From: Cristatella mucedo
Taxonomy: Eukaryota; Bryozoa; Phylactolaemata; Cristatellidae
Reading direction: 5' to 3'
DNA length: 64,000 bases
Assembly (NCBI GenBank): GCA_009760855.2
Contig: WPIO01000047.1
Span: forward strand, 3,116,001 to 3,180,000
Below the pieces are notes generated by a model that was not told where the DNA came from, did no database searches, and saw only the letters and a list, made by a program, of their open reading frames with translations. This document shows positions 1 to 64,000 of the stretch, piece after piece. The position numbers were made by a program, and so were the translations under genes. Position 1 is the first letter of the stretch. Each line of letters starts with the position of its first letter.

Positions 1-19
1 CTCTATGTGTCTGCTTTTG

Positions 20-45
20 AGTGTGTGTGTGTGTGTGTGTGTGTA
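20..45. repeat. (GT)n microsatellite
   Basis: An alternating GT run at the window edge. The rest of 1-127 shows no feature. Confidence 0.9.
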
Positions 46-127
46 TGCGTGCATTCTTGTCTGTAAATTCACACAGCCACAAGTAATAAGTGTAAGAAAT
101 ACCCTTAACCTCATTACCTTGGCAGTT

Positions 128-815
128 TTCGGAGCACACACGGCAGTCTTGAGAAAATGAGAACCCCAGCTGAGTCAGGAGCGACATCAAGGAAGTTAAT
201 AGCATGGAAGTAGCAGCTCAGAAAGGCTGGAAAGAGTTGCAAGAGTCGGCATCAGGGGAATAGGTTGTTGATTAACAATTGTGGAAGTGAGTTTCACAGT
301 ATAGGACTTGCAGAGAAAAAGGTTACATCGCGAATGGTATTTAAGTGTAGGAATGGAGCAGCTAATGTATTGTCCAGAGGCGACCTGGGACCCGAGGAAG
401 CTGAAACTGGCGGAGCAGTTTATCTAGGCACGAAGGAGTCCGTCCGTTACAGGCCTAGTTGGTCAGGGTAAAAACTTTGCTCTGTATCCATTGATCGACC
501 GGAAGAGATCGCACCTTCTCCAGCAAATCCGACACATGGGGAAACCTCTTCGATTTGTTAAAAACCCTTGCAGCGTTATTCATGAACAGCTGAAGATTCC
601 TAATGACTTTTTTGGTAGCCTAGCTAGAATGGAATCTCAATAGTCCAGCTTAGACAGAGCTGGCAAAACATTCTAGCTAACCGCCACAGTAGACAGCCTT
701 TAATCATAGTCAGGAGTCAAACGTGATGGTTAGCTGTGGAAAAAGTCTTCGTAAGGAAGCTTTCAAAATTTAAGCAGTTACCAAAAAGGATACTCAAATC
801 CGAAGTACAGGGTGG
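128..815 (-). mobile_element. LINE family B fragment (3' part)
   Basis: Reading on the minus strand, the block matches the 3' half of the family B reverse transcriptase region and its 3' end, as seen at 47.6-48.3 kb. Shared phrases on the plus strand include CATGGAAGTAGCAGCTCAG and ACTTTGCTCTGTATCCATTG. Frames are broken throughout. The extreme 3' end is missing or decayed. Confidence 0.7.
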
Positions 816-829
816 CTGCTGCACTCCAA

Positions 830-1384
830 CCTCTTCAATGAGCCTCTATAGCACCGCCAAAGAGAAAGGTCCAGGACACCAGCCGAGAAGGCCCTATGAG
901 TGGGGCATCGGTTTTATTTTGCTTAAGGAAACTCTCTGACACCGAAGATTGAATGTCTGCTGGGTGAGTAATCAAGGTATCTAGCTTTGAAGAAGAACAA
1001 TCTATATCATGGTGAAATATAAATTTCAATAATGGACTCACGATTTTGCTGAGAAATTATCTCTGGAAACAATCAATACTTAACAATCTGTTTAGTTTGC
1101 CTAAGAAGCTTATAAATCAAGCGAACCATTATTTTAATTGTTGTGCTAATGTACAAAATTAATTATATTCAACAATATTTTACTGTAATTAGTCATTAAT
1201 ATGAGTCAAATAATCAAGTAAGTATCAATCATCTTTACTTAGGTCTCAAAATGGGCTTAGCAACTACATCTTCTGCAGAATCAGCAAGAAATCATGTGTA
1301 ATGTTTTCAGAGATCTTTTGCTAGAAGACTAGATTACCTCCACAGTTAAAAAATCAATTTTATTTTTTTCTCATGCATTCGCGA
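830..1384. other. No gene seen
   Basis: AT-rich sequence. Short frames at 736-939 (plus) and 835-1041 (minus) have no recognisable text or splice support. Confidence 0.5.
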
Positions 1385-1745
1385 CATTTTATCTCCACTT
1401 TTGGAACTCATTACTCGTGGGCCTCCTAGCCTATGCAATACGCCGCTTGCAATTGGTGCAAAAGTTTCCAGTGTGCCTGTCGTGAACTTGGTAATTGCCT
1501 TATTTCAGCTCCTCACTCCGAATTCACTGGCACCCTATTAAGCAAGCTTCGACTTCAAGGTATTTGCACTCACGTTTCTATCCCTACATCCTCTTTTTCC
1601 GTTTTACCTTTCGGAATTACTTCCTAGTGAGATTAAAAATCGTGTCAACCACTCTTTTTACTTAAGTCATATAGCTGTGTTTTTAACTAATCTCAAATCT
1701 GTTTTAAATCGTGCCTTTAGCTCGTAGGCTTCCAAAGCCTTGATA
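1385..1745 (+). mobile_element. Decayed LINE family A fragment
   Basis: The stretch CAATACGCCGCTTGCAATTG and the ending GCTCGTAGGCTTCCAAAGCC follow the C-terminal reverse transcriptase coding of family A (AIRRLQLVQ and SYAPKAWN) with several indels. No frame is usable. It is one of the oldest-looking copies. Confidence 0.5.
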
Positions 1746-2084
1746 TAACTCTATAATGAAGTGAGACATCCTTTGACTCAACGACACCTAAAACAACCTA
1801 AACACCACCTGTTCCTTCTAAGTGGTGAAACTTTCAATTTATCATTGTACTGTTATGAATAATTTGCAGCACATGGAAAATTCCTAAAAAGAGATTTTCT
1901 ACATCCACGCTCTTAGGGAAATATTAAAGTTATATCTTATTATTAATGTCACAATTTTAATATCCACAAGTCCAAAAAGGTCAAATTTACGGAGTTACAT
2001 AAGAGCTGAATCAGCTGCAATTTACTTACTAGATTTGAGTTTTTAGCAAATACATTATCACATGTGTTTACACACATAAATAAA

Positions 2085-2087
<3 letters not shown>

Positions 2088-2115
<28 letters not shown>

Positions 2116-2116
2116 G
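2088..2116. repeat. (AT)n microsatellite
   Basis: A pure AT run. The surrounding 1750-2350 is AT-rich and shows no gene or element that I can support. Confidence 0.9.
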
Positions 2117-2354
2117 CTGATATATGTGAATATGCGTAATCTATTCAGTAATTTGAAAAGCACAATGACTAAAACCCCATCCATAATGGGACTGAGTACA
2201 GACAAACGTAGGCTGTAGTGGTTAACTATCTTCCATATATAGTTGCGATATATAACATTAGCTAATAATGGGTAGATCAGCACCATTTTTTCACAACGTT
2301 TACTTTCTCTACCTTACTACCAAACAATTGTTTACGCTATTTTGCTCACCTCTT

Positions 2355-2373
2355 TTAGTTTTTCAAGGTTGTT
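2355..2373 (-). CDS. Possible terminal semaphorin exon with stop
   Basis: After an acceptor GATGTTTGCAG the phase inherited from 2478-2535 gives TTLKN and then TAA. That would close the protein. In another frame the same block reads NNLEKLKE up to a good donor (GAG|GTGAGC), so it may instead be an internal exon of 24 bases. I saw no convincing poly(A) signal close by. Confidence 0.25.
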
Positions 2374-2477
2374 CTGCAAACATCAGTCGGTTGAATCAGG
2401 AAGTTAAAATCTATATTAGGTAGCTGATTTTAGTGCAGACCGATCTGGCGACTTTATGTGGAGTTTCACATATTTAC

Positions 2478-2535
2478 GGATCAAGATCTATAGTTAAATA
2501 GAGCAGGTAGCATGGAAATTCTCCTATGAACAATA
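2478..2535 (-). CDS. Possible semaphorin exon 17
   Basis: A block of 18 codons follows an excellent acceptor (GGTTTCTCTTGCAG) and precedes a donor CC|GTAAAT. In the phase demanded by the previous exon it reads VLFIGEFPCYLLYLTIDLDP. The hydrophobic part is broken by E and P and is too short for a convincing membrane helix. Phase fit is the chief support. Confidence 0.38.
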
Positions 2536-2791
2536 CTGCAAGAGAAACCTATGTGGTTCTGGCGCTCTTTATTATTTTTATTTGTTAAGGCTGTTACATG
2601 ACCTGTAGCGTATAATCTATGCAGGCAAGCTTAATTTTAACATGATTCCTTGATTATGAGCACATCTAATTTAGTCTGGCAGGTGAAAGATACTATTTGA
2701 AGCTCATGAGAAGAATTCATACAATAACAAAGTGTTTGCAAACTTTTTGTGATTTATAAACAATTTCTTATTAAAAGTGTCAGTAGAATAC

Positions 2792-2899
2792 CGGTATTAG
2801 CTTGAAATCCTTCGATAGTTGGTTTTTCAGGTGATGTGATAGTCGTTGTGTCTGCTTTAGTTGTCCATACGCCGTCAACATCAGTAGCGGAGGTTCGTC
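2792..2899 (-). CDS. Semaphorin exon 16 (Thr-rich)
   Basis: There are 35 codons with RTSATDVDGVWTTKADTTTI followed by TSPEKPTIEGFQANT, again Thr and Ser rich. The acceptor is TCTAACTTTTAG and the donor ACCG|GTATTC. Entry in phase 1 agrees with the exon at 11482. The 8.6 kb intron between them holds the LINE A cluster and three SINEs. It is either near the end of the protein or continued by the small exons at 2478-2535. Confidence 0.66.
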
Positions 2900-3144
2900 C
2901 TAAAAGTTAGAGCTTCTTACATTGTAATAATTCAGATAAATCTAGCATTTAATTTCTTAACTTATACGGCATTATATTTTTCTCGATATTTTAAAGCTAA
3001 AAACACACACATTTATAAGGAACTAATGCCTATGCTGACCAACGAACTCATAATTGAATTTACATTTTCCTTATGCTATTATTTACATAAGAGTGCCTCA
3101 TCTCTCTGTATAAGATCTAATTGAATGTTAGCTGATTTAACAGC

Positions 3145-3300
3145 CTCATTCTTATATCGGCAGATGAGCCTTAACTTCTATAATTCCCGCTGCAGTTGTC
3201 AATACAGGATCACCCACTGAAGGTTTCCAATCCATGACTTCAGTCGTGAAAAGCGAGCACCTTACCTCTTGGGCTATCAAGGTCTTTAATGAAACCCCGA
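3145..3300 (-). mobile_element. tRNA-derived SINE, decayed
   Basis: On the plus strand it begins GCTGATTTAACAGCCTC, the reverse of the shared SINE 3' end. It then has a degraded box B region (GACTTCAGTCGTG) and a box A-like CTTACCTCTTGGGCTATC. The order matches the better copy at 9475-9645. Confidence 0.5.
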
Positions 3301-3381
3301 CCTGCTAGTAATATGCGCTCAATACTGAAAAGGTGGGCAAAACACGGAGGCAAAAGAAAGTTCATTGGATATAATATACAA

Positions 3382-3387
<6 letters not shown>

Positions 3388-3421
<34 letters not shown>
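3388..3421. repeat. (AT)n microsatellite
   Basis: A pure AT run inside the intron between semaphorin exons 15 and 16, just beyond a SINE. Confidence 0.9.
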
Positions 3422-3424
<3 letters not shown>

Positions 3425-3835
3425 TATAAAACTATTTTTCTCTTTTCCTCACTCAAGATTTGCCTAGTTTTGCAAAGCACAACGATGCATCTCCATTCAC
3501 TTGAACAGCAAAAGCTGTGCAGAACAGAAGGTTTTTAGCTTCTCTTTTTAAATATCTTCGAGTCCAGATATGTGATTTCAGGGCCTTGTAAAGTCATTGT
3601 TTAGGGACCGGAGTAAGCAGATAGAATGGTGGAAAGTAATGACTAATGCGAAACTAATTAGGATAGATAGGCAGACCAGGGCACAATGGCAGAGGGACCT
3701 CGGAGCAGGTGATTCGCAGAATATTGAATTGGGAGCAGTTCTTGATATGCACTCAATGCAGGTTGACTTGCAGTAGTGTAATGTAACAGAATGAACTCTA
3801 TGACAGACGGGCCTAGCTAATGAGCTTTGAAATTA

Positions 3836-3999
3836 CGTCGTCGCTGGTTTGGTATAGCAGTTAAGGTGCTCGCCCCGACCAAGGTCTGACTGAGGTCGTG
3901 GGCTCGAGCCCAAAAGCATAAGTGAAGCGCCTGAATTGAGATTAAGTTCTCTTGGGGCGCTATATAAATGAATTATATATATATATATATATATATATA
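3836..3999 (+). mobile_element. tRNA-derived SINE with LINE A hairpin tail
   Basis: The head is tRNA-like: box A in TGGTATAGCAGTTAAGG and box B in GGGCTCGAGCCC, about 45 bases apart. The tail reads AGCGCCTGAATTGAGATTA then AGTTCTCTTGGGGCGCT. That is the 3' hairpin of LINE family A with a few changes. It ends in an (AT)n run. The tail match suggests that the LINE A reverse transcriptase copied this SINE. Confidence 0.75.
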
Positions 4000-4164
4000 C
4001 ACTAGACCTATTTGTTACGGCACCATACATTAAAGGTGTACGATTTTGAAATTTTAACTTCAATGCTGCGTATTCTGATTACCGATGTACTTCAATTTCA
4101 CACTGCTTGCTGAATATGGCACTCCAGTAATAAGTCGGGCTATATCCTTTGCACTTATCTAACA

Positions 4165-4870
4165 GCGATCGATCTATATAGCTCTTTAGTTCTGTCTCGG
4201 CTTGATTATTGTAATTCCCTTTTGGCTGGGCTACCAAAGAAAGCTATTATGCCACTACAGCGGACTTTGGATATGGCTGCAAGGCTGGTCTTCAAGTCCC
4301 AGCGGTTTGAGCACGTGTCTCCTTTGCTGAAAGAGCTAGAATGGTTGCCGGTTGATCAAAGGATACAGAGCAAAGTTCTTATGCTGACCCAAAAGGCCCG
4401 CCACGGCTTGGCTCCTTCGTATCTAGCTGAACTGCTACATCAGTTTCAGCCTGTTCGCGCCCTCAGGTCCAGTGTGGACAATAAATTAGCTGTCCCATTC
4501 TTCCGCTTAAAGACAGTTGGCGACAGAAGCTTTAGCTCTGCAGGTCCAAGACTGCAGAACTCGCTTCCACAATTCTTACGCAACGACAACTACTCTCCAA
4601 CTGCCGACTATGGCACATCTTTTTCAGCGGTCCTGAACTGCTACTTCTATGCTACTCACTACTTCAACTGCTCTCCTAACTCTGCTATGCTTCCCACTTT
4701 CTCTTTGTTGCGTGAGACGAAGTCTGTTGGCTACCGAATGCGTACCGAAAGCCGCTTAGGTTGTGAGTGGGCTATACAAAACTCTCCTGCGTAACACCCA
4801 CATGGTCTTTATGACTTTGTGGAGTTACTGACGGAGATACATACTGGAAACTGCAGACAAGCTTAATGCT
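4165..4870 (+). mobile_element. LINE family B, 5'-truncated copy
   Basis: Its frame 4222-4794 stays open for 190 codons. It holds the reverse transcriptase C-terminal region: [34 protein letters not shown], then SVDNKLAVPF and RSFSSAGPRL. It runs on to the family 3' end (TTTGTGGAGTTACTGACGGA). The catalytic YADD part is missing through truncation. Among family B copies the reading frame is unusually well kept. Confidence 0.85.
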
Positions 4871-5594
4871 GAAATACCTGTCGCTCTCATTTGATTTTAT
4901 TTATGAAGCCTGTAAGAACTGGATTGGAGTAAATTGAATCTATCTCTTCAATAGAATCCAATAAAGAATTTACTAATTGCCAACATCTCTGGATAAAAAA
5001 TAATGCAATCGCATCCACCCGTGTACAGATACTCTAATTATCTCTTATTCACAAAAGAAAAACTCATCGAATATGTAAGAGCAGCTTTTCAATTCGCTGC
5101 CGTCACCGAATAGTACAATGTATCAACTATAGTTCAATGTGTAAGACCGTATAGGCTCCAATAACCTTTAACAGCATTAGTAGGGAAGGTTTTGAGGTTC
5201 AAGTACCTAGTGCGTGTACATTGGATTTGAGAAATCTACTGTGCTACGAAAAGGCCTCGTGTAGCTAGTAACACCTGTGGAAACTCGTAACTGACTGGCG
5301 GCGATACGCGTGGGAACACGGTCATCGTGCTATCTTGGCAAGAAAATGAAATTATGTCGCGATGTCGTTACGACCAAAGCTTGTTTGGTTGGACACGTAG
5401 GCATTGGTGGGGATGCTTGTAACACTTTTAAAAGCGACCTAGCTGCGAACCATCGAAAGCACGCCTTACGATTGCCCCGTCAACTTGTAAACTCTTGTAA
5501 GCCCAATACCTCTCATAGGGTGCTACCCTGAATGTCGAGAGACACTGCCTGCTTAGAGAGTTTCTCGGTGAATAAAGAGCCTTTTTGCACTTAT
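4870..5594. other. Intron, no feature seen
   Basis: Part of the semaphorin intron 2900-11481. A plus-strand frame at 5310-5531 has no recognised motif. Confidence 0.5.
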
Positions 5595-5960
5595 CTTCTA
5601 AGTTTTAATTTAGATCGCCCAATCCTTTCAATTTCTTAGTGAAGACATGCACTTTATTAGCATCCTGGAACGCGTGGAAGACAATTCAAACGGACCAATC
5701 ATTTACTGTCAGGAACAGGTACACTTCAAAATTCTTCTTAAATATCATCAAGTCAAGGGACATCGTGACATCAGTTGCGAGGGATTTCAACGTTTTTGGG
5801 ACCGTAGGAGCTAAGAGCAGGGTCTCCAAAATATTTCAGGTTTTACGAAGCAAAGCGAAACGAACCGAGTCAGGGCAGTGGGTAGTGCGATGCCAACCTT
5901 GCCTTATTGGGAAGTAGTTCAAATAGATAGGCTGGAGCGAGAGAATGAAGAGTCCTAGAA
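5595..5960 (-). mobile_element. Decayed LINE family A fragment
   Basis: On the plus strand, AAATATCATCAAGTCAAGGG, GGGATTTCAACG and TAGATAGGCTGGAGCGAGAG parallel the inverse of the family A 3' coding region (compare 7905-8100). It is heavily diverged and no frame survives. Confidence 0.5.
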
Positions 5961-6302
5961 ATGAGCTAAGAAGGCTCAAATTTTTTTCGCTGCAGCAATT
6001 TGCGGATAATTAAATGGGACAGCAACATAATTTAAAAGGCGGTTTTTTGTTGGGCTACCTAGCATATCGGGGAAACCTGCTTCTCCAAAAATGAATTAAA
6101 CATTGAGGTATTGTTCCATGTGAAGACAACCTCGATATGCAAAGATCCTGAAACCTTAGAAACGAAAATTTTGTAATCGAGCATCCCATGGCTACTTTTT
6201 ACTAAAATAAACGGAGCTGATTTCCAACCCTCGATATATTGAGGCGATAGATTAGCCTTTAAATTGAGGGCAAAATCTTGGAAGATGTATCCGCAATGAT
6301 TA

Positions 6303-6452
6303 ATAATAATAATGCATTTGATAAAGCGCCCTCGGAGAACTGAATCTCTCTCTAGGTGGTTTACGTTTTCTGCAATAGGAAATGCAATTGAATGGTGAGT
6401 AATATCATGCTTGATAAACAAACAACATAAAAAACATGGTCAGGGGTGACAT
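6303..6452 (-). mobile_element. LINE family A 3' end only
   Basis: It starts with (AAT)n and the inverse hairpin (AAAGCGCCCTCGGAGAACTG), followed by about 110 bases of the family 3' region up to GGTCAGGGGTGACATG. It is directly followed by the next copy, so two 3' ends lie in the same direction 150 bp apart. Confidence 0.8.
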
Positions 6453-6454
6453 GT

Positions 6455-7768
6455 AATAATAGTAATCATAAAAATAATGTACTTGATAAAGCGCCCTCAG
6501 AGAACTTAATCTCTTTCTATGCGCTTTACATTTGCTGCAAAGGGAAATGCAATTGAATGGTAAGTGAAATCACGCTTGAAAAATAAATTATATGAATAAC
6601 ATGGTTAGGGGTTACATGCACAGGGTCAGCATGCAAATGTGGTTAGTGGCACCATGCACAGTGTCAGCTCGCATAAGCACGTGAAAGACGAATCACATGG
6701 ACCCACTAAATTCTGTCCTAAATAGGTGTGTTTTTAAGTTCCTTTTGAATGTGGTCTGGTCAGTGGATGTTCTGACGCAGGTCGGGAGGGAGTTCCAGGC
6801 TTTGGGAGCAAGCATACACACTAAATCCACGGTCTCCAAAGGATTTAAGGTTTGTATGAGGTATTTCTAGACTGTTGGATTCCGAAAAGCGGCTGGTACG
6901 ATGCTTGGCCTGAAGGAGGAGTATGTCGGACATATAGACTAGAGCCATAGAATGAAGTGACCTAAAAGCGAGCGACAAAACCTTGAAGTCAATCTGTTGC
7001 TTGACTGGTAGCCAGTGCAGGTCGGCGAGAAGTGGAGTAAGGTGGCAACTGCGACGCTCACGACAGACAAGTCTAGCTGCAGAGTTTTGCACCAGCTGCA
7101 ATCGCCTGATCGCATATGCTGGTAGGCCAGTAAGCAGTGAGTTGCAGAAGTCGAGACGAGATGTCACGAATGCATGGACCAACTTGGACGTGGTATCCTT
7201 ATCTAAACAAGCCCTAATTTTAGCAATGTTATGAAGCTGAAAATAGGCAGATTTGACTGTGGAGCTGATATGGTCGTCCAACGAGAGGTCACTTTGGAAT
7301 ATGACACCTAGATTTCCAGCTGATTTAACCGGAGATGTGCTGACAGAGCCAATTTTGAGAGACAGCCTTTTCATCCTCTGAATAACACTCGGTTTGCCAA
7401 TAGCTAGTAGGTTAGTTGTATCATGGTTTAGTTTTTGTAAATTTGCTGCCATCCATGTGCGGATGTCATCAATGCATGCAGCAAGTGAGTTGAGAGAATT
7501 TGAGGTGCTCGAAGGCTGGGAGGGGTCAAAGCAAAGGCACAACTCAGTGTCATCCGCATAGAAGTGAAAGCATAGATTGTGCTCGGCAATCACATCAGCA
7601 AGAGGGAGAGTATAAACCGTGAAAAGAACCGGACCTAGCACGGAGCCCTGAGGTACTCCATATTTCAGAGGTACTTCAGATGATCTTTGTCCATTCACGT
7701 CAATACTCTGGAGTCTCCCACTGAGATAGGACCTGAACCACTGCAGAGCAGTGCCAGTGATGCCCAGG
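6455..7768 (-). mobile_element. LINE family A, longest open copy
   Basis: The frame 6760-7698 (312 codons) keeps reverse transcriptase motif B ([14 protein letters not shown]) and the catalytic YADD ([12 protein letters not shown]), then the long C-terminal region ending in SFGDRGF. A frameshift replaces the usual last residues. The 3' end carries the hairpin and (AAT)n on the plus strand. It is 5'-truncated in the RT domain, so no endonuclease is present. The clade assignment (CR1/L2 group) is inferred from the RT text and the 3' microsatellite. Confidence 0.88.
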
Positions 7769-8443
7769 CGACATGCACAGGGTTAGCATGTAAATGTGGT
7801 TAGTGGCAGCATGCACAGTCTCAGTACACATAAGCTCATTAAGAAAGAATCACAGGGACCTACTAAATGCTGTCCTCAGTAGGTGTTTTTAAGTTATTTT
7901 TAAATGTGGTCAGGTCAGGGGATGTTCTGACGCAGGTCGGGAGGGAGTTCCAGGCTTTGGGAGCATACGAACTAAATCCACGGTCTCCAAAGGATTTGAG
8001 ATTTGTACGAGGTATTTGCAGACTTTTGGATTCCTAAAAGCGGCTGGTACGATGCTTGGCCTGGTAGATGAGTAGATCTGAGAGATAGGCTGGAGCCAAA
8101 GAATGAAGTGACCTACAAGTGAGCGAAAAAACCTTGAAGTCAATCCGTTGCTTGACTGGTAACCAGTGCAGGTCGGCGAGAAGTGGTGTGATGTGGCAAC
8201 TGCGAAGCTCAAGACAGACAAGCCTATCTGCAGAGTGTTGCACCAGCAATCGCTTGATCACACATGCCGGTATGCCAGTTAGCAGTGAGTTGCAGAAGTC
8301 GTGACGGGATGTCACGAATCCACGGACCAACTTCAACGTGGTATCTTTATCTAAACAAGCGCAAATTTCAGCAATGTTATATAGCTGAAAGTAGGCATAT
8401 TTGACTATCCAGCTGATGTGGTCGTCTAACGAGCTGGAAAACA
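7769..8443 (-). mobile_element. LINE family A fragment lacking its 3' tail
   Basis: It repeats the 3' half of family A directly behind the previous copy. It starts at the GACATGCACAGGGTTAGC region, without the hairpin or microsatellite. Frames 8034-8444 and 7910-8221 hold parts of the RT C-terminus (LPVKQRIDFKVF) in broken frames. The missing tail suggests that the 6455-7768 copy inserted into this one or that a deletion joined them. Confidence 0.82.
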
Positions 8444-9474
8444 TTGCAGAGAGCTTAGAATGGAAATTGAATCAGTAACGTCAATAGTTTGCAGCATTAC
8501 CAGCAGTAAATTGACTCGTTATGTGAGAGAACGTATTTTTATTACATGCAGCCTGAATTCTTATTCGAAGCCGGGCTCGCTTTCTTTAAACGTGGAATCT
8601 ATTGGAAACAGTATAATTTGGAGCTTGAAAATTCAGAAAATTACAAAGTTTGCCCAGCGCCAGCATTTATGAGACGCTGTGGACTCTTTCCATTTGAAAC
8701 ACTTCAGGAAAATAAAGAATGATTAAAAGTCAAAATTGAAAGAGCAGTCATAACGGCGAGATAATTCTGCAAATATTTGAAGACGCTGTGAGAAGCTTTG
8801 AGACAGTACGCTTGCGTACTGCAATTGACGTATCGGTGAATCACTTTCGGCGCCATAATGAGTAGCTCATAAGTGAACTATTTCTAGCCAAGGCTTTCAT
8901 CTTGAAAGCTTCACATATTAGAAACTCTAATCGACGGAAATTAAGATTTAAAGTACCCGAGAACAGAGACAGCAACCGTTTTGTAATGAAAGCCCTTGGA
9001 AGCTCAGGACTCAGTAACGTCGAAGACTAAAATACTTTTTCTCCTGGCTCACGATGAGCCAGAGGAATAAGCGTACTATTCTCAGTAAATTTTTGAGACT
9101 GTATATTTCTTGTCAACCCGATAAATTCATGAAGGTAATCCAACAATTCTGGTCCGAATTTGGTTCTATCATGCTAGCGAATCGAAGCGAATGTGCTAAA
9201 AGAAATATGGCTAAAACTTTCCTTGCAAACGTCTGAGAACACCAATTCTGACATCATAAAACATGTATGTCATGTCTCGTGCCTTCCATCATTTAGCGTT
9301 GAGAAGTTGATTCAAGATATAATGCTGCTTGATACTGATTGACATCCAATTGACCTCTGATCCTCAGCGACGATTTATCTCTGGCAGCGAGTGCTTTGAG
9401 TCAGCACATCTGTCGAACAAGAGACTTTGAAAAACAAGGACAGTGACGCTCACTCTCCTTATCAAGAAAAACTA
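8444..9474. other. Intron, no feature seen
   Basis: Part of the same semaphorin intron. Short frames at 8460-8672 and 9054-9236 on the plus strand show no family resemblance. Confidence 0.5.
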
Positions 9475-9645
9475 CAAGCTGATTTACCAGCCTCTTCTTT
9501 TGCGAGACAAGAGCTCTGACGGTTATAACGTCGCTTGCAGTGGCAATAGAGAATCCCCCACTGCTGAATTCGAACCCACGACCTCGGGACCGAGGTCATG
9601 AAAGGCAACCGCTTTAGCTAGTGTGCCATCGCGGCTGGCCTACAA
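9475..9645 (-). mobile_element. tRNA-derived SINE, well preserved
   Basis: Read on the minus strand it starts GCCGCGATGGCACACTAGC (box A-like TAGCTAAAGCGG follows). It has box B GTGGGTTCGAATTC and ends in the conserved AGAGGCTGGTAAATCAGC. It has no LINE A hairpin, so it belongs to a different tail type from the SINE at 3836. Confidence 0.78.
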
Positions 9646-10364
9646 AAGTGCTCTCTCTGACCTTAACACACATAGTAATGCACCGGATCTTTGCTTAATA
9701 AATTTAATTAATTGTATAGCAGGTTGATTTTGTTCGTTTGCAAGCCCGTAGGGTTGGTAAGGCTATACAGTGATTCAGCCTTGCTAATATGCCTGCCTGC
9801 AGGCCGAGAGAGTGCTGAGCATCAGCGTAGAATCGGATAACATAAAAAAGGAGTCTTGCTAACCCAGAGTCCTGCCTGACTTTGAATCACTGAATGAAGC
9901 ACTATCTAAATCTTTTCTTTCGATCTGGCACATGTTGAATCAATTGTAAATAGTGCACGCTTAGGGAAGAGTTCGGCCAAGTTTTAGCCTGCTCAACAAC
10001 ATGCAGACAAACGGGACTTGCATAAAGCCCCGTTTGTCGTTGCGGTTAATTAAATTTACTTCCAGCCTCAACGCTTGTTGCATTGGGTCCTACTGATCTT
10101 ATAACCTAGATACGCCAGGATCAATACTATAATCAGTCTCTTGAAAGGCTATGGGCATCTTGCCGGTGAAGCAACTTGCCTACCTCCTTTCCCGCACGCA
10201 CGCATGCGAACCTGCCTGCTAACTATTGTATACTTCAATCCCTGTGAAACTAAGATTATCGAAAATAGAGATGTCGAGCTACAGGCTGGCTCCGCGAAGT
10301 ACTCCTCAAACTTCTGAGGAATTTCTGACGAGAGAAAGCTTAGTTAGTCATGGAGTAGTAGTAA

Positions 10365-10440
10365 TAATTATAATAGTAATGAACATGATAAAGCGCCCTC
10401 AGAGAACTCAATTCCTTTCTAGGCGCTTTACATTTTAGTA
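10365..10440 (-). mobile_element. Solo LINE A 3' hairpin
   Basis: Only about 75 bases of family A are present: (AAT)n-like sequence, then ATAAAGCGCCCTCAGAGAAC and TTTCTAGGCGCTTTACATTT. The hairpin arms are intact. It is an extreme 5'-truncated insertion. Confidence 0.75.
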
Positions 10441-10586
10441 TTAGATGACGCTGAAAGAAGATCCCACACGCCATTGTATCTTCCATCTATGTAGTCTTAC
10501 TTTGATAGTACCAGTTCATACTAAAAGAAACGTTCTACGTTGCAAGTGTTCCCGATACACAAGCATACGCACGAGCACTTCTTCTA

Positions 10587-10700
10587 CTCCTTCTCCTCCC
10601 AGCTCCTCCTCCTCCTCCTCCTCTGCCCTTCCTTACCTTTCCTCCCCCCCCCCGATATTCTCCTCTGCGTCCTCCCAGCCTTCCTACTCCTCCAAGCGCT
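10587..10700. repeat. C/T-rich low-complexity tract
   Basis: Repeated TCC/CTCC units. They open frames coding serine or leucine runs on the plus strand, which I regard as artefacts. Confidence 0.8.
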
Positions 10701-11481
10701 CAGTTTAGACAGCAGTGGAAAATCTGTGTGTTATTACCAGCACAAGGACCTTACTGGTCTTTACTGCAGCAGATAAAGTCTGTCGGACGCAAGACTTGAA
10801 CCCCTGACATAGGCTATAAATTGCAAGTACCTCCCTGCCAGTCTAAGATGTGGTCATGTCATTGGGTCAATGCTCCACTACCTTGTAAGAACGAGAGAGT
10901 GCAGTAGGATAATCTGCAATCGCACAATACCATGGTACATAATTTAACATTGAGGCTTTCATATTAGAGTTAAAACTCTAAAAAGAGAGCTTGAAAGTCA
11001 AATCATTCGATAAGTCGCTCAGAAAATCACTCTAGCTTAATTCTTATCCAATTAATTTTTTGAGACTCATATTTTGATTTTGTAAAGAGTGGCTTGTTGG
11101 AGTGGTCGTAATATTAAAGGGTGGGGTGTAAACTAGCCAATCCTGCTGCACTGTCAAAAAAAGAGTAACGTTTTATACCTGTGCCTACGGGACATCTCCC
11201 CTTACCTAATATGCTTGTGGCCTCTTAAAAGTACTTAAGTATTATTCAAATTTGAGCTTGTATGCCTCAATTACTAAAAGAAACAGAAAATAAATGTTAT
11301 CTTTAATTTTTCTAGATTTCCAAATACAGATTACTTTGGAACGGTACGACATTTAAACGTTTTAAGAATATGTTTCTTACAGGAAAGGTAAGAAACTTTA
11401 GTTTTCTCGAATAAAAATGAAATGTATCGAGGATTCTCTAGCCATGTATTCTCATAACAATCGGCGGCCGTGTACTCTAAC

Positions 11482-11542
11482 CTTCGCTTGCTATGGTAGG
11501 CAAGTAATGCAGTGCTGATGTCCCGGTCATAGCTGAAGTTGG
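11482..11542 (-). CDS. Semaphorin exon 15 (stalk, 61 bases)
   Basis: There are 20 codons plus one base: PTSAMTGTSALHY then LPTIASE. Composition is the same as in the exon before. The acceptor has a strong pyrimidine tract (TTTTCCTCCTCGCAG) and the donor is GCGAAG|GTTAGA. Phase is 0 in and 1 out, fitting both neighbours. The exon is small, so splice sites and phase carry most of the weight. Confidence 0.66.
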
Positions 11543-11753
11543 CTGCGAGGAGGAAAACTCTTTGCTAGCGAGAGTTTGCATTGAGATGCCCATTTTTTCC
11601 GTCAAAGTAATAGTTTCCACATGGGGATTGAATCTTGAAGTACTTGAAAAACGTCTGCTAAACGATAAGGTGCACGTATAAAGTTCTTTAGTTGCCCAAG
11701 ATCTCAGAACTGTGAACTAAAATATGCCAAGGTGTGGCTTGCTCAATTGCTAC

Positions 11754-12340
11754 TTGCCTCGTAGTTGTAAAAACGCTAGTGATTTCTGTCGCTGCTTCAA
11801 TGGAACGAGTGGTCTGAACATCACTAGAAGCTGAGCTTAAATTCTCCTTTGCAGCTCTTGGAAGATTTGCAGAGTAGGCTGTTCGAACTGTAGGCGGATA
11901 TGGGGTGCTGGAATTGGCTGGCTTCACCCCGTCGGGTTCAAAGGTGAGCATCTCTGACTCTCGTGCCTCCGATAAATGTTCTCGCGTCGATTGCTTTTCA
12001 GCAGCAGCAGCAGCTAGATCTGAAGTACCTCTTAATGGACCGAAGGACGCTCTGTAAGAGACGTGCTTCACTGCTGAAGACTGTGAGAATGTCTGGATTA
12101 AACTATGGCTAGCTTTCATGTGGTCAGTAGATGCCACAGTCTGGAGAACTTGTGAAGATCTTGGGGATTCATTTTCATAAAATGAAGAAGCTGTAGCCAG
12201 TGGCTTACTCGCTGCAGACACATAAAACCTCTCAGTGTAGCTGGAAATGTTAAAAGCGTGTGATTTTGAACCTAACGAATTAAATGGCAGTGTGTGCGAG
12301 ACTTCAGCCGTTTCATCATCCTTCTGACATGTAGTGGGCA
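11754..12340 (-). CDS. Semaphorin exon 14 (mucin-like stalk, 195 codons)
   Basis: This is the longest exon. It starts VPTTCQKDDETAEV and is dominated by Ser, Thr, Ala and Pro, with only one cysteine near the start and no hydrophobic helix. That suggests an extracellular O-glycosylated spacer. The acceptor is GTATATTTCAG. I placed the donor at AGGCAA|GTAGCA because the phase then fits the next exon. The adjacent AG|GCAAGT is a perfect GC-AG type donor but would put the next exon out of frame. Without splicing, the frame would end at 11688. Confidence 0.78.
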
Positions 12341-12479
12341 CTGAAATATACAAACGTTGTTAGTATGTGGTTATCGCTGGCATGTTAATAGCTTGTAATG
12401 GAATTGTCTTAGTCGCTTTCGCTGGAGCATCCGATGGAGACATTGCAAAAACCCGTGGGAAAATACTGCGCCTTCGAAC

Positions 12480-12653
12480 CTGTGTGATCTGAGTTGCTTG
12501 ATGTTGATCCAATAAGGTCATTTTCTGCTTCTTTGTCTGTATAAGTCAGTTGGGTGTTTTTATAGGATTCTGAGCCGGAAGTGGACATGCTACCAGGGTT
12601 TTTCGCTCTCGTGAGGAAAGTTGCTCTTGTAGGTATCGGGATTTCATGCGTGG
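12480..12653 (-). CDS. Semaphorin exon 13 (Ser/Thr-rich stalk)
   Basis: There are 57 codons directly after the PSI domain, with THEIPIPTRATFLTRA at the start and LIGSTSSNSDHT at the end. The composition is Ser, Thr and Asn rich with few hydrophobics, as in O-glycosylated stalks. The acceptor is CTTGTTTCTGTAG and the donor CACAG|GTTCGA. Phase is 1 on both sides. The frame stays open past the donor into the intron, so intron retention would extend it by about 27 residues. Confidence 0.8.
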
Positions 12654-14811
12654 CTACAGAAACAAGAAAGTTGGATTTGGTAATATTAGAAAATTTCTGA
12701 AATTCGAGGTCAATACTTGGGCTTTGTTCGTAAGAATTATATCAATCTAGAATTTGTGTCACATCATCTTACAGCATACGCAGAGTCATTCAATTTCAAT
12801 TTTATTGTTTAAATGTGTTTTAGTGATTTGGCGACATTCTCATTTGCGAGCATACTCAAAGTCCTGCGTAACCAAATACCACTTGCAGTGCGAGAGTTTA
12901 TGCAAAATAATTCTTGAGTTGCCTCAAGAATCGAAAACATAAAAATATAAAAATTCAGCTCTATTTTCAAACGAGCCTCAGTGATACATTTACTAAATCG
13001 GCATTAAAATAGAGCGACAACTGACTGAGAGGTGTTTCAGAGCCTGGAGAAAGTGTGTGGGCGTGCAAAACCTTAGCTCTTTTCCTTCTACTCTGCCTAC
13101 CGCTTGCTGCGACTTTTCACTAGACGGTCTAGTAAAAAGTGTAAGATTTCTGAAAACAAGCACTTTTTACCGTCCTTTACAAACCTGATGATATTGGCAC
13201 CTGCGGTTTTTTAAACCGACCTAGTAAGCGGAGTTTATTTAAATTATTTCAGTTACTTTTGCAAAGCAAAAGTGGTTCCCTACCCAAGCGAGACTCAATG
13301 AACGGTGCTTAAATGATACAGGCAGGCGAAGCAGCACTCCTGTGCAGCGTCTCGGAGTTTTGTAGTGAAACATTTAAGTAGCTGGCGACATCGAAGTGAT
13401 GCAGCACCTAGAAGTTTAGTGCGCAGGTATATGTACGGAAATGAAGGACGTTTAGATTATGGCAGATGCATCCGACAGCAACGAACATGCATTAGTAGCA
13501 TTCTGAAATCGATGCTCAAATTTCGTAGAACCTCGTGTACAGACAAGCCGATTGAAAAGCTTAAGCGTTCCGTGTGCCCAGGAGGCTTAAAGTAGCAAAT
13601 AAGCTTAAAAATAGGCTCCCATACTAATGACTCAGAAGTTTCGCTCACAAAGCTCTGTCAAAAGAAATTAAAAATTAAGCTTATGGATATAGGATATTAA
13701 GGCTTTAAATTTAGAAGCTCTTTAGGACTGTATCACGAGTTCCACCAGGAGGCTGTGCCAACCTAGAGTTGAAGTCACTGAAATTCCTTCAAGCGATACA
13801 CATTAGCATCAGTGCCGTGCTATCCGTGTTGAGTATTTCTGTAAAAGCTGGGATGAAAGCTTAAAGGAAAGGTGGTCTAGCCGAAACATCTCAGCAATGG
13901 TAGCAAAGTTTTGCTGGACCGCTTGGATAGGGTAATTTGGGACACTAGGTTCAATAACACGTGCGAAAACTAAAACGCACTTTTAATTTAGCAGATGAGC
14001 AATGAGTTGCAAGCACTATGTGGAAAAAGAAAACTACAGATTTTAGAAGGCAGTATCCGTTTCCTGTATTCTGCGATCGGGTAGCTGGGGCACTCTCACC
14101 CGTAGGCCGGCGGAAGACGGCTTAAGCACCTAAATGAATAGCCTTAACTGTGCGAATATAGATTCAGCCATCTTATGGCGCCGTGCAAACGACCTATTGT
14201 ACCTACCACTTCACTCGCTTGCACCAGCCAACTGATTCGGCCATCTTATTTTTCCAGTGTGCTCTGGCACCAAAAGCACCCCTGCATCTAGTCATCTCTC
14301 ACTAAACTGAAATCTTGTGATGATTGAGCCTTCAGCTCGTATGAATCGAGAGTCTGCATCCCTCTTCCGGCTACGGTCACTATTTTGCTAATCTTTTTGC
14401 ATAGCCTTTACGTTTCGGCTAACGACTAATCTCTCCACTAAGTTATTCATTCGCCCTCACTGAACTTGTCTGTTTCTGCTTGGGTTGGCTTTGAGTAGAT
14501 ACATGTGCTTTATTCAGTACTCCTTACTCGCAAGAGGTCATACAAATCGGCCGACTAGATTTTTTTCGTGTTTTCCTAACAAGCTAGCTTAGGAATTGTA
14601 TTTTATTTGGCTTTCGTGTTCCTGATACTGATATTGTTCCTGATACTGATTCCTGATACCCCTCGGGTATTGAATATCTTGTAGTGATATATTACGCACC
14701 CGTTGAGCGGTTAAGTTTTATTTTTGCAATATTCAAATAACCTGTGGTTCTTGTTATTTATACGGCCGGCTTTAAATTGCTAGTACAAAAAAGCGTATTT
14801 TTTCAGTTACT
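12654..14811. other. Intron, little structure
   Basis: The semaphorin intron between exons 12 and 13. TTCCTGATACTGAT is repeated about three times near 14620-14660. Frames at 13365-13595 and 13457-13648 overlap on opposite strands and are not supported. Confidence 0.5.
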
Positions 14812-14945
14812 TATAATAATTATACATTTGAATAGCGCACTCAGAGAACTGAATCTTTTTCTAGGCACTTAACAAATGCTGTATATGAAGCATTATCAAA
14901 TTTCGCTGGTAACATCCGCAAGCAGCAGGCAGAAACTTGAGATTA
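14812..14945 (-). mobile_element. LINE A subfamily 3' end
   Basis: An (ATT)n-like start, TAGCGCACTCAGAGAACTG and then ACATCCGCAAGCAGCAGGC are shared with the copy at 21525 rather than the main family A. This defines a diverged subfamily with its own 3' region. Confidence 0.65.
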
Positions 14946-15539
14946 TTTTACAAGCTCTGTCCTTCATGCAATTAACTCAGAGGTCAAAAATACTTTGAAT
15001 TATTCGTCGGCTACTGATTGTATACTTTTCTATCAATCAAAATATTATCATCGTAAGAGTTCAAGACCAGAGATGATCAATTTCCTTGTTAGGCACCACA
15101 GTAACCCATGTCAGAGAGGCTTTGATATTATGAAAAAAAGGATTCTCACACGAAAGCTCTAACGATTATCAAATAGACAATTTTGCTTTAGTTTGCATAA
15201 CATTGGCACTTGGCCATTGTTTTTATGGCCTACAGGTATTCACTCATTGCTTTATGAGTCTCAGTATAGTAATCACAAACAAGCCACTGTGGAACACGAT
15301 AAGATAGTTTGATCTCTGTTCAAGTGCCTAACCACTACTTGAAGATAAGACTGCCTTGTGTGGGCACACACGTCTCAATCGCTGAAGTGAAAATCTGGGA
15401 CCTAAACCTCGTACCTGAATACCCTCATAGCCCTATTCCGATGATCAAGCTCCGATCTTGCGGGCCAAAGGAGAGCTTGCCTGCCGAACGAGATGTCCTG
15501 CTTCAGGGGGGACTTTCTTATTTTAAAATAAAATTCTAG
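14946..15539. other. Intron, possible old SINE remnant
   Basis: The stretch 15390-15480 has tRNA-like text on the minus strand (GAGGTTTAGGTCCCAG as a box B-like end), but the match is too weak to call. The frame 15309-15539 is not otherwise supported. Confidence 0.35.
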
Positions 15540-15665
15540 CTGATTCAACAGCCCCTTTTTTATATCTACAGAAGAGTCTTGAAGACTGTCACGAATTCAA
15601 GCCCACGACCTCTGGGCCGAGATCACAAAGAGCTACCGTCTTACCTAGTGTGTCATCGCGGCTCT
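15540..15665 (-). mobile_element. tRNA-derived SINE
   Basis: On the plus strand it runs from AGCTGATTCAACAGCCCC (inverse 3' end) to AATTCAAGCCCACGACC (inverse box B) and TAGTGTGTCATCGCGGCT (inverse head). It closely follows the copy at 9475-9645 but is shorter in the middle. Confidence 0.72.
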
Positions 15666-15792
15666 CTTAGTAAGTGTCCATAAATATATGCGCCCTTATT
15701 TTAGTATTGACGCATAATTTCAGTCATGATGTTACTGCATGAATATAGTATGAACCTTATCCAATTTAAAATCCATGAGCATCTTAGCTTAC

Positions 15793-15857
15793 CATTAACG
15801 CGACACCGATCGTCCATTCCAAGCTCGATGTTTTGAACATACTTAGTGTCCTCATTG
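15793..15857 (-). CDS. Semaphorin exon 12 (end of PSI domain)
   Basis: There are 21 codons plus one base at each end. It reads NEDTKYVQNIELGMDDRCRV, matching the family PSI ending (FIQ.I..G....C). Splice sites are strong (CTATTATTGCAG| and TTAATG|GTAAGC). It supplies the last PSI cysteine and passes in phase 1 to the Ser/Thr-rich exon at 12480-12653. Confidence 0.88.
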
Positions 15858-16844
15858 CTGCAATAATAGCATTAACAGCGATAACTAATTTGCATGTTTT
15901 CCTAAGAGAACTAAATCTCTTCCGAAGCTCATCACATCGGCTGAAAAAAGGCATATCAACTGATTATCAGTAATAAAGTAAACAATTGCATACCAATTCT
16001 AAGGACATCAAGGACAAGTCGCACCGTCAAAGCAAATTGTGTCAGTAATCCAGTTTATAAATTCAATCTATCTGTCTCAAACACAGTTGCTACCATTACT
16101 TATTAAAGTCAGTAGTAGGTTTCAGTTTTTGGTGCAATGCCACTAATGGCACGACTCCAAAGAACCTGATGTTGGCTAGCGCCACAGCTAAAAAGTGTTC
16201 CAAGTTTCAGCAGCTGGGGTGCAATTAAAGGTCGGAGGAGAAAGTAGCTAAGACACTTTAGCCGGAGCTAGAAAATGAAGAGTCTTAATCAGAAGCTGAT
16301 GCTCTGAACTTTGAGCTAGGAATGCCGCATGATCTAGATCGTCTGCTGAATATAGAGAATCTAGATTTTAGATAATCGTTCTTAGTCGGCCACGCTTCGG
16401 TTCCCGTGCAGGCTGTAGTGTGTTGGGTTCTCAGTAAGAGACTCGCAAGCTGCTGCAGAGGGCTCTCCGAGACTAGGCGATAGGCCTACGTCTAGGCGAT
16501 AGACTAGGCGATAGGCGATAGGCCTACGCTAACGCGATGAACTTAGCAAGCTGAGCTATGATTCTCTCGATTGCCGCTGTACACCGATAGCTTCGCGGTG
16601 ACTGCACGTCACGTGTTGCTTCGAGCCCGCCTCTTCGACTTGCTTGCCACACTTCTAGGCGCCTAGCAGTATCGGCGCTTGCCACGCCTCGGCGAAGGTG
16701 CACACCGTGCTGTTAAGAATGCTCTTCTCGCAGGCTTAATGACTTCGAGCTAGGAGGCTGCGACAGCGCTTGTGTACATATGCACTACTCGCCATGTAGC
16801 GTTTTAGGCCGCCGATGCTACGGCGGTTGCTGGCCTATGCTAAT
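15858..16844. other. Intron with GC-rich repeat block
   Basis: 16460-16535 holds several copies of TAGGCGATA and two of AGGCCTACG. The remainder to 16840 is GC-rich without an open frame that I trust. Confidence 0.5.
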
Positions 16845-17047
16845 AATGATAATTATAAGAATAATAATACACTGATAAAGCGCCCTCAGAGAACTCAATC
16901 GCTTTCTGGGTGCTTTAAAATTGCTGCAAAGGAAACTTCATCGAATGGTGAGTGGTATCATGCTTGATAATCAATATGAATAACATAGTTTGGGTAACAT
17001 ACACAGGGTCAGCATGCAAGTGCAGTTAGTGGCAGAATGCACAGTGC
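16845..17047 (-). mobile_element. LINE family A 3' end
   Basis: It shows ATAATAATAC, the inverse hairpin (AAAGCGCCCTCAGAGAACTC, then TTTCTGGGTGCTTT) and the family 3' region as far as AGTGGCAGAATGCACAGTG. It lies about 95 bp downstream of semaphorin exon 11 in gene orientation. Confidence 0.8.
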
Positions 17048-17141
17048 TCCGTATCGAACCGGCCTGCTTTTTATGCTAAGGCTTTGTTCAGGATTATCGA
17101 ATAGCACCTGGATTGCGCTCGAATCTGGAAGAATTTCTCAC

Positions 17142-17436
17142 CTATAGTAGGACGGTACACATTGACGAAGCTCTAAATCCCAAGAGCAGTAGGGGTCTCT
17201 CAGTGCAACGCACGAGACGCAAGTCCGCCAACGGCTGCACGTTTCTACGGAAAGTTTCACTACGCTGTCAAATGTGTTCACGAGCAGAACTCGTGACTCC
17301 GTTGGATTGTTCAAAGTGACCAATCTGAGCTCGCCAACAGACTTTTCATCTACGGTGAATGTTCGACTCTCAATAATAGTGAAGGTTGCTAGGCTACTCG
17401 GGCCTATATTGACGAGCTTTAGTATCCTGCCGTCGT
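17142..17436 (-). CDS. Semaphorin exon 11 (end of sema, start of PSI)
   Basis: It starts DDGRILKLVNIG, the last sema blade, and runs into the PSI domain: CSRWRTCVSC followed by ALRDPYCSWD and QCVPSYY. The PSI cysteines and the RDPYC.WD core are intact, making this the firmest family identification here. The acceptor is TAATTGTAG and the donor TATAG|GTGAGA. Entry phase is 1 and exit phase 2. Confidence 0.95.
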
Positions 17437-17516
17437 CTACAATTAGAACTTGCATTACTATCCACACGACATAGCAAAATTTCTAGCACGGAAATATTGA
17501 TAGGAACGTATTTTAC

Positions 17517-17599
17517 CAGTTCCCACGTGAAGAATGTCATAGTGCTTGCCGCTCTGTGCCTTTACTTGCCAGTCGACTGCTATCTGGGTCATGGTGTAT
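17517..17599 (-). CDS. Semaphorin exon 10 (YTMTQIAVDW)
   Basis: There are 27 whole codons between single joining bases: YTMTQIAVDW, then QVKAQSGKHYDILHVGT. The family equivalent is YT.IAVD......G..YDVLFIGTD. The acceptor is AATTTACAG and the donor ACTG|GTAAAA. Only 80 bp separate it from the next exon, and the join gives HVGTDDGRILK. Confidence 0.92.
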
Positions 17600-20002
17600 C
17601 TGTAAATTGAAAATCGTTAATAAAAATATCACAGTTTAGCAAGCTGCCTTTAAATAAGAACTAATAAAATTCTAATTTTTCCATTAAGCAGGCGGACTTT
17701 TTAAAGCAAAAATCAGCTTTGGCTAGTGATTATATCGGAGTTGCAGTAAAAAAAAACTTAATCCAACCCAAAGGTGCCAGATTTTAACGTCTCATCGATA
17801 CTGTAGTTTCTATAGCCATTTTTCGGAGAGTTGACTAATTATTCCAATGAAAATAGTGTGTGCTGGAATCTGCATGGACTCTTCGAGTTATAAGCGTCAT
17901 CAACTGGGTCGCCAATGATACAGAGGCGCCTGCAAATTTCTATTCGCTTTTTTCTCCTCCACTGAGCGTGGTCAGCGTCGGGTGAGAATTTCAGATAGGA
18001 AAACGTACGCGGGGCTTAACTCCTGAGCTGTGTAGCTTAAGGTAGATGCGTCATTGCTCTCGCATGCAGAAAGGCAAGCCGCTCCATCAGTAACAATACG
18101 GCACCGAAATTTTTCTGAGCAAGACTAAGTGCGGCCGCCGGAATTGTGCTTTTCCCACGTTGCTGCTAAACCTGTACAGATCAATGCAGGATGCAGAATG
18201 TAGCTTAATGATGCGGCATGTCTTAAATTGCAACCTGCTACCTTCTAAATTAAATTATATGAGAGCTATCGATATCAACTCGTGGCAACGAAAACGAAAG
18301 AAGTTTAAGGCTTAAAGCAACCTGAAGTGACCTCGTTTAGTCTTTACTTGTGAAGAAGAGAATCCAAGCGATCAGTTTTCAAACATTTATTCGGAAATGA
18401 GGTTATTCCGAATACCATCTAGTCGACAGACTATTATCTTATAATTCTGGATTTGAAGTTTTGATCCTGCTAATTGCTACATTGCCCGTCGCTTCCTAAA
18501 AAAATAAAAACGTGCTATAAATCTATTAAAGCTAAGGGAGAAGACACGCTGGCCAGAAAAATGCCATTCAGAAATTTAAGTGACACCACTTCCCTGCATG
18601 ACCTCTACGTGACTGATGGCAGCCATCACAGTTGGTGGAGCCGAATCAATCAGTTCAGCCTGAATCGAAGTGTTGGCAGCAGCTGTCGGCAGCGTTGATA
18701 AAAAGATCTTTCTTATGAGATTAGGAGCGGTGGCAGGTCAGGCCGACGAGGCTCCAGTGTGGCTGAAATCGCATCTCTAAGGCAGCCGCTGCGTCCGTTC
18801 CGTGCCGCTCGACGATCGGGTCCCGCCGGAAAATCCGCTACCTGCGGAATTCCACGAGTGTACTTTCGAGGTCTGTTTCCGCTTTCAGTATGTAGCTCTC
18901 CTCTTGAGGGGCTAGCTTGAACCAATATAATTTGCTTTCACCTTTCTGTCTTGAGGACATACAGCTGCCGTTACGTCATTCGCATCGTTATCAAAGTCTT
19001 ATGCGGAGATTTAGTTCTCTTTAGTTCTCTTAGTTTTACAAGTGCCTTGTTCTTAGCATTATTATATTACTTACACATTCAGTGGTGGTTCAGAAACTGA
19101 ACGCCTACCTTGCAAGCGTTGTGATCTAAATTTTTGAAAACTTCTTTTAACTTAAGTGTGGAAAAACCTAATTCGTGCAGATAAATTGGAACCCTAAATA
19201 CGTACAGCTGACTCCAGCAACTTTTCCTCCACCAATTGCCGCGCTCTGTAATTGAGCAGATTTGCCTTTTAAGTTCTTTCGTTGCTAGAGCGGCTGTGTA
19301 AGCGTGTACGGTGAGCAGCGGCTGCCGTTCGAGCAGCACGAGCAGTATGACTGGCGCAGTGCCAGCAGCAGCAGCAATTGTAACAGCTGCTACAGCGACC
19401 CCAGCTATGCCACTGAGAGCATGGCCGCTGAACTCTCAGAGCCGAAGCTAACGATTCGGGCGGAGCGTCCTCAGCTTTCCAGCACGCTTCTTATAAATCC
19501 TGCTTGCCCTAATAAGAAATTTCTTTGCCTCTATCAGGTATCTTCTAGAGGGTTGATGCGGTTCTTCTTCATTTTACCTAGTTCGGCACCACGCAAGTTC
19601 CGCGATACCAAAGCGGCTAGCGTCAGATTCCACCGGAGCCTGCGTTCCTTGAGATATCTCAAATCCGTTAAATGGTATTCCTGTGAAACAAAATTATTAA
19701 CTGAGAAAGAGGACATATTTAAGGGACTTCCAATTACATTGCCTTCTTTTTAACCTCACCTGTGATCTGTCTGGAAGAAAATTGGTTTGTTTGTAATTGG
19801 CTTCACGCTAGGGATCAGCAGCCTGTCGTCGTAATACTCAAGGGTATCGGTTCGGTTCATAGTATTGTCGCACTGCCATTAAAAAAAAGAAGCGAAATGC
19901 CTTTTAATGCAAGCGAGTAGTTTTTACCGTTACACTCGTATTTTCCCTGTACATTTACATTAACTACGCTTTCTTCTAAGTAATTCCTTTGGCTTTTTAT
20001 AC
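17600..20002. other. Intron with several unexplained open blocks
   Basis: Between semaphorin exons 9 and 10. Besides 19279-19521 there is a minus-strand block 17972-18114 behind TTGCTCAG (FRCRIVTDGAACLSACESND), and a GC-rich stretch 18700-18930 open on both strands. None has an assigned family and none fits the semaphorin chain. Confidence 0.4.
19279..19521 (+). CDS. Unrecognised exon-like block, plus strand
   Basis: A GC-richer open block lies behind a pyrimidine-rich acceptor (TTCTTTCGTTGCTAG) and ends at CTATCAG|GTATCT. It reads CVSVYGEQRLPFEQHEQYDW, then a Ser-Asn-Cys run and YSDPSYATESM. I recognise no family. The opposite strand is also open here and reads as a hydrophobic alanine-rich helix, caused by GCA/GCT repeats, so the coding strand is uncertain. 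It sits inside the semaphorin intron between exons 9 and 10. Confidence 0.28.
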
Positions 20003-20058
20003 GGGCGATGAAAAGAAGCACTGGGACGGGTATTTGTCTGGGGCACAGCATTCGCTAA
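20003..20058 (-). CDS. Semaphorin exon 9, 56 bases
   Basis: It encodes LANAVPQTNTRPSASFHR plus two bases of proline. This fits the family segment AVP...TRP..........YT.IAVD that leads into the next exon, where the read becomes HRPYTMTQIAVDW. Phase is 0 in and 2 out, as its neighbours require. The acceptor is fair (GCTGCTCTAG) and the donor weak (CGCCC|GTATAA). The preceding family segment (LP...F...H.LM) is absent, so a further exon may lie between this one and 24178. Confidence 0.58.
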
Positions 20059-21426
20059 CTAGAGCAGCGAAACGCCTGTAGCTTATAATCTTATTACCAA
20101 TGTATGCCTCTTGCCCGGCGACGACAAAGAAGCGAAGTGAGAGCTTGCGACAAACTTGTGAGCTGGAGCTGTAGGATCCCTATGCTAAATGCACTGTCAA
20201 CTAGGAGCCTAGCCACTTTACGGAATTATATGAGACAACACTTTGATTGCAAATATTGCTGCCAGGCCCCCAATTCCGTATCGATAGCCACATTTTAATA
20301 AAAAAATTGCACGCAGAGTTTGCGAAAATTCGAGAAAATAGGTCTCTTGGGCAAATCTATTTGAACCAGAATTAAATAGTCTCTGGGAAAGTAACCTTTT
20401 TAAAGCAAGCAAGCTTCCTCGGATTATGTGATGGAAACCCGACGCAATGCAGTACCTTGGGGCAAGGTTTCTCTTCGGTCTCTCAAAAAAATGGCAAATT
20501 GAAGCCACAATGGCAGATTTTCGCCATCAGTTTGCACGCATGTCTTATTTCTAGATATGCGAAAATGAAAACGGAGCACATTAAAATGTATTGCTATATG
20601 ATGACTTTAGTTTTCGTTTGCTTTTCAGCGTTCCTGCAGTCCCAACATTTGAGAGACTGGTTTAGGTTAGTTACAAAACCTTACTCAAAGTACGTCTGTC
20701 ATCATGAAAGACTGTACTCTTCTTAAGGTTACGGTAAAACTAGTGATATGCTCGAAAAGCGCCCTCTTAATGACGTATTTTAATTTTGGCTGCTAATCGT
20801 TCTGTGACTCTCTTGAGCCGCTTTAAGTAGCTTCCCCCTGTAGTCTTACCGACGGCTAACTAATAAAATACGGAAAACAAATAGAGTATTTGATGGCTCA
20901 CTAAGAGAACAACAAATCTCTAAGCATCTACACTGCACATATGCTCGAGATATGGGAGTGCTGTTCAAAGATTCCAGATTACTGTGGCAGCAGGCTTCGA
21001 CTACAGAACAGATATAACTAGAGCCACAATCTGACTCACTGATTGTGTGCAGTGTTTTAACTCAAGTTTTATAAAAAAAAAAAATGTTTGTACAAGTGCT
21101 ATGTCTGCCTCATCGTCTCTTATCATTCAATTGCTCGAAACTTTATCAGTTGAAAAGCCGCGACACTGGCAAGGCAAGGCGAATTGTCGATGCCCTGCCA
21201 CTTGCTTCGTCAGCTGATTTTATTTGCGATACATTTTTATTTTAAACTAACAAGCAATATCGTCTATTAAATGTGAACTTGGCGCGAAATTCATAAGCAG
21301 ACCCGCTGAAGACTGCTACTCGCTATTGGACGTTAGTGGCATTCTTCGACGAATATTAAGCCTTTGTTTCTGGTTTCTTATGGGAGTCAAAATGTTGATG
21401 GATACATCACAGTAACCTCCGAATGG
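20059..21426. other. Intron, missing semaphorin exon may be here
   Basis: I scanned the minus strand for a phase 0/0 exon carrying LP...F...H and found none. A plus-strand AG (CTTTTCAG at 20627) and a GT (TTTAG|GTTAGT) frame a short open piece without recognised text. Confidence 0.4.
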
Positions 21427-21496
21427 TTATAATAATAATAATAATAATGAAGTGCCTAGAAAGAGATTGAGTTCTCTGAGGGCGCTTTATCAAGAG

Positions 21497-21524
<28 letters not shown>
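21427..21524 (+). mobile_element. Solo LINE A 3' hairpin between trinucleotide runs
   Basis: An (AAT)n run, then GTGCCTAGAAAGAGATTGAG and TTCTCTGAGGGCGCTTTATC, then a long (ATT)n. The orientation is opposite to the adjoining copy at 21525. The 5' (AAT)n before the hairpin is unusual and could pair with the 3' (ATT)n. Confidence 0.78.
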
Positions 21525-21529
<5 letters not shown>

Positions 21530-23335
21530 GCATTTGTATAGCTTCCTCAGAGAACCGAATCGTTTGCAATGTACTTTACAGATTCTGTGTAGAAAGTATT
21601 ACCAAATAATTGGTATTAACGTCCGCAAGCAGCAGACATGGGGCAAGAAGGTACACGCACACAGAGAACGAATCACGAAGACCCACAAATGCTGCCATAA
21701 ACAGGTACGTTTTAAGCTTTTTATTGACGTCGTCGTGTCAAGAGATGTTGTGACGTGCGTCGGTAGTGAGCTTCACGCTTTGGGAGGAGAATAGGGACTA
21801 AAACAGGTACTCCATGCTCCATGCGGCTTTGAGGCTCCTACACGGTTACAGGCTAAGCGGTTCGAGATAGATAGTGATTGGTGCGACTCTTCTCCTGGTA
21901 AGGAGTGGATCAGATAGGCAGGCTGGAGACAGAGGATGAAGGGGCCTACAAGTAAGTGACAGAACCATGAAGTCGACCAGCTGCTTGATTTGGATCTAGT
22001 GCAGTCCGTTATCAGTGGATTACGTGTAGATTCAGCAGGACGCATGCTGGCAGAGCTGACTTCGAGATTTTAGGTTTTTCAATTTTTGAATCACACTTGG
22101 TCTACCCATAGCTAGTAAGTTCATTTTATTCTCACTCAATTTAAAAAGTCCGCTGCCATTCGTGGGTGGATATTATCAATATATGCAGCAAGGTTGCTTA
22201 GAGAATTCGACGTGCTTGAGGGGTGGGAGGGATCCATGCAAAGGTATAACTGATCTGCATAGAATTGAAAGCCAAGATTGTGCATGTCAATCACATCGGC
22301 AAGAGGAAGAGTATAAATTGCGACAAGAAGCGGAACGACTACAGGGCCCCGAGGTACCCCGTACTTAAGTGGCTCCTTGGATGATCTTCATCCGTTTACA
22401 TCAATACACTGAAGTCTTCCACGGAAATGGGACCAAAACCATTGCAGGTGCGGCGTCAGTGATGACCAGGTGAGATTTGAAAGGCTCAAGAAGGGCTTAG
22501 TGATCAATATTATCAAACGCTGCGTAAAGATCGAGCAGAACAAGCAGAGCGATTTTAACCATGTCTGCATTCATGAGAAGGTTGTTGTACACCCAAGGCA
22601 AGGCAGACTCTTTGGAGTGATTAGCTCTAAACCAAGTCTGTAACTTACTTGCAGGCTTTGAGGTAGCAATATAAGAGTTCAGTTAATCTGCCACAACTTG
22701 TTTGAGCGTCTTTGATAAGAACAGGAGAAGGGAGACTGGAACAAAGATATTCAAGTCCTGTTGGTCTAGCTCTGCTTTCCTAATTAGTAGCTTATCTGCA
22801 GCCTTGTGAAAGGTTCAGGAACATGATCTGAGGCTAAGGACATATTTATAATGTTATTAATGTTCTGCAGGAGCAGATCTAAGCATCGCAGTAGTAGGAC
22901 AGTGGGAATAGGGTCTATAAGGCTATTTATCTTCTTTGACTGGGAGATACATTCAATGATAAGGTAAAAGCCAACAGTGAGAAATAAGAACACCTAACTG
23001 CAGCTGATCCTTTAGATTTATGTCCTGCCGCTTCTGTTCAGCGAACAGCTTTGGGATAGATGCAATTAGTTGTCCACAAGCGGCAGCTCACAAGTGGGTT
23101 CATTCTCATAACATCCTGGGCAAAATGGAATGAGGAGTTTTTGATAGCTTTTAGCTCACACTCACGAGACATTTTTAACGTTCGTTTCGTGATATTGCAG
23201 CTCTGAAAGTAATGGCGCACAACTAGTTCAGTCTGTTTTCCTGGCCATGAATTAAATAGGCTTAAAAGAAAGCTAATCGCTTCCCAGCGTGTGAGCTCTT
23301 GGGATTTACTTGTTATTGTAAAAAGGCATTTCATT
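21525..23335 (-). mobile_element. LINE A subfamily, long decayed copy
   Basis: It begins at the shared (ATT)n with an inverse 3' end. It passes through broken reverse transcriptase coding (22388-22570 holds LQCIDVNG; 22784-22993 holds LIDPIPTVLLLRCLDLLLQ) and ends near 23335. It reaches further into the N-terminal RT side than other family A copies. Stops and frameshifts are frequent. Confidence 0.75.
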
Positions 23336-24177
23336 TTCCTTTGCAGCTATAACTGCTTAGGGGATATTTAGTTGATGTTATTCGCTAAGTAGCAGGTGTT
23401 ATTTTGCGATTCCTTATGCTCTAAAATTAAAAAAATGGCCACAACGAATAATATATTTTACTTACTTAGAAATACAATCATAATATCGATAATAATTCAT
23501 TTTCCAGAATAGGGCCTACATTCTAGTAAATTATTAATAAAAAAATATATATCCTGATAAAAATGATTTATATATCACAATTATTTTAAATTTGATAATA
23601 ATCAAAGTCTTCAAGCTACCATAAAACGTAAAAATGCCTTATGTTGTGTGGCAAACTTTGCTGCTGACTTATAGACGAAGTCGTTCGAGCATTATATCAA
23701 TCAGTCGCTGTACACTTTGCATTGCAATTTTTAAGAAATTCATTAGTAGCTATTTTATGTTTAACTTTTGCAAGCATATATATTGATTATTATTCACTTT
23801 ATTTGCATACTGCATATTTTTCACGCTCAGGTTAATAAAAACGTGTGCGAGAAGTAATTAAAATTGTTTTCTAATGTTGAGGCATCCATATAATCTTTTA
23901 GAAGTTACAAAATATCACTTCCTACCGGGAACACAAAATTTCAAAGCACAGTAAAATTAGTTTCTGACGCATAAACAAAATGACTCATAAATTGCTTAGC
24001 CATGCATTGAAAATTATGAATAGTTAAATTTTAGTATCTCAGACTTCACTTCTTTGCTAAGCATTGCTTAATTCCGAGTACAATTGTTGAGAATGTGCAG
24101 TGTAGTCTTTCATATTGGACTATGAATCTTCAAATTGCAAGAGTTGCATGCCCATGTGTGCAATCGCAGCGTCTCAC
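23336..24177. other. Very AT-rich intron
   Basis: No long frames and no repeats recognised. It borders the longest LINE A subfamily copy. Confidence 0.6.
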
Positions 24178-24364
24178 CGTTGCCGGATGCCGCAACGGTC
24201 GAGCTCTGACTCGGTCAAAGTCTCGTATTTGAAATCCCCTCTGCCATTGAGGCGAAGCCGGGTCATAACTGTTGCTGCTGTCAAGCATGTAAACGGGACC
24301 CCTGAATGCTGCGTCAATAAGTCTATGCTCAAATGCACAGATTGCAGATCCACGGATAGAATTC
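24178..24364 (-). CDS. Semaphorin exon 8 (GSAICAF segment)
   Basis: There are 62 codons after one joining base. It starts NSIRGSAICAFEHRLIDAAF and carries a W (PQWQRGF), matching the family GSAVCAF......F.G.F.......W. The acceptor is excellent (a run of eight T, then CTGCAG) and the donor is ACG|GTGAGA. At its end RVRARPLRHP takes the place of the usual VP.PRPG.C, without the cysteine. Exit phase is 0. Confidence 0.88.
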
Positions 24365-25099
24365 CTGCAGAAAAAAAATTTAACAGCTGCTGCATGTAGT
24401 TATACCCGGGCATCATGTACCTGTACATGCACCTATTACATGCAGCATGTAGTTGACAAAGTGAACAGCTGTGGTAAGCAGCTATACCTATACCAGCACC
24501 CTTGTTTACATATAGCATACAGTGAAGCAGCTACACTATGCAAAACAATTCCATTCCTTTAACGAAGTGGTGCTTTTTTGGTCCAATGGTGTTACATCTT
24601 AAAACAGATTGTACACAAACATTATATTAACCATCACTGTAAAGATAAGTACATTCAGTTCTTATGGATTCTCTTTTAAGAGCGTTTTTATAGAACATAT
24701 TTTGTCGCGGGGAGGAGAATAGTGACTTCGGCAAATGTGCAGCTTGGCGAATGATTGCAAACTATTAATTTACAGCCCATGCAGGGCTTATCTCCAAGGC
24801 GAGCTAAGCCCCTGAAGTTTGGGTTATGTAATGGCGCTCTTAGCCATCACCATAGGTCAGGTGTTGAATTGAATAAATATCGAGGGACTTTCGCACGCAT
24901 CTTCTGCTCTAAGAATTTTGCTTTCACTGATAAAAAAATCCAAGGTAATTTGGAGACAATGACAGGACCAAATTGGCAAAGAAAATAGGTATTGGCGATC
25001 GAAATAACGTCAAGCTACCAAGGAAGACAAGAAAATTGCAAGGAGCCAACAGGATTTGGGTGTCTATAACTCTTGTTTGCTAAGAGGTGAATGCATAGA
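24365..25099. other. Intron, no feature seen
   Basis: A short frame at 24755-24988 (plus) is unsupported. The sequence CATGTAGTTATACCCGG... CATGCAGCATGTAGTTGAC shows local repetition of CATGTAGTT. Confidence 0.5.
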
Positions 25100-26405
25100 T
25101 AGATTGAAAATAAAATCGTATGCATATGGCAGGAATCACTGGCTCTGCTCTGCAGTGGTTCAGGTTCTATCTCAGTGGGAGACTCCAGAGTATTGACGTG
25201 AATGGACAAAGATCATGTGAAGGACCTCTGAAATATGGAGTACCTCAGGCCTCCGTGCTAGGTCCGGTTCTTTTCACGGTCTATACTCTCTCCCTCTTGC
25301 TGATGCGATTGCCAAGCACAATCTAGGCTTTCACTTCTATGCGGATGACACTCAGTTGTACCTTTGCTTTGATCCCTCCAAGCCTTCGAGCACCTCAAAT
25401 TCTCTCAACTCACTTGCTGCGTGCATTGATGACATCCGCACATGGATGGCAGCAAATTTTCTATAACTAAACGATGATAAAAACCAACTTACTAGTTATG
25501 GACAAACCCAGTGTAATTTAAAAATTGGAATGTCTGAAGCTCAGAATTGGCTATGCCAGCATATCTCCAGTTGAATCAGCTCGAAATCTCGGTTTCAAAG
25601 CGACCTCTCGTTAGACGACCATATCAGCTCCACAGTCAAATCTGCCTACTTCCAGCTTCATAACATTGCTAAAATTCGGGCTTGTTTAGATAAGGATACC
25701 ACGTCCAAGTTGGTCCATGCATTCGTGAAATTCCATCTCGACTTCTGCAACTCACTGCTTACCGGCATGTGCGATCAGGCGATTGCAGCTGGTGCAAAGC
25801 TCTGCAGCTAGGCTTGTCTGTCGTGAGCGTCACAGTTGCCACATTACACTACTTCTCGCCGACCCGCACTGGCTACCAGTCCAGCAACGGATTGACTTCA
25901 AGTTTTTTTCGCTTAATTTTAGGTCACTTCATTCTTTAACTCCAGCCTATCTTTCAGATCTACTCACCCACCAGGCCAAGCATCCGACCACCAGCTTTTC
26001 GGAATCCAGCTGTCTAGAAATACCTCGTACAAACCTCAAATCCTTTGGAGACCGTTCATTTAGTTCGTATACTCCCAAAGCCTAGAACTCCCTCCCGACT
26101 TGCGTCAGAACATCCCCTGACCTGACAACATTTAAAAAGCTTACCTATTTAGGACAGCACTTAGTGTGCTCCTGTGATTCGTCCTTCATGTGCTTATGCA
26201 TGCTGACACTGTGCATGGTGCCACTAACAACTATTGCATGGTGACCCTGTGCATGTCACCCCTAAGCATGTTATTCATTTTGTTTGCTTATCAAGTACGA
26301 TATCATTCACCATCCAATTGCTTTTCCCTTTGCAGCAAATGTAAAGCGCCTAGAAAGAGATTGAGTTCTCTGAGGGCACTTTATCAAGTTCATTCTTATT
26401 ATATA
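25100..26405 (+). mobile_element. LINE family A copy with frameshifts
   Basis: It starts in RT motif B ([15 protein letters not shown]), shifts frame just before the catalytic YADD (codons near 25335) and resumes at 25783-26085 with RLVCRERHSCH and QQRIDFKFFSL. The 3' end has the hairpin (GCGCCTAGAAAGAGATTGAG, then GAGGGCACTTTATC) and a short ATT run. The first hairpin arm is intact, while the second has GGCACTTT in place of GGCGCTTT. Confidence 0.85.
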
Positions 26406-28005
26406 TCTTAGTCGTATCTTGGGTCTGAGGCCAGCCCCTAATATGCATATTCGGAAGCTGCTTGTGGGGATTACTGGATAACATGCTGGCGAAATGGAGA
26501 TTGCTTAATCTACGCTCAAGTGAGCGAAAATTTTCCTTTTTACCAAAAGGCTCACGAATTGAACTGCTATTCAAAGCCAGTCCAGAAGACCCGAACTTGG
26601 CTTGGAAAAGGTTGGTGAGTGGCAAAGCGGTGCTGTTATAGAAGCTGCAAGTGACTTTGATGGACAGAAAATCTTGTGCAATTCAAGCAGTCTTCTTTGG
26701 AAGTTCGTATGTGCTAGCATTCCTGCCAACTCCAACGCCTAAGTGTTACGACCAAGAATCGGGCAGTTACAAAGATGGCCCTTCTCTCAACTTTATGCGA
26801 CTATACAGCCCACTCATCAGCCAAGGGCGTTTGTGAATCATGAGCTGCAGAGACCGAACCGGCGCATAAGTATGGCAGACACTGAAGTCTCGTGAGAACA
26901 ACCTAGGCACCTCAGCCGAATTTGGCTGCTACTGATGATGAAGTTTTTCCCTTTAAAGGAATTCAGGATGAAGAATTCAAATTTTGAAGAGGAACATGTC
27001 TTTAACACTGTACGATTTCCGACTTCAAAGGTTGCTCAACACTTTTAGATTCTACTCTGTTGGCAGAATGTGAAAAGTGGCTCTAGGTAACTGCCTATCT
27101 CAGCTCGCCTATATATGCAGATAGCACCACTGAAAGAATAGTATTTAGTTATATTTCTATCACTTAGTGTCTTAACAATTAAGTACTGAGATATAGGTAC
27201 AAGGCCACGGTTTAACGTGATGAAAATGGGTTATTCTCCAAATTCACCTATACTGTGAAGAATCCGGATTTCATCGGTAAGATACAACACTGGGATTGTT
27301 ATGAAGCTTACAGCTTGCACAAGAATGCATACATGGCTATTTATGAGCTTAAAAGTTAGTATTCTAATTTGAGGAGCCGTATGAAGAAAAGGCTTAAAAA
27401 TGTACAGGGCACAGTCAAGCCTCCGTGCAATTAGTTTATAGATCAAACTGCAGCAAAGAGACAGTTTCTGCACTACACAACTTGCTGACCCTTGCTTAAA
27501 ACTGAATCGCTTCAATATTAATTGCGTAGTTCTCTTAAGAACTTGTTTCAAATTCTATCACTTGGTGAGAAAAGCTATATACTTAAATTGAAATGATCTG
27601 ACACTTCCTAAAGCAGTCAACGACGGTCAGATATGTTCTAAATAAACTGTCGCTGTGCGAATAGGGTTCACCTCGTTTAGCTCAATTGACTTAGGTTTCT
27701 CGGCTTTCGGTTCACAGAGACCTACAAAGCATATCAAGAACTTAAGAATGAATACCCCTATGTTTTTGCTGGGGTGAAACTTATCGGTTCTGTGGTTCGC
27801 TAAATATAACACAATTAGTGTATACCAGTGGACGTTTCTGTGTATCACTAATAGGAATAGCAAGGTATGCATCTATAAAACCTATTGTGCAGGCCTGATG
27901 GCTGGTAATGTGAGTTTTCAAATTGGAAGTAACCAGCGAACGTCTGGCAGCTTCTTTGCCTGCAAAGATTTTGCCTTCAAAAACAATGAGGATGCATTGC
28001 CTTAC
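26406..28005. other. Intron, no feature seen
   Basis: Frames at 26350-26625, 27231-27551 and 27627-27872 (minus) lack sema motifs and good splice sites. Confidence 0.5.
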
Positions 28006-28093
28006 CTATGGGTGTTGAATACGCCATACAGCATCTTCTGCTTCGAGCCTCCGTCACCAAACACACTTCCGGTGCCCAGCTTTGAAGCGCCCG
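28006..28093 (-). CDS. Semaphorin exon 7 (YGVF segment)
   Basis: This short exon of 88 bases encodes a glycine-rich loop and then QKMLYGVFNTH, the family motif LIYGVFTT. The acceptor is GAATTTCAG and the donor CATAG|GTAAGG. Entry phase is 1 and exit phase 2. It joins the next exon as NTHRNSIRGSAICAF, closely following the family order TTPVNSI.GSAVCAF. Confidence 0.88.
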
Positions 28094-30349
28094 CTGAAAT
28101 TCAGATCAAATTATAATGCCACTGAATTCGGCTTAAGCGCTTCCTGGTTATGGTTACAAGTATAAATCTATTTGAATGTAAAAAATTGACAGATAGAAAT
28201 GAAACAATATTTCCTAAAATTTAGCTACTATTCTTTTTTGAATATGTCGCTCTCAGTTCTTAATTCTTCGAAACAATTATTCCGTAGCTTTTTCAAATGC
28301 TGAGCATAGTTTTAAGTGCATCGCTAACACGACTTGCTGTAATGCAGTCACTTACAGTGACTAGCTCCATCATTCCATCATCATCCACCATCATCATAGC
28401 ATTACAGCTGCATGTTTAGCATAAAGAGTAAAGCGAAAGAAACGGAGCCCGTAAAACGAGTTCCATTGAGCTAATGAAAGAGTTTGCTTTATTCGAGACC
28501 TTCTAAAAGACTACTCAGTAACAGCACAGACATTTAAGATGATTGCGAATCTCTCCCTGATGATTATACAACGTTCAATGGAGCTGACACGTGATTAATC
28601 TTTCTGTTCGCCTATTTTGTGTACGAATGAATAACTCCAGCCGTGTAGGACTTGCAACGATTGACTAAGCACAGATCACTGCGAGAAAACGGTTCACCTA
28701 AAAGTTAAAGCAGAACTTTCAAATAGAGACGTGAAATGTAGTGGTCACTGCACTCTGTTTCTCATAAGTTTTTTGTTCGATGTTGTGCATGAAAATCACA
28801 TAGCAGCATTAAATTCGTAAGAATCGGGCTTAATCAACGTGATTTGAAGACCTCCTTTTCCAGCAGAGTCTTTCATATAAGTTTGGAATTTTAAGACTTC
28901 TAATAATTTTTAAAAGTTTTGAGCCATCTTATTATTCTTTAGTTACAGGTTTGCTTCGTCCAATTTTAAACCCGTCAATAATCATGAAGAGATCATTCGT
29001 TGACATCAAAATTTTTGGTTTTTAAGCGCTATTTCTAAAGTCTTTATTGGCCGCTATCTCTCTAAAATATTTGTCAAGCTGGTATGAAAACGCATTGGCT
29101 TGCTTCTAAGTAGCGGACCTGGTCTGTCATGAAAACTCAGAGTGATCAGCCAGTGAAATCACTTTGGACCGATACATTGAAATGCGAAAGTCTTGATGAT
29201 TGAAGGCTATCCATAAAATCCATTGGAGCTACTACAGTAGTTTCTGCAGCTGGTATCTAATTTCAGATTTTCCAATACTTCAACGTAAACATGGATCACT
29301 AAACAGCGGTACGATAGATCTCGTCAGCCAGACCGTGGTCTACACTAAATTTTGCTTCCAATTCGTTTCCCACAAGGGCGAGAATCCAGTAGTCAAGCAA
29401 TGAGGCCAATCAGAAGAGCGGATCCTTAGAGAATATTAAAATCTAATGGAAATACGGATACTTGTTGACGTCCTGATGAATCTTTTGATTGCCTTTAGCC
29501 GCGATCATGCGGCGGCTGTCCAGTCTCGCTGACTAGACTACGCACCCGGTTGAATTGCACAAGTACTTCACTCACGGTCCATTTCGACTATTCGCACATA
29601 GAAACCCTATAGGAAATATGGTAATCCGTCACCCTGTCGTGGCGTCTCCTATAAATTTAACGCCAACGATACCCGTCCGTCCTACCCGTTCAACTCTTTA
29701 AAGTCAGCATGGTGCAATAGATAAGCTGTGACCCTGTCTTGCAGATAGTATGGTGTTTAACCTCAGCCAATTCGCTTGCGATAGCCTTGATAAATTAAGT
29801 TCCTCGTCGGAAACCCTAAGCGTGCGGATGGAAAAATATTCTCTAGTCTTTATTCTCGTAATTGGTATTGCCGTAGTGTGACACTTATCAATTCCTCATA
29901 ATTTCAAGTTTCCTAATCACGAATGCCTGCTATTTCAAAGTTGTAGAAGTGCATAGCCTACACTGCTAGTCATTTTGTCTGATCATTGTCCAGGTTTATA
30001 GAATAAGTAGTGCATTTTAATGGCTAAAGGTCTTACTGATCCCTGGTTTTTATAGACTGTACTACTGCCACAAAATATTGGCAGGCATTGGCATAGTGAA
30101 AGATGAACCACCAGGCTCTGGCTACCCTAGTAACAAACTAAAGGGGAGAGTCACACGACCTTTATCATCTTAGGATTGGCTGTCTCTGCCAAGTCTAAGG
30201 CAGGCTCTTTCTTATTTTAATCCGGGCGGAGTCTTTTCAGTGGAAGGGTTAACGCAATCTATTAAAGGCTCTACAGTAATATTGATAAAGCAGCAATGTT
30301 AGTTTCTAAGACCTAGAAATTCATCTCCATGTCTCCTTTGAAAAAAGCT
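28094..30349. other. Intron, no feature seen
   Basis: A CAT-rich stretch at 28370-28400 is the only repeat. Frame 29200-29403 (plus) has no recognised text. Confidence 0.5.
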
Positions 30350-31365
30350 GTGACGGCTTTTGTTTGATCCAAAAGGCGCACGGCCGTCTTTTAAAAATGA
30401 CCCACAAGACCCGCTATGGCATATTTCATATCTGGTGAACTGTGCTACCATTTTCGGTCACCTCATTCCGTCTCATCAGGTCTTCTCTGGACTAAGGATT
30501 AACCGATACATTTTTAAACTTATGTACTCTTGGTGCCTGAAGCTTTTGCTCGGCCTAATGTGCATAGTGGATCTCTCTGCAATTGTTATTATCCGACGCC
30601 TTCTTCCAAAAGAGGACATCATTTTAACTTGTCTCCAGCTACTACTCTCCTGCTCTGTAACTGCCTCTACTGTGCTCCTGCTTTGAGTTAGCAGCCCAGT
30701 CTTTCGTAAAGTCCATTGGCTACTTTATTAGCCCCGATAACCGCTTAATATCTGAGTTCACGATAAGCAACCCTCTGGAGAAACCACCGCTTAGTCTCCC
30801 TGAGTTATGCTACAGACAGAGATATATATATAGGTGTACTTTACATTCATGCCCGTCATGTGAGCTATTCTGTGCCTGTAAGATCTACATCATCTTAAAT
30901 TGCATTGCATTACATCACAGATTGCCCATCCGCTCTTTATACTCTTCCAGTAAGCGCTTACACCAGCCATTCAGTTTGGATACACTGAAAATCTAGAACT
31001 CGCCTCCTGCTTCCCTCACAACCAATAATGACCCTGCATTGCTTAAGGCTCAGCTAAAGACTCAAAAGCTCCGATCCTTCTTTTCTGCTCTCAATACTAA
31101 GTTATATTTTTTCATGACTACTTTACGTGTACATGTGCTTATTCAGGTCATGGCAGTTTCTAGACGTCCACAAATCTGGTAGGTTTGATTATCTTTGTGT
31201 TTTCTTTAACATACCGTCTTAAGCATAGTGCTTGGCTTGTTCCTGCATATCCAAGCATGGACCTATGCATGTCATTAACCCTTTGCTACTCAGCGCTTTG
31301 CAGTGAGTTCCAATCCTCCCATTGAAGGATTTAGTCCTCTTAGGACGCAATACAAAATTGTATGG
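30350..31365 (+). mobile_element. LINE family C fragment
   Basis: The second half translates in part as SLTTNNDPALLKAQLKTQKL and RSFFSALN, the post-RT region of CR1/L2 LINEs, in text different from families A and B. The end (GGATTTAGTCCTCTTAGGAC) resembles a hairpin tail with other bases. The frame 30360-30686 may be an upstream part. Confidence 0.5.
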
Positions 31366-31799
31366 TGTTGTCGAAATTACTAGTACAATGATCTTTAGCT
31401 TTCTGCTTTCTTTATAATTTTTTATTTTTAAGCCATGGCCGCAAGTTTCCGCTTACGCGCGTACCCAATTCCAATAGACGCCCTTTCTTAATACAAAAAA
31501 AGATGTTACTTGTAATTGGGAGCAGAGAAGCCACAACTAATTATGCCCGGTTGTGGGACCCCATCAACTACAGGCCTCACTCCGGTCGAAGCTGTCAACG
31601 CATCACTGACCACGTGAAAGATCCCCCGAGGGGTTTTCTCCGCGCCTTGAATGCTTGGATGCATGCTTCGTCTGTAGCGGGTCTCTGGAATTCGCCTGAC
31701 TAAGAGCAAGCTGCGTGAGAGAGCTGAGACGAGAGCATCGTGAAAGCAACGCCCTAGAAATACATCCTCAGCAGATCGGAAACTTTCGCTGTACGCTAC
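31366..31799. other. Intron with a GC-richer block
   Basis: 31503-31709 is open on both strands (minus: IFHVVSDALTASTGVRPVVD). It abuts exon 6 but does not fit the semaphorin reading. Confidence 0.4.
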
Positions 31800-32111
31800 C
31801 TATTTCATCGAAGTAGAACGTATGAAATCCAGCGTTATTTATAGTGTTTAAGTCGTGGTGAACAAATCTTCCCTCGACAGAGCATTCCAGTGACGCCTTA
31901 AATAGAGTAGCGAAGAGCATTGCACCATCTGTCTCCTGCAGCAGCTGTTCGTGTGACATGTCGTCTTTACATGCTCTAGCAACTCTCGACACACTCTTGT
32001 ACAAAAACGGAACGAGTTCTTGTGCCACTTCCGTAAATATCCAATAGACATGCTGATCCGATTCAAAGTGTGTGAGGAAGTTTGGGTATATTCGACTATC
32101 ACGCGACGCTC
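31800..32111 (-). CDS. Semaphorin exon 6 (central sema domain)
   Basis: This 312-base exon is the best sema match in the window. It encodes DSRIYPNFLTHFESDQHVYW, then IFTEVAQE, SVSRVARACKDD, FKASLECSV and finally FYFDEI. These equal the family motifs NAPNFV....VYFFFRE, YSRVARVCKND, FLKARLNCS and FYFNEIQS. The acceptor has a run of T (TTTTTTTCTACAG) and the donor is AATAG|GTAGCG. The insertion of about ten residues before FYFDEI is unusual. Both ends are phase 1. Confidence 0.93.
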
Positions 32112-32164
32112 CTGTAGAAAAAAAGAAACGTCATAGTTCCTAATGTATCGGCATACATGCAAAG

Positions 32165-34345
32165 TGATTTAATTTATCTCCGTCTGCAACTCCACAAAGC
32201 CACACAGACTATGTGATTGTTCAGAAGAAGTGTTTTGTTTAGCTCACTCACAGCCTAAACTGCTTTCGGTACGCATTTGGTAGCCGACAGACTTCACCAT
32301 GCACAACAAACAGAAAGTTTGATGCATAGCAGAGTCAGGAGATCAGTGAGCAGTTGAGGTAGTGAGTAGCATGAAAGTATCAGATCGGGACCGCCGGAAA
32401 GAATGCGCCATAGTCGGCAGCAGGAGAGCAGTTGTCGTTGCATAAGAATTTTGGAAGTGAATAACAGTCTAGGACCTGCACAGCAGAGGCTTCTGTCACC
32501 ATCGGTTATAAAGCAGAGGAATGGATCAGCTAATTTATTTCCAGAGAGGAACTGAAAGCACGAGGGTGCTGAAACTTATGCAGCAGTTCAGTTAGGTATG
32601 AATGAGCCAACCTTTGGCGAGCATTTTGGGTCAGCCTAAGAGCTTTACCTCTGTAGCCATCAATCAACTGTCAGCCATCCAAGCTTTTCTAGCAAAGGAG
32701 ACTAAAGTTCAAACCGCTGTAGTATGTGTGAACTAGCCTTGCAGCCATATAGATTACCAGCCGCATCGGTCTACTGGCCTTTTTGCAAGATCATCTAAGA
32801 TGGATATGCAACGATCTGATTGCCGAATCAGAACCGAAGAAAAACTTAATTTCGTGCAAGCAACTGTGGAATACAGTTCCTAATCCTAGATAGGGATCAA
32901 ACATCGTTTCTAGCTGTCGAAGCAGTCTTCTGAACGAAGCTTTTAAATGTAGGCAGTTGGCGAAGACGACACCTAAATTCCGAGCACCTGGTAATGGTTG
33001 CAAAGCACCATCACCTAACAGAAGACCAAAGACTTCCGATTCAACCACACGCTTATGTTTTCCTATGAGCAGCAGTTTAGTTTTATAGTTGTTTAGTTCT
33101 AAGAAAACTTCCGACATCCAGTATCGTATGTCTTCAAGGCAAGCATTCAGTTTATCAGTTGCAGCAGCAGATTTCAACGGTTTAAATAAAAAATACGGCT
33201 GAGTATCGTCAGCATAAAATTGATCTATCTGGATGAAACCGGACCCCACCCACGTCAAAGTACGAACACGACCAAAAACGTACGATTTAAGTCATGCCAA
33301 CGCCTGGTCTGCCAGACCGAGCGTTGCTCACAATTATTCAAGTAGGAAATCGTGATCGGTGGTATCGAAAGCAGCTAATTAATCTGGCAGTACTAGGGCA
33401 GTGACATTCCCGTCATCGTTGCTGCATAGGATGTCATGGTTTGCCTGCCTGTAGCCAAACGATTCATGAATAGGAATTGCAACACCTCCACCAACCTCGC
33501 TCGATTGCATTGACTGATAGAATGAGATTCCGGGTGGGGTGGTCTCAGATATGCAGCTCCGGAGCAGGGCGTCATCTTTATTTTGGTAAGTCGATCCGCG
33601 ATGGCAGACTAGGTAGTGCCGTTTCTTTCAGGACCTCGCTACCGAGGTCGTGGGTTAAAATCCTGCAGCGGGCGATCCTCAATTGCCGCTTCTAGCTGCA
33701 GTGCTAGCCTTTTAAGGCTCTTCTGTCGCTATACAAGAGGTGGCTGTTAAATCAGCTTGAATTATTTAAGCAGAAACGCAAGTACCTTATCCTGGACAGC
33801 CTGATCGCGAATAAGTAATCCCATGGTTTTGAGTAAGCGGACATGTTGCTGGGAAAACTTAAGAGACTGTCCAGTGACCGTGCGACGCCGATTAAGGTGC
33901 TGGTATTCTAGTCGGCATATATCCGGCCTATCAGACGCACTCTTCAAATTTAAATTAGAACTTAGTAAAGGTCCCGGTCGACTTTTTACAACATGATGAG
34001 GCACGGCAAGCGAGCTACTACCCCAATGAGCGCTAATCGGCGCTTTAAACCTAAGGGTCATAGGTTTGATAGCCGAGCTGTTGATAGGGCGAACGAAGGA
34101 TGAAGAGAGGTTCTAAATTACTGGCCGAAGTAGGCCCACAGGTAGGTATCGACAAATGATGCCATCGCACCTTCTGCTAAGCAGGTCCTGTTTTGAGTTG
34201 CATATCCGAGGACAGCTCGTAAACGGTCCCAGCGAAGATAGCAGCGGAATGTCCGATGGTGTCGCGTAGAAGTCAGGTAAAGGTCTACAAGGCACTCAAA
34301 GTCGCCTAGGGCAGCCGCTCTCTAGCGAGAGGAGGAATCATTTTC
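32165..34345 (-). mobile_element. LINE family B copy with internal deletion and SINE insertion
   Basis: The 3' half keeps a YADD remnant (FYADDTQPYFLFKP in 32791-33258). It then jumps near 33440 to the endonuclease end of the element (33393-33575 and 33762-34061, the latter with LLKTMGLLIRDQAV). A SINE sits at 33588-33765. Its 5' limit coincides with that of the 47.5 kb copy, so both probably reach the true 5' end. Confidence 0.8.
33588..33765 (+). mobile_element. tRNA-derived SINE inserted in LINE B
   Basis: The head reads CCGCGATGGCAGACTAGG, box B is altered (GTGGGTTAAAATCC), and the end is GGCTGTTAAATCAGCTTG. It splits LINE B between GGTAAG and CAGAAACG, which are continuous in the 47.5 kb copy. 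Flanks show similar TTATTT...TAAG text, possibly an imperfect target duplication. Confidence 0.78.
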
Positions 34346-35759
34346 AGAGCGGTCTCGACATTTTAAGTGAACTAAATTGATCCTATTTAAAAACAATTAC
34401 TTGACATTTGGTCTCTAACCCACATATGTCTCCTTGTATTCTTCGAATAGCCCATTCCACTAATACTGGATCCAATTTTCGTAGCCTTGCTCGCTCAGTT
34501 AGAATAGCAGTAGATGCGCTTGCAGGATTCGCTTCGATTTACCTCGGTGTGCATAAATTTCGGGCACCGAAAAAAGATGACTGGTTATTAGTAACTATTG
34601 GCTGTTCTAGAAACGTTCAATGGCAATAGCCAAGAATAAAGCTGTGGGTTGGGTGAGCCTTCTACCTCTGGGCACTGTTTTCCTTCCTCCTTCGTCTGGC
34701 TATGTGGGCGAATGCAGCGAGCCAGCCGACACCGAGCAGCCTTGTGAGGCTTCATAGTTATCTAATACGTCCGAATCGATGATCAGCGCGAACGACCACG
34801 AGAAGTTAAAGTACCAAATAAAACCTTATTGGACTGCAAGAGCCGTTAGGACTTTTCCAGTCTCTGCTTTTGTGCTTTTAATTTCTTACGGCGCATCTGA
34901 AAGGGGCTTTAGCATGCACCCAGTTTCCATCTTGCCATCACGATCAAGAGCAATTCATCCGAAATCTTACGCCCCTCGAACCTGTAGGTCTTCACGAGTT
35001 ACTTATACAGTATGGCGGCTCTTGCCCCTCCCAAAAATGTCAGCTCTTGGAACACTATTACGCGTTTTTCAATTGTTTTTCCGCATTACTGTCGGCCTTT
35101 TAATGCTTTCTTTAATCGTCGCAGTGCCGATGTTTGTTTGAGCAGATGGCGTGAGTGGACACTCGAGGAGCGATTAATTCAGGTAGGTATGCCAGAACCA
35201 AAGCGCTCTGACAATCAGGCATTTAACGTTACTCACAAAAATTAGTTTCTGATATGCTGTCATATTCCGAATGATCCAGATGTTATAGTCACTGCTGACG
35301 CGACATGTGTAGAGTTACCAGCAATTATAGCCAAAGCTTTAAGCGACAAGTCTTTAAATGACCTCAAATGCTTCAGCTGACTGAATAATATATCGGTAGC
35401 AGAGCTGAAGCCGGCTAACAGTCTATGAGTCTACGAGGCGCCTTAAAAACATATGGCAATTTTTTAGCTGATTCATACTAAGTGCTTAGAGCCACTTTTG
35501 GAATAGTTGCTATCGGTCAGATTATCGCTCTAGAATTTTTTTCTAATTACTGATCATGGTAACGTAAATCGCCTACAATCAACTCGAGATGTTGGCAAGC
35601 CACTGCAATTTGCTACTAAATTTACTCTTGCATAATTTACCAACCTTCTAAACTTTGTGAAGTAAGCAAATTCATGCATCATCAAAATAATTACGGCCTA
35701 GATGACTACACCAATGATCTATTTATGCTGCTTGTTTTTAAAAACCTCAGTTCACTTAC
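34346..35759. other. Intron with overlapping unassigned frames
   Basis: Two overlapping plus-strand frames (34779-35141 and 35012-35245) are open. The first has hydrophobic text near its end (TVGLLMLSLIVAVPMFV). No splice-based case can be made. Confidence 0.35.
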
Positions 35760-35909
35760 CCCTGTCATTTACTCTGAACCGAGATATGCCTAAAGGAGAA
35801 TCGCCAGTGCGTAGTGATGCGCCAGATTCATTCAAGGAAGCTCTGTAGATCAGACATTTAAACGCCGTGAAGAAGTCCAGCACGCAGCCTCCGAAATAGG
35901 CCAGCAAGC
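35760..35909 (-). CDS. Semaphorin exon 5 (VxDF and LRT segment)
   Basis: There are 49 codons flanked by two bases at the 5' end and one at the 3' end (phase 1 in and out). It reads LLAYFGGCVLDFFTAF followed by CLIYRASL and SLRTGDS. This follows the family order LY.GTV.DF...D..IYR...LRT. The acceptor is AAGGCCCAG and the donor is a strong GGG|GTAAGTG. The piece between LRT and the next exon is longer than usual. Confidence 0.82.
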
Positions 35910-36011
35910 CTGGGCCTTAAAAGATCACGTAGCACTTCTAAGCTTTACGTTGCGTAATTGTTGAGCACACGCCTAGAGATATTAGTATCACTCAAAGCAT
36001 CGAAACCTTAC

Positions 36012-36114
36012 CGGTGACGAAGGAAACTGAATTCATCCATGGCAGCGGTGGTGCGAAAAAAGTGCTCTTTACTCCAAGTCGGTTGGTTCCACTGGAACTT
36101 AAATTCCAGCGTGC
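36012..36114 (-). CDS. Semaphorin exon 4
   Basis: There are 34 codons plus one base, entry phase 0 and exit phase 1. Splice sites are strong (TTATTTTCAG| and CACCG|GTAAGG). The text includes NRLGVKSTFFAPPLPW and NSVSFVTG. The second part lines up with the family segment G.CPFDP..N.TS...G that precedes the next blade. The usual cysteine of that segment is missing, so similarity is weaker here than in neighbouring exons. Phase agreement on both sides is the main support. Confidence 0.7.
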
Positions 36115-37262
36115 CTGAAAATAAGGAATACAGGATAAATATTTTTACAATTGCAAATAGGTTTTTTCTCATGAGACAGTTCAGCAATCATCTATGGCAT
36201 AATTAGGTTTAGAGGTAGCCCTTGAAGATGTAAGAAAAACTCCAACTTCGTTTTGGAAGGTTCGTGCCAGTTTAAGCTGATCTAGCAGTTAGTTCCAACC
36301 TACTTATTTCCAAGCTTATCCATGCATAGTCAATGGAGCGAAACTTATATAAGATTAGAAATGAAAGCATATTTCAAAATTATATGTAAAGATTTTCTTA
36401 TACAACGAACATGCATCTAATGTTATTAAGCTTATTTGTCTGAACTGAATAGCAAATCAGCAGTGAGTTCCTTGAACGGAATGTATGGATGTGCTAATCA
36501 TCCTTAAATTTTACATTAACTAATAACTATATATTAAAAGTACACAACAACCAACCATGCATAGACAAGTAGGAAAAAGCACATAAGAAGATTCTAAGTG
36601 TTACCGGTCATAAGGACCAATAGTTATTTGCAACGGTGAATTGTGCTCACGTAAGCATGCTAAAAAACACAGGAATTACAGGAAAACCGACATTTTTACT
36701 CACTATATACGTCATAATCTATAGTTTAAAAAGTACAGCTGGACATTTAGAGTGTTAGTCAGTCAGTTAAAAAAACTGAGCAAAATAGACGCGTCTTCAA
36801 CCGAAACTGGTACGACGCAAAGTCAATGCAGCTGGATACAGTAGCTGGAAGCAAGTTCCAGACTTCCTTTCATTCAAACTGAAGGACCCTACCACCAAAC
36901 CATTTCTGTTTATTCGTGCAACGCCCCGCGATAGTGAATTTTGAGCGTGACTTTTAACTGAAGATTGCTTAATAAATAGCCGCGATTGGAAGGTTTAGTA
37001 GCGGTCTACAGGAAGTTACGTGTCGCACCACTTATAATGTAAAGTAAATTATTTGTGCTGTTGCGATTTCGGTATTTTTAATGGAACTGCTTGTGGAATA
37101 GCGATGAAATGTTTTTGCCGCTTCGTCTGTTTAGAGCTCCGGGTCTGTATATTTTGCATGCATTGCATTAATGCTGCCTTTATCCTATATTTAAAAAAAA
37201 TAAAATGCGTCGGAAATATCCTATTATACTAGCTCAGCTAAAATGCACTTGCTGTAGCTTAC
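36115..37262. other. Intron with possible LINE remnant
   Basis: 36755-37060 has inverse text (AGCAAGTTCCAGACTTC) resembling the family A 3' region at very low identity. The rest is AT-rich. Confidence 0.4.
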
Positions 37263-37376
37263 CTCTGCCGTTAGATATACAAGACTCTTGCACGAGGCCT
37301 GTCCGGCATTGCTTCCGCATATCAAAATCTCTTCGTTGGAAATCGGAAGTACTGTCCGAATAAAGTTTTTGTGACA
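37263..37376 (-). CDS. Semaphorin exon 3 (NFIR and CGSNA motifs)
   Basis: The exon has exactly 38 codons, in phase 0 at both ends. It starts CHKNFIRTVLP and continues to EEILICGSNAGQASC. These are the two most recognisable N-terminal sema motifs, normally C.NYIRVL and LLVCGTNAF.P.C. Joined to the previous exon it restores the conserved pair of cysteines around C.....C.NFIR. The acceptor is TACCGCTAG and the donor GCAGAG|GTAAGC. The intron on the 5' side is 107 bp. Confidence 0.88.
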
Positions 37377-37483
37377 CTAGCGGTATAAAACATTTATATT
37401 GAGTTACCATTAAGTAGCAAAAAAAATCAAAAAATCAGAGCTGCGATTAGAAGGTTTAACGCAAATTCACCATAAGCTAATAC

Positions 37484-37622
37484 CTGAGAAAACCCTGCTT
37501 CAATTTTTCGCATGAGTTCCCGACAGCCTGTCCTAAAACTGCTCGAGCGCCCAGCGTCGACAGGCATGTAAACTTCTGATGTTGCCGTCATGTTGCCGAG
37601 GCTCACGTTGAACATTTTATCT
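37484..37622 (-). CDS. Semaphorin exon 2 (sema blade 1)
   Basis: It encodes 46 residues beginning DKMFNVSLGNMTATSEV, which joins the previous exon as GAR-DKMFNVSL, the usual semaphorin GAR..V.N.SL pattern. It ends with CRELMRKIEAGFSQ, corresponding to the C.LKGK segment of the family. The acceptor is GACCACAG and the donor TCTCAG|GTATTA. The intron on the 5' side is only 106 bp. Entry phase is 2 and exit phase 0. Confidence 0.85.
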
Positions 37623-37728
37623 CTGTGGTCGACCACGCAGAGTGGCTCAGCTATTCATGACAGTTTCGCTTGCTAAGAGAACGTACGAAGGTGGCAAAAG
37701 ACGCTTGCTATCTACACGTGAAATTTAC

Positions 37729-37825
37729 CTGGCTCCAATAAGTACGAAGGATTCTCCTTCCTGAAGAAATCGAAGCCATTTTTCTTTTTTTAAGGGATCC
37801 GGATCAAAGACGGACAGCAAAGAGC
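37729..37825 (-). CDS. Semaphorin exon 1 seen (start of sema domain)
   Basis: The exon encodes FDPDPLKKEKWLRFLQ followed by EGESFVLIGAR, which matches the first sema blade (family pattern F..L......LLVGAR). The donor is clear (GCCAG|GTAAAT) and leaves phase 2. The frame stays open further upstream to about 37930 with a GC-rich sequence including PYICHVAHAGAGG, so the 5' limit is uncertain. I chose the acceptor TTCTGTAG at 37826-37827 because it has a pyrimidine tract. No methionine lies in this frame, so the initiator must be in an upstream exon. Confidence 0.68.
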
Positions 37826-39254
37826 CTACAGAAGCCAAGCCACCGGCACCAGCATGAGCCACGTGACATATGTACGGCGCCCGCCGCAGCTGCTGCTTCA
37901 GTTTGTCATTAAAAACAGTGCACTTGACTGCACTTGACTGGCATCATTTGAATTACCGACAGTTCGCGTTAGAAAGTAGTCTCGCGAGAGTTTAAAAATA
38001 ATTTCGATCGAATGACCCGAAATAGCCATGCTTCAAGGAATTATTTCTTTTTCTAGATTTCGAAAGACGATTGTGGAATGAACCACCCCCATTGTGAACG
38101 TGAGTGCTAAAATATCACATCCAAACTTGAATACTCGACAAAATTGAAGCTTACTGTGCAAGTTGTACTCAGGACTAGACAGAGTGAACTATGTGATTGG
38201 CATTTCTGCGGCATTGCAAATTGTACTTAATACTGACTACTTTTCTACTGCTATATCAAGCAACAGCTATGAATACGCTGCAAGCGGTCCTAAATTTTCT
38301 TTTACTTAGTATAAAAATGAAAACTGTCAACTTTTCTTAGATATTTCAAATATTTACAAAAATTATAGGCCCTCAATTCCTAATGATGCTTAATATTCTG
38401 ATGCGAGCATAAGCTTTCTGTAGGCCGAATGGTTTTCGGCACATTGTCAATTTGCTTTCTCCAGCGATCTCCTAATCACTTATTACAATCGTTTTAGCGA
38501 GAATTATTAAGCTATTGACCAGACTACGTGCATGAATCCATACGCTTAAATCCATTACGCTCTGGCTGCACTATGGAATCTGGAAATACAGGCTTTGATA
38601 TTTCTTACATCGACATTAAGTGTGTCAAAGGAACGTTAGGCCACTGGAAGAAAAATAAAATTGAATGCTCACGGTTCGACAAGGTAGGTAAAGCTCCATG
38701 GTGAGTAAGAAACATTTTAAGCCTTTCAGGTCGTGTTGGCACACAATGAACAGCTAGGGTCCTTGAAATTTTTTCATTTTTACCAACACTTCGTTATTCA
38801 TATAACTGACACCCGCACCAAGAAGGAAATCGGAAAGTGTCACCAAATGAAACTAGCATTTGCTGACAAACACTCATTGCACCAGCTCATCCCCCCACAT
38901 ATCCTTACCAGACATCCATTTTGTATCTGGATTTAGAGTAAGTTGCGTGAGCCAACCACAGACAACTGGTCTCACTCTGAGCATAAATGAAGCAGTAGCT
39001 CAACCGTTCACTATCGGCGCCTTAGGCAGCTGGTTTCGTGCGGGAAGTAAGTGTGACTTTACGTCCGGGTTTGTATGTCAAATGTGTTTGTACGAAATTC
39101 CCAGGCTCGCACCAAATACAATTATCAGAACATAAAAAACATTATTATTGGAGAATTTAATCCCTTCAACGTTGTTACTATTTCATTCTTTTAAGGTATG
39201 ATCCCTGTTTGTCATAACGACGCCGTGTTCCGTGCTCTCGGCGATCGACATCTC
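37826..39254. other. 5' flank or intron, no promoter seen
   Basis: The frame of exon 1 stays open to about 37930, with a repeated CACTTGACTG at 37921. No TATA box or CpG island is evident. Frames at 38733-39135 (plus) are not supported. Confidence 0.4.
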
Positions 39255-41290
39255 GTACATCCGTCTATAAGTTCACAAAGATGCAAAGACTACGGTTGGG
39301 TGTTGTAGGGGAGAGATTTGTATAGCTTTTTCAAAAACGAAGTGGCTTTCGCCACGCATTAGATTTTCAAAAGGCTTCATCTCACGCAACAAAGAGAAAG
39401 TGAGGAGCATAGCTGATTCATGAGGAAAGATAAGCGAGTAGCGAGTAGCAAGGAAGTAGCAGCCTAGGATGGCTGGAAAGGACATACCATGGTTGGCAGC
39501 TGGAGCGTAGATGTCATTGCATAAGAACTGTGAAAGTGTGTTCCACAGTATGGGATCTGCAGAGCAAATGCTTCTGTTGCCCACGGTCTTTAAGCGGAGG
39601 AATGTAACAGCTAATTGATTGTCTATACATAAACTGAGGGCACGAGAAGGCAGAAACTGGTGCAGCAGCCCAGCTAGGTATGAACTAGCCACGCTTTGGC
39701 AGGCCGTATGGGTCGTGTGGACGTGTGTGTGGCCATTAGGGCGTGTGGGCGTATGGCCGTGTGAGCGTGTGGCCGTGTTTGTCAGCGTAGGAACCTTTTT
39801 CTGCTTCCCTTGATCAACCGGCAATCATCAAAGCTCTTTCAGCATGGTAGAGCCTCTGGTATTTTTAAACAAACCTTGCAGCCATATTCACAGTCTGCTG
39901 CAGTGGGCTAGTTTCATTTTTTCAGTAGCCCAGCCTAAAGAGAATTAAAAGAATCTAACGAAGACAGCGGTAAGCGGTTAGCTCAATTGTTTGAAAGCCA
40001 CCGTGGAAGACAGTTCCTAAGTACAGATACGGATCGGACGTTACGGCTAACTTTGGAATCAGTCCTCTTACCATAGCCTAACAAATTTAGGCAGCTGCTG
40101 AAGACATCTAAATTCCGAGAACACGGTGATGGTCACACAGCAGCATCACCTATTAAAAGACCAAAGCCTTCTATTTCAGCTACACGCGTTGGTGAGACCG
40201 GACCCCCATGCGATATGGATTGAACACAATCATAGAAGTACGATTTAAGCCATGCCGATTCCTGGCCTGCCAGACCGATCGTTGCTCTCAAACGTTCAAG
40301 TAAAATATCATGATCAATAGTGTCGAAGACAGCTAATTGATCTAGCAGCGTTTCATCACTGACATACTCGTCATTGTTGCTGCATAGAATGTCATCGGCT
40401 GCACAGAGGAGAGCAGGTTCAGTGGGATGCTGCCCCTTGAACTCCGACTGAGATTTTTCAGAAAATTAATTTATTTTAATTTGTGCAACAAGCTCTGCTG
40501 CTTAGCGGCAATTTTTTAAGAATCTTAACCAATAAATGAAGAAGGGAAACTGGGAGATAGTTTACAAGGTCCTCTGTATCTAAACCAGGCTTTTTAAGTA
40601 TCAATCTAACGACTACCGATTTGAAGGACATGAATACAACCCTTTCTATCAGAGAAGCAATTACAATTTTGGTTATAGCTGTACTAATTGTGTCTGTCAC
40701 TAAGGACTACAGAGGGAACAGTATTGGGTCTTCGGGAGACGAGTTCTTTTTACTTGACCTTATTAAGGTAGCCACATCGCATCTAGAAACCTCAGAAAAT
40801 CTTTTCAATGAAGGTCTACGGGAGGGATACGACTCGAAAATTGCTTTAGTTGGGTGAAGCTTTACGGAGGCTGGAATGTGCGCATTGTTTTCAGTGAAAA
40901 AGGATGAAAACCTGTACGCCACGCAGTTAATATCTGAGAGTGGGACATCTCAGCATCGGTCAGCAATTACCTCACGAGTAGCATATCCAATCTGGGTCTG
41001 ACTGGCAGGATTACGTTTTGAGGGAAAAAAAGAACCTCTCGCTTTCTGAAATTCCGGATGTAGATCCCTTACGAGTTCTGTGAAATTGACTAGATCGTCC
41101 TCAGACTCAGTCTTCCTAAAGCAGAATTCATGCTTGTGCTTAACACGGCGCATCGTTTGAGGTTTTTTGTAAATTAAAATGAATCTCCACGACTCAGTGT
41201 GTGGACAGAATGCATGCGAGCATGCTCATCAAGGGCTCTCTTAAGTGTCTGGTTCACTGCATCAGTTAGAGTATAAAGACAATCGGTCTT
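39255..41290 (-). mobile_element. LINE family B copy, decayed
   Basis: The 3' part (39273-39824) has AVTFLRLKTVGNRSICSADP. The RT middle is degraded. The upstream part (40707-41153) has PEFQKARGSFFPSKRNP and the region before RT known from 49.5 kb. A G-T-rich repeat (39710-39780) interrupts the coding. The 5' third is absent. Confidence 0.75.
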
Positions 41291-41499
41291 CTCTGGGTGC
41301 GTGTTCTGGGTTTGAGCGCTGCTGGGTCGCGAAGACTGGGCACTTTATCATCTTTTTGCTAATTCGTGCCCTTACGTAAATGATTTTCAGTTCTTGCTGC
41401 CCTAGAGGAGAATGCCACACTGAGAATACACTATGTTTTGCATGGCCCAAAGTAAACGCATTTTCTCTCTTACCACTTTATTATGCTGTTGAGTAACTA

Positions 41500-41645
41500 T
41501 GAAAATTGATTGGTGGTAACGTGTACAGTTTCAGCACGCACAAGCATGAAGCAGGAAAATTCACGCGGTCAGCAAATGCAAAGTTCCTAGAAAGAGATTG
41601 GGTTCACCGAGGCCGCTATATCAAGTGTATTATTATTATTATTCT
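41500..41645 (+). mobile_element. LINE family A 3' end
   Basis: CAGTTTCAGCACGCACAAGC, the hairpin in decayed form (AGTTCCTAGAAAGAGATTGG, CACCGAGGCCGCTATATC) and an ATT run are visible. The orientation is opposite to the LINE B copy beside it. Confidence 0.68.
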
Positions 41646-41649
41646 TACC

Positions 41650-42180
41650 ATTACGGGCGGAACAAGGGTTAATAGGAGCATTTGAATTTCGACTTCTTTT
41701 GGAATTACGTAAAATCAAGGGATCTTGGGATTTAATTGAAAGGGAAGTTCCAGGTTTTTGGAGCATATCAACTGAAGTGCCTGGCCTGCCAAAACAAGTT
41801 TACTTTGGTTAGAGACGCAGCTCAGTGAGCTGAGACAGACGAGCGGATAGAACGGAGCGAAGACTAAACAAGGACAGGTATACCCGACAGTTAAGCTGTG
41901 GCCAGACACGGAATTCCATAAAGTAAGTAAAATAGCTTTGAATACGGTATGCTGCGTTTAATTGGGGGAGGGAATTCGGGTCTGTGAACTTCTGAGTTTG
42001 CATAAACTGCAAGCTTCCTATCGCAGTCTGAAAGACTTGAAAATAGTGATTCGCAGAGACGGGATTTAAAAAATGCATAGACTAGCTCGGCTACTGTATC
42101 CTTGCCTTTGCTAGTCTATCCTAATATTTGTCCGTAAAAGCTCGAGATTTTTTCATGGCAAAGATCTAAAAGTAGTCGGA
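41650..42180 (-). mobile_element. Diverged LINE fragment (family D)
   Basis: Inverse text GGGAAGTTCCAGG, TTTGGAGCATATCAACTG and, further on, AATAGTGATTCGCAGAGACG parallels the layout of the family A 3' region (GGGAGTTCCAGGCTTTGGGAGCAT) at low identity. No frame is preserved. Confidence 0.5.
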
Positions 42181-43854
42181 TTCGAATACGTAGCTCATGT
42201 GATCCTCAAATGAAAGGTCATTTTGGAACTGGCTAACTAGGTTGTACGGTGACGCCACAGATGATATGCTGGCTAAACCCGGCAGAAGGTTAGTAGGCTT
42301 TCCCATTTTTGAGAGGGCTAGCTTTTACCAGAGCTTAAAAGCTGAATTTACCGTCTTAAAACTAGGATTTTCTGTCACCTTTGCTTTGTCTCAGCTTCAC
42401 TTGCTCGCCATCGCGCACGAATCGACTTCAATATTCTCTCGACGGAATACACGTCACTTCCGTTCATTTGCATCGGCCTGCCGATCCGACCTCATTGATC
42501 CTTCGAAAAACTCTCTCACTCCCGGTTGTGTGACTTGCAGTCGTCTAGCATTCCTCGCGTTAAATAAAAATGTATTCTAGTTCGCGTTTGCCAAAAGTCT
42601 CGAAATCGCTCTTTGACTCTGTCACCGGCAGTAATTGATGTTGCATCCTCGATCTCGTTCGTAGCTAAAGCCGCGTCTGCTCAGCTCATCTTTCCATGCA
42701 CCCTGGATCCTTGTTCCTGTGCGCCTTAAAAATTTAAAAATTAATTTGATTTAACAGTCTGGTCTATCTAGCTGCGGAAGTGATTTAATGGCTATCACCT
42801 CCGCTTTCAATTGTCAATGAAGGATCGACCGTTTCAGGACTCAATCCCGCCACGCGGATTGTAATGAGCTAGCACTAGATCTTTCGGCAACAAAGACCCA
42901 GCCTTGCATTCTTACTTATAAAAGACTCGTTGCAAATAACAACTGACCAGCGGTAGTTTAAACAGGATGCTCTGAGTTGTGTCTTGTCCACTTTTGGATT
43001 TGGCAGGTCAGCGTGTGCTCCATAACTAATACGTATTTCTTTCCTTAGATTGAGTTGTCAAGCACCTGGATAAGGCTTGGTTTCTCGTGAAGCATTATAC
43101 AAAAGAAACAATTACGAATAACATAATCCAAGGCCCAATTAACAGCTGTACTGTTGCGTCTCTCCTAACTCCTCAAAGCTTAGTAGCAGGGAAGGGTTAC
43201 AAGGCTTAAGAGACAGATCAATGATATTGCAAAACGCCCTAAATCAAGGAAACTCATTTAAAAATGTAATACATCAAGATACTTTACTTAAAGCTTTTCC
43301 GCGAGATTCAATGTTCAGCTTCAAATAATAGTGCATATTTTAGATATATACAGTATGCACATTCTTAAATTATCTCGCCTGATATTTTTAATGGCACTAA
43401 TCATAGCTTTGCAATAGTATTCTAACTATGAATATCCCATAGGGTACACAGTATCGTGATGTCAGCGACTTGTGTTCAATGACTAACTAATACTTTCAAA
43501 TCAGAAGTTACATGTGCTGGTTTGTGACTCTAAAGGCGTGGTGGGTGTGGTACCCTCGGTGCACAGGTTATATGTGCTTTTTCTGATGGAACAACCGCTT
43601 TTTTATATAGATCTGGAAATATTTATGGAACTGCGTCCTTTCATTACTCACTCAATGTCAGCTTCAAGCACTATAATCTTTTTCAGACGGCACCATGTCT
43701 TAAAGTTTCCTAACCACTCTTAAATACCAGCAGGTTTAAATTGGCCAATCTGGCATAATTCCTTTGCACAAATTTAGGCAGGCTTTCCAAATAGTGCTAA
43801 GAATACCTCATAGGAAATCGTTGGAGACCTCTAGATGACGATAGTTCGGCACGT
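42181..43854. other. No gene seen
   Basis: Possible decayed SINE text near 42750-42860 (GATTTAACAGTCTGG). Frames at 42242-42580 and 43514-43723 are unassigned. Confidence 0.4.
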
Positions 43855-44142
43855 AAGGTAATGCAATATATTTCCGCCTGTAACTTCACAATGCCCAAAG
43901 ACTACGTGAGTGTTACGAAGAGAATTTTCCATAGTACACTCACAGCCTAAGCGGCTTTCGGTACGCATTCGGTAGCCAACAGACTTCGTCTCACGCAACA
44001 AAGAGAAAGTGGGAAGCATAGCAGATTCAGGAGAGCAGTTGAGGTAGTGAGTAGCATAGAAGTAGCAGCTCAGGACCGCTGAAAAGGATGAGCCATATTC
44101 GGCAGCAGAAGAGTATTTGTCGTGGCGTAAGAATTGTGGAAG
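43855..44142 (-). mobile_element. LINE family B, short 3' fragment
   Basis: It matches the last 290 bases of family B, including the inverse text AAGCGGCTTTCGGTACGCAT and CAACAAAGAGAAAGTGGGAA. Truncation at the 5' side is abrupt near GTGGAAGGCGCG. Confidence 0.75.
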
Positions 44143-45469
44143 GCGCGTAGCTTTTGGCTTCCCATACACTGAAAGAATAAACTAACAACTAAAGTTGAGT
44201 TAATGACAGTAAGAGTAAATTTACAATATTGCACATGGGCTTAAGAACTTTTCTTAGCAGATTTCGAAAAGAAAGCATTGATCGTATTCTAAAGTTCAAT
44301 GTTTAGCTTCCCCAACCAAAAATGCTAGGTACATCCGGGATAGTAAGAGCTATTTTTTAATGGAGCCTGGCTTCGTTAGTTAACGCCGTACATAAGGACG
44401 TGCTGCTTTTTCAAGTTATGGCTAAAATGGACAAATCGTCATCAGAAATTAACAAATGAAATTCTGGTCCTGCTAAAAAGTATTAGAGTAAACCTATATA
44501 AACACACTCCAAGTAAACTAAAATTGTGGAAATTATAGATTTACAGCTAAATATTTAATGCACGTGCAGAGAGGCGTTTTATAATACTTCAACTCACCCT
44601 TGCTCACCTTCGCTAGCTGACGTCAGTGGAGTGTGTCGTTCAACCAGGATGGCGCCCGCATGGTAGACCGTGCACAATATGGCCACGATAGGGACAGTAG
44701 TGCCACTCATGGCAACGCTGCGAGCAAGTCAACAGAGGGTGCGCCGAAAGCCGCTGCTGGGAGCTTCTGCAAAGACATTGACATTTGACAGCTGATGCGA
44801 CAATTGCCACCCCACACCTTAAGGCTACACTTTTCTGTATCACTAACCAACGGCTCAAAATTCAGTGTGGCTAAATCTCTTATGCTTTCCTAATCGATCG
44901 CAAACCTACCGTAACGTAAATTCAAGTATTTTGCTATAGGTTATGTTCGTTTCATTTTGTTTGAGCAAGGCTTTCGGGCCAGTTGCCTTGTCCAATAATC
45001 GAGGCTCTTTCGTAATAGGCCAGCAGATCTATAGCTACGTTCACCGAGACGAGGTGTTAATCTTAATTTGTATGACGTACTACAGTAACATTATAAAGAG
45101 CTTTGTTTAGCGCCTTAAGAGGACGCAATCTTAATCCTGGTGTGTTACAACTGGCTGTAAGAGAAGCAGTGATGGTCGAGAGCTGCTGGCAAGCATGCTG
45201 TCATTATCGGACGAGAGAGCAAAAGCTCCCACAAACATAACGCTAAGACAAGTATGTCAAAGCGCTCAAAGACGACCAAGGGTGAGGGGGACTCGGGAAT
45301 TTTAGCAGCAATTGAATTATGTACAGTCACGCACTCAAAGCGCGTAGCAATTGATATTTTCAATGGAGTAGTATCCAGCAGCTTGAACGTGCAAAGTTTC
45401 ACAGCACACAAGCACGCATAGGATAGTTAACTTATCCGAGAAAAATACTGTTCAGAAAAGGCAGCCGTT
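44143..45469. other. Intergenic or intron, Cys-rich frame and LINE C-like tail
   Basis: A minus-strand frame (44640-44858) has many cysteines. At 45095-45130 the inverse text TTTAGCGCCTTAAGAGGACG resembles the family C 3' end. Confidence 0.4.
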
Positions 45470-45890
45470 TAGCTTTTTGAATGTCCTGTCATTCGGAACT
45501 GAGCTCAAGCTATGAAAGTGTAGTAGCTGCTGGCACCGTTGGCTCAGAGGGATTTAGGTGTAGTTAGGGCGCAGCAAGCCAACAGTAGTCAGAATAGCCA
45601 GCGGAATGACACGAGGCCTGGTGTGAAGCTTATTCTGATAGATATGCCAGAGTAAGATTACGAAGATACCTAAAGCTGTTTAACGTATTCCTGACATCTA
45701 TACACTACTTGATTTGCATCCAGTTCAGATTGGTGATTAGTGGCGTAATGCGGCTATGTGGCAGTTGCGAATTGTACGAGATACAACTTAGCTGCCGAGT
45801 TTTGGACTATCTATAACCCTCTTAGGCAGGTATAACTATCACCAGAGTTCTGCGGAAGTCAAATGAGAAAAATAGTTAGGTTATTTGTAT
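45470..45890 (-). mobile_element. Diverged LINE fragment
   Basis: Inverse text such as GATTTGCATCCAGTTCAGAT, TTGCGAATTGTACGAGATAC and GCCGAGTTTTGGAC follows the family A RT C-terminal layout (GGTAGCCAGTGCAGGT... GCAACTGCGACGCTCACG) with many changes. It is old and non-coding. Confidence 0.45.
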
Positions 45891-46797
45891 TTCAATTGAA
45901 TTGTTTTGGTATTTACAGATTTTTGTTAGAAAAAATGCCAGGGATGTGTAGCCCTAAGCAAAACTGTTCAAATGTTAGCTTTAAGCAAGGAATCGATGGA
46001 TCCGCCAAACATGGTTAGGTGATTAAGCAGCACAGATAAGGACCAAAGGCCTAGTGTGCACGGCGACATTACCTTCGTTCTAGGATAACTATTCTATCGA
46101 TATTCGGCCGTTTCAAAGCACTCAAGTAGGCGCTAGGGAGCCATGCGAGATCCGAGGATCCGGGAATAGTTTGATAGATACCTGGCGTTCGAAACTGTTC
46201 TGCCCAAGACTTGATACGGAGACGTAAACCTGGCTGCGACTTGAGCGAAGCAAAAGCATCTATGTAGCGCAGTGAAAGAAAAGCGTAGCGTCAGGCCAAT
46301 CCTAGCGTAACATCACACAGCAGCCATTGTAATGAGCAGCTGAACTGCGAAAATTCCGGCAGGCCTTAGAGCTTACGACTCTTCCAAGTGAAATGGCCTG
46401 TATTTTAGTATGTACGATTGTGGCTTGCCGTAACTCATCTGACGCACTAGTTCGCTTAGACTATGCAGAGCGTCTTAATCGTTACTTTAATCCTTGGCAA
46501 ATTAACCAGCGTTCTTTGACTTTGCTTGCACGAACGCTTCTTGGGCCCCATAGCAGTACTGTAACTCGTTCCGCGGCCGTTAGCATAACATTCTGGTATT
46601 ATGCAAATGCGTACACGAACTCAAGGGCAAGTCAAGGTTTGAGGCACGCAGTTAAAATCAAGCTACCTTCGTTTTCACCGTGTTTCTATCAGCCGCACTC
46701 ATGTGGCGGTCTTAAATAGACAGTTCAAAGCGTCAGAAAAAGATGTAATGTTCACTGGGAGCCATAAAAAGACTTAAAATTATTTTTCTGTGTAAAC
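45891..46797. other. Unassigned plus-strand frame
   Basis: 46393-46719 is open for 108 codons (GLRHAVKIKLPSFSPCF near its end) without a recognised domain or splice sites that I trust. Confidence 0.35.
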
Positions 46798-46915
46798 ACT
46801 TCGTGGGTTTGAATATAGCAGTGTGCGATCCTTTTTCGCCAGTGCAAGCGGTGGTGATAGCCTTAGAGGCTCTTTTGTCGCTATACGATAAGAGGCTGTT
46901 AATTACGCTAGTATT
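46798..46915 (+). mobile_element. tRNA-derived SINE, 5'-truncated
   Basis: It starts in a box B-like CTTCGTGGGTTTGAATATAG and ends TTGTCGCTATACGATAAGAG then GCTGTTAATTACGC, following the 33588 copy. The tRNA head before box B is absent. Confidence 0.6.
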
Positions 46916-47524
46916 TTATTGTTGATTGTATAACTATAAAAATTATATACGCCTATGTGGAAATGTTTCACCTGTGCCTCCATTACGGTTAGGCCTATGG
47001 AAAATTGTCATGTTTGGTAAAGTTTTAATACACCGGAAAAGGCAAAGCTTGAGGATGGTAGATTCGCGAAGTGCTCAACTTTTTCCCAAAGCTATAACTT
47101 TATTTACTGCGAAATTGTGCTAATCTTCTAACTATTGCGAGCACATTTACTGTATATCTAGGTAGTGTTGCAAATGTGGTTTGAGACTTCCGCGTCCGGA
47201 CAGAGCTAGGTCGCAAACACGGCGCTCGCAACTTCTCTAGTCTCAGCTGACTCGTGACGAATGCAGGCGACACTGAAAGCTTGTACCGCGGCTAGCTAGT
47301 TGCAGTTGCAGTAGCAATGCATGTAGATGTGTCGGCAGTAGCCAAGCACGCGAGCAGCGACGAAGAGCGTAGGCCTTAAGGCCTACGCTAAGGCCGTAGG
47401 CCTTAGATCTTAACGTGACAAGCCCATATCTATAATGTAGATAAGTCAATTTCACCGAAATAGAGCTCAACAAGCACGAGCTCAACGGCGGCTGTGACTA
47501 ACACTGATGTGAAGTAATGTAGTT
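46916..47524. other. GC-rich block with palindrome
   Basis: Apart from the palindrome at 47367-47388, no feature is recognised. Frames at 46926-47123 and 47243-47485 lie on opposite strands. Confidence 0.45.
47367..47388. repeat. 22-bp perfect palindrome
   Basis: GCGTAGGCCTT followed by AAGGCCTACGC reads the same on both strands. A partial repeat (AAGGCCGTAGGCCTTAG) follows at once. It lies in a GC-rich block of 47.2-47.5 kb. Confidence 0.9.
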
Positions 47525-50500
47525 TATCTCCATCTGTAACTCTATAAAGTCATACAGACTATGTGGGTGTGACGCTGAAGGGTTTTGTATAGACCACTCA
47601 CAGCCTAAACGGCTTTCGGTACGCATTCGGCAGCCAACAGACTTCGTCGCACGCAACAAAGAAATTTGGGAAGCATAGCAGAGTCAGCTGAGCAATTGAT
47701 GTAGTGAGTAGCATGGAAGCAGCAGCTCAGGACCGCTGAAAAAGATGAGCCATAGTCAGCAGGTGCAGAGTAGCTGTCGTTGCACAAGAATTGTGGAAGC
47801 TAGTTCCACAGTCTAGGACCTGCAGAGCTAAAGCTTCTGTCGACAACAGTCTTTAAGTGGAGGAATGGAATAGCTTATTTATTTTTCATACAGGAACTGA
47901 GGGTACGAAGAGGCTGACACTGTTGCAACCGTTCAGCTAGGTACGAAGGAGCCAAGCCATGGTGAGCCTTGTAGGTTAGGGTAAGAACTTTGCTCTGTAT
48001 CCGTAGCTCAACCGGCATCCATCCTAGCTCTTTAGCAAAGGAGACACGTGGTCAAACCTCTGGCACTTGAAGACCAGCCTTGCAGCCATATTCATAGTCC
48101 GCTGTAGTGGCATAATAGCTTTCTTTGGTAGCCCAGCCAAAAGGGAATTGCAGTAATCAAGCCGAGACAGAACTAAGGGGCTAGTTAATTCTGTTGCAAT
48201 CCACTTTGGAAGACAGCTTCTAATCTTGGATAGCGATCGGACGTGATGGCTAGCTGTACAAACAGTCTTGTGAATGAAGCTTTCAAAATTTAGGCAGCTG
48301 TAGAAATCGACACCTAAATTTGAAGCACGTGGTGATGGTCGCACAATAGCATAACCTATTAGAAGAGCAAAGCCTTGTAATCCAGCCACACGCTTAGGGT
48401 GTCCTATGAGCAGCAGTTCGGCTTTATCATCATTTAGTTTCAGGAAGTTTTCTGACATCCAGGATCGTATATCGGCAAGGCAAGCATTTATTTTCTGAGT
48501 TTCTGCAGCATATTTCGACGGTTTTAATGACAAATACAGCTGAGCATCGTCAGCATAAAAGTGATATCCCAATCCATTGGCCTTAATCACTTTTCCAAGA
48601 GGTTGAATATAAATGGAGAACAGCAAAGGACCGAGTACGGACTCTTGAGGAACTTCACCGGCGACCCATCTCTAGTGCGAGACCTGACCCCCACACGACA
48701 CGGATTGAACACGATCAGACAAGTACGATTTAAACCACGCCAGTGCTTCGTCTACCAGAACGATCGTTGTTCTCAACCGTTCAAGTAGAACATCGTGATC
48801 AATGGTGTCAAAGGCAACCGGAATCTGGAAGAGCTAGGGCAGTGACATTCCCATCATTCTTGGCACGTAGAATGTCATTGTTAACACGGACGAGAACAGT
48901 TTCAGTGGATTGCTGTCTCAAGAACCCCCCCCCCGATTGAAATGTTTCTGAAATTTCATTATTTTCAATGTGTTCACACAGCTGCTTAGCAACAATTATT
49001 TCAACAATCTTTGACAAGAAAGGAAGGAGAGAAACTGGGCGACAGTTTGCAAGGACCTCTGTACCTAATCCAGGTTTTTTAAGTGTGGGTCTAACGTTGC
49101 CAATTTGAAGGTCTTGGGGACGATCCTTTTTCCCAAAGAAGCATTACAAATATCACGTTTATGGCAGGGCTAAGTTGGTCTGCTAGTAATGAACACAGAG
49201 ATGATGGTATAGGATCTTCAGGAGACATCCTTCTTTTACTAAACCTTATTAAGGTAGCACATCCCATGCAGAAACCTCGGAAAACCTTTTACGGAAGGTC
49301 AAAGGTTGTGATACCGCAATCGCTTTAGTCGGAGCGGGCTTTATGGAGGCACGAATTTGCAAAAGAATTTCCTTAAAGAAGGCTGAAAACTTTTCGGCTG
49401 AGCTCTTATTGTCTTGGGAGTCAGACCTCCAAGCATTGGCCAGTAAATAGTTTACTGTCTTATAAATCTGTTTAGGGTCCAACCGGGATGAATTCAGGTT
49501 TCGAGTGAAAAAAAAGCCCTGGTCTTTTTTAGGTTCCAGGTGTAAACTCGAATTAAGTCTTTGAAATTGGCTAGATCTGCATCTGACCCTGATTTCTTGA
49601 AATGACGTTCAAGCCTTCGCTTAACACGGCGCATCTTCAGTTTTTGCATAAATTGACAGAAATCTCTACGACTTTGTACACGGATAGAATGAACGGAAAC
49701 ATGCTTGTTAAGAACACTCCTGAGTGTCATGTTCCCTGCATCAGAGAGGATATCAGGGTTTCCGGTCCAGTCTGAATGCAGATCAAGAAGACCTGCACCA
49801 CAAACACACTTCAAAGCCTTGTCTACGTCAATGCTTTGTAAATTACGTCGCTTGACAAGTTCGACATTACCCCGTACGTACAAGGAAGCAGGAACAGTAA
49901 AAGAGACCGAACAATGGTCTGAGAGGGTCAGTGGGCACACCACAAGGTCAGTGGGGAGGACATCCTTGGTGATCACGAGATCTAGAATACGGCCACCGAC
50001 GTGCGTGGTGTGATTATCGTGTCAAACCAAACCAAAATTCACCAGACTGTCAAGAAATGAGCAGACCTAGCTGCTGATAGGGTTTCCTACGTGAATTTTG
50101 AAGTCTCCAGCAATCGGTAACGGCCTTTTACACACAAATACTGTAGCGAGAAACTCTGAAGACTCCTCTGTAAACAAGTTCAGACAGCCAGAAGGAAGGC
50201 CGGTATATCACGACAGTGAGAGGCATTGTCTTTGATGAAGACCTGACTGCAATCGATTCAAACGATGGCCCACGCGAAAAACTGCACATCTAGTAGCCAA
50301 ATGATTTGCGAACAACAATTGCAACCCCGCCACCAACCTTGTCAGAACGCATGGACTGATGAAATGAGATCCCGTTCCATGAAAACCCGGGTGGGGCAGT
50401 TTCAGATATACAGCTAGTGGAACAAAGCGTCATCCAAGTATCGGTAAGCAGAAATGCACCTAGCTTCTCCAGGACCACCTGATCACGGATAAGTAACCCC

Positions 50501-51030
50501 TCGGTTTTTAGCAAGCGGAAATTTAGTAGGCGGAACTTAGGAGGCTGTCCAACAATTTGGCGATGGCGATGAAGTGGTTTGTATTCACGTTGGCGTGTAT
50601 CCTGCCCGGCGGACGTGGGCCCTTCGAATTTGAATTGGACCTTAGTAACGGCCGCCGGTCGACGTTTCGCAACGTGCTGGGTCACGGCAGGTGAGCTACT
50701 ACCTCAACGAGTACTATATATTCAGAGCTTTAAACTTACGGGTCGTGAGTTTTATAGCCGAGCTGTTGATAGGGTGAACGCAGGCTGCAGGAAGGCTCCC
50801 TATGACCGGCCAAAGAAGGCCCGCCGGTAGGTATCGATTAATGGCGACATTGCACCTTATGCTAAGCAGGTCCTGTTTTATGTAACATATCCTAAGACAG
50901 CTTACAAATAGTCACAGTGAAGATAGCAGCGGAATACCCGGAGGTATCGCGGAGAAAATCAGGTAAAGGTCCACACCACGCTAGGAGTCGCCCGAGGCCG
51001 CTCTCTAGCACGGGGAGGAATGAGCTCAAA
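47525..51030 (-). mobile_element. LINE family B, near full length (about 3.5 kb)
   Basis: In order on the minus strand: an N-terminal part ending LLTDTWM and GGGVAIVVRKSFGY (50290-50685, APE-type endonuclease); the endonuclease end LSDHCSVSF (49494-49976); a linker (DPKQIYKTVNYLL, 49249-49482); an RT start (SKIVEIIVAKQLCEHIE, 48808-49017); and RT with the catalytic [13 protein letters not shown] (48024-48626). The 3' end is GAGTTACAGATGGAGAT. Frames are broken several times, so it is not functional as it stands. It is the reference copy for this family in the window. Confidence 0.88.
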
Positions 51031-51858
51031 TCAGCCCAAACATCTAGGCCAACTTCGAGAACACCACAGCCGGTCTATCACTCGAGCTTTGGCTTGTGTG
51101 CTGCCTTGGCCCTAGACTATTGCATAATTGGTTCCTAGTCACCAGGATTCATGAACCACGAATAATGAATACCAATTGTAATTCCGTTGATTTAGCACAC
51201 CGCCATTTCAGTGGATGAGTTTCCATAGGGTGGCCCACGATAGCAATTAAAGAAGTCAATCCACCTTTCTTATTTTCGAGGCGCTATTGAGGTAACTATT
51301 ACTAGACGTTACTAAAGAGGTTTTCTAGGCTGCCTAGTGCTTTCATCAACCCGCTTCTATCGTTCAGACACGCTTCTCGTGGGAGTTTCCTAATTCTCAT
51401 AATCCTGTCAGAAGCAGGCGTGCAGGCCTCGTCTAAGACTGCCATCAGACTGCCTGAAGCGGGACAACTTCTTCGTGAGCCCTTACACTTTCTTGCCAAC
51501 TTTAACTGAAAACATATTCGCGATACGGCTACGGTCAAGCCAGCTGAAGAAAGCTCTGTCGGGAAACCCGGATGCGTGTAGCGAGTGCATTATTTGAGCT
51601 TCACTTGAGCAACCAGGCTCTCTTTAAATGAGCAGTACGAAAATGTCTTCGCGTGCCTGTATGAAATAGTGCATTATTATTGAGTACCAGACAACTGGCA
51701 CTGTTAAACTATGGGCAATCATGCGCAAACCAACTAGTCCATGGGGCTCGACGAGCTGTCTGCGAGTAATTCCGGATTTGACTTGAACAGCTGACAGCGA
51801 GTGACGCGTCTACGCGCTAGCGTCTAAGCGCTAAAGCCCAAGCGCTAGCGCCTAATCG
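51031..51858. other. Flank of LINE B, one open minus-strand block
   Basis: 51302-51538 is open on the minus strand behind GTTTTCAG, with CKGSRRSCPASGSL and DRIMRIRKLPREACL. I recognise no family. It might be an exon of an unknown gene. Confidence 0.3.
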
Positions 51859-52115
51859 CTAGCGTCGCCAGCGCTAGCGTCGCCAGCGCTAGCGTCGCCA
51901 GCGCTAGCGTCGTCAGAGCTAGCGTCGCCAGAGCTAGCGTCGCCAGCGCTAGCGTCGCCAGAGCTAGAGTCGCCAGCGCTAGCGTCGCCAGCGCTGTTCG
52001 TGATAAACCTATCTATATCTGGAGAATGCATAAAGTGAGCTTCAAGTTTTGCGATGACTTCACAACAGCCCCTTTTTAGGGAATAAAAAGTATTATAGAA
52101 AATATGCCTATTCAA
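51852..52115 (-). CDS. Open frame ending in GDASA repeats, unrecognised
   Basis: The 87-codon frame begins with hydrophobic and basic text (FYNTFYSLKRGCCEVIAKLE), continues HFMHSPDIDRF and ends in about ten GDASA units. The segment GCCEVIAKLEAHF resembles GCRELMRKIEAGF of semaphorin exon 2, and the DNA agrees at 25 of 32 positions (52040-52071 against the matching part of exon 2). It could be a duplicated exon, a remnant of a second semaphorin, or chance. There is no independent evidence of expression. Confidence 0.25.
   Translation of the reverse strand: MNRHIFYNTFYSLKRGCCEVIAKLEAHFMHSPDIDRFITNSAGDASAGDSSSGDASAGDASSGDASSDDASAGDASAGDASAGDASD
51859..51994. repeat. 15-bp minisatellite
   Basis: About nine units of GCTAGCGTCGCCAGC follow each other with point changes such as GAG for GCG. 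The period is a multiple of three, and on the minus strand it stays open as repeated GDASA/SGDAS within the frame 51852-52115. GC content is much higher than in the flanks. Confidence 0.9.
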
Positions 52116-52599
52116 TAAATATATAGCTGTAAATCATTGCAATCGGTTGATTTATTTTGCACATGTACGTTAGCAGACGCTAGGGATTTAGCTCAATAGA
52201 GAGTGAATTTTACAAGACTGGAGTTTTGTGGTGCAATCTAACTCCGCAATATTATTATAAGAACAGGTCATTTTCATAGCACGGTAAGACATCTAAATCC
52301 CTATCTAGGCGAGTTACAACTTATTCTAAGAAAAGTGCTAAGTAAAGGCTAACGACGTGCAGCGCATCCTTCTTAGACAAACAAAAATAAGCGAACAAGA
52401 AGACCCTCGTAGAAACCTGTTAATAAGAACCCGGTTATTACGATGCACTTACGCTCAGATAAGCATGCAAAGCACCCAGAAACGCATAGACAAGTTTTTC
52501 GCTAAGCAGGGAAAGCTGAGCGGATCTGTAGCACTTATCTTTAGCTGATACTTCACTGATGCGCGAAGACATGCAGAGATGTTGACGTGAAGCTGGAAG

Positions 52600-52985
52600 C
52601 TGAAGCTCTTGAATCTCGGATCATATAAACTAAAAGCCGAGGTCAGCTAAAGATTTCAATAGAGGGCGAAGAGCCGAGAGAGACAACTGAAAGCTGAGTT
52701 GGGAGTGATACGAGATCATACTGGAGGAGGGAGCAGGGGGGGATACTGGAGGAGGGGCCGCGGAGGATAGGTAGGCTGGAGCGATGGCCGCGAGTGAATA
52801 GACCTGTACGCTAGAGGGGAAATCTTCAGGTCGACTCTGCCATTGACAGGGAGCGAGCGAAACTGATACAGGAGTGAAGCGAAGTGGCAGCTACGACAGT
52901 TTTGACGACAGAGCGGACGAGCTGCTGACTTACTGACGGATCTGGTCATTTCAATTAGCCTGCGATGATTAGGAGAAGACAATTA
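52600..52985 (-). mobile_element. Diverged LINE fragment
   Basis: The frame 52716-52982 reads CRQNCRSCHFASLLYQF and LPVNGRVDLKISPLAYRSIH, corresponding to the RT C-terminal text LPVKQRIDFKVLSLTFRSLHS of family A at low identity. It ends in a GGA-rich stretch. Confidence 0.6.
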
Positions 52986-55084
<2,099 letters not shown>

Positions 55085-55215
55085 GTAGGTAAGCTGTTTT
55101 AACAGCTTAGATTGTATGGCGACGGCGCGGGGAGAGACACGTTGGCTATCCCTACCACTTGAAATCGGTATTAAAAAGATTTTCCGCGACAGGATCCGAA
55201 CCAACGGCGTTGTTC
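55085..55215 (-). mobile_element. tRNA-like SINE, distinct type
   Basis: The plus strand shows GGTAAGCTGTTTTAACAGC (inverse 3' hairpin) and CGCGACAGGATCCGAACC, the inverse of a box B GGTTCGGATCC. The head differs from the other SINEs. The 3' GCTGTTAAAACAGC is a variant of the shared ending. Confidence 0.5.
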
Positions 55216-57449
55216 GTTAAGTGCAAGCGCCGAAAGCACCCCTAGGCTGAGACTTTGGAAGGCCGCATTCCAGAAATAAGAACGCATGACCTCGTGCGCA
55301 CGATTGTCCTGCTCCAAGCCGTAGGCGCTGCGTACACGTACTGTGTACGTGCCTTAAGCAGTGGCACGTAGCAAGATCAAAGAGTTGCATGCTGCCAAGA
55401 TCATTTGACTCACGCCCCGCGATGCTTTAAGGCTCTGAAAATCGGAGCTTGCTCGGATGCCAACGTTAAACCTGCTGGTATTCAGGGAGCCACGCTGCAG
55501 AGCTGCCAGGCAGCACTTGCAAGTAAAATATGCAGCTCTCGTCCTCCTCCGCTTCGGCTTAAACCGGGATATCTCGCGGGCTGTCGGTGCCCCGGAAGCC
55601 GGGATCGCTTTGGGTGCTCTAAGCGCGGCTCCTCCTTTGGACTGGAGGTCGTCGTAGCACTGATTGCTCCTCAGGTCAAGGGCTCGAGCTCTGTGGCCTA
55701 TGTGAAGTGCATGGATAGAGGATAAATTCTCTTAGGTTACCATGCAAAATAATTGCATTTCATTTTATTTTTATCTATTTGGCCTACACACGCCACACTC
55801 GCAAGCTTTTTATATCCTTGTCCGTCCGAGCGGGAGGTTTGTGTAAGCCCTAGACTAGGAAGCGTCCTCAAAAAAACAGCCAGCTGGTGGACTTTGGATT
55901 CGATGCTGCATTCCAAATCATCGCGATCTCTGCTCGGTGTCTCATTAGAGAGAGATTAGTTGCTGATCAGCCGCTTGCATTCCCAATATAGCAAGCGCTC
56001 ATTAGCAGTAACCTTATGCATTGGTGGGTACGACAGATAAAAGCCATTAAAAATAGAGCAAATACTGAGAAGAAAGAGGATATATCTTGAAGATAAGCAC
56101 TAGATACTTGAGGGAATAGCTAAGATATTTGCTTCAAGCTTGAACATTAAACGAAACACTGACTTGTTCATGAAAATCAAACATTTGCGGCTAAATATGC
56201 AGCCAAATGCATAGTGCCGCTTAAAAACACTGGGGACTTGAGCAGCGACAGCAGAGAATGGCAAGTACGCACGTCGAAGTATTTGACACCGGAAAGAGCA
56301 CTTTTCTTTTGAAGCTGGAAAAAAGATTGAAGCCCCTCGGCATTTTGGATTAAAGGATCGACGAATCTCCTGCTGCTAACAGCGCCAAGAGGTATGGTCA
56401 GAGTCGTCAGTGCGGATAGAGCTGTCACAAGAAATAGGACAGAACGGTATATCTAGCGACATCCACAAAAACCTTCTACTCGGCCTCGAAAAACTCCGTC
56501 ATTCTCGTGACTTTAAAAACGCGTTGTCGCTAGCTGTTGTCTCAAGCCCACCGTCTCAGTCTTTAGCGAGGGCAGAGCCTCAGTCGGCCGCAAGTTGTCA
56601 CTGTAAAGATGTGGCACTAAGCTGTGACTTGTGGCGCTACGTTGTCACGGATGAGAAACCCCAGCTTAATTGATAACGACAGCTGATCAGTCCCCCTTGC
56701 TCAGACAGGGCTCCCAGCGTGTCTGGCTAAAGAACCAGGGTAGTATTCGCTCAAGTTTGGTAGATGATTATACGAGACAGAGGGAGACATCAACCAGCGT
56801 TTAATCGTTTAATCAGTAGTCTGGTGGTCGCCCACTTAAATGGGTGCGTACGATTGCAATCGAAATTCCAGCGTAGGGTAAATGTGACAGCCAACGCTGC
56901 CGAGTTAAGATCCAATGCAGGTGTTAGCACGCTGAATTCGAGGACTAGTCGGCCGATTAATTAAACTCATCCAGACCGATTTCCTTTCGATTGGAACTTC
57001 TTAGAGTCTCTCTACAGTGGCAGCCGCCGGCAGTGTTGTCAAGTAAGACTCTGTACCGCCGCAATGATACTATGTGATCGTCCGATCATGTGATCATGTG
57101 ATCATCGACATCATCTGTTCCTGGTGAGCCTCACTCAACTGGAACCGAAGCGAGAATCTGGCGAAAGATGGCCCATCTTTGGTTGGAAAGTGTCATTTAG
57201 AGTGACCCCCACAGCTGGCGCGAGCGAGCGAGTGAAGAGTTCAAGCAGCAACAACTGCTGCAGGGTATGCACATGGTTTCTGGCTACTGTGTAGGACCTC
57301 TTGAGGGTCGTTATCTTCATGCTGGCCGAACCAAGAGAAATCACTAGCACTTAGTTCTAAGGCGAGTGCAGCGACTGGGAATATCTTGGTTCTAACCAGG
57401 CGCACGCTTGCACAATTGCTTCGATTCGCGTTAGGCCTTAAAGTAATAA
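55216..57449. other. Mostly unannotated, one possible exon
   Basis: Contains the candidate exon 56290-56421. Two overlapping plus-strand frames (55405-55725, 55457-55657) are GC-rich but unassigned. A small repeat of GATCATGT occurs at 57075-57105. Confidence 0.4.
56290..56421 (-). CDS. Possible far-upstream semaphorin 5' exon
   Basis: An open block of 43 codons lies behind a good acceptor (pyrimidine-rich, ending GTGACAG) and before a weak donor (CCG|GTGTCA). It reads with a hydrophobic start (ALTTLTIPLGAV) followed by a polar stretch containing FVDPLIQNAEGL and FFQLQKKSALS. Its entry and exit phases are both 1. That matches the phase 1 entry of the exon at 37729-37825, and the joined sequence resembles the start of a mature semaphorin. 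No start codon is in the block, so another exon would be needed. It could equally be a chance open stretch. Confidence 0.22.
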
Positions 57450-58155
57450 TAATGCTAGTATTACGTTTGTATAGCGCCCTCAGAGAACTTAATCTATTTC
57501 TGGAAACTTTACCCATGCTGCTAAGGTCGCGTGGTCGAATGGTTAGTGATAGCACGATCGCTGACAGTAAGTATAACATAGAGGTGACATGAACACGGTC
57601 AATATGTAAACATGGTTAGTGGTAGTATGCACAGTTTCAGACAGCATAAGTCTACAAAGGATGAATCATATGCACCTACTGAATATTGTGATAATTAAAT
57701 GCATTGCTAGTTTCTTTCTAAAACTCTCCAAGATGAGGGATGTCCTTACGTCAGTCGGCCGTGAGCTTTGGGCTTTGGGAGCATATGAACTCAAGGCACT
57801 ATCACCAAAGTATTTAAGGTTCGTACGAGGTGTAGCTAAATTACTTTTTTCGTAAGAGCGAAGAGCACGATGCTTAACCTGGTGAAAGAAAATATCTGAT
57901 AGGTAGGCTGGAGCCAAAGAATGAAGGGAACTGAAAGTGAGTGACGGAACATTGAAGTCAGTGCGCTTCTTGACTCTGAGCATGTGCAGGTAGGCGAGAA
58001 GTGGCGTGACGTGCCAACTGTGACGTTCACGAGAGACGAGCCTAGCTGCACAGTTTTGCACCAGCTGTAAGCGAGTGATTGCACAGGCCGGCAGCCTAGC
58101 AAGCAGTGAGTTGCAGAAGTCAAGACGGGATTTCCCAAATGCCTGAACCAATCTA
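57450..58155 (-). mobile_element. LINE A subfamily copy
   Basis: It has the inverse hairpin (TAGCGCCCTCAGAGAACTTA) behind AATAAT. The RT C-terminal region lies in 57666-58151 (CAITRLQLVQNCAARLVSRE and NLKYFGDSALSSYAPKA). It is diverged from the copy that follows at 58158 and is interrupted at its 5' side by that copy's (AAT)n. Confidence 0.8.
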
Positions 58156-58157
58156 GA

Positions 58158-59187
58158 AGTAATAATAATAATAACAATAATAATTCACTTGATAAAGCGC
58201 CCTCAGAGAACTTAATCTCTCTCTAGGCGCTTTACATTTGCTGTAAAGTGAAATGCAATTGAAAGGTAAGTAAAATCATGCTTGAAGAAACAAACGAAAT
58301 GAATAACATGGTTAGGGGTGACATGCACAGGGTCAGCATGCAAATGTGGTTAGTGGCAGCATGCAGAGTGTCAGCACGCATAAGCACATTGAGGACGAAT
58401 CACAGGGACCCACTGAATGCTGTCCTAAATAGGTGTGTTTTTAGGTTCCTTTTAGATGTGGTCAGGTCAGGGGATGTTCTGACGCAGGTCGGGAGAGAGT
58501 TCCAGGCTTTGGGAGCATATGAACTAAATGCACGGTCTCCAAAGGATTTAAGGTTTGTATGAGGTATTTCTAGACTGTTGGATTCCGAAAAGCGGGTGGT
58601 ACGATGCTTAGCCTGATGGGGTAGTATATCTGACAGATAGGCTGGAGCCATAGAATGAAGGGACCTAAAAGTGAGCGACAAAACCTTGAAGTCAATCCGT
58701 TGCTTGACTGGTAGCCAGTGCAGGTCTGCGAGAAGTGGAGTAATGTGGCAACTGCGACGCTCACGACAGACAAGCCTAGCTGCCGAGTTTTGCACCAGCT
58801 GCAATCGCCTGATCGCACATGCTGGTAGGCCAGTGAGCAGTGAGTTGCAGAAGTCGAGACGAGATGTCACGAATGCATGGACCAACTTGGACGTGGTATC
58901 CTTATCTAAACAGGCTCGAATTTTAGCAATGTTATGAAGCTGAAAATAGGCGGATTTGACTGTGGAGCTGATGTGGTGGTCTAACGAGAGGTCGCTTTGG
59001 AACATGACACCTAGATTTCGAGCTGATTCAACTGGAGATATGCTGGCAGAGCCAATTTTGAGATTCAGCCTTTCCAATCTCTGGATCACACTGGGTTTTC
59101 CCATAACTAGTAAGTTAGTTTTATCATCGTTAAGTTTTAGAAAATTTGCTGCCATCCATGTAGTATGTTTGTCCAAGCAAGGCCCAA
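58158..59187 (-). mobile_element. LINE family A copy with intact C-terminus
   Basis: The frame 58400-59176 (258 codons) runs from just after the catalytic motif to the natural stop: LKLNDDKTNLLVMGKP, ACLDKDTTSKLVHAFVTSRL, LPVKQRIDFKVLSLTF, SLPTCVRTSPDL and FSGSL. It gives the correct C-terminus of the family A protein. The hairpin and (AAT)n are present at the 3' end. Confidence 0.88.
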
Positions 59188-59525
59188 TTTTAGCAATGTT
59201 ATGCAGCTGAAACTATGCAGACTCAAATGTGGAGCCGATGTGTTTATCTAATGAAATGTCACTTTGGAAAATGATACCTAGATTACGTGCAGAATCATAA
59301 GGAGATATCCTGGCAGAGCCGATTTTTAGTGTAAAACTTTGCCGTTTCTTAGTCACATTTGGTTTTCCCCATACTAGCAAGTAGTTTGTCATTTAATTTG
59401 AAAAATGTCGCTGCTATTTGTGTGCAAATGTCAGCAATACATGCAGAAAGTGTATGTAGAGAACTCGACCATCTAGACGGCTGGAGAGATGAAATCACTT
59501 GTACATTGCCGATCTTAGTGTGGTT
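59188..59525 (-). mobile_element. Second LINE A fragment abutting the first
   Basis: After 59187 the text jumps back to an earlier part of the family (GCCCAATTTTAGCAATGTTA, ATGTCACTTTGG, TTGGTTTTCCCCATACTAGC) at higher divergence. The frame 59349-59588 holds SACIADICTQIAATFFKLND. It marks an insertion of one copy in another or a tandem rearrangement. Confidence 0.7.
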
Positions 59526-60117
59526 TGTGTTTTTCTGTGCTCGATTCAGATCGACGGGAGCACCGGCACGCTGCTGAAGCATGCACACCGATAGTGCCCT
59601 AAACGACCCCAGAGTCTAACAGCTGGTGGCTGTGGCCTAGGGACGGCCGGAGCCCAGATGTGGTCTGGCAGCGTTGGTTTATTCACAGGCTGGGTTTGTG
59701 CTCCCTCTAACCCACTGGGATAAGCTGCGGCTGAGAGGGAGTAAGAACAGAAGGAACGCCGGCCTAGGAGAGAACACTTGTGTTTGGGGAGCGCTGGCTG
59801 CAGGCGCTAGCGAAAATACAGTTCTTGTGAGCCAGCTTCGGTATTCTGCATGCTTCCGCGTGCGTACTCACTTGGAAGAGCATTGTTTAATCGGCAGTTG
59901 GTAACCTGCTGTAATTTTTAGCCTAGTAGATAACCTTGGTGCTGCAAACTTATGATGCTCCTTACTCAACAGCATTTAATCCGGACAAAATAAGTCAATC
60001 TTTAGAATGTTATTTCTGGATGCATACATTCCTGAATATTTTTTCATTTAGTGCTGGCACCTCGGAAAGAAACGTTGCAAAATGTAATACCCGAATTACT
60101 CCTCACAATCCTGGGCT
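59526..60117. other. No gene seen
   Basis: A GC-richer stretch at 59570-59800 with a plus-strand frame 59674-59904 that I cannot assign. Confidence 0.4.
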
Positions 60118-61685
60118 TGATAGGCCCAACAAGATAATACTAGCTACGGGCAAAACCAGTGTGAGTCAGAAATTGGAACGGCTAACGCTCAAAATTGGCT
60201 CTGCCAGCATATCTCCAGTTGAATCAGCTCGAAATTTAGGCGTCATGTTCCACAGTGTCCTCTCATTAGACGACCGCATCAGCTCCACAGTCGAGTCTGC
60301 CTACTTTCAGCTACATAACATTGCAAAAATTCGGGCTTTTTTGGATATGGATACCACGTCTAAATTGGTCCATGCATTTGTTACATCCCATCTTGACTTT
60401 TGTAACTCACAGGTCGCTGGCCTACCGGCATGTGCAAATAGGCGATTACAGACAGTGCAAAACTCAGCAGCTAGGCTTGTCTGTCGTAAGCGTCGCAGTT
60501 GCTACATCACAACGCTTCTCGCCGACCTGCACTGGCTACCAGTCAAGCAACGGATCCACTTCAAGGTTTTCTCTCTCACTTTTAGGTCACTTCATTCTTT
60601 GGCTCCAGCCTATCTCTCAGATCTACTCCCCCACCAGGCCAAGCATCGTATCACCTGCTTTTCGGAATCCAACAGTTTACCAATACCTCGTACAAACCTC
60701 AAATCCTTTGGAAACCGTGCATTTACTACAGCTGACTATAAATATGGCTGCAAGGCTGGTCTTCAAGTCCCAGCGGTTTGAGCACGTGTCACCTCCGCTG
60801 AACGAGCTAGGATGGTTGCCGGTTGAGCAAAGGATACAGAGCAAAGTTCTTACGCTGACCCACAAGGCCCGCCACGGCTTAGCTCCTTCGAACCTAGCTG
60901 AACTGCTGCACCAGTTTCAGCCTGTTCGCGCCCTCAGGTCCTGTGTGGACAATAAATTAGCTGTCCCATTCCTCCGCTTAAAGACAGTTGGCGACAGAAG
61001 CTTTAGCTCTGTGGGTCCAAGACTGTGGAACTCGCTTCCACAATAAATGCAACGAGAACTTCTCTTCTACTGCCGACTATGGCATATCTTTTTCAGCGGT
61101 CCTGAACTGTTACTTCTATGCTACTCACTACCTCAACTGCTCTCCTGACTCTGCTGTGTTTCCCAGTTTCTCTGTGTTGCGTGAGACGAAGTCTGTTGGC
61201 TACCGAATGCGTACCGAAAGCCGCTTAGGCTGTGAGTGCGCTATACAAAACTCTCCTGTGTAACACCCACATGGTCTTTATGACTTTGTGGAGTTACTGA
61301 CGGAGATTCAATTTAGCTCGTAAGCTCCCAAAGCCTGAAACCCCCTCCCGACTTGCTTCAGAACATCCCCTGACCTGACCACGATTAAAAAGAACTTAAA
61401 AACACACCTATTCAGGACAGCATTTAGTGGGTCCCTGTGATTAGTCCTTGTTGTGCATATGCGTGCTGACACTGTGCATGTTGCCACTAACGGCACTTGC
61501 ATGCTGACCCTGTACATGTCACCCCTAACCATGTTATTCGTGTTGCTTAGCAAGCATGATATTACTCACTATTTAATCACGCTTCCCTTTGCAGCAAATG
61601 TAAAGCGCCTAGAAAGAGATTGAGTTCTCTGAGGGCGCTTTATCAATTGCATTATTATTATTATTATTATTATGTGCTGGTTGCT
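60118..61685 (+). mobile_element. LINE family A copy interrupted by LINE B
   Basis: The left part runs from LTLKIGSASISPVESARNLG through CRKRRSCY to TNLKSFGNRAF. The right part resumes at 61311 with the coding for the last residues, the hairpin (GCGCCTAGAAAGAGATTGAG, GAGGGCGCTTTATC) and (ATT)n. The bases ATTTA occur on both sides of the insert. Confidence 0.9.
60726..61310 (+). mobile_element. LINE family B inserted into LINE A
   Basis: It starts CTACAGCTGACTATAAATAT (RT C-terminal coding for [15 protein letters not shown]), keeps LPVEQRIQSKVLTLTHKA and RSFSSVGPRLWNSLPQ, and ends GGAGTTACTGACGGAGATTC. The flanking ATTTA (60721-60725 and 61311-61315) is a clean target duplication. This places family B activity after this family A insertion. 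Confidence 0.9.
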
Positions 61686-62167
61686 ACAATGAGAGAAGGC
61701 TAGTTTATAGTTTAGCTGTTTACTGCTTGTCACATTCTCTGCCCCTCACATTTGCCTAACGTGTTCGTAAGATTCAGGCTCGGTGCCAAATACAAAAGTG
61801 CCACTCATTTCCTAAGGCTCTGTGGTAAATATCCTTGTAAAAGTAACTAAGCCGTGAAGCAGTGAGCCAAATCTCTTGTACTGAGTCTGCTAAGCACAAC
61901 TTTTTATTGATACACCACATACCAAGTCTTCCTTTATTACAATCATTTTCTTAGGTAGAACTTTGATTTTTGCTCTAGAAATCACCCTTTCAGTCTATCG
62001 GTTTATAACACCGTTTTGAAGACCACACTGACTCCTCATCTACAGAATCGTGTACGTGGGCTGATGCATTCTCTCAGTTGGTTCATTTGCATGGCTCAAA
62101 GATTGAACAAAACTTGATCAAATATTCTTCCTCGAGGGCAAGCTTTCAACTTTTTTTATAATCGAAT
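61686..62167. other. No gene seen
   Basis: No recognised coding or repeat structure up to the AT repeats. Confidence 0.5.
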
Positions 62168-62255
62168 TATATATATATATATATATATAACTGTGGAGTT
62201 GTTTATATATATATATATATATATATTTTATTATTTATTTATTTATTTATTTATG
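62168..62255. repeat. (AT)n and (TTTA)n microsatellites
   Basis: Two AT runs separated by CTGTGGAGTTGTT, then (TTTA)n. The TTTA part touches the 3' end of a LINE B copy and may be its tail. Confidence 0.85.
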
Positions 62256-63095
62256 TGTTTCTTTTTAAGCCTCGGCGGCTTTTGGTGTGCATACGGAAGC
62301 CAACAGACTTCATCTAGGAAACAAAATGAGAAACATTACTGGTTCGGGAGAGCAGTTAGGTTAGTGATTAGTATGGAAGTAGCAGCTGAGGACCGCTGGA
62401 AAGGATGTGCCATTATTGGCAGCAGGAGAGTAACTGTCGTTGTCTAAGAATTGTGGAGTTGATTTTCAAATTCTAGGACTTGCAGAGCGAAGGCTTCTGT
62501 CACCAAAGATTCTACAGTGAGGGAATGGAACAGCTAATTTTTTTCCAGAGAGGAACTAAGGGCACGAGGAGGCTGAAACTGGTGCAGCAGTTCAGCTAGG
62601 TACAGAGGAGCCAAGCTGTGGCGGGACTTTTGGGCCGGCGTAAGAACTTTGCTCTGTATTCGTTGATCAGCCTAAAGCAGTCATCCTGGATCTTTTAGCA
62701 AAGGAGACACGTTGTCAAACTTCTGGGACTTGAAGACTAGCCTTGCAGCCTTATTCATAGCCAGCTGCTGTGGCTATTGGCTTTGTGCTAGATTATCCAA
62801 AATGGAATTGCAATAATCTAGCCGAGACTGAACCGAGGAGAAACATGACTCGTTTCCAAGCCACCATGAAGAATAGCTTTTAATCTTAAACAGAGATTGA
62901 CGTTGATGCAGCTGTTAAAGCAGTCCTCCTAACGATGCTATCAAAATTTAAGCAGCTGTCAGAGACGAAATCAAAACTCCTAACACGTGGCGATGCTTGC
63001 ACAACAACATTATCTATTAGGAGCAAAGTATTTTAGCCCAGCTACACGCTTGGATATCCTATGAGGAGCTGCTTTGTTTTATTGTCATTTAGTTT
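62255..63095 (-). mobile_element. LINE family B copy, decayed
   Basis: It matches family B from the 3' region (inverse text CGGCGGCTTTTGGTGTGCAT, GAAGTAGCAGCTGAGGACCG) into the coding just after YADD (inverse GGATATCCTATGAGGAGCTG). The 3' end adjoins the (TTTA)n and (AT)n repeats at 62168-62255. Confidence 0.72.
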
Positions 63096-63479
63096 ATTTA
63101 TCTCAATAATAATCGTTAGTGAATCGAAAAACCCTTGGACTTGACATCGATGTCACTTGCAAAAATTGTCCTCCTTACTCCATCTACTAAGTTGTCTGTC
63201 CGACCTATCTCCACTGACGGAATACAAAACACAGCACTAGACAGTTTTCTGCATGGTTTTCTCCTCTAGTTAAGCAAACTAAACCACTTCGCCTAAATTC
63301 CCAGCGGTTTAGTGAAAACTTTAAAATAGCTGGGACCACTAAGCGAAAGCCTGAGATAGCATACACAAGGTCAGGACTCACAACCACTGGCCCACCAGGA
63401 TTTTTTTGGTAGTACCAATCCACCTAGCTGAAGAGAGATTCAGATTATAGGAAAATACAGTAGAATGACAGGTGGATAA
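63096..63479. other. No clear feature
   Basis: May hold an earlier part of the family E LINE (CCCAGCGGTTTAGTG), but the match is too poor to call. Confidence 0.35.
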
Positions 63480-63965
63480 TCCAAAAGTGCTAATTTTGAA
63501 CGTGAAATATTGTCAAAATCTCTCCCATCTCAGTACCGTACTTTAAGAACCCACTTTAAGGTATTCCACTATCGTGCTCCGGCCTACTTGGCCGATCAAA
63601 TCAGGCTTCGCACGATACAGCCAACTCTGCTGACTCAAGCCATTTAGCTGTGCCTCTAACCAATCTCAAAACCTTTGTAAACCGTGCCTTTATAATCTTA
63701 TGCTCGTAAAGCCTGGAGCTCACTCTCGACTAATGTCACGACATCACCGGACTTTCCAACATTCATAAAGAAACTGAAACCTGCTTTTTCCTTACAAATT
63801 GCTCTTTGTCGTGTGAGTTGTACTTTGTGTGCTTTAATGTCCTGACGCTGTCTGCGTCATCGCTAAGCACCCGACATGCTTCCTCTCCAGCATAAGTCAA
63901 GTCTCTAAAAAGAGATTTTGTTTCCTTAGCGTACTATGCGGATGTTATTATTGTTATTCTCTCGT
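63480..63965 (+). mobile_element. Diverged LINE 3' end (family E)
   Basis: The text translates in pieces as THFKVFHYRAPAYLADQI and KAWSSLSTNVTTSPDFPTF, the usual CR1/L2 C-terminal pattern. It ends AGTCTCTAAAAAGAGATTTT followed by ATTATTGTTATT, a worn form of the hairpin plus ATT tail. Confidence 0.62.
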
Positions 63966-64000
63966 TTAATAAAGAGCCTTGCGGTCCCGCCAGGGGGATT

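Follow-up and report, generated by a model that had tools for sequence, protein, structure and literature searches.

A probable intact, class-1-like semaphorin gene with short, phase-matched exons in the bryozoan Cristatella mucedo

The window, i.e., the whole stretch of 64,000 nucleotides of Cristatella mucedo DNA that was analysed, carries on its minus strand a semaphorin gene with a core of 11 exons running from 37825 to 17142 (Table 1). All introns of this core are of the GT-AG type, its ten internal junctions are all consistent in codon phase, and its 559 codons (1,681 bases) contain neither a stop nor a frameshift. The reading preferred here, with a probability of roughly 0.7, is that of an intact, fast-evolving, class-1-like (Sema1/Sema6 type) animal semaphorin gene, the product of which is probably a monomer or a weak dimer.

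The core was built by a profile search that used four solved semaphorins and allowed splicing in all three intron phases, after which the boundaries were set by eye. An earlier note on this DNA had suggested a spliced semaphorin search, and the search scored above every control. The true 30 kb scored 80.4 at the strict and 223.4 at the lenient setting, whereas the best of 16 controls (the plus strand, the sequence reversed, the 40-64 kb region on both strands and 12 Markov shuffles) reached 26.7 and 44.5, respectively; the laxest setting gave 293.4 against a maximum of 101.8 among 10 controls. Because the true profile scores exceed all control scores, it is certain that the semaphorin gene as a whole lies beyond chance. 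Three exons were recovered in the strict run, and most of the chain, together with some spurious micro-exons, in the laxer runs. Simple searches led to the same place. An 80-aa open piece on the minus strand at about 32.1-31.9 kb matched Semaphorin-2A (E 4.5e-5), and tblastn with a Sema6A query returned this piece and four more, colinear, with E from 4e-5 to 0.32, along with many chance matches at higher E. The mean splice-site scores of the core were 4.23 for donors (− 4.75 for all GT) and 2.80 for acceptors (− 3.22 for all AG of the same strand), a comparison that is partly circular because the profile runs used these scores.

Table 1. Exons of the semaphorin gene model and reverse transcriptase pieces in the window
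Feature	Position	Strand	Length (nt)	Evidence and remarks
Core exon 1	37729..37825	-	97	Sema domain start; EGESFVLIGAR matches Sema1b/Sema1a
Core exon 2	37484..37622	-	139	Profile run to 37499 (GC donor); extended by eye to in-phase GT donor
Core exon 3	37263..37376	-	114	tblastn E 0.002; profile runs
Core exon 4	36012..36114	-	103	Moderate support; only in laxest full run; good splice sites and phase
Core exon 5	35760..35909	-	150	Moderate support, as exon 4; LIYR...LRT Sema-like
Core exon 6	31800..32111	-	312	Sema; phmmer E 4.5e-5 (80-aa piece); tblastn E 2e-5; profile runs
Core exon 7	28006..28093	-	88	Sema; profile runs start at 28048; moved by eye to 28093
Core exon 8	24178..24364	-	187	Sema; Pfam Sema 19.9 bits alone (below cut-off); profile run
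Core exon 9	19760..19872	-	113	Sema; strict and lax profile runs
Core exon 10	17517..17599	-	83	Sema, class-1-like VDWQVKAQSGKHYDILHVGT; Pfam Sema 21.9 bits alone (just below cut-off); strict run
Core exon 11	17142..17436	-	295	Sema end and first part of PSI; Pfam PSI 30.7 bits; strict run
Tentative 3' exon	12480..12715	-		Ser/Thr-rich; phase fits; acceptor very poor (-7.3); no Pfam match
Tentative 3' exon	11758..12340	-	583	Ser/Thr-rich; GC donor; phase fits
Tentative 3' exon	11482..11657	-	176	Ser/Thr-rich; phase fits; no Pfam match
Tentative 3' exon	2792..2899	-	108	Ser/Thr-rich; phase fits; ends at weak donor (-1.5)
Tentative first exon	44608..44710	-	103	Signal-peptide-like; out phase 1; no homology support
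LINE reverse transcriptase pieces	6763-7782, 7920-8459, 47827-48746, 57735-58160, 58478-59389	-
LINE reverse transcriptase pieces	25132-26070, 60137-61007	+

Nine of the 11 core exons are well supported, with core exon 11 backed additionally by its GT donor and phase. The 5' boundary of core exon 1 is uncertain, and the profile run began this exon at 37760. The weakest part of the core is formed by exons 4 and 5, which are not significant by similarity alone: with the search confined to this stretch of profile and of DNA, the true score was reached by 6 and 10 of 80 shuffles under two lax settings, and by 72 of 80 under the strict one. Both were kept because, in matching phase and with good splice sites, they close a gap where exons are expected. 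If exon 4 is right, the CPYDP motif would read APPLP in it, a difference on which no claim is based because the shuffle test weakened the support for this exon. Several alternatives within the core were discarded. Short extra exons placed between 37263 and 32111 by the lax runs were rejected, because 35760 can be joined to 32111 in phase without them; at 37499, a GC donor was dropped in favour of the GT at 37484, which preserves the frame; and the start of exon 7 at 28048 gave way to 28093, which completes the codon begun at 31800. An open piece at 34321-34121, first taken for a Sema exon, had no Pfam match. The claim that several exons are short held, since six of the 11 measure 83-114 nt and would therefore be missed by an ORF listing alone.

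The introns were said to be filled with LINEs. Reverse transcriptase pieces do lie in several of them, but "filled" is strong wording for repeats that, in a self-comparison giving a lower bound, cover 23% of 2792-44710 (27% of the window). Two LINE open frames exceed the Pfam RVT_1 cut-off, and no open frame in the window is longer than one LINE piece of 340 aa. The 16 exons, 11 core and five tentative, are all free of repeats detectable inside the window. A tandem array of a 15-bp unit (9.3 copies, 93% matches) occupies 51857-51995, and a 165-bp unit present twice in direct orientation at 6303-6618 resembles LINE tail sequence. A 23-mer taken from a repeat had no match in genome_contigs or viral_contigs, sets that may not include the genome of the window itself. 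Scans of the window gave neither a tRNA nor an Rfam match at gathering scores.

Downstream of the core, a chain of four tentative exons that keeps the phase adds 368 aa, 31% of which are Ser and Thr, compared with 16% in the core. The second of these exons (12340-11758) lies inside a 223-codon open frame, which is longer than any stop-free run in 100 Markov windows (longest, 211). The consistent phase, the shared strand and this open frame argue that the chain belongs to the gene. However, the splice sites are weak, including the donors of the first and last of the four exons, a gap of about 4.4 kb follows the PSI exon, and the tentative, incomplete 368-aa tail has no Pfam match, TSP1 and Ig included. 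Codon-usage scoring of the 3' candidates was uninformative, the core averaging 0.21 bits/codon and the top of 46 candidates being a LINE piece. The chance that these Ser/Thr-rich stretches are part of another gene or no exons at all, with the semaphorin continuing elsewhere, is substantial, if somewhat below even. Should the tentative 3' exons be real, the intron 11757-11658 would be of the GC-AG kind (GAG|GCAAGT). Exon 2899-2792 ends at a donor, and therefore the gene would continue beyond coordinate 1; likewise, the modelled exons contain neither a membrane segment nor a final stop, so that the gene probably extends past the edge of the window. Among the listed titles and abstract openings (12 of 272 and 10 of 14), none describes a semaphorin with a Ser/Thr-rich stalk, a basis too thin for calling such a stalk unprecedented.

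Upstream, the signal-peptide-like exon at 44710-44608 is the only such candidate in 26,160 bases, with none on the plus strand; Markov shuffles yielded 0.15 candidates on average and at least one in 10 of 100 cases. Including this exon would bring the minimum span of the gene to 41.9 kb. The earlier note had described sixteen phase-matched exons over about 35 kb, between 37825 and 2792. A chain of 1 + 11 + 4 exons can be built, which makes the number plausible but unproven, the first exon and the four 3' exons having no homology support. Phase matching applies to all ten core junctions and is also seen in the outer exons. The two outer coordinates recur in the 16-exon chain, but the true 5' end and the 3' part are unproven, and a genuine 5' candidate would make the gene longer than 35 kb.

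The order of a Sema domain followed by PSI on the minus strand, also claimed before, is borne out by the 11-exon chain. The joined 559 aa matched Pfam Sema (PF01403) with 94.9 bits (cut-off 23.7) and, after it, PSI (PF01437) with 27.1 bits (cut-off 23.1), covering only positions 1-30 of 52. A possible remainder of PSI near 13.5 kb, read by eye, was dropped, its phase not matching. Among seven single pieces compared with Pfam, three fell in the semaphorin family (two Sema just below cut-off and one PSI above) and four matched no Pfam family, two of these four being candidates or frames that were later dropped.

Among the 21 listed solved sequences (E up to 0.001), the best matches were the class 1 chains 6fkk (136.8 bits, E 8e-39) and 6qp9, Drosophila Sema1a (136.6 bits, E 9e-39), followed among those listed by Sema6D (107.4 bits), Sema4D (98.5), Sema6A (94.0), Sema3A (91.4) and Sema2A (89.7). 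The PDB entry 6fkk, listed as MIP07328p, is what we take to be Drosophila Sema1b. This assignment also fits the Phe in its loop described in PMC6695400. The window protein shares Sema and PSI, 33% identity and a Phe at the interchain-Cys position with Sema1b, and differs from it by Glu-Cys-Ser in place of the Asn-Cys-Ser glycan site, a longer loop before FYFDE and the tentative Ser/Thr-rich tail. With Sema1a it shares 34% identity and a common motif order, but Sema1a has Cys where the window protein has Phe. The vertebrate Sema6A and Sema6D likewise have Sema and PSI at about 33-34% identity, with scores lower than those of class 1. Since class 1 ranks first but identity to the four references is 33-34%, while these share 42-66% among themselves, the gene is class-1-like yet divergent. 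The joined protein is a semaphorin by both Pfam and the solved homologues, and the proposed class 1/6 type is supported, with Drosophila class 1 ranked first among those listed.

A semaphorin of another or lineage-specific class, such as class 5 or a secreted form (e.g., echinoderm Sema-SP or Sema-SI; PMC6374515), appears rather unlikely. PMC6374515 names Sema1, Sema2 and Sema5 in the surveyed protostomes and reports extra secreted classes in a starfish; class 5, of which the 21 solved sequences include no chain, and the echinoderm classes lie outside the comparison, and no membrane segment is seen in the modelled exons. However, the class 1 chains stand about 29 bits above the next class among the listed solved sequences, and neither TSP1 nor Ig was matched in the tentative tail. 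A paralogue silenced or relaxed only recently, its frame still intact, i.e., a young pseudogene, would account for the strong divergence, the weak similarity of exons 4 and 5 and the missing rest of PSI, but is quite improbable in view of 1,681 core bases free of stops and frameshifts and the good core splice sites.

The gene is a new, fast-evolving and divergent member of the well-known semaphorin family, and otherwise an ordinary animal gene. In viral_contigs, the semaphorin gave two pattern matches, neither confirmed as a relative. The word semaphorin occurs 17 times in PMC7016691, a paper on an endogenous shrimp nimavirus. The present gene contains introns and resembles a host gene.

The residues that bear on dimerization both lie within the well-supported exon 32111-31800. 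In a gap-free part of the alignment, a Phe of the window protein is aligned with the Phe in the 6fkk loop NFGK; further along, Glu-Cys-Ser stands opposite Asn-Cys-Ser, so that the conserved glycan site is lost. The position of this site, N314, was found by counting 35 residues along the Sema2A piece, starting at the NCGK-loop Cys, which was assumed to be Cys279. The Cys at the Phe position links the dimers of Sema1a, whereas Sema1b, with Phe, is monomeric. No interchain disulfide is therefore expected in the window protein, and, because the dimer-contact glycan site is gone as well, the predicted state of the protein is probably monomeric or weakly dimeric, as for Drosophila Sema1b.

For the preferred class-1-like gene, the phase-matched exons encode the Sema propeller and the first part of PSI. 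A signal peptide would be supplied by the putative upstream exon, a Ser/Thr-rich extracellular stalk may follow PSI, and a membrane anchor would lie outside the window. As predicted from this layout, the protein would most likely sit on the cell surface and signal via a PlexinA-type receptor, guiding cells or axons. A bolder proposal, which we consider doubtful, is a lineage-specific class-1-like semaphorin in which the interchain Cys and the glycan site of the dimer contact have both been lost and which bears a long mucin-like stalk, making it a naturally monomeric guidance ligand with altered plexin signalling. The analysis bears out that raw sequence can suffice for the correct reading of a gene with many exons. 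For the family, the gene adds to Drosophila Sema1b a second candidate in which signalling by monomeric semaphorins could be studied.
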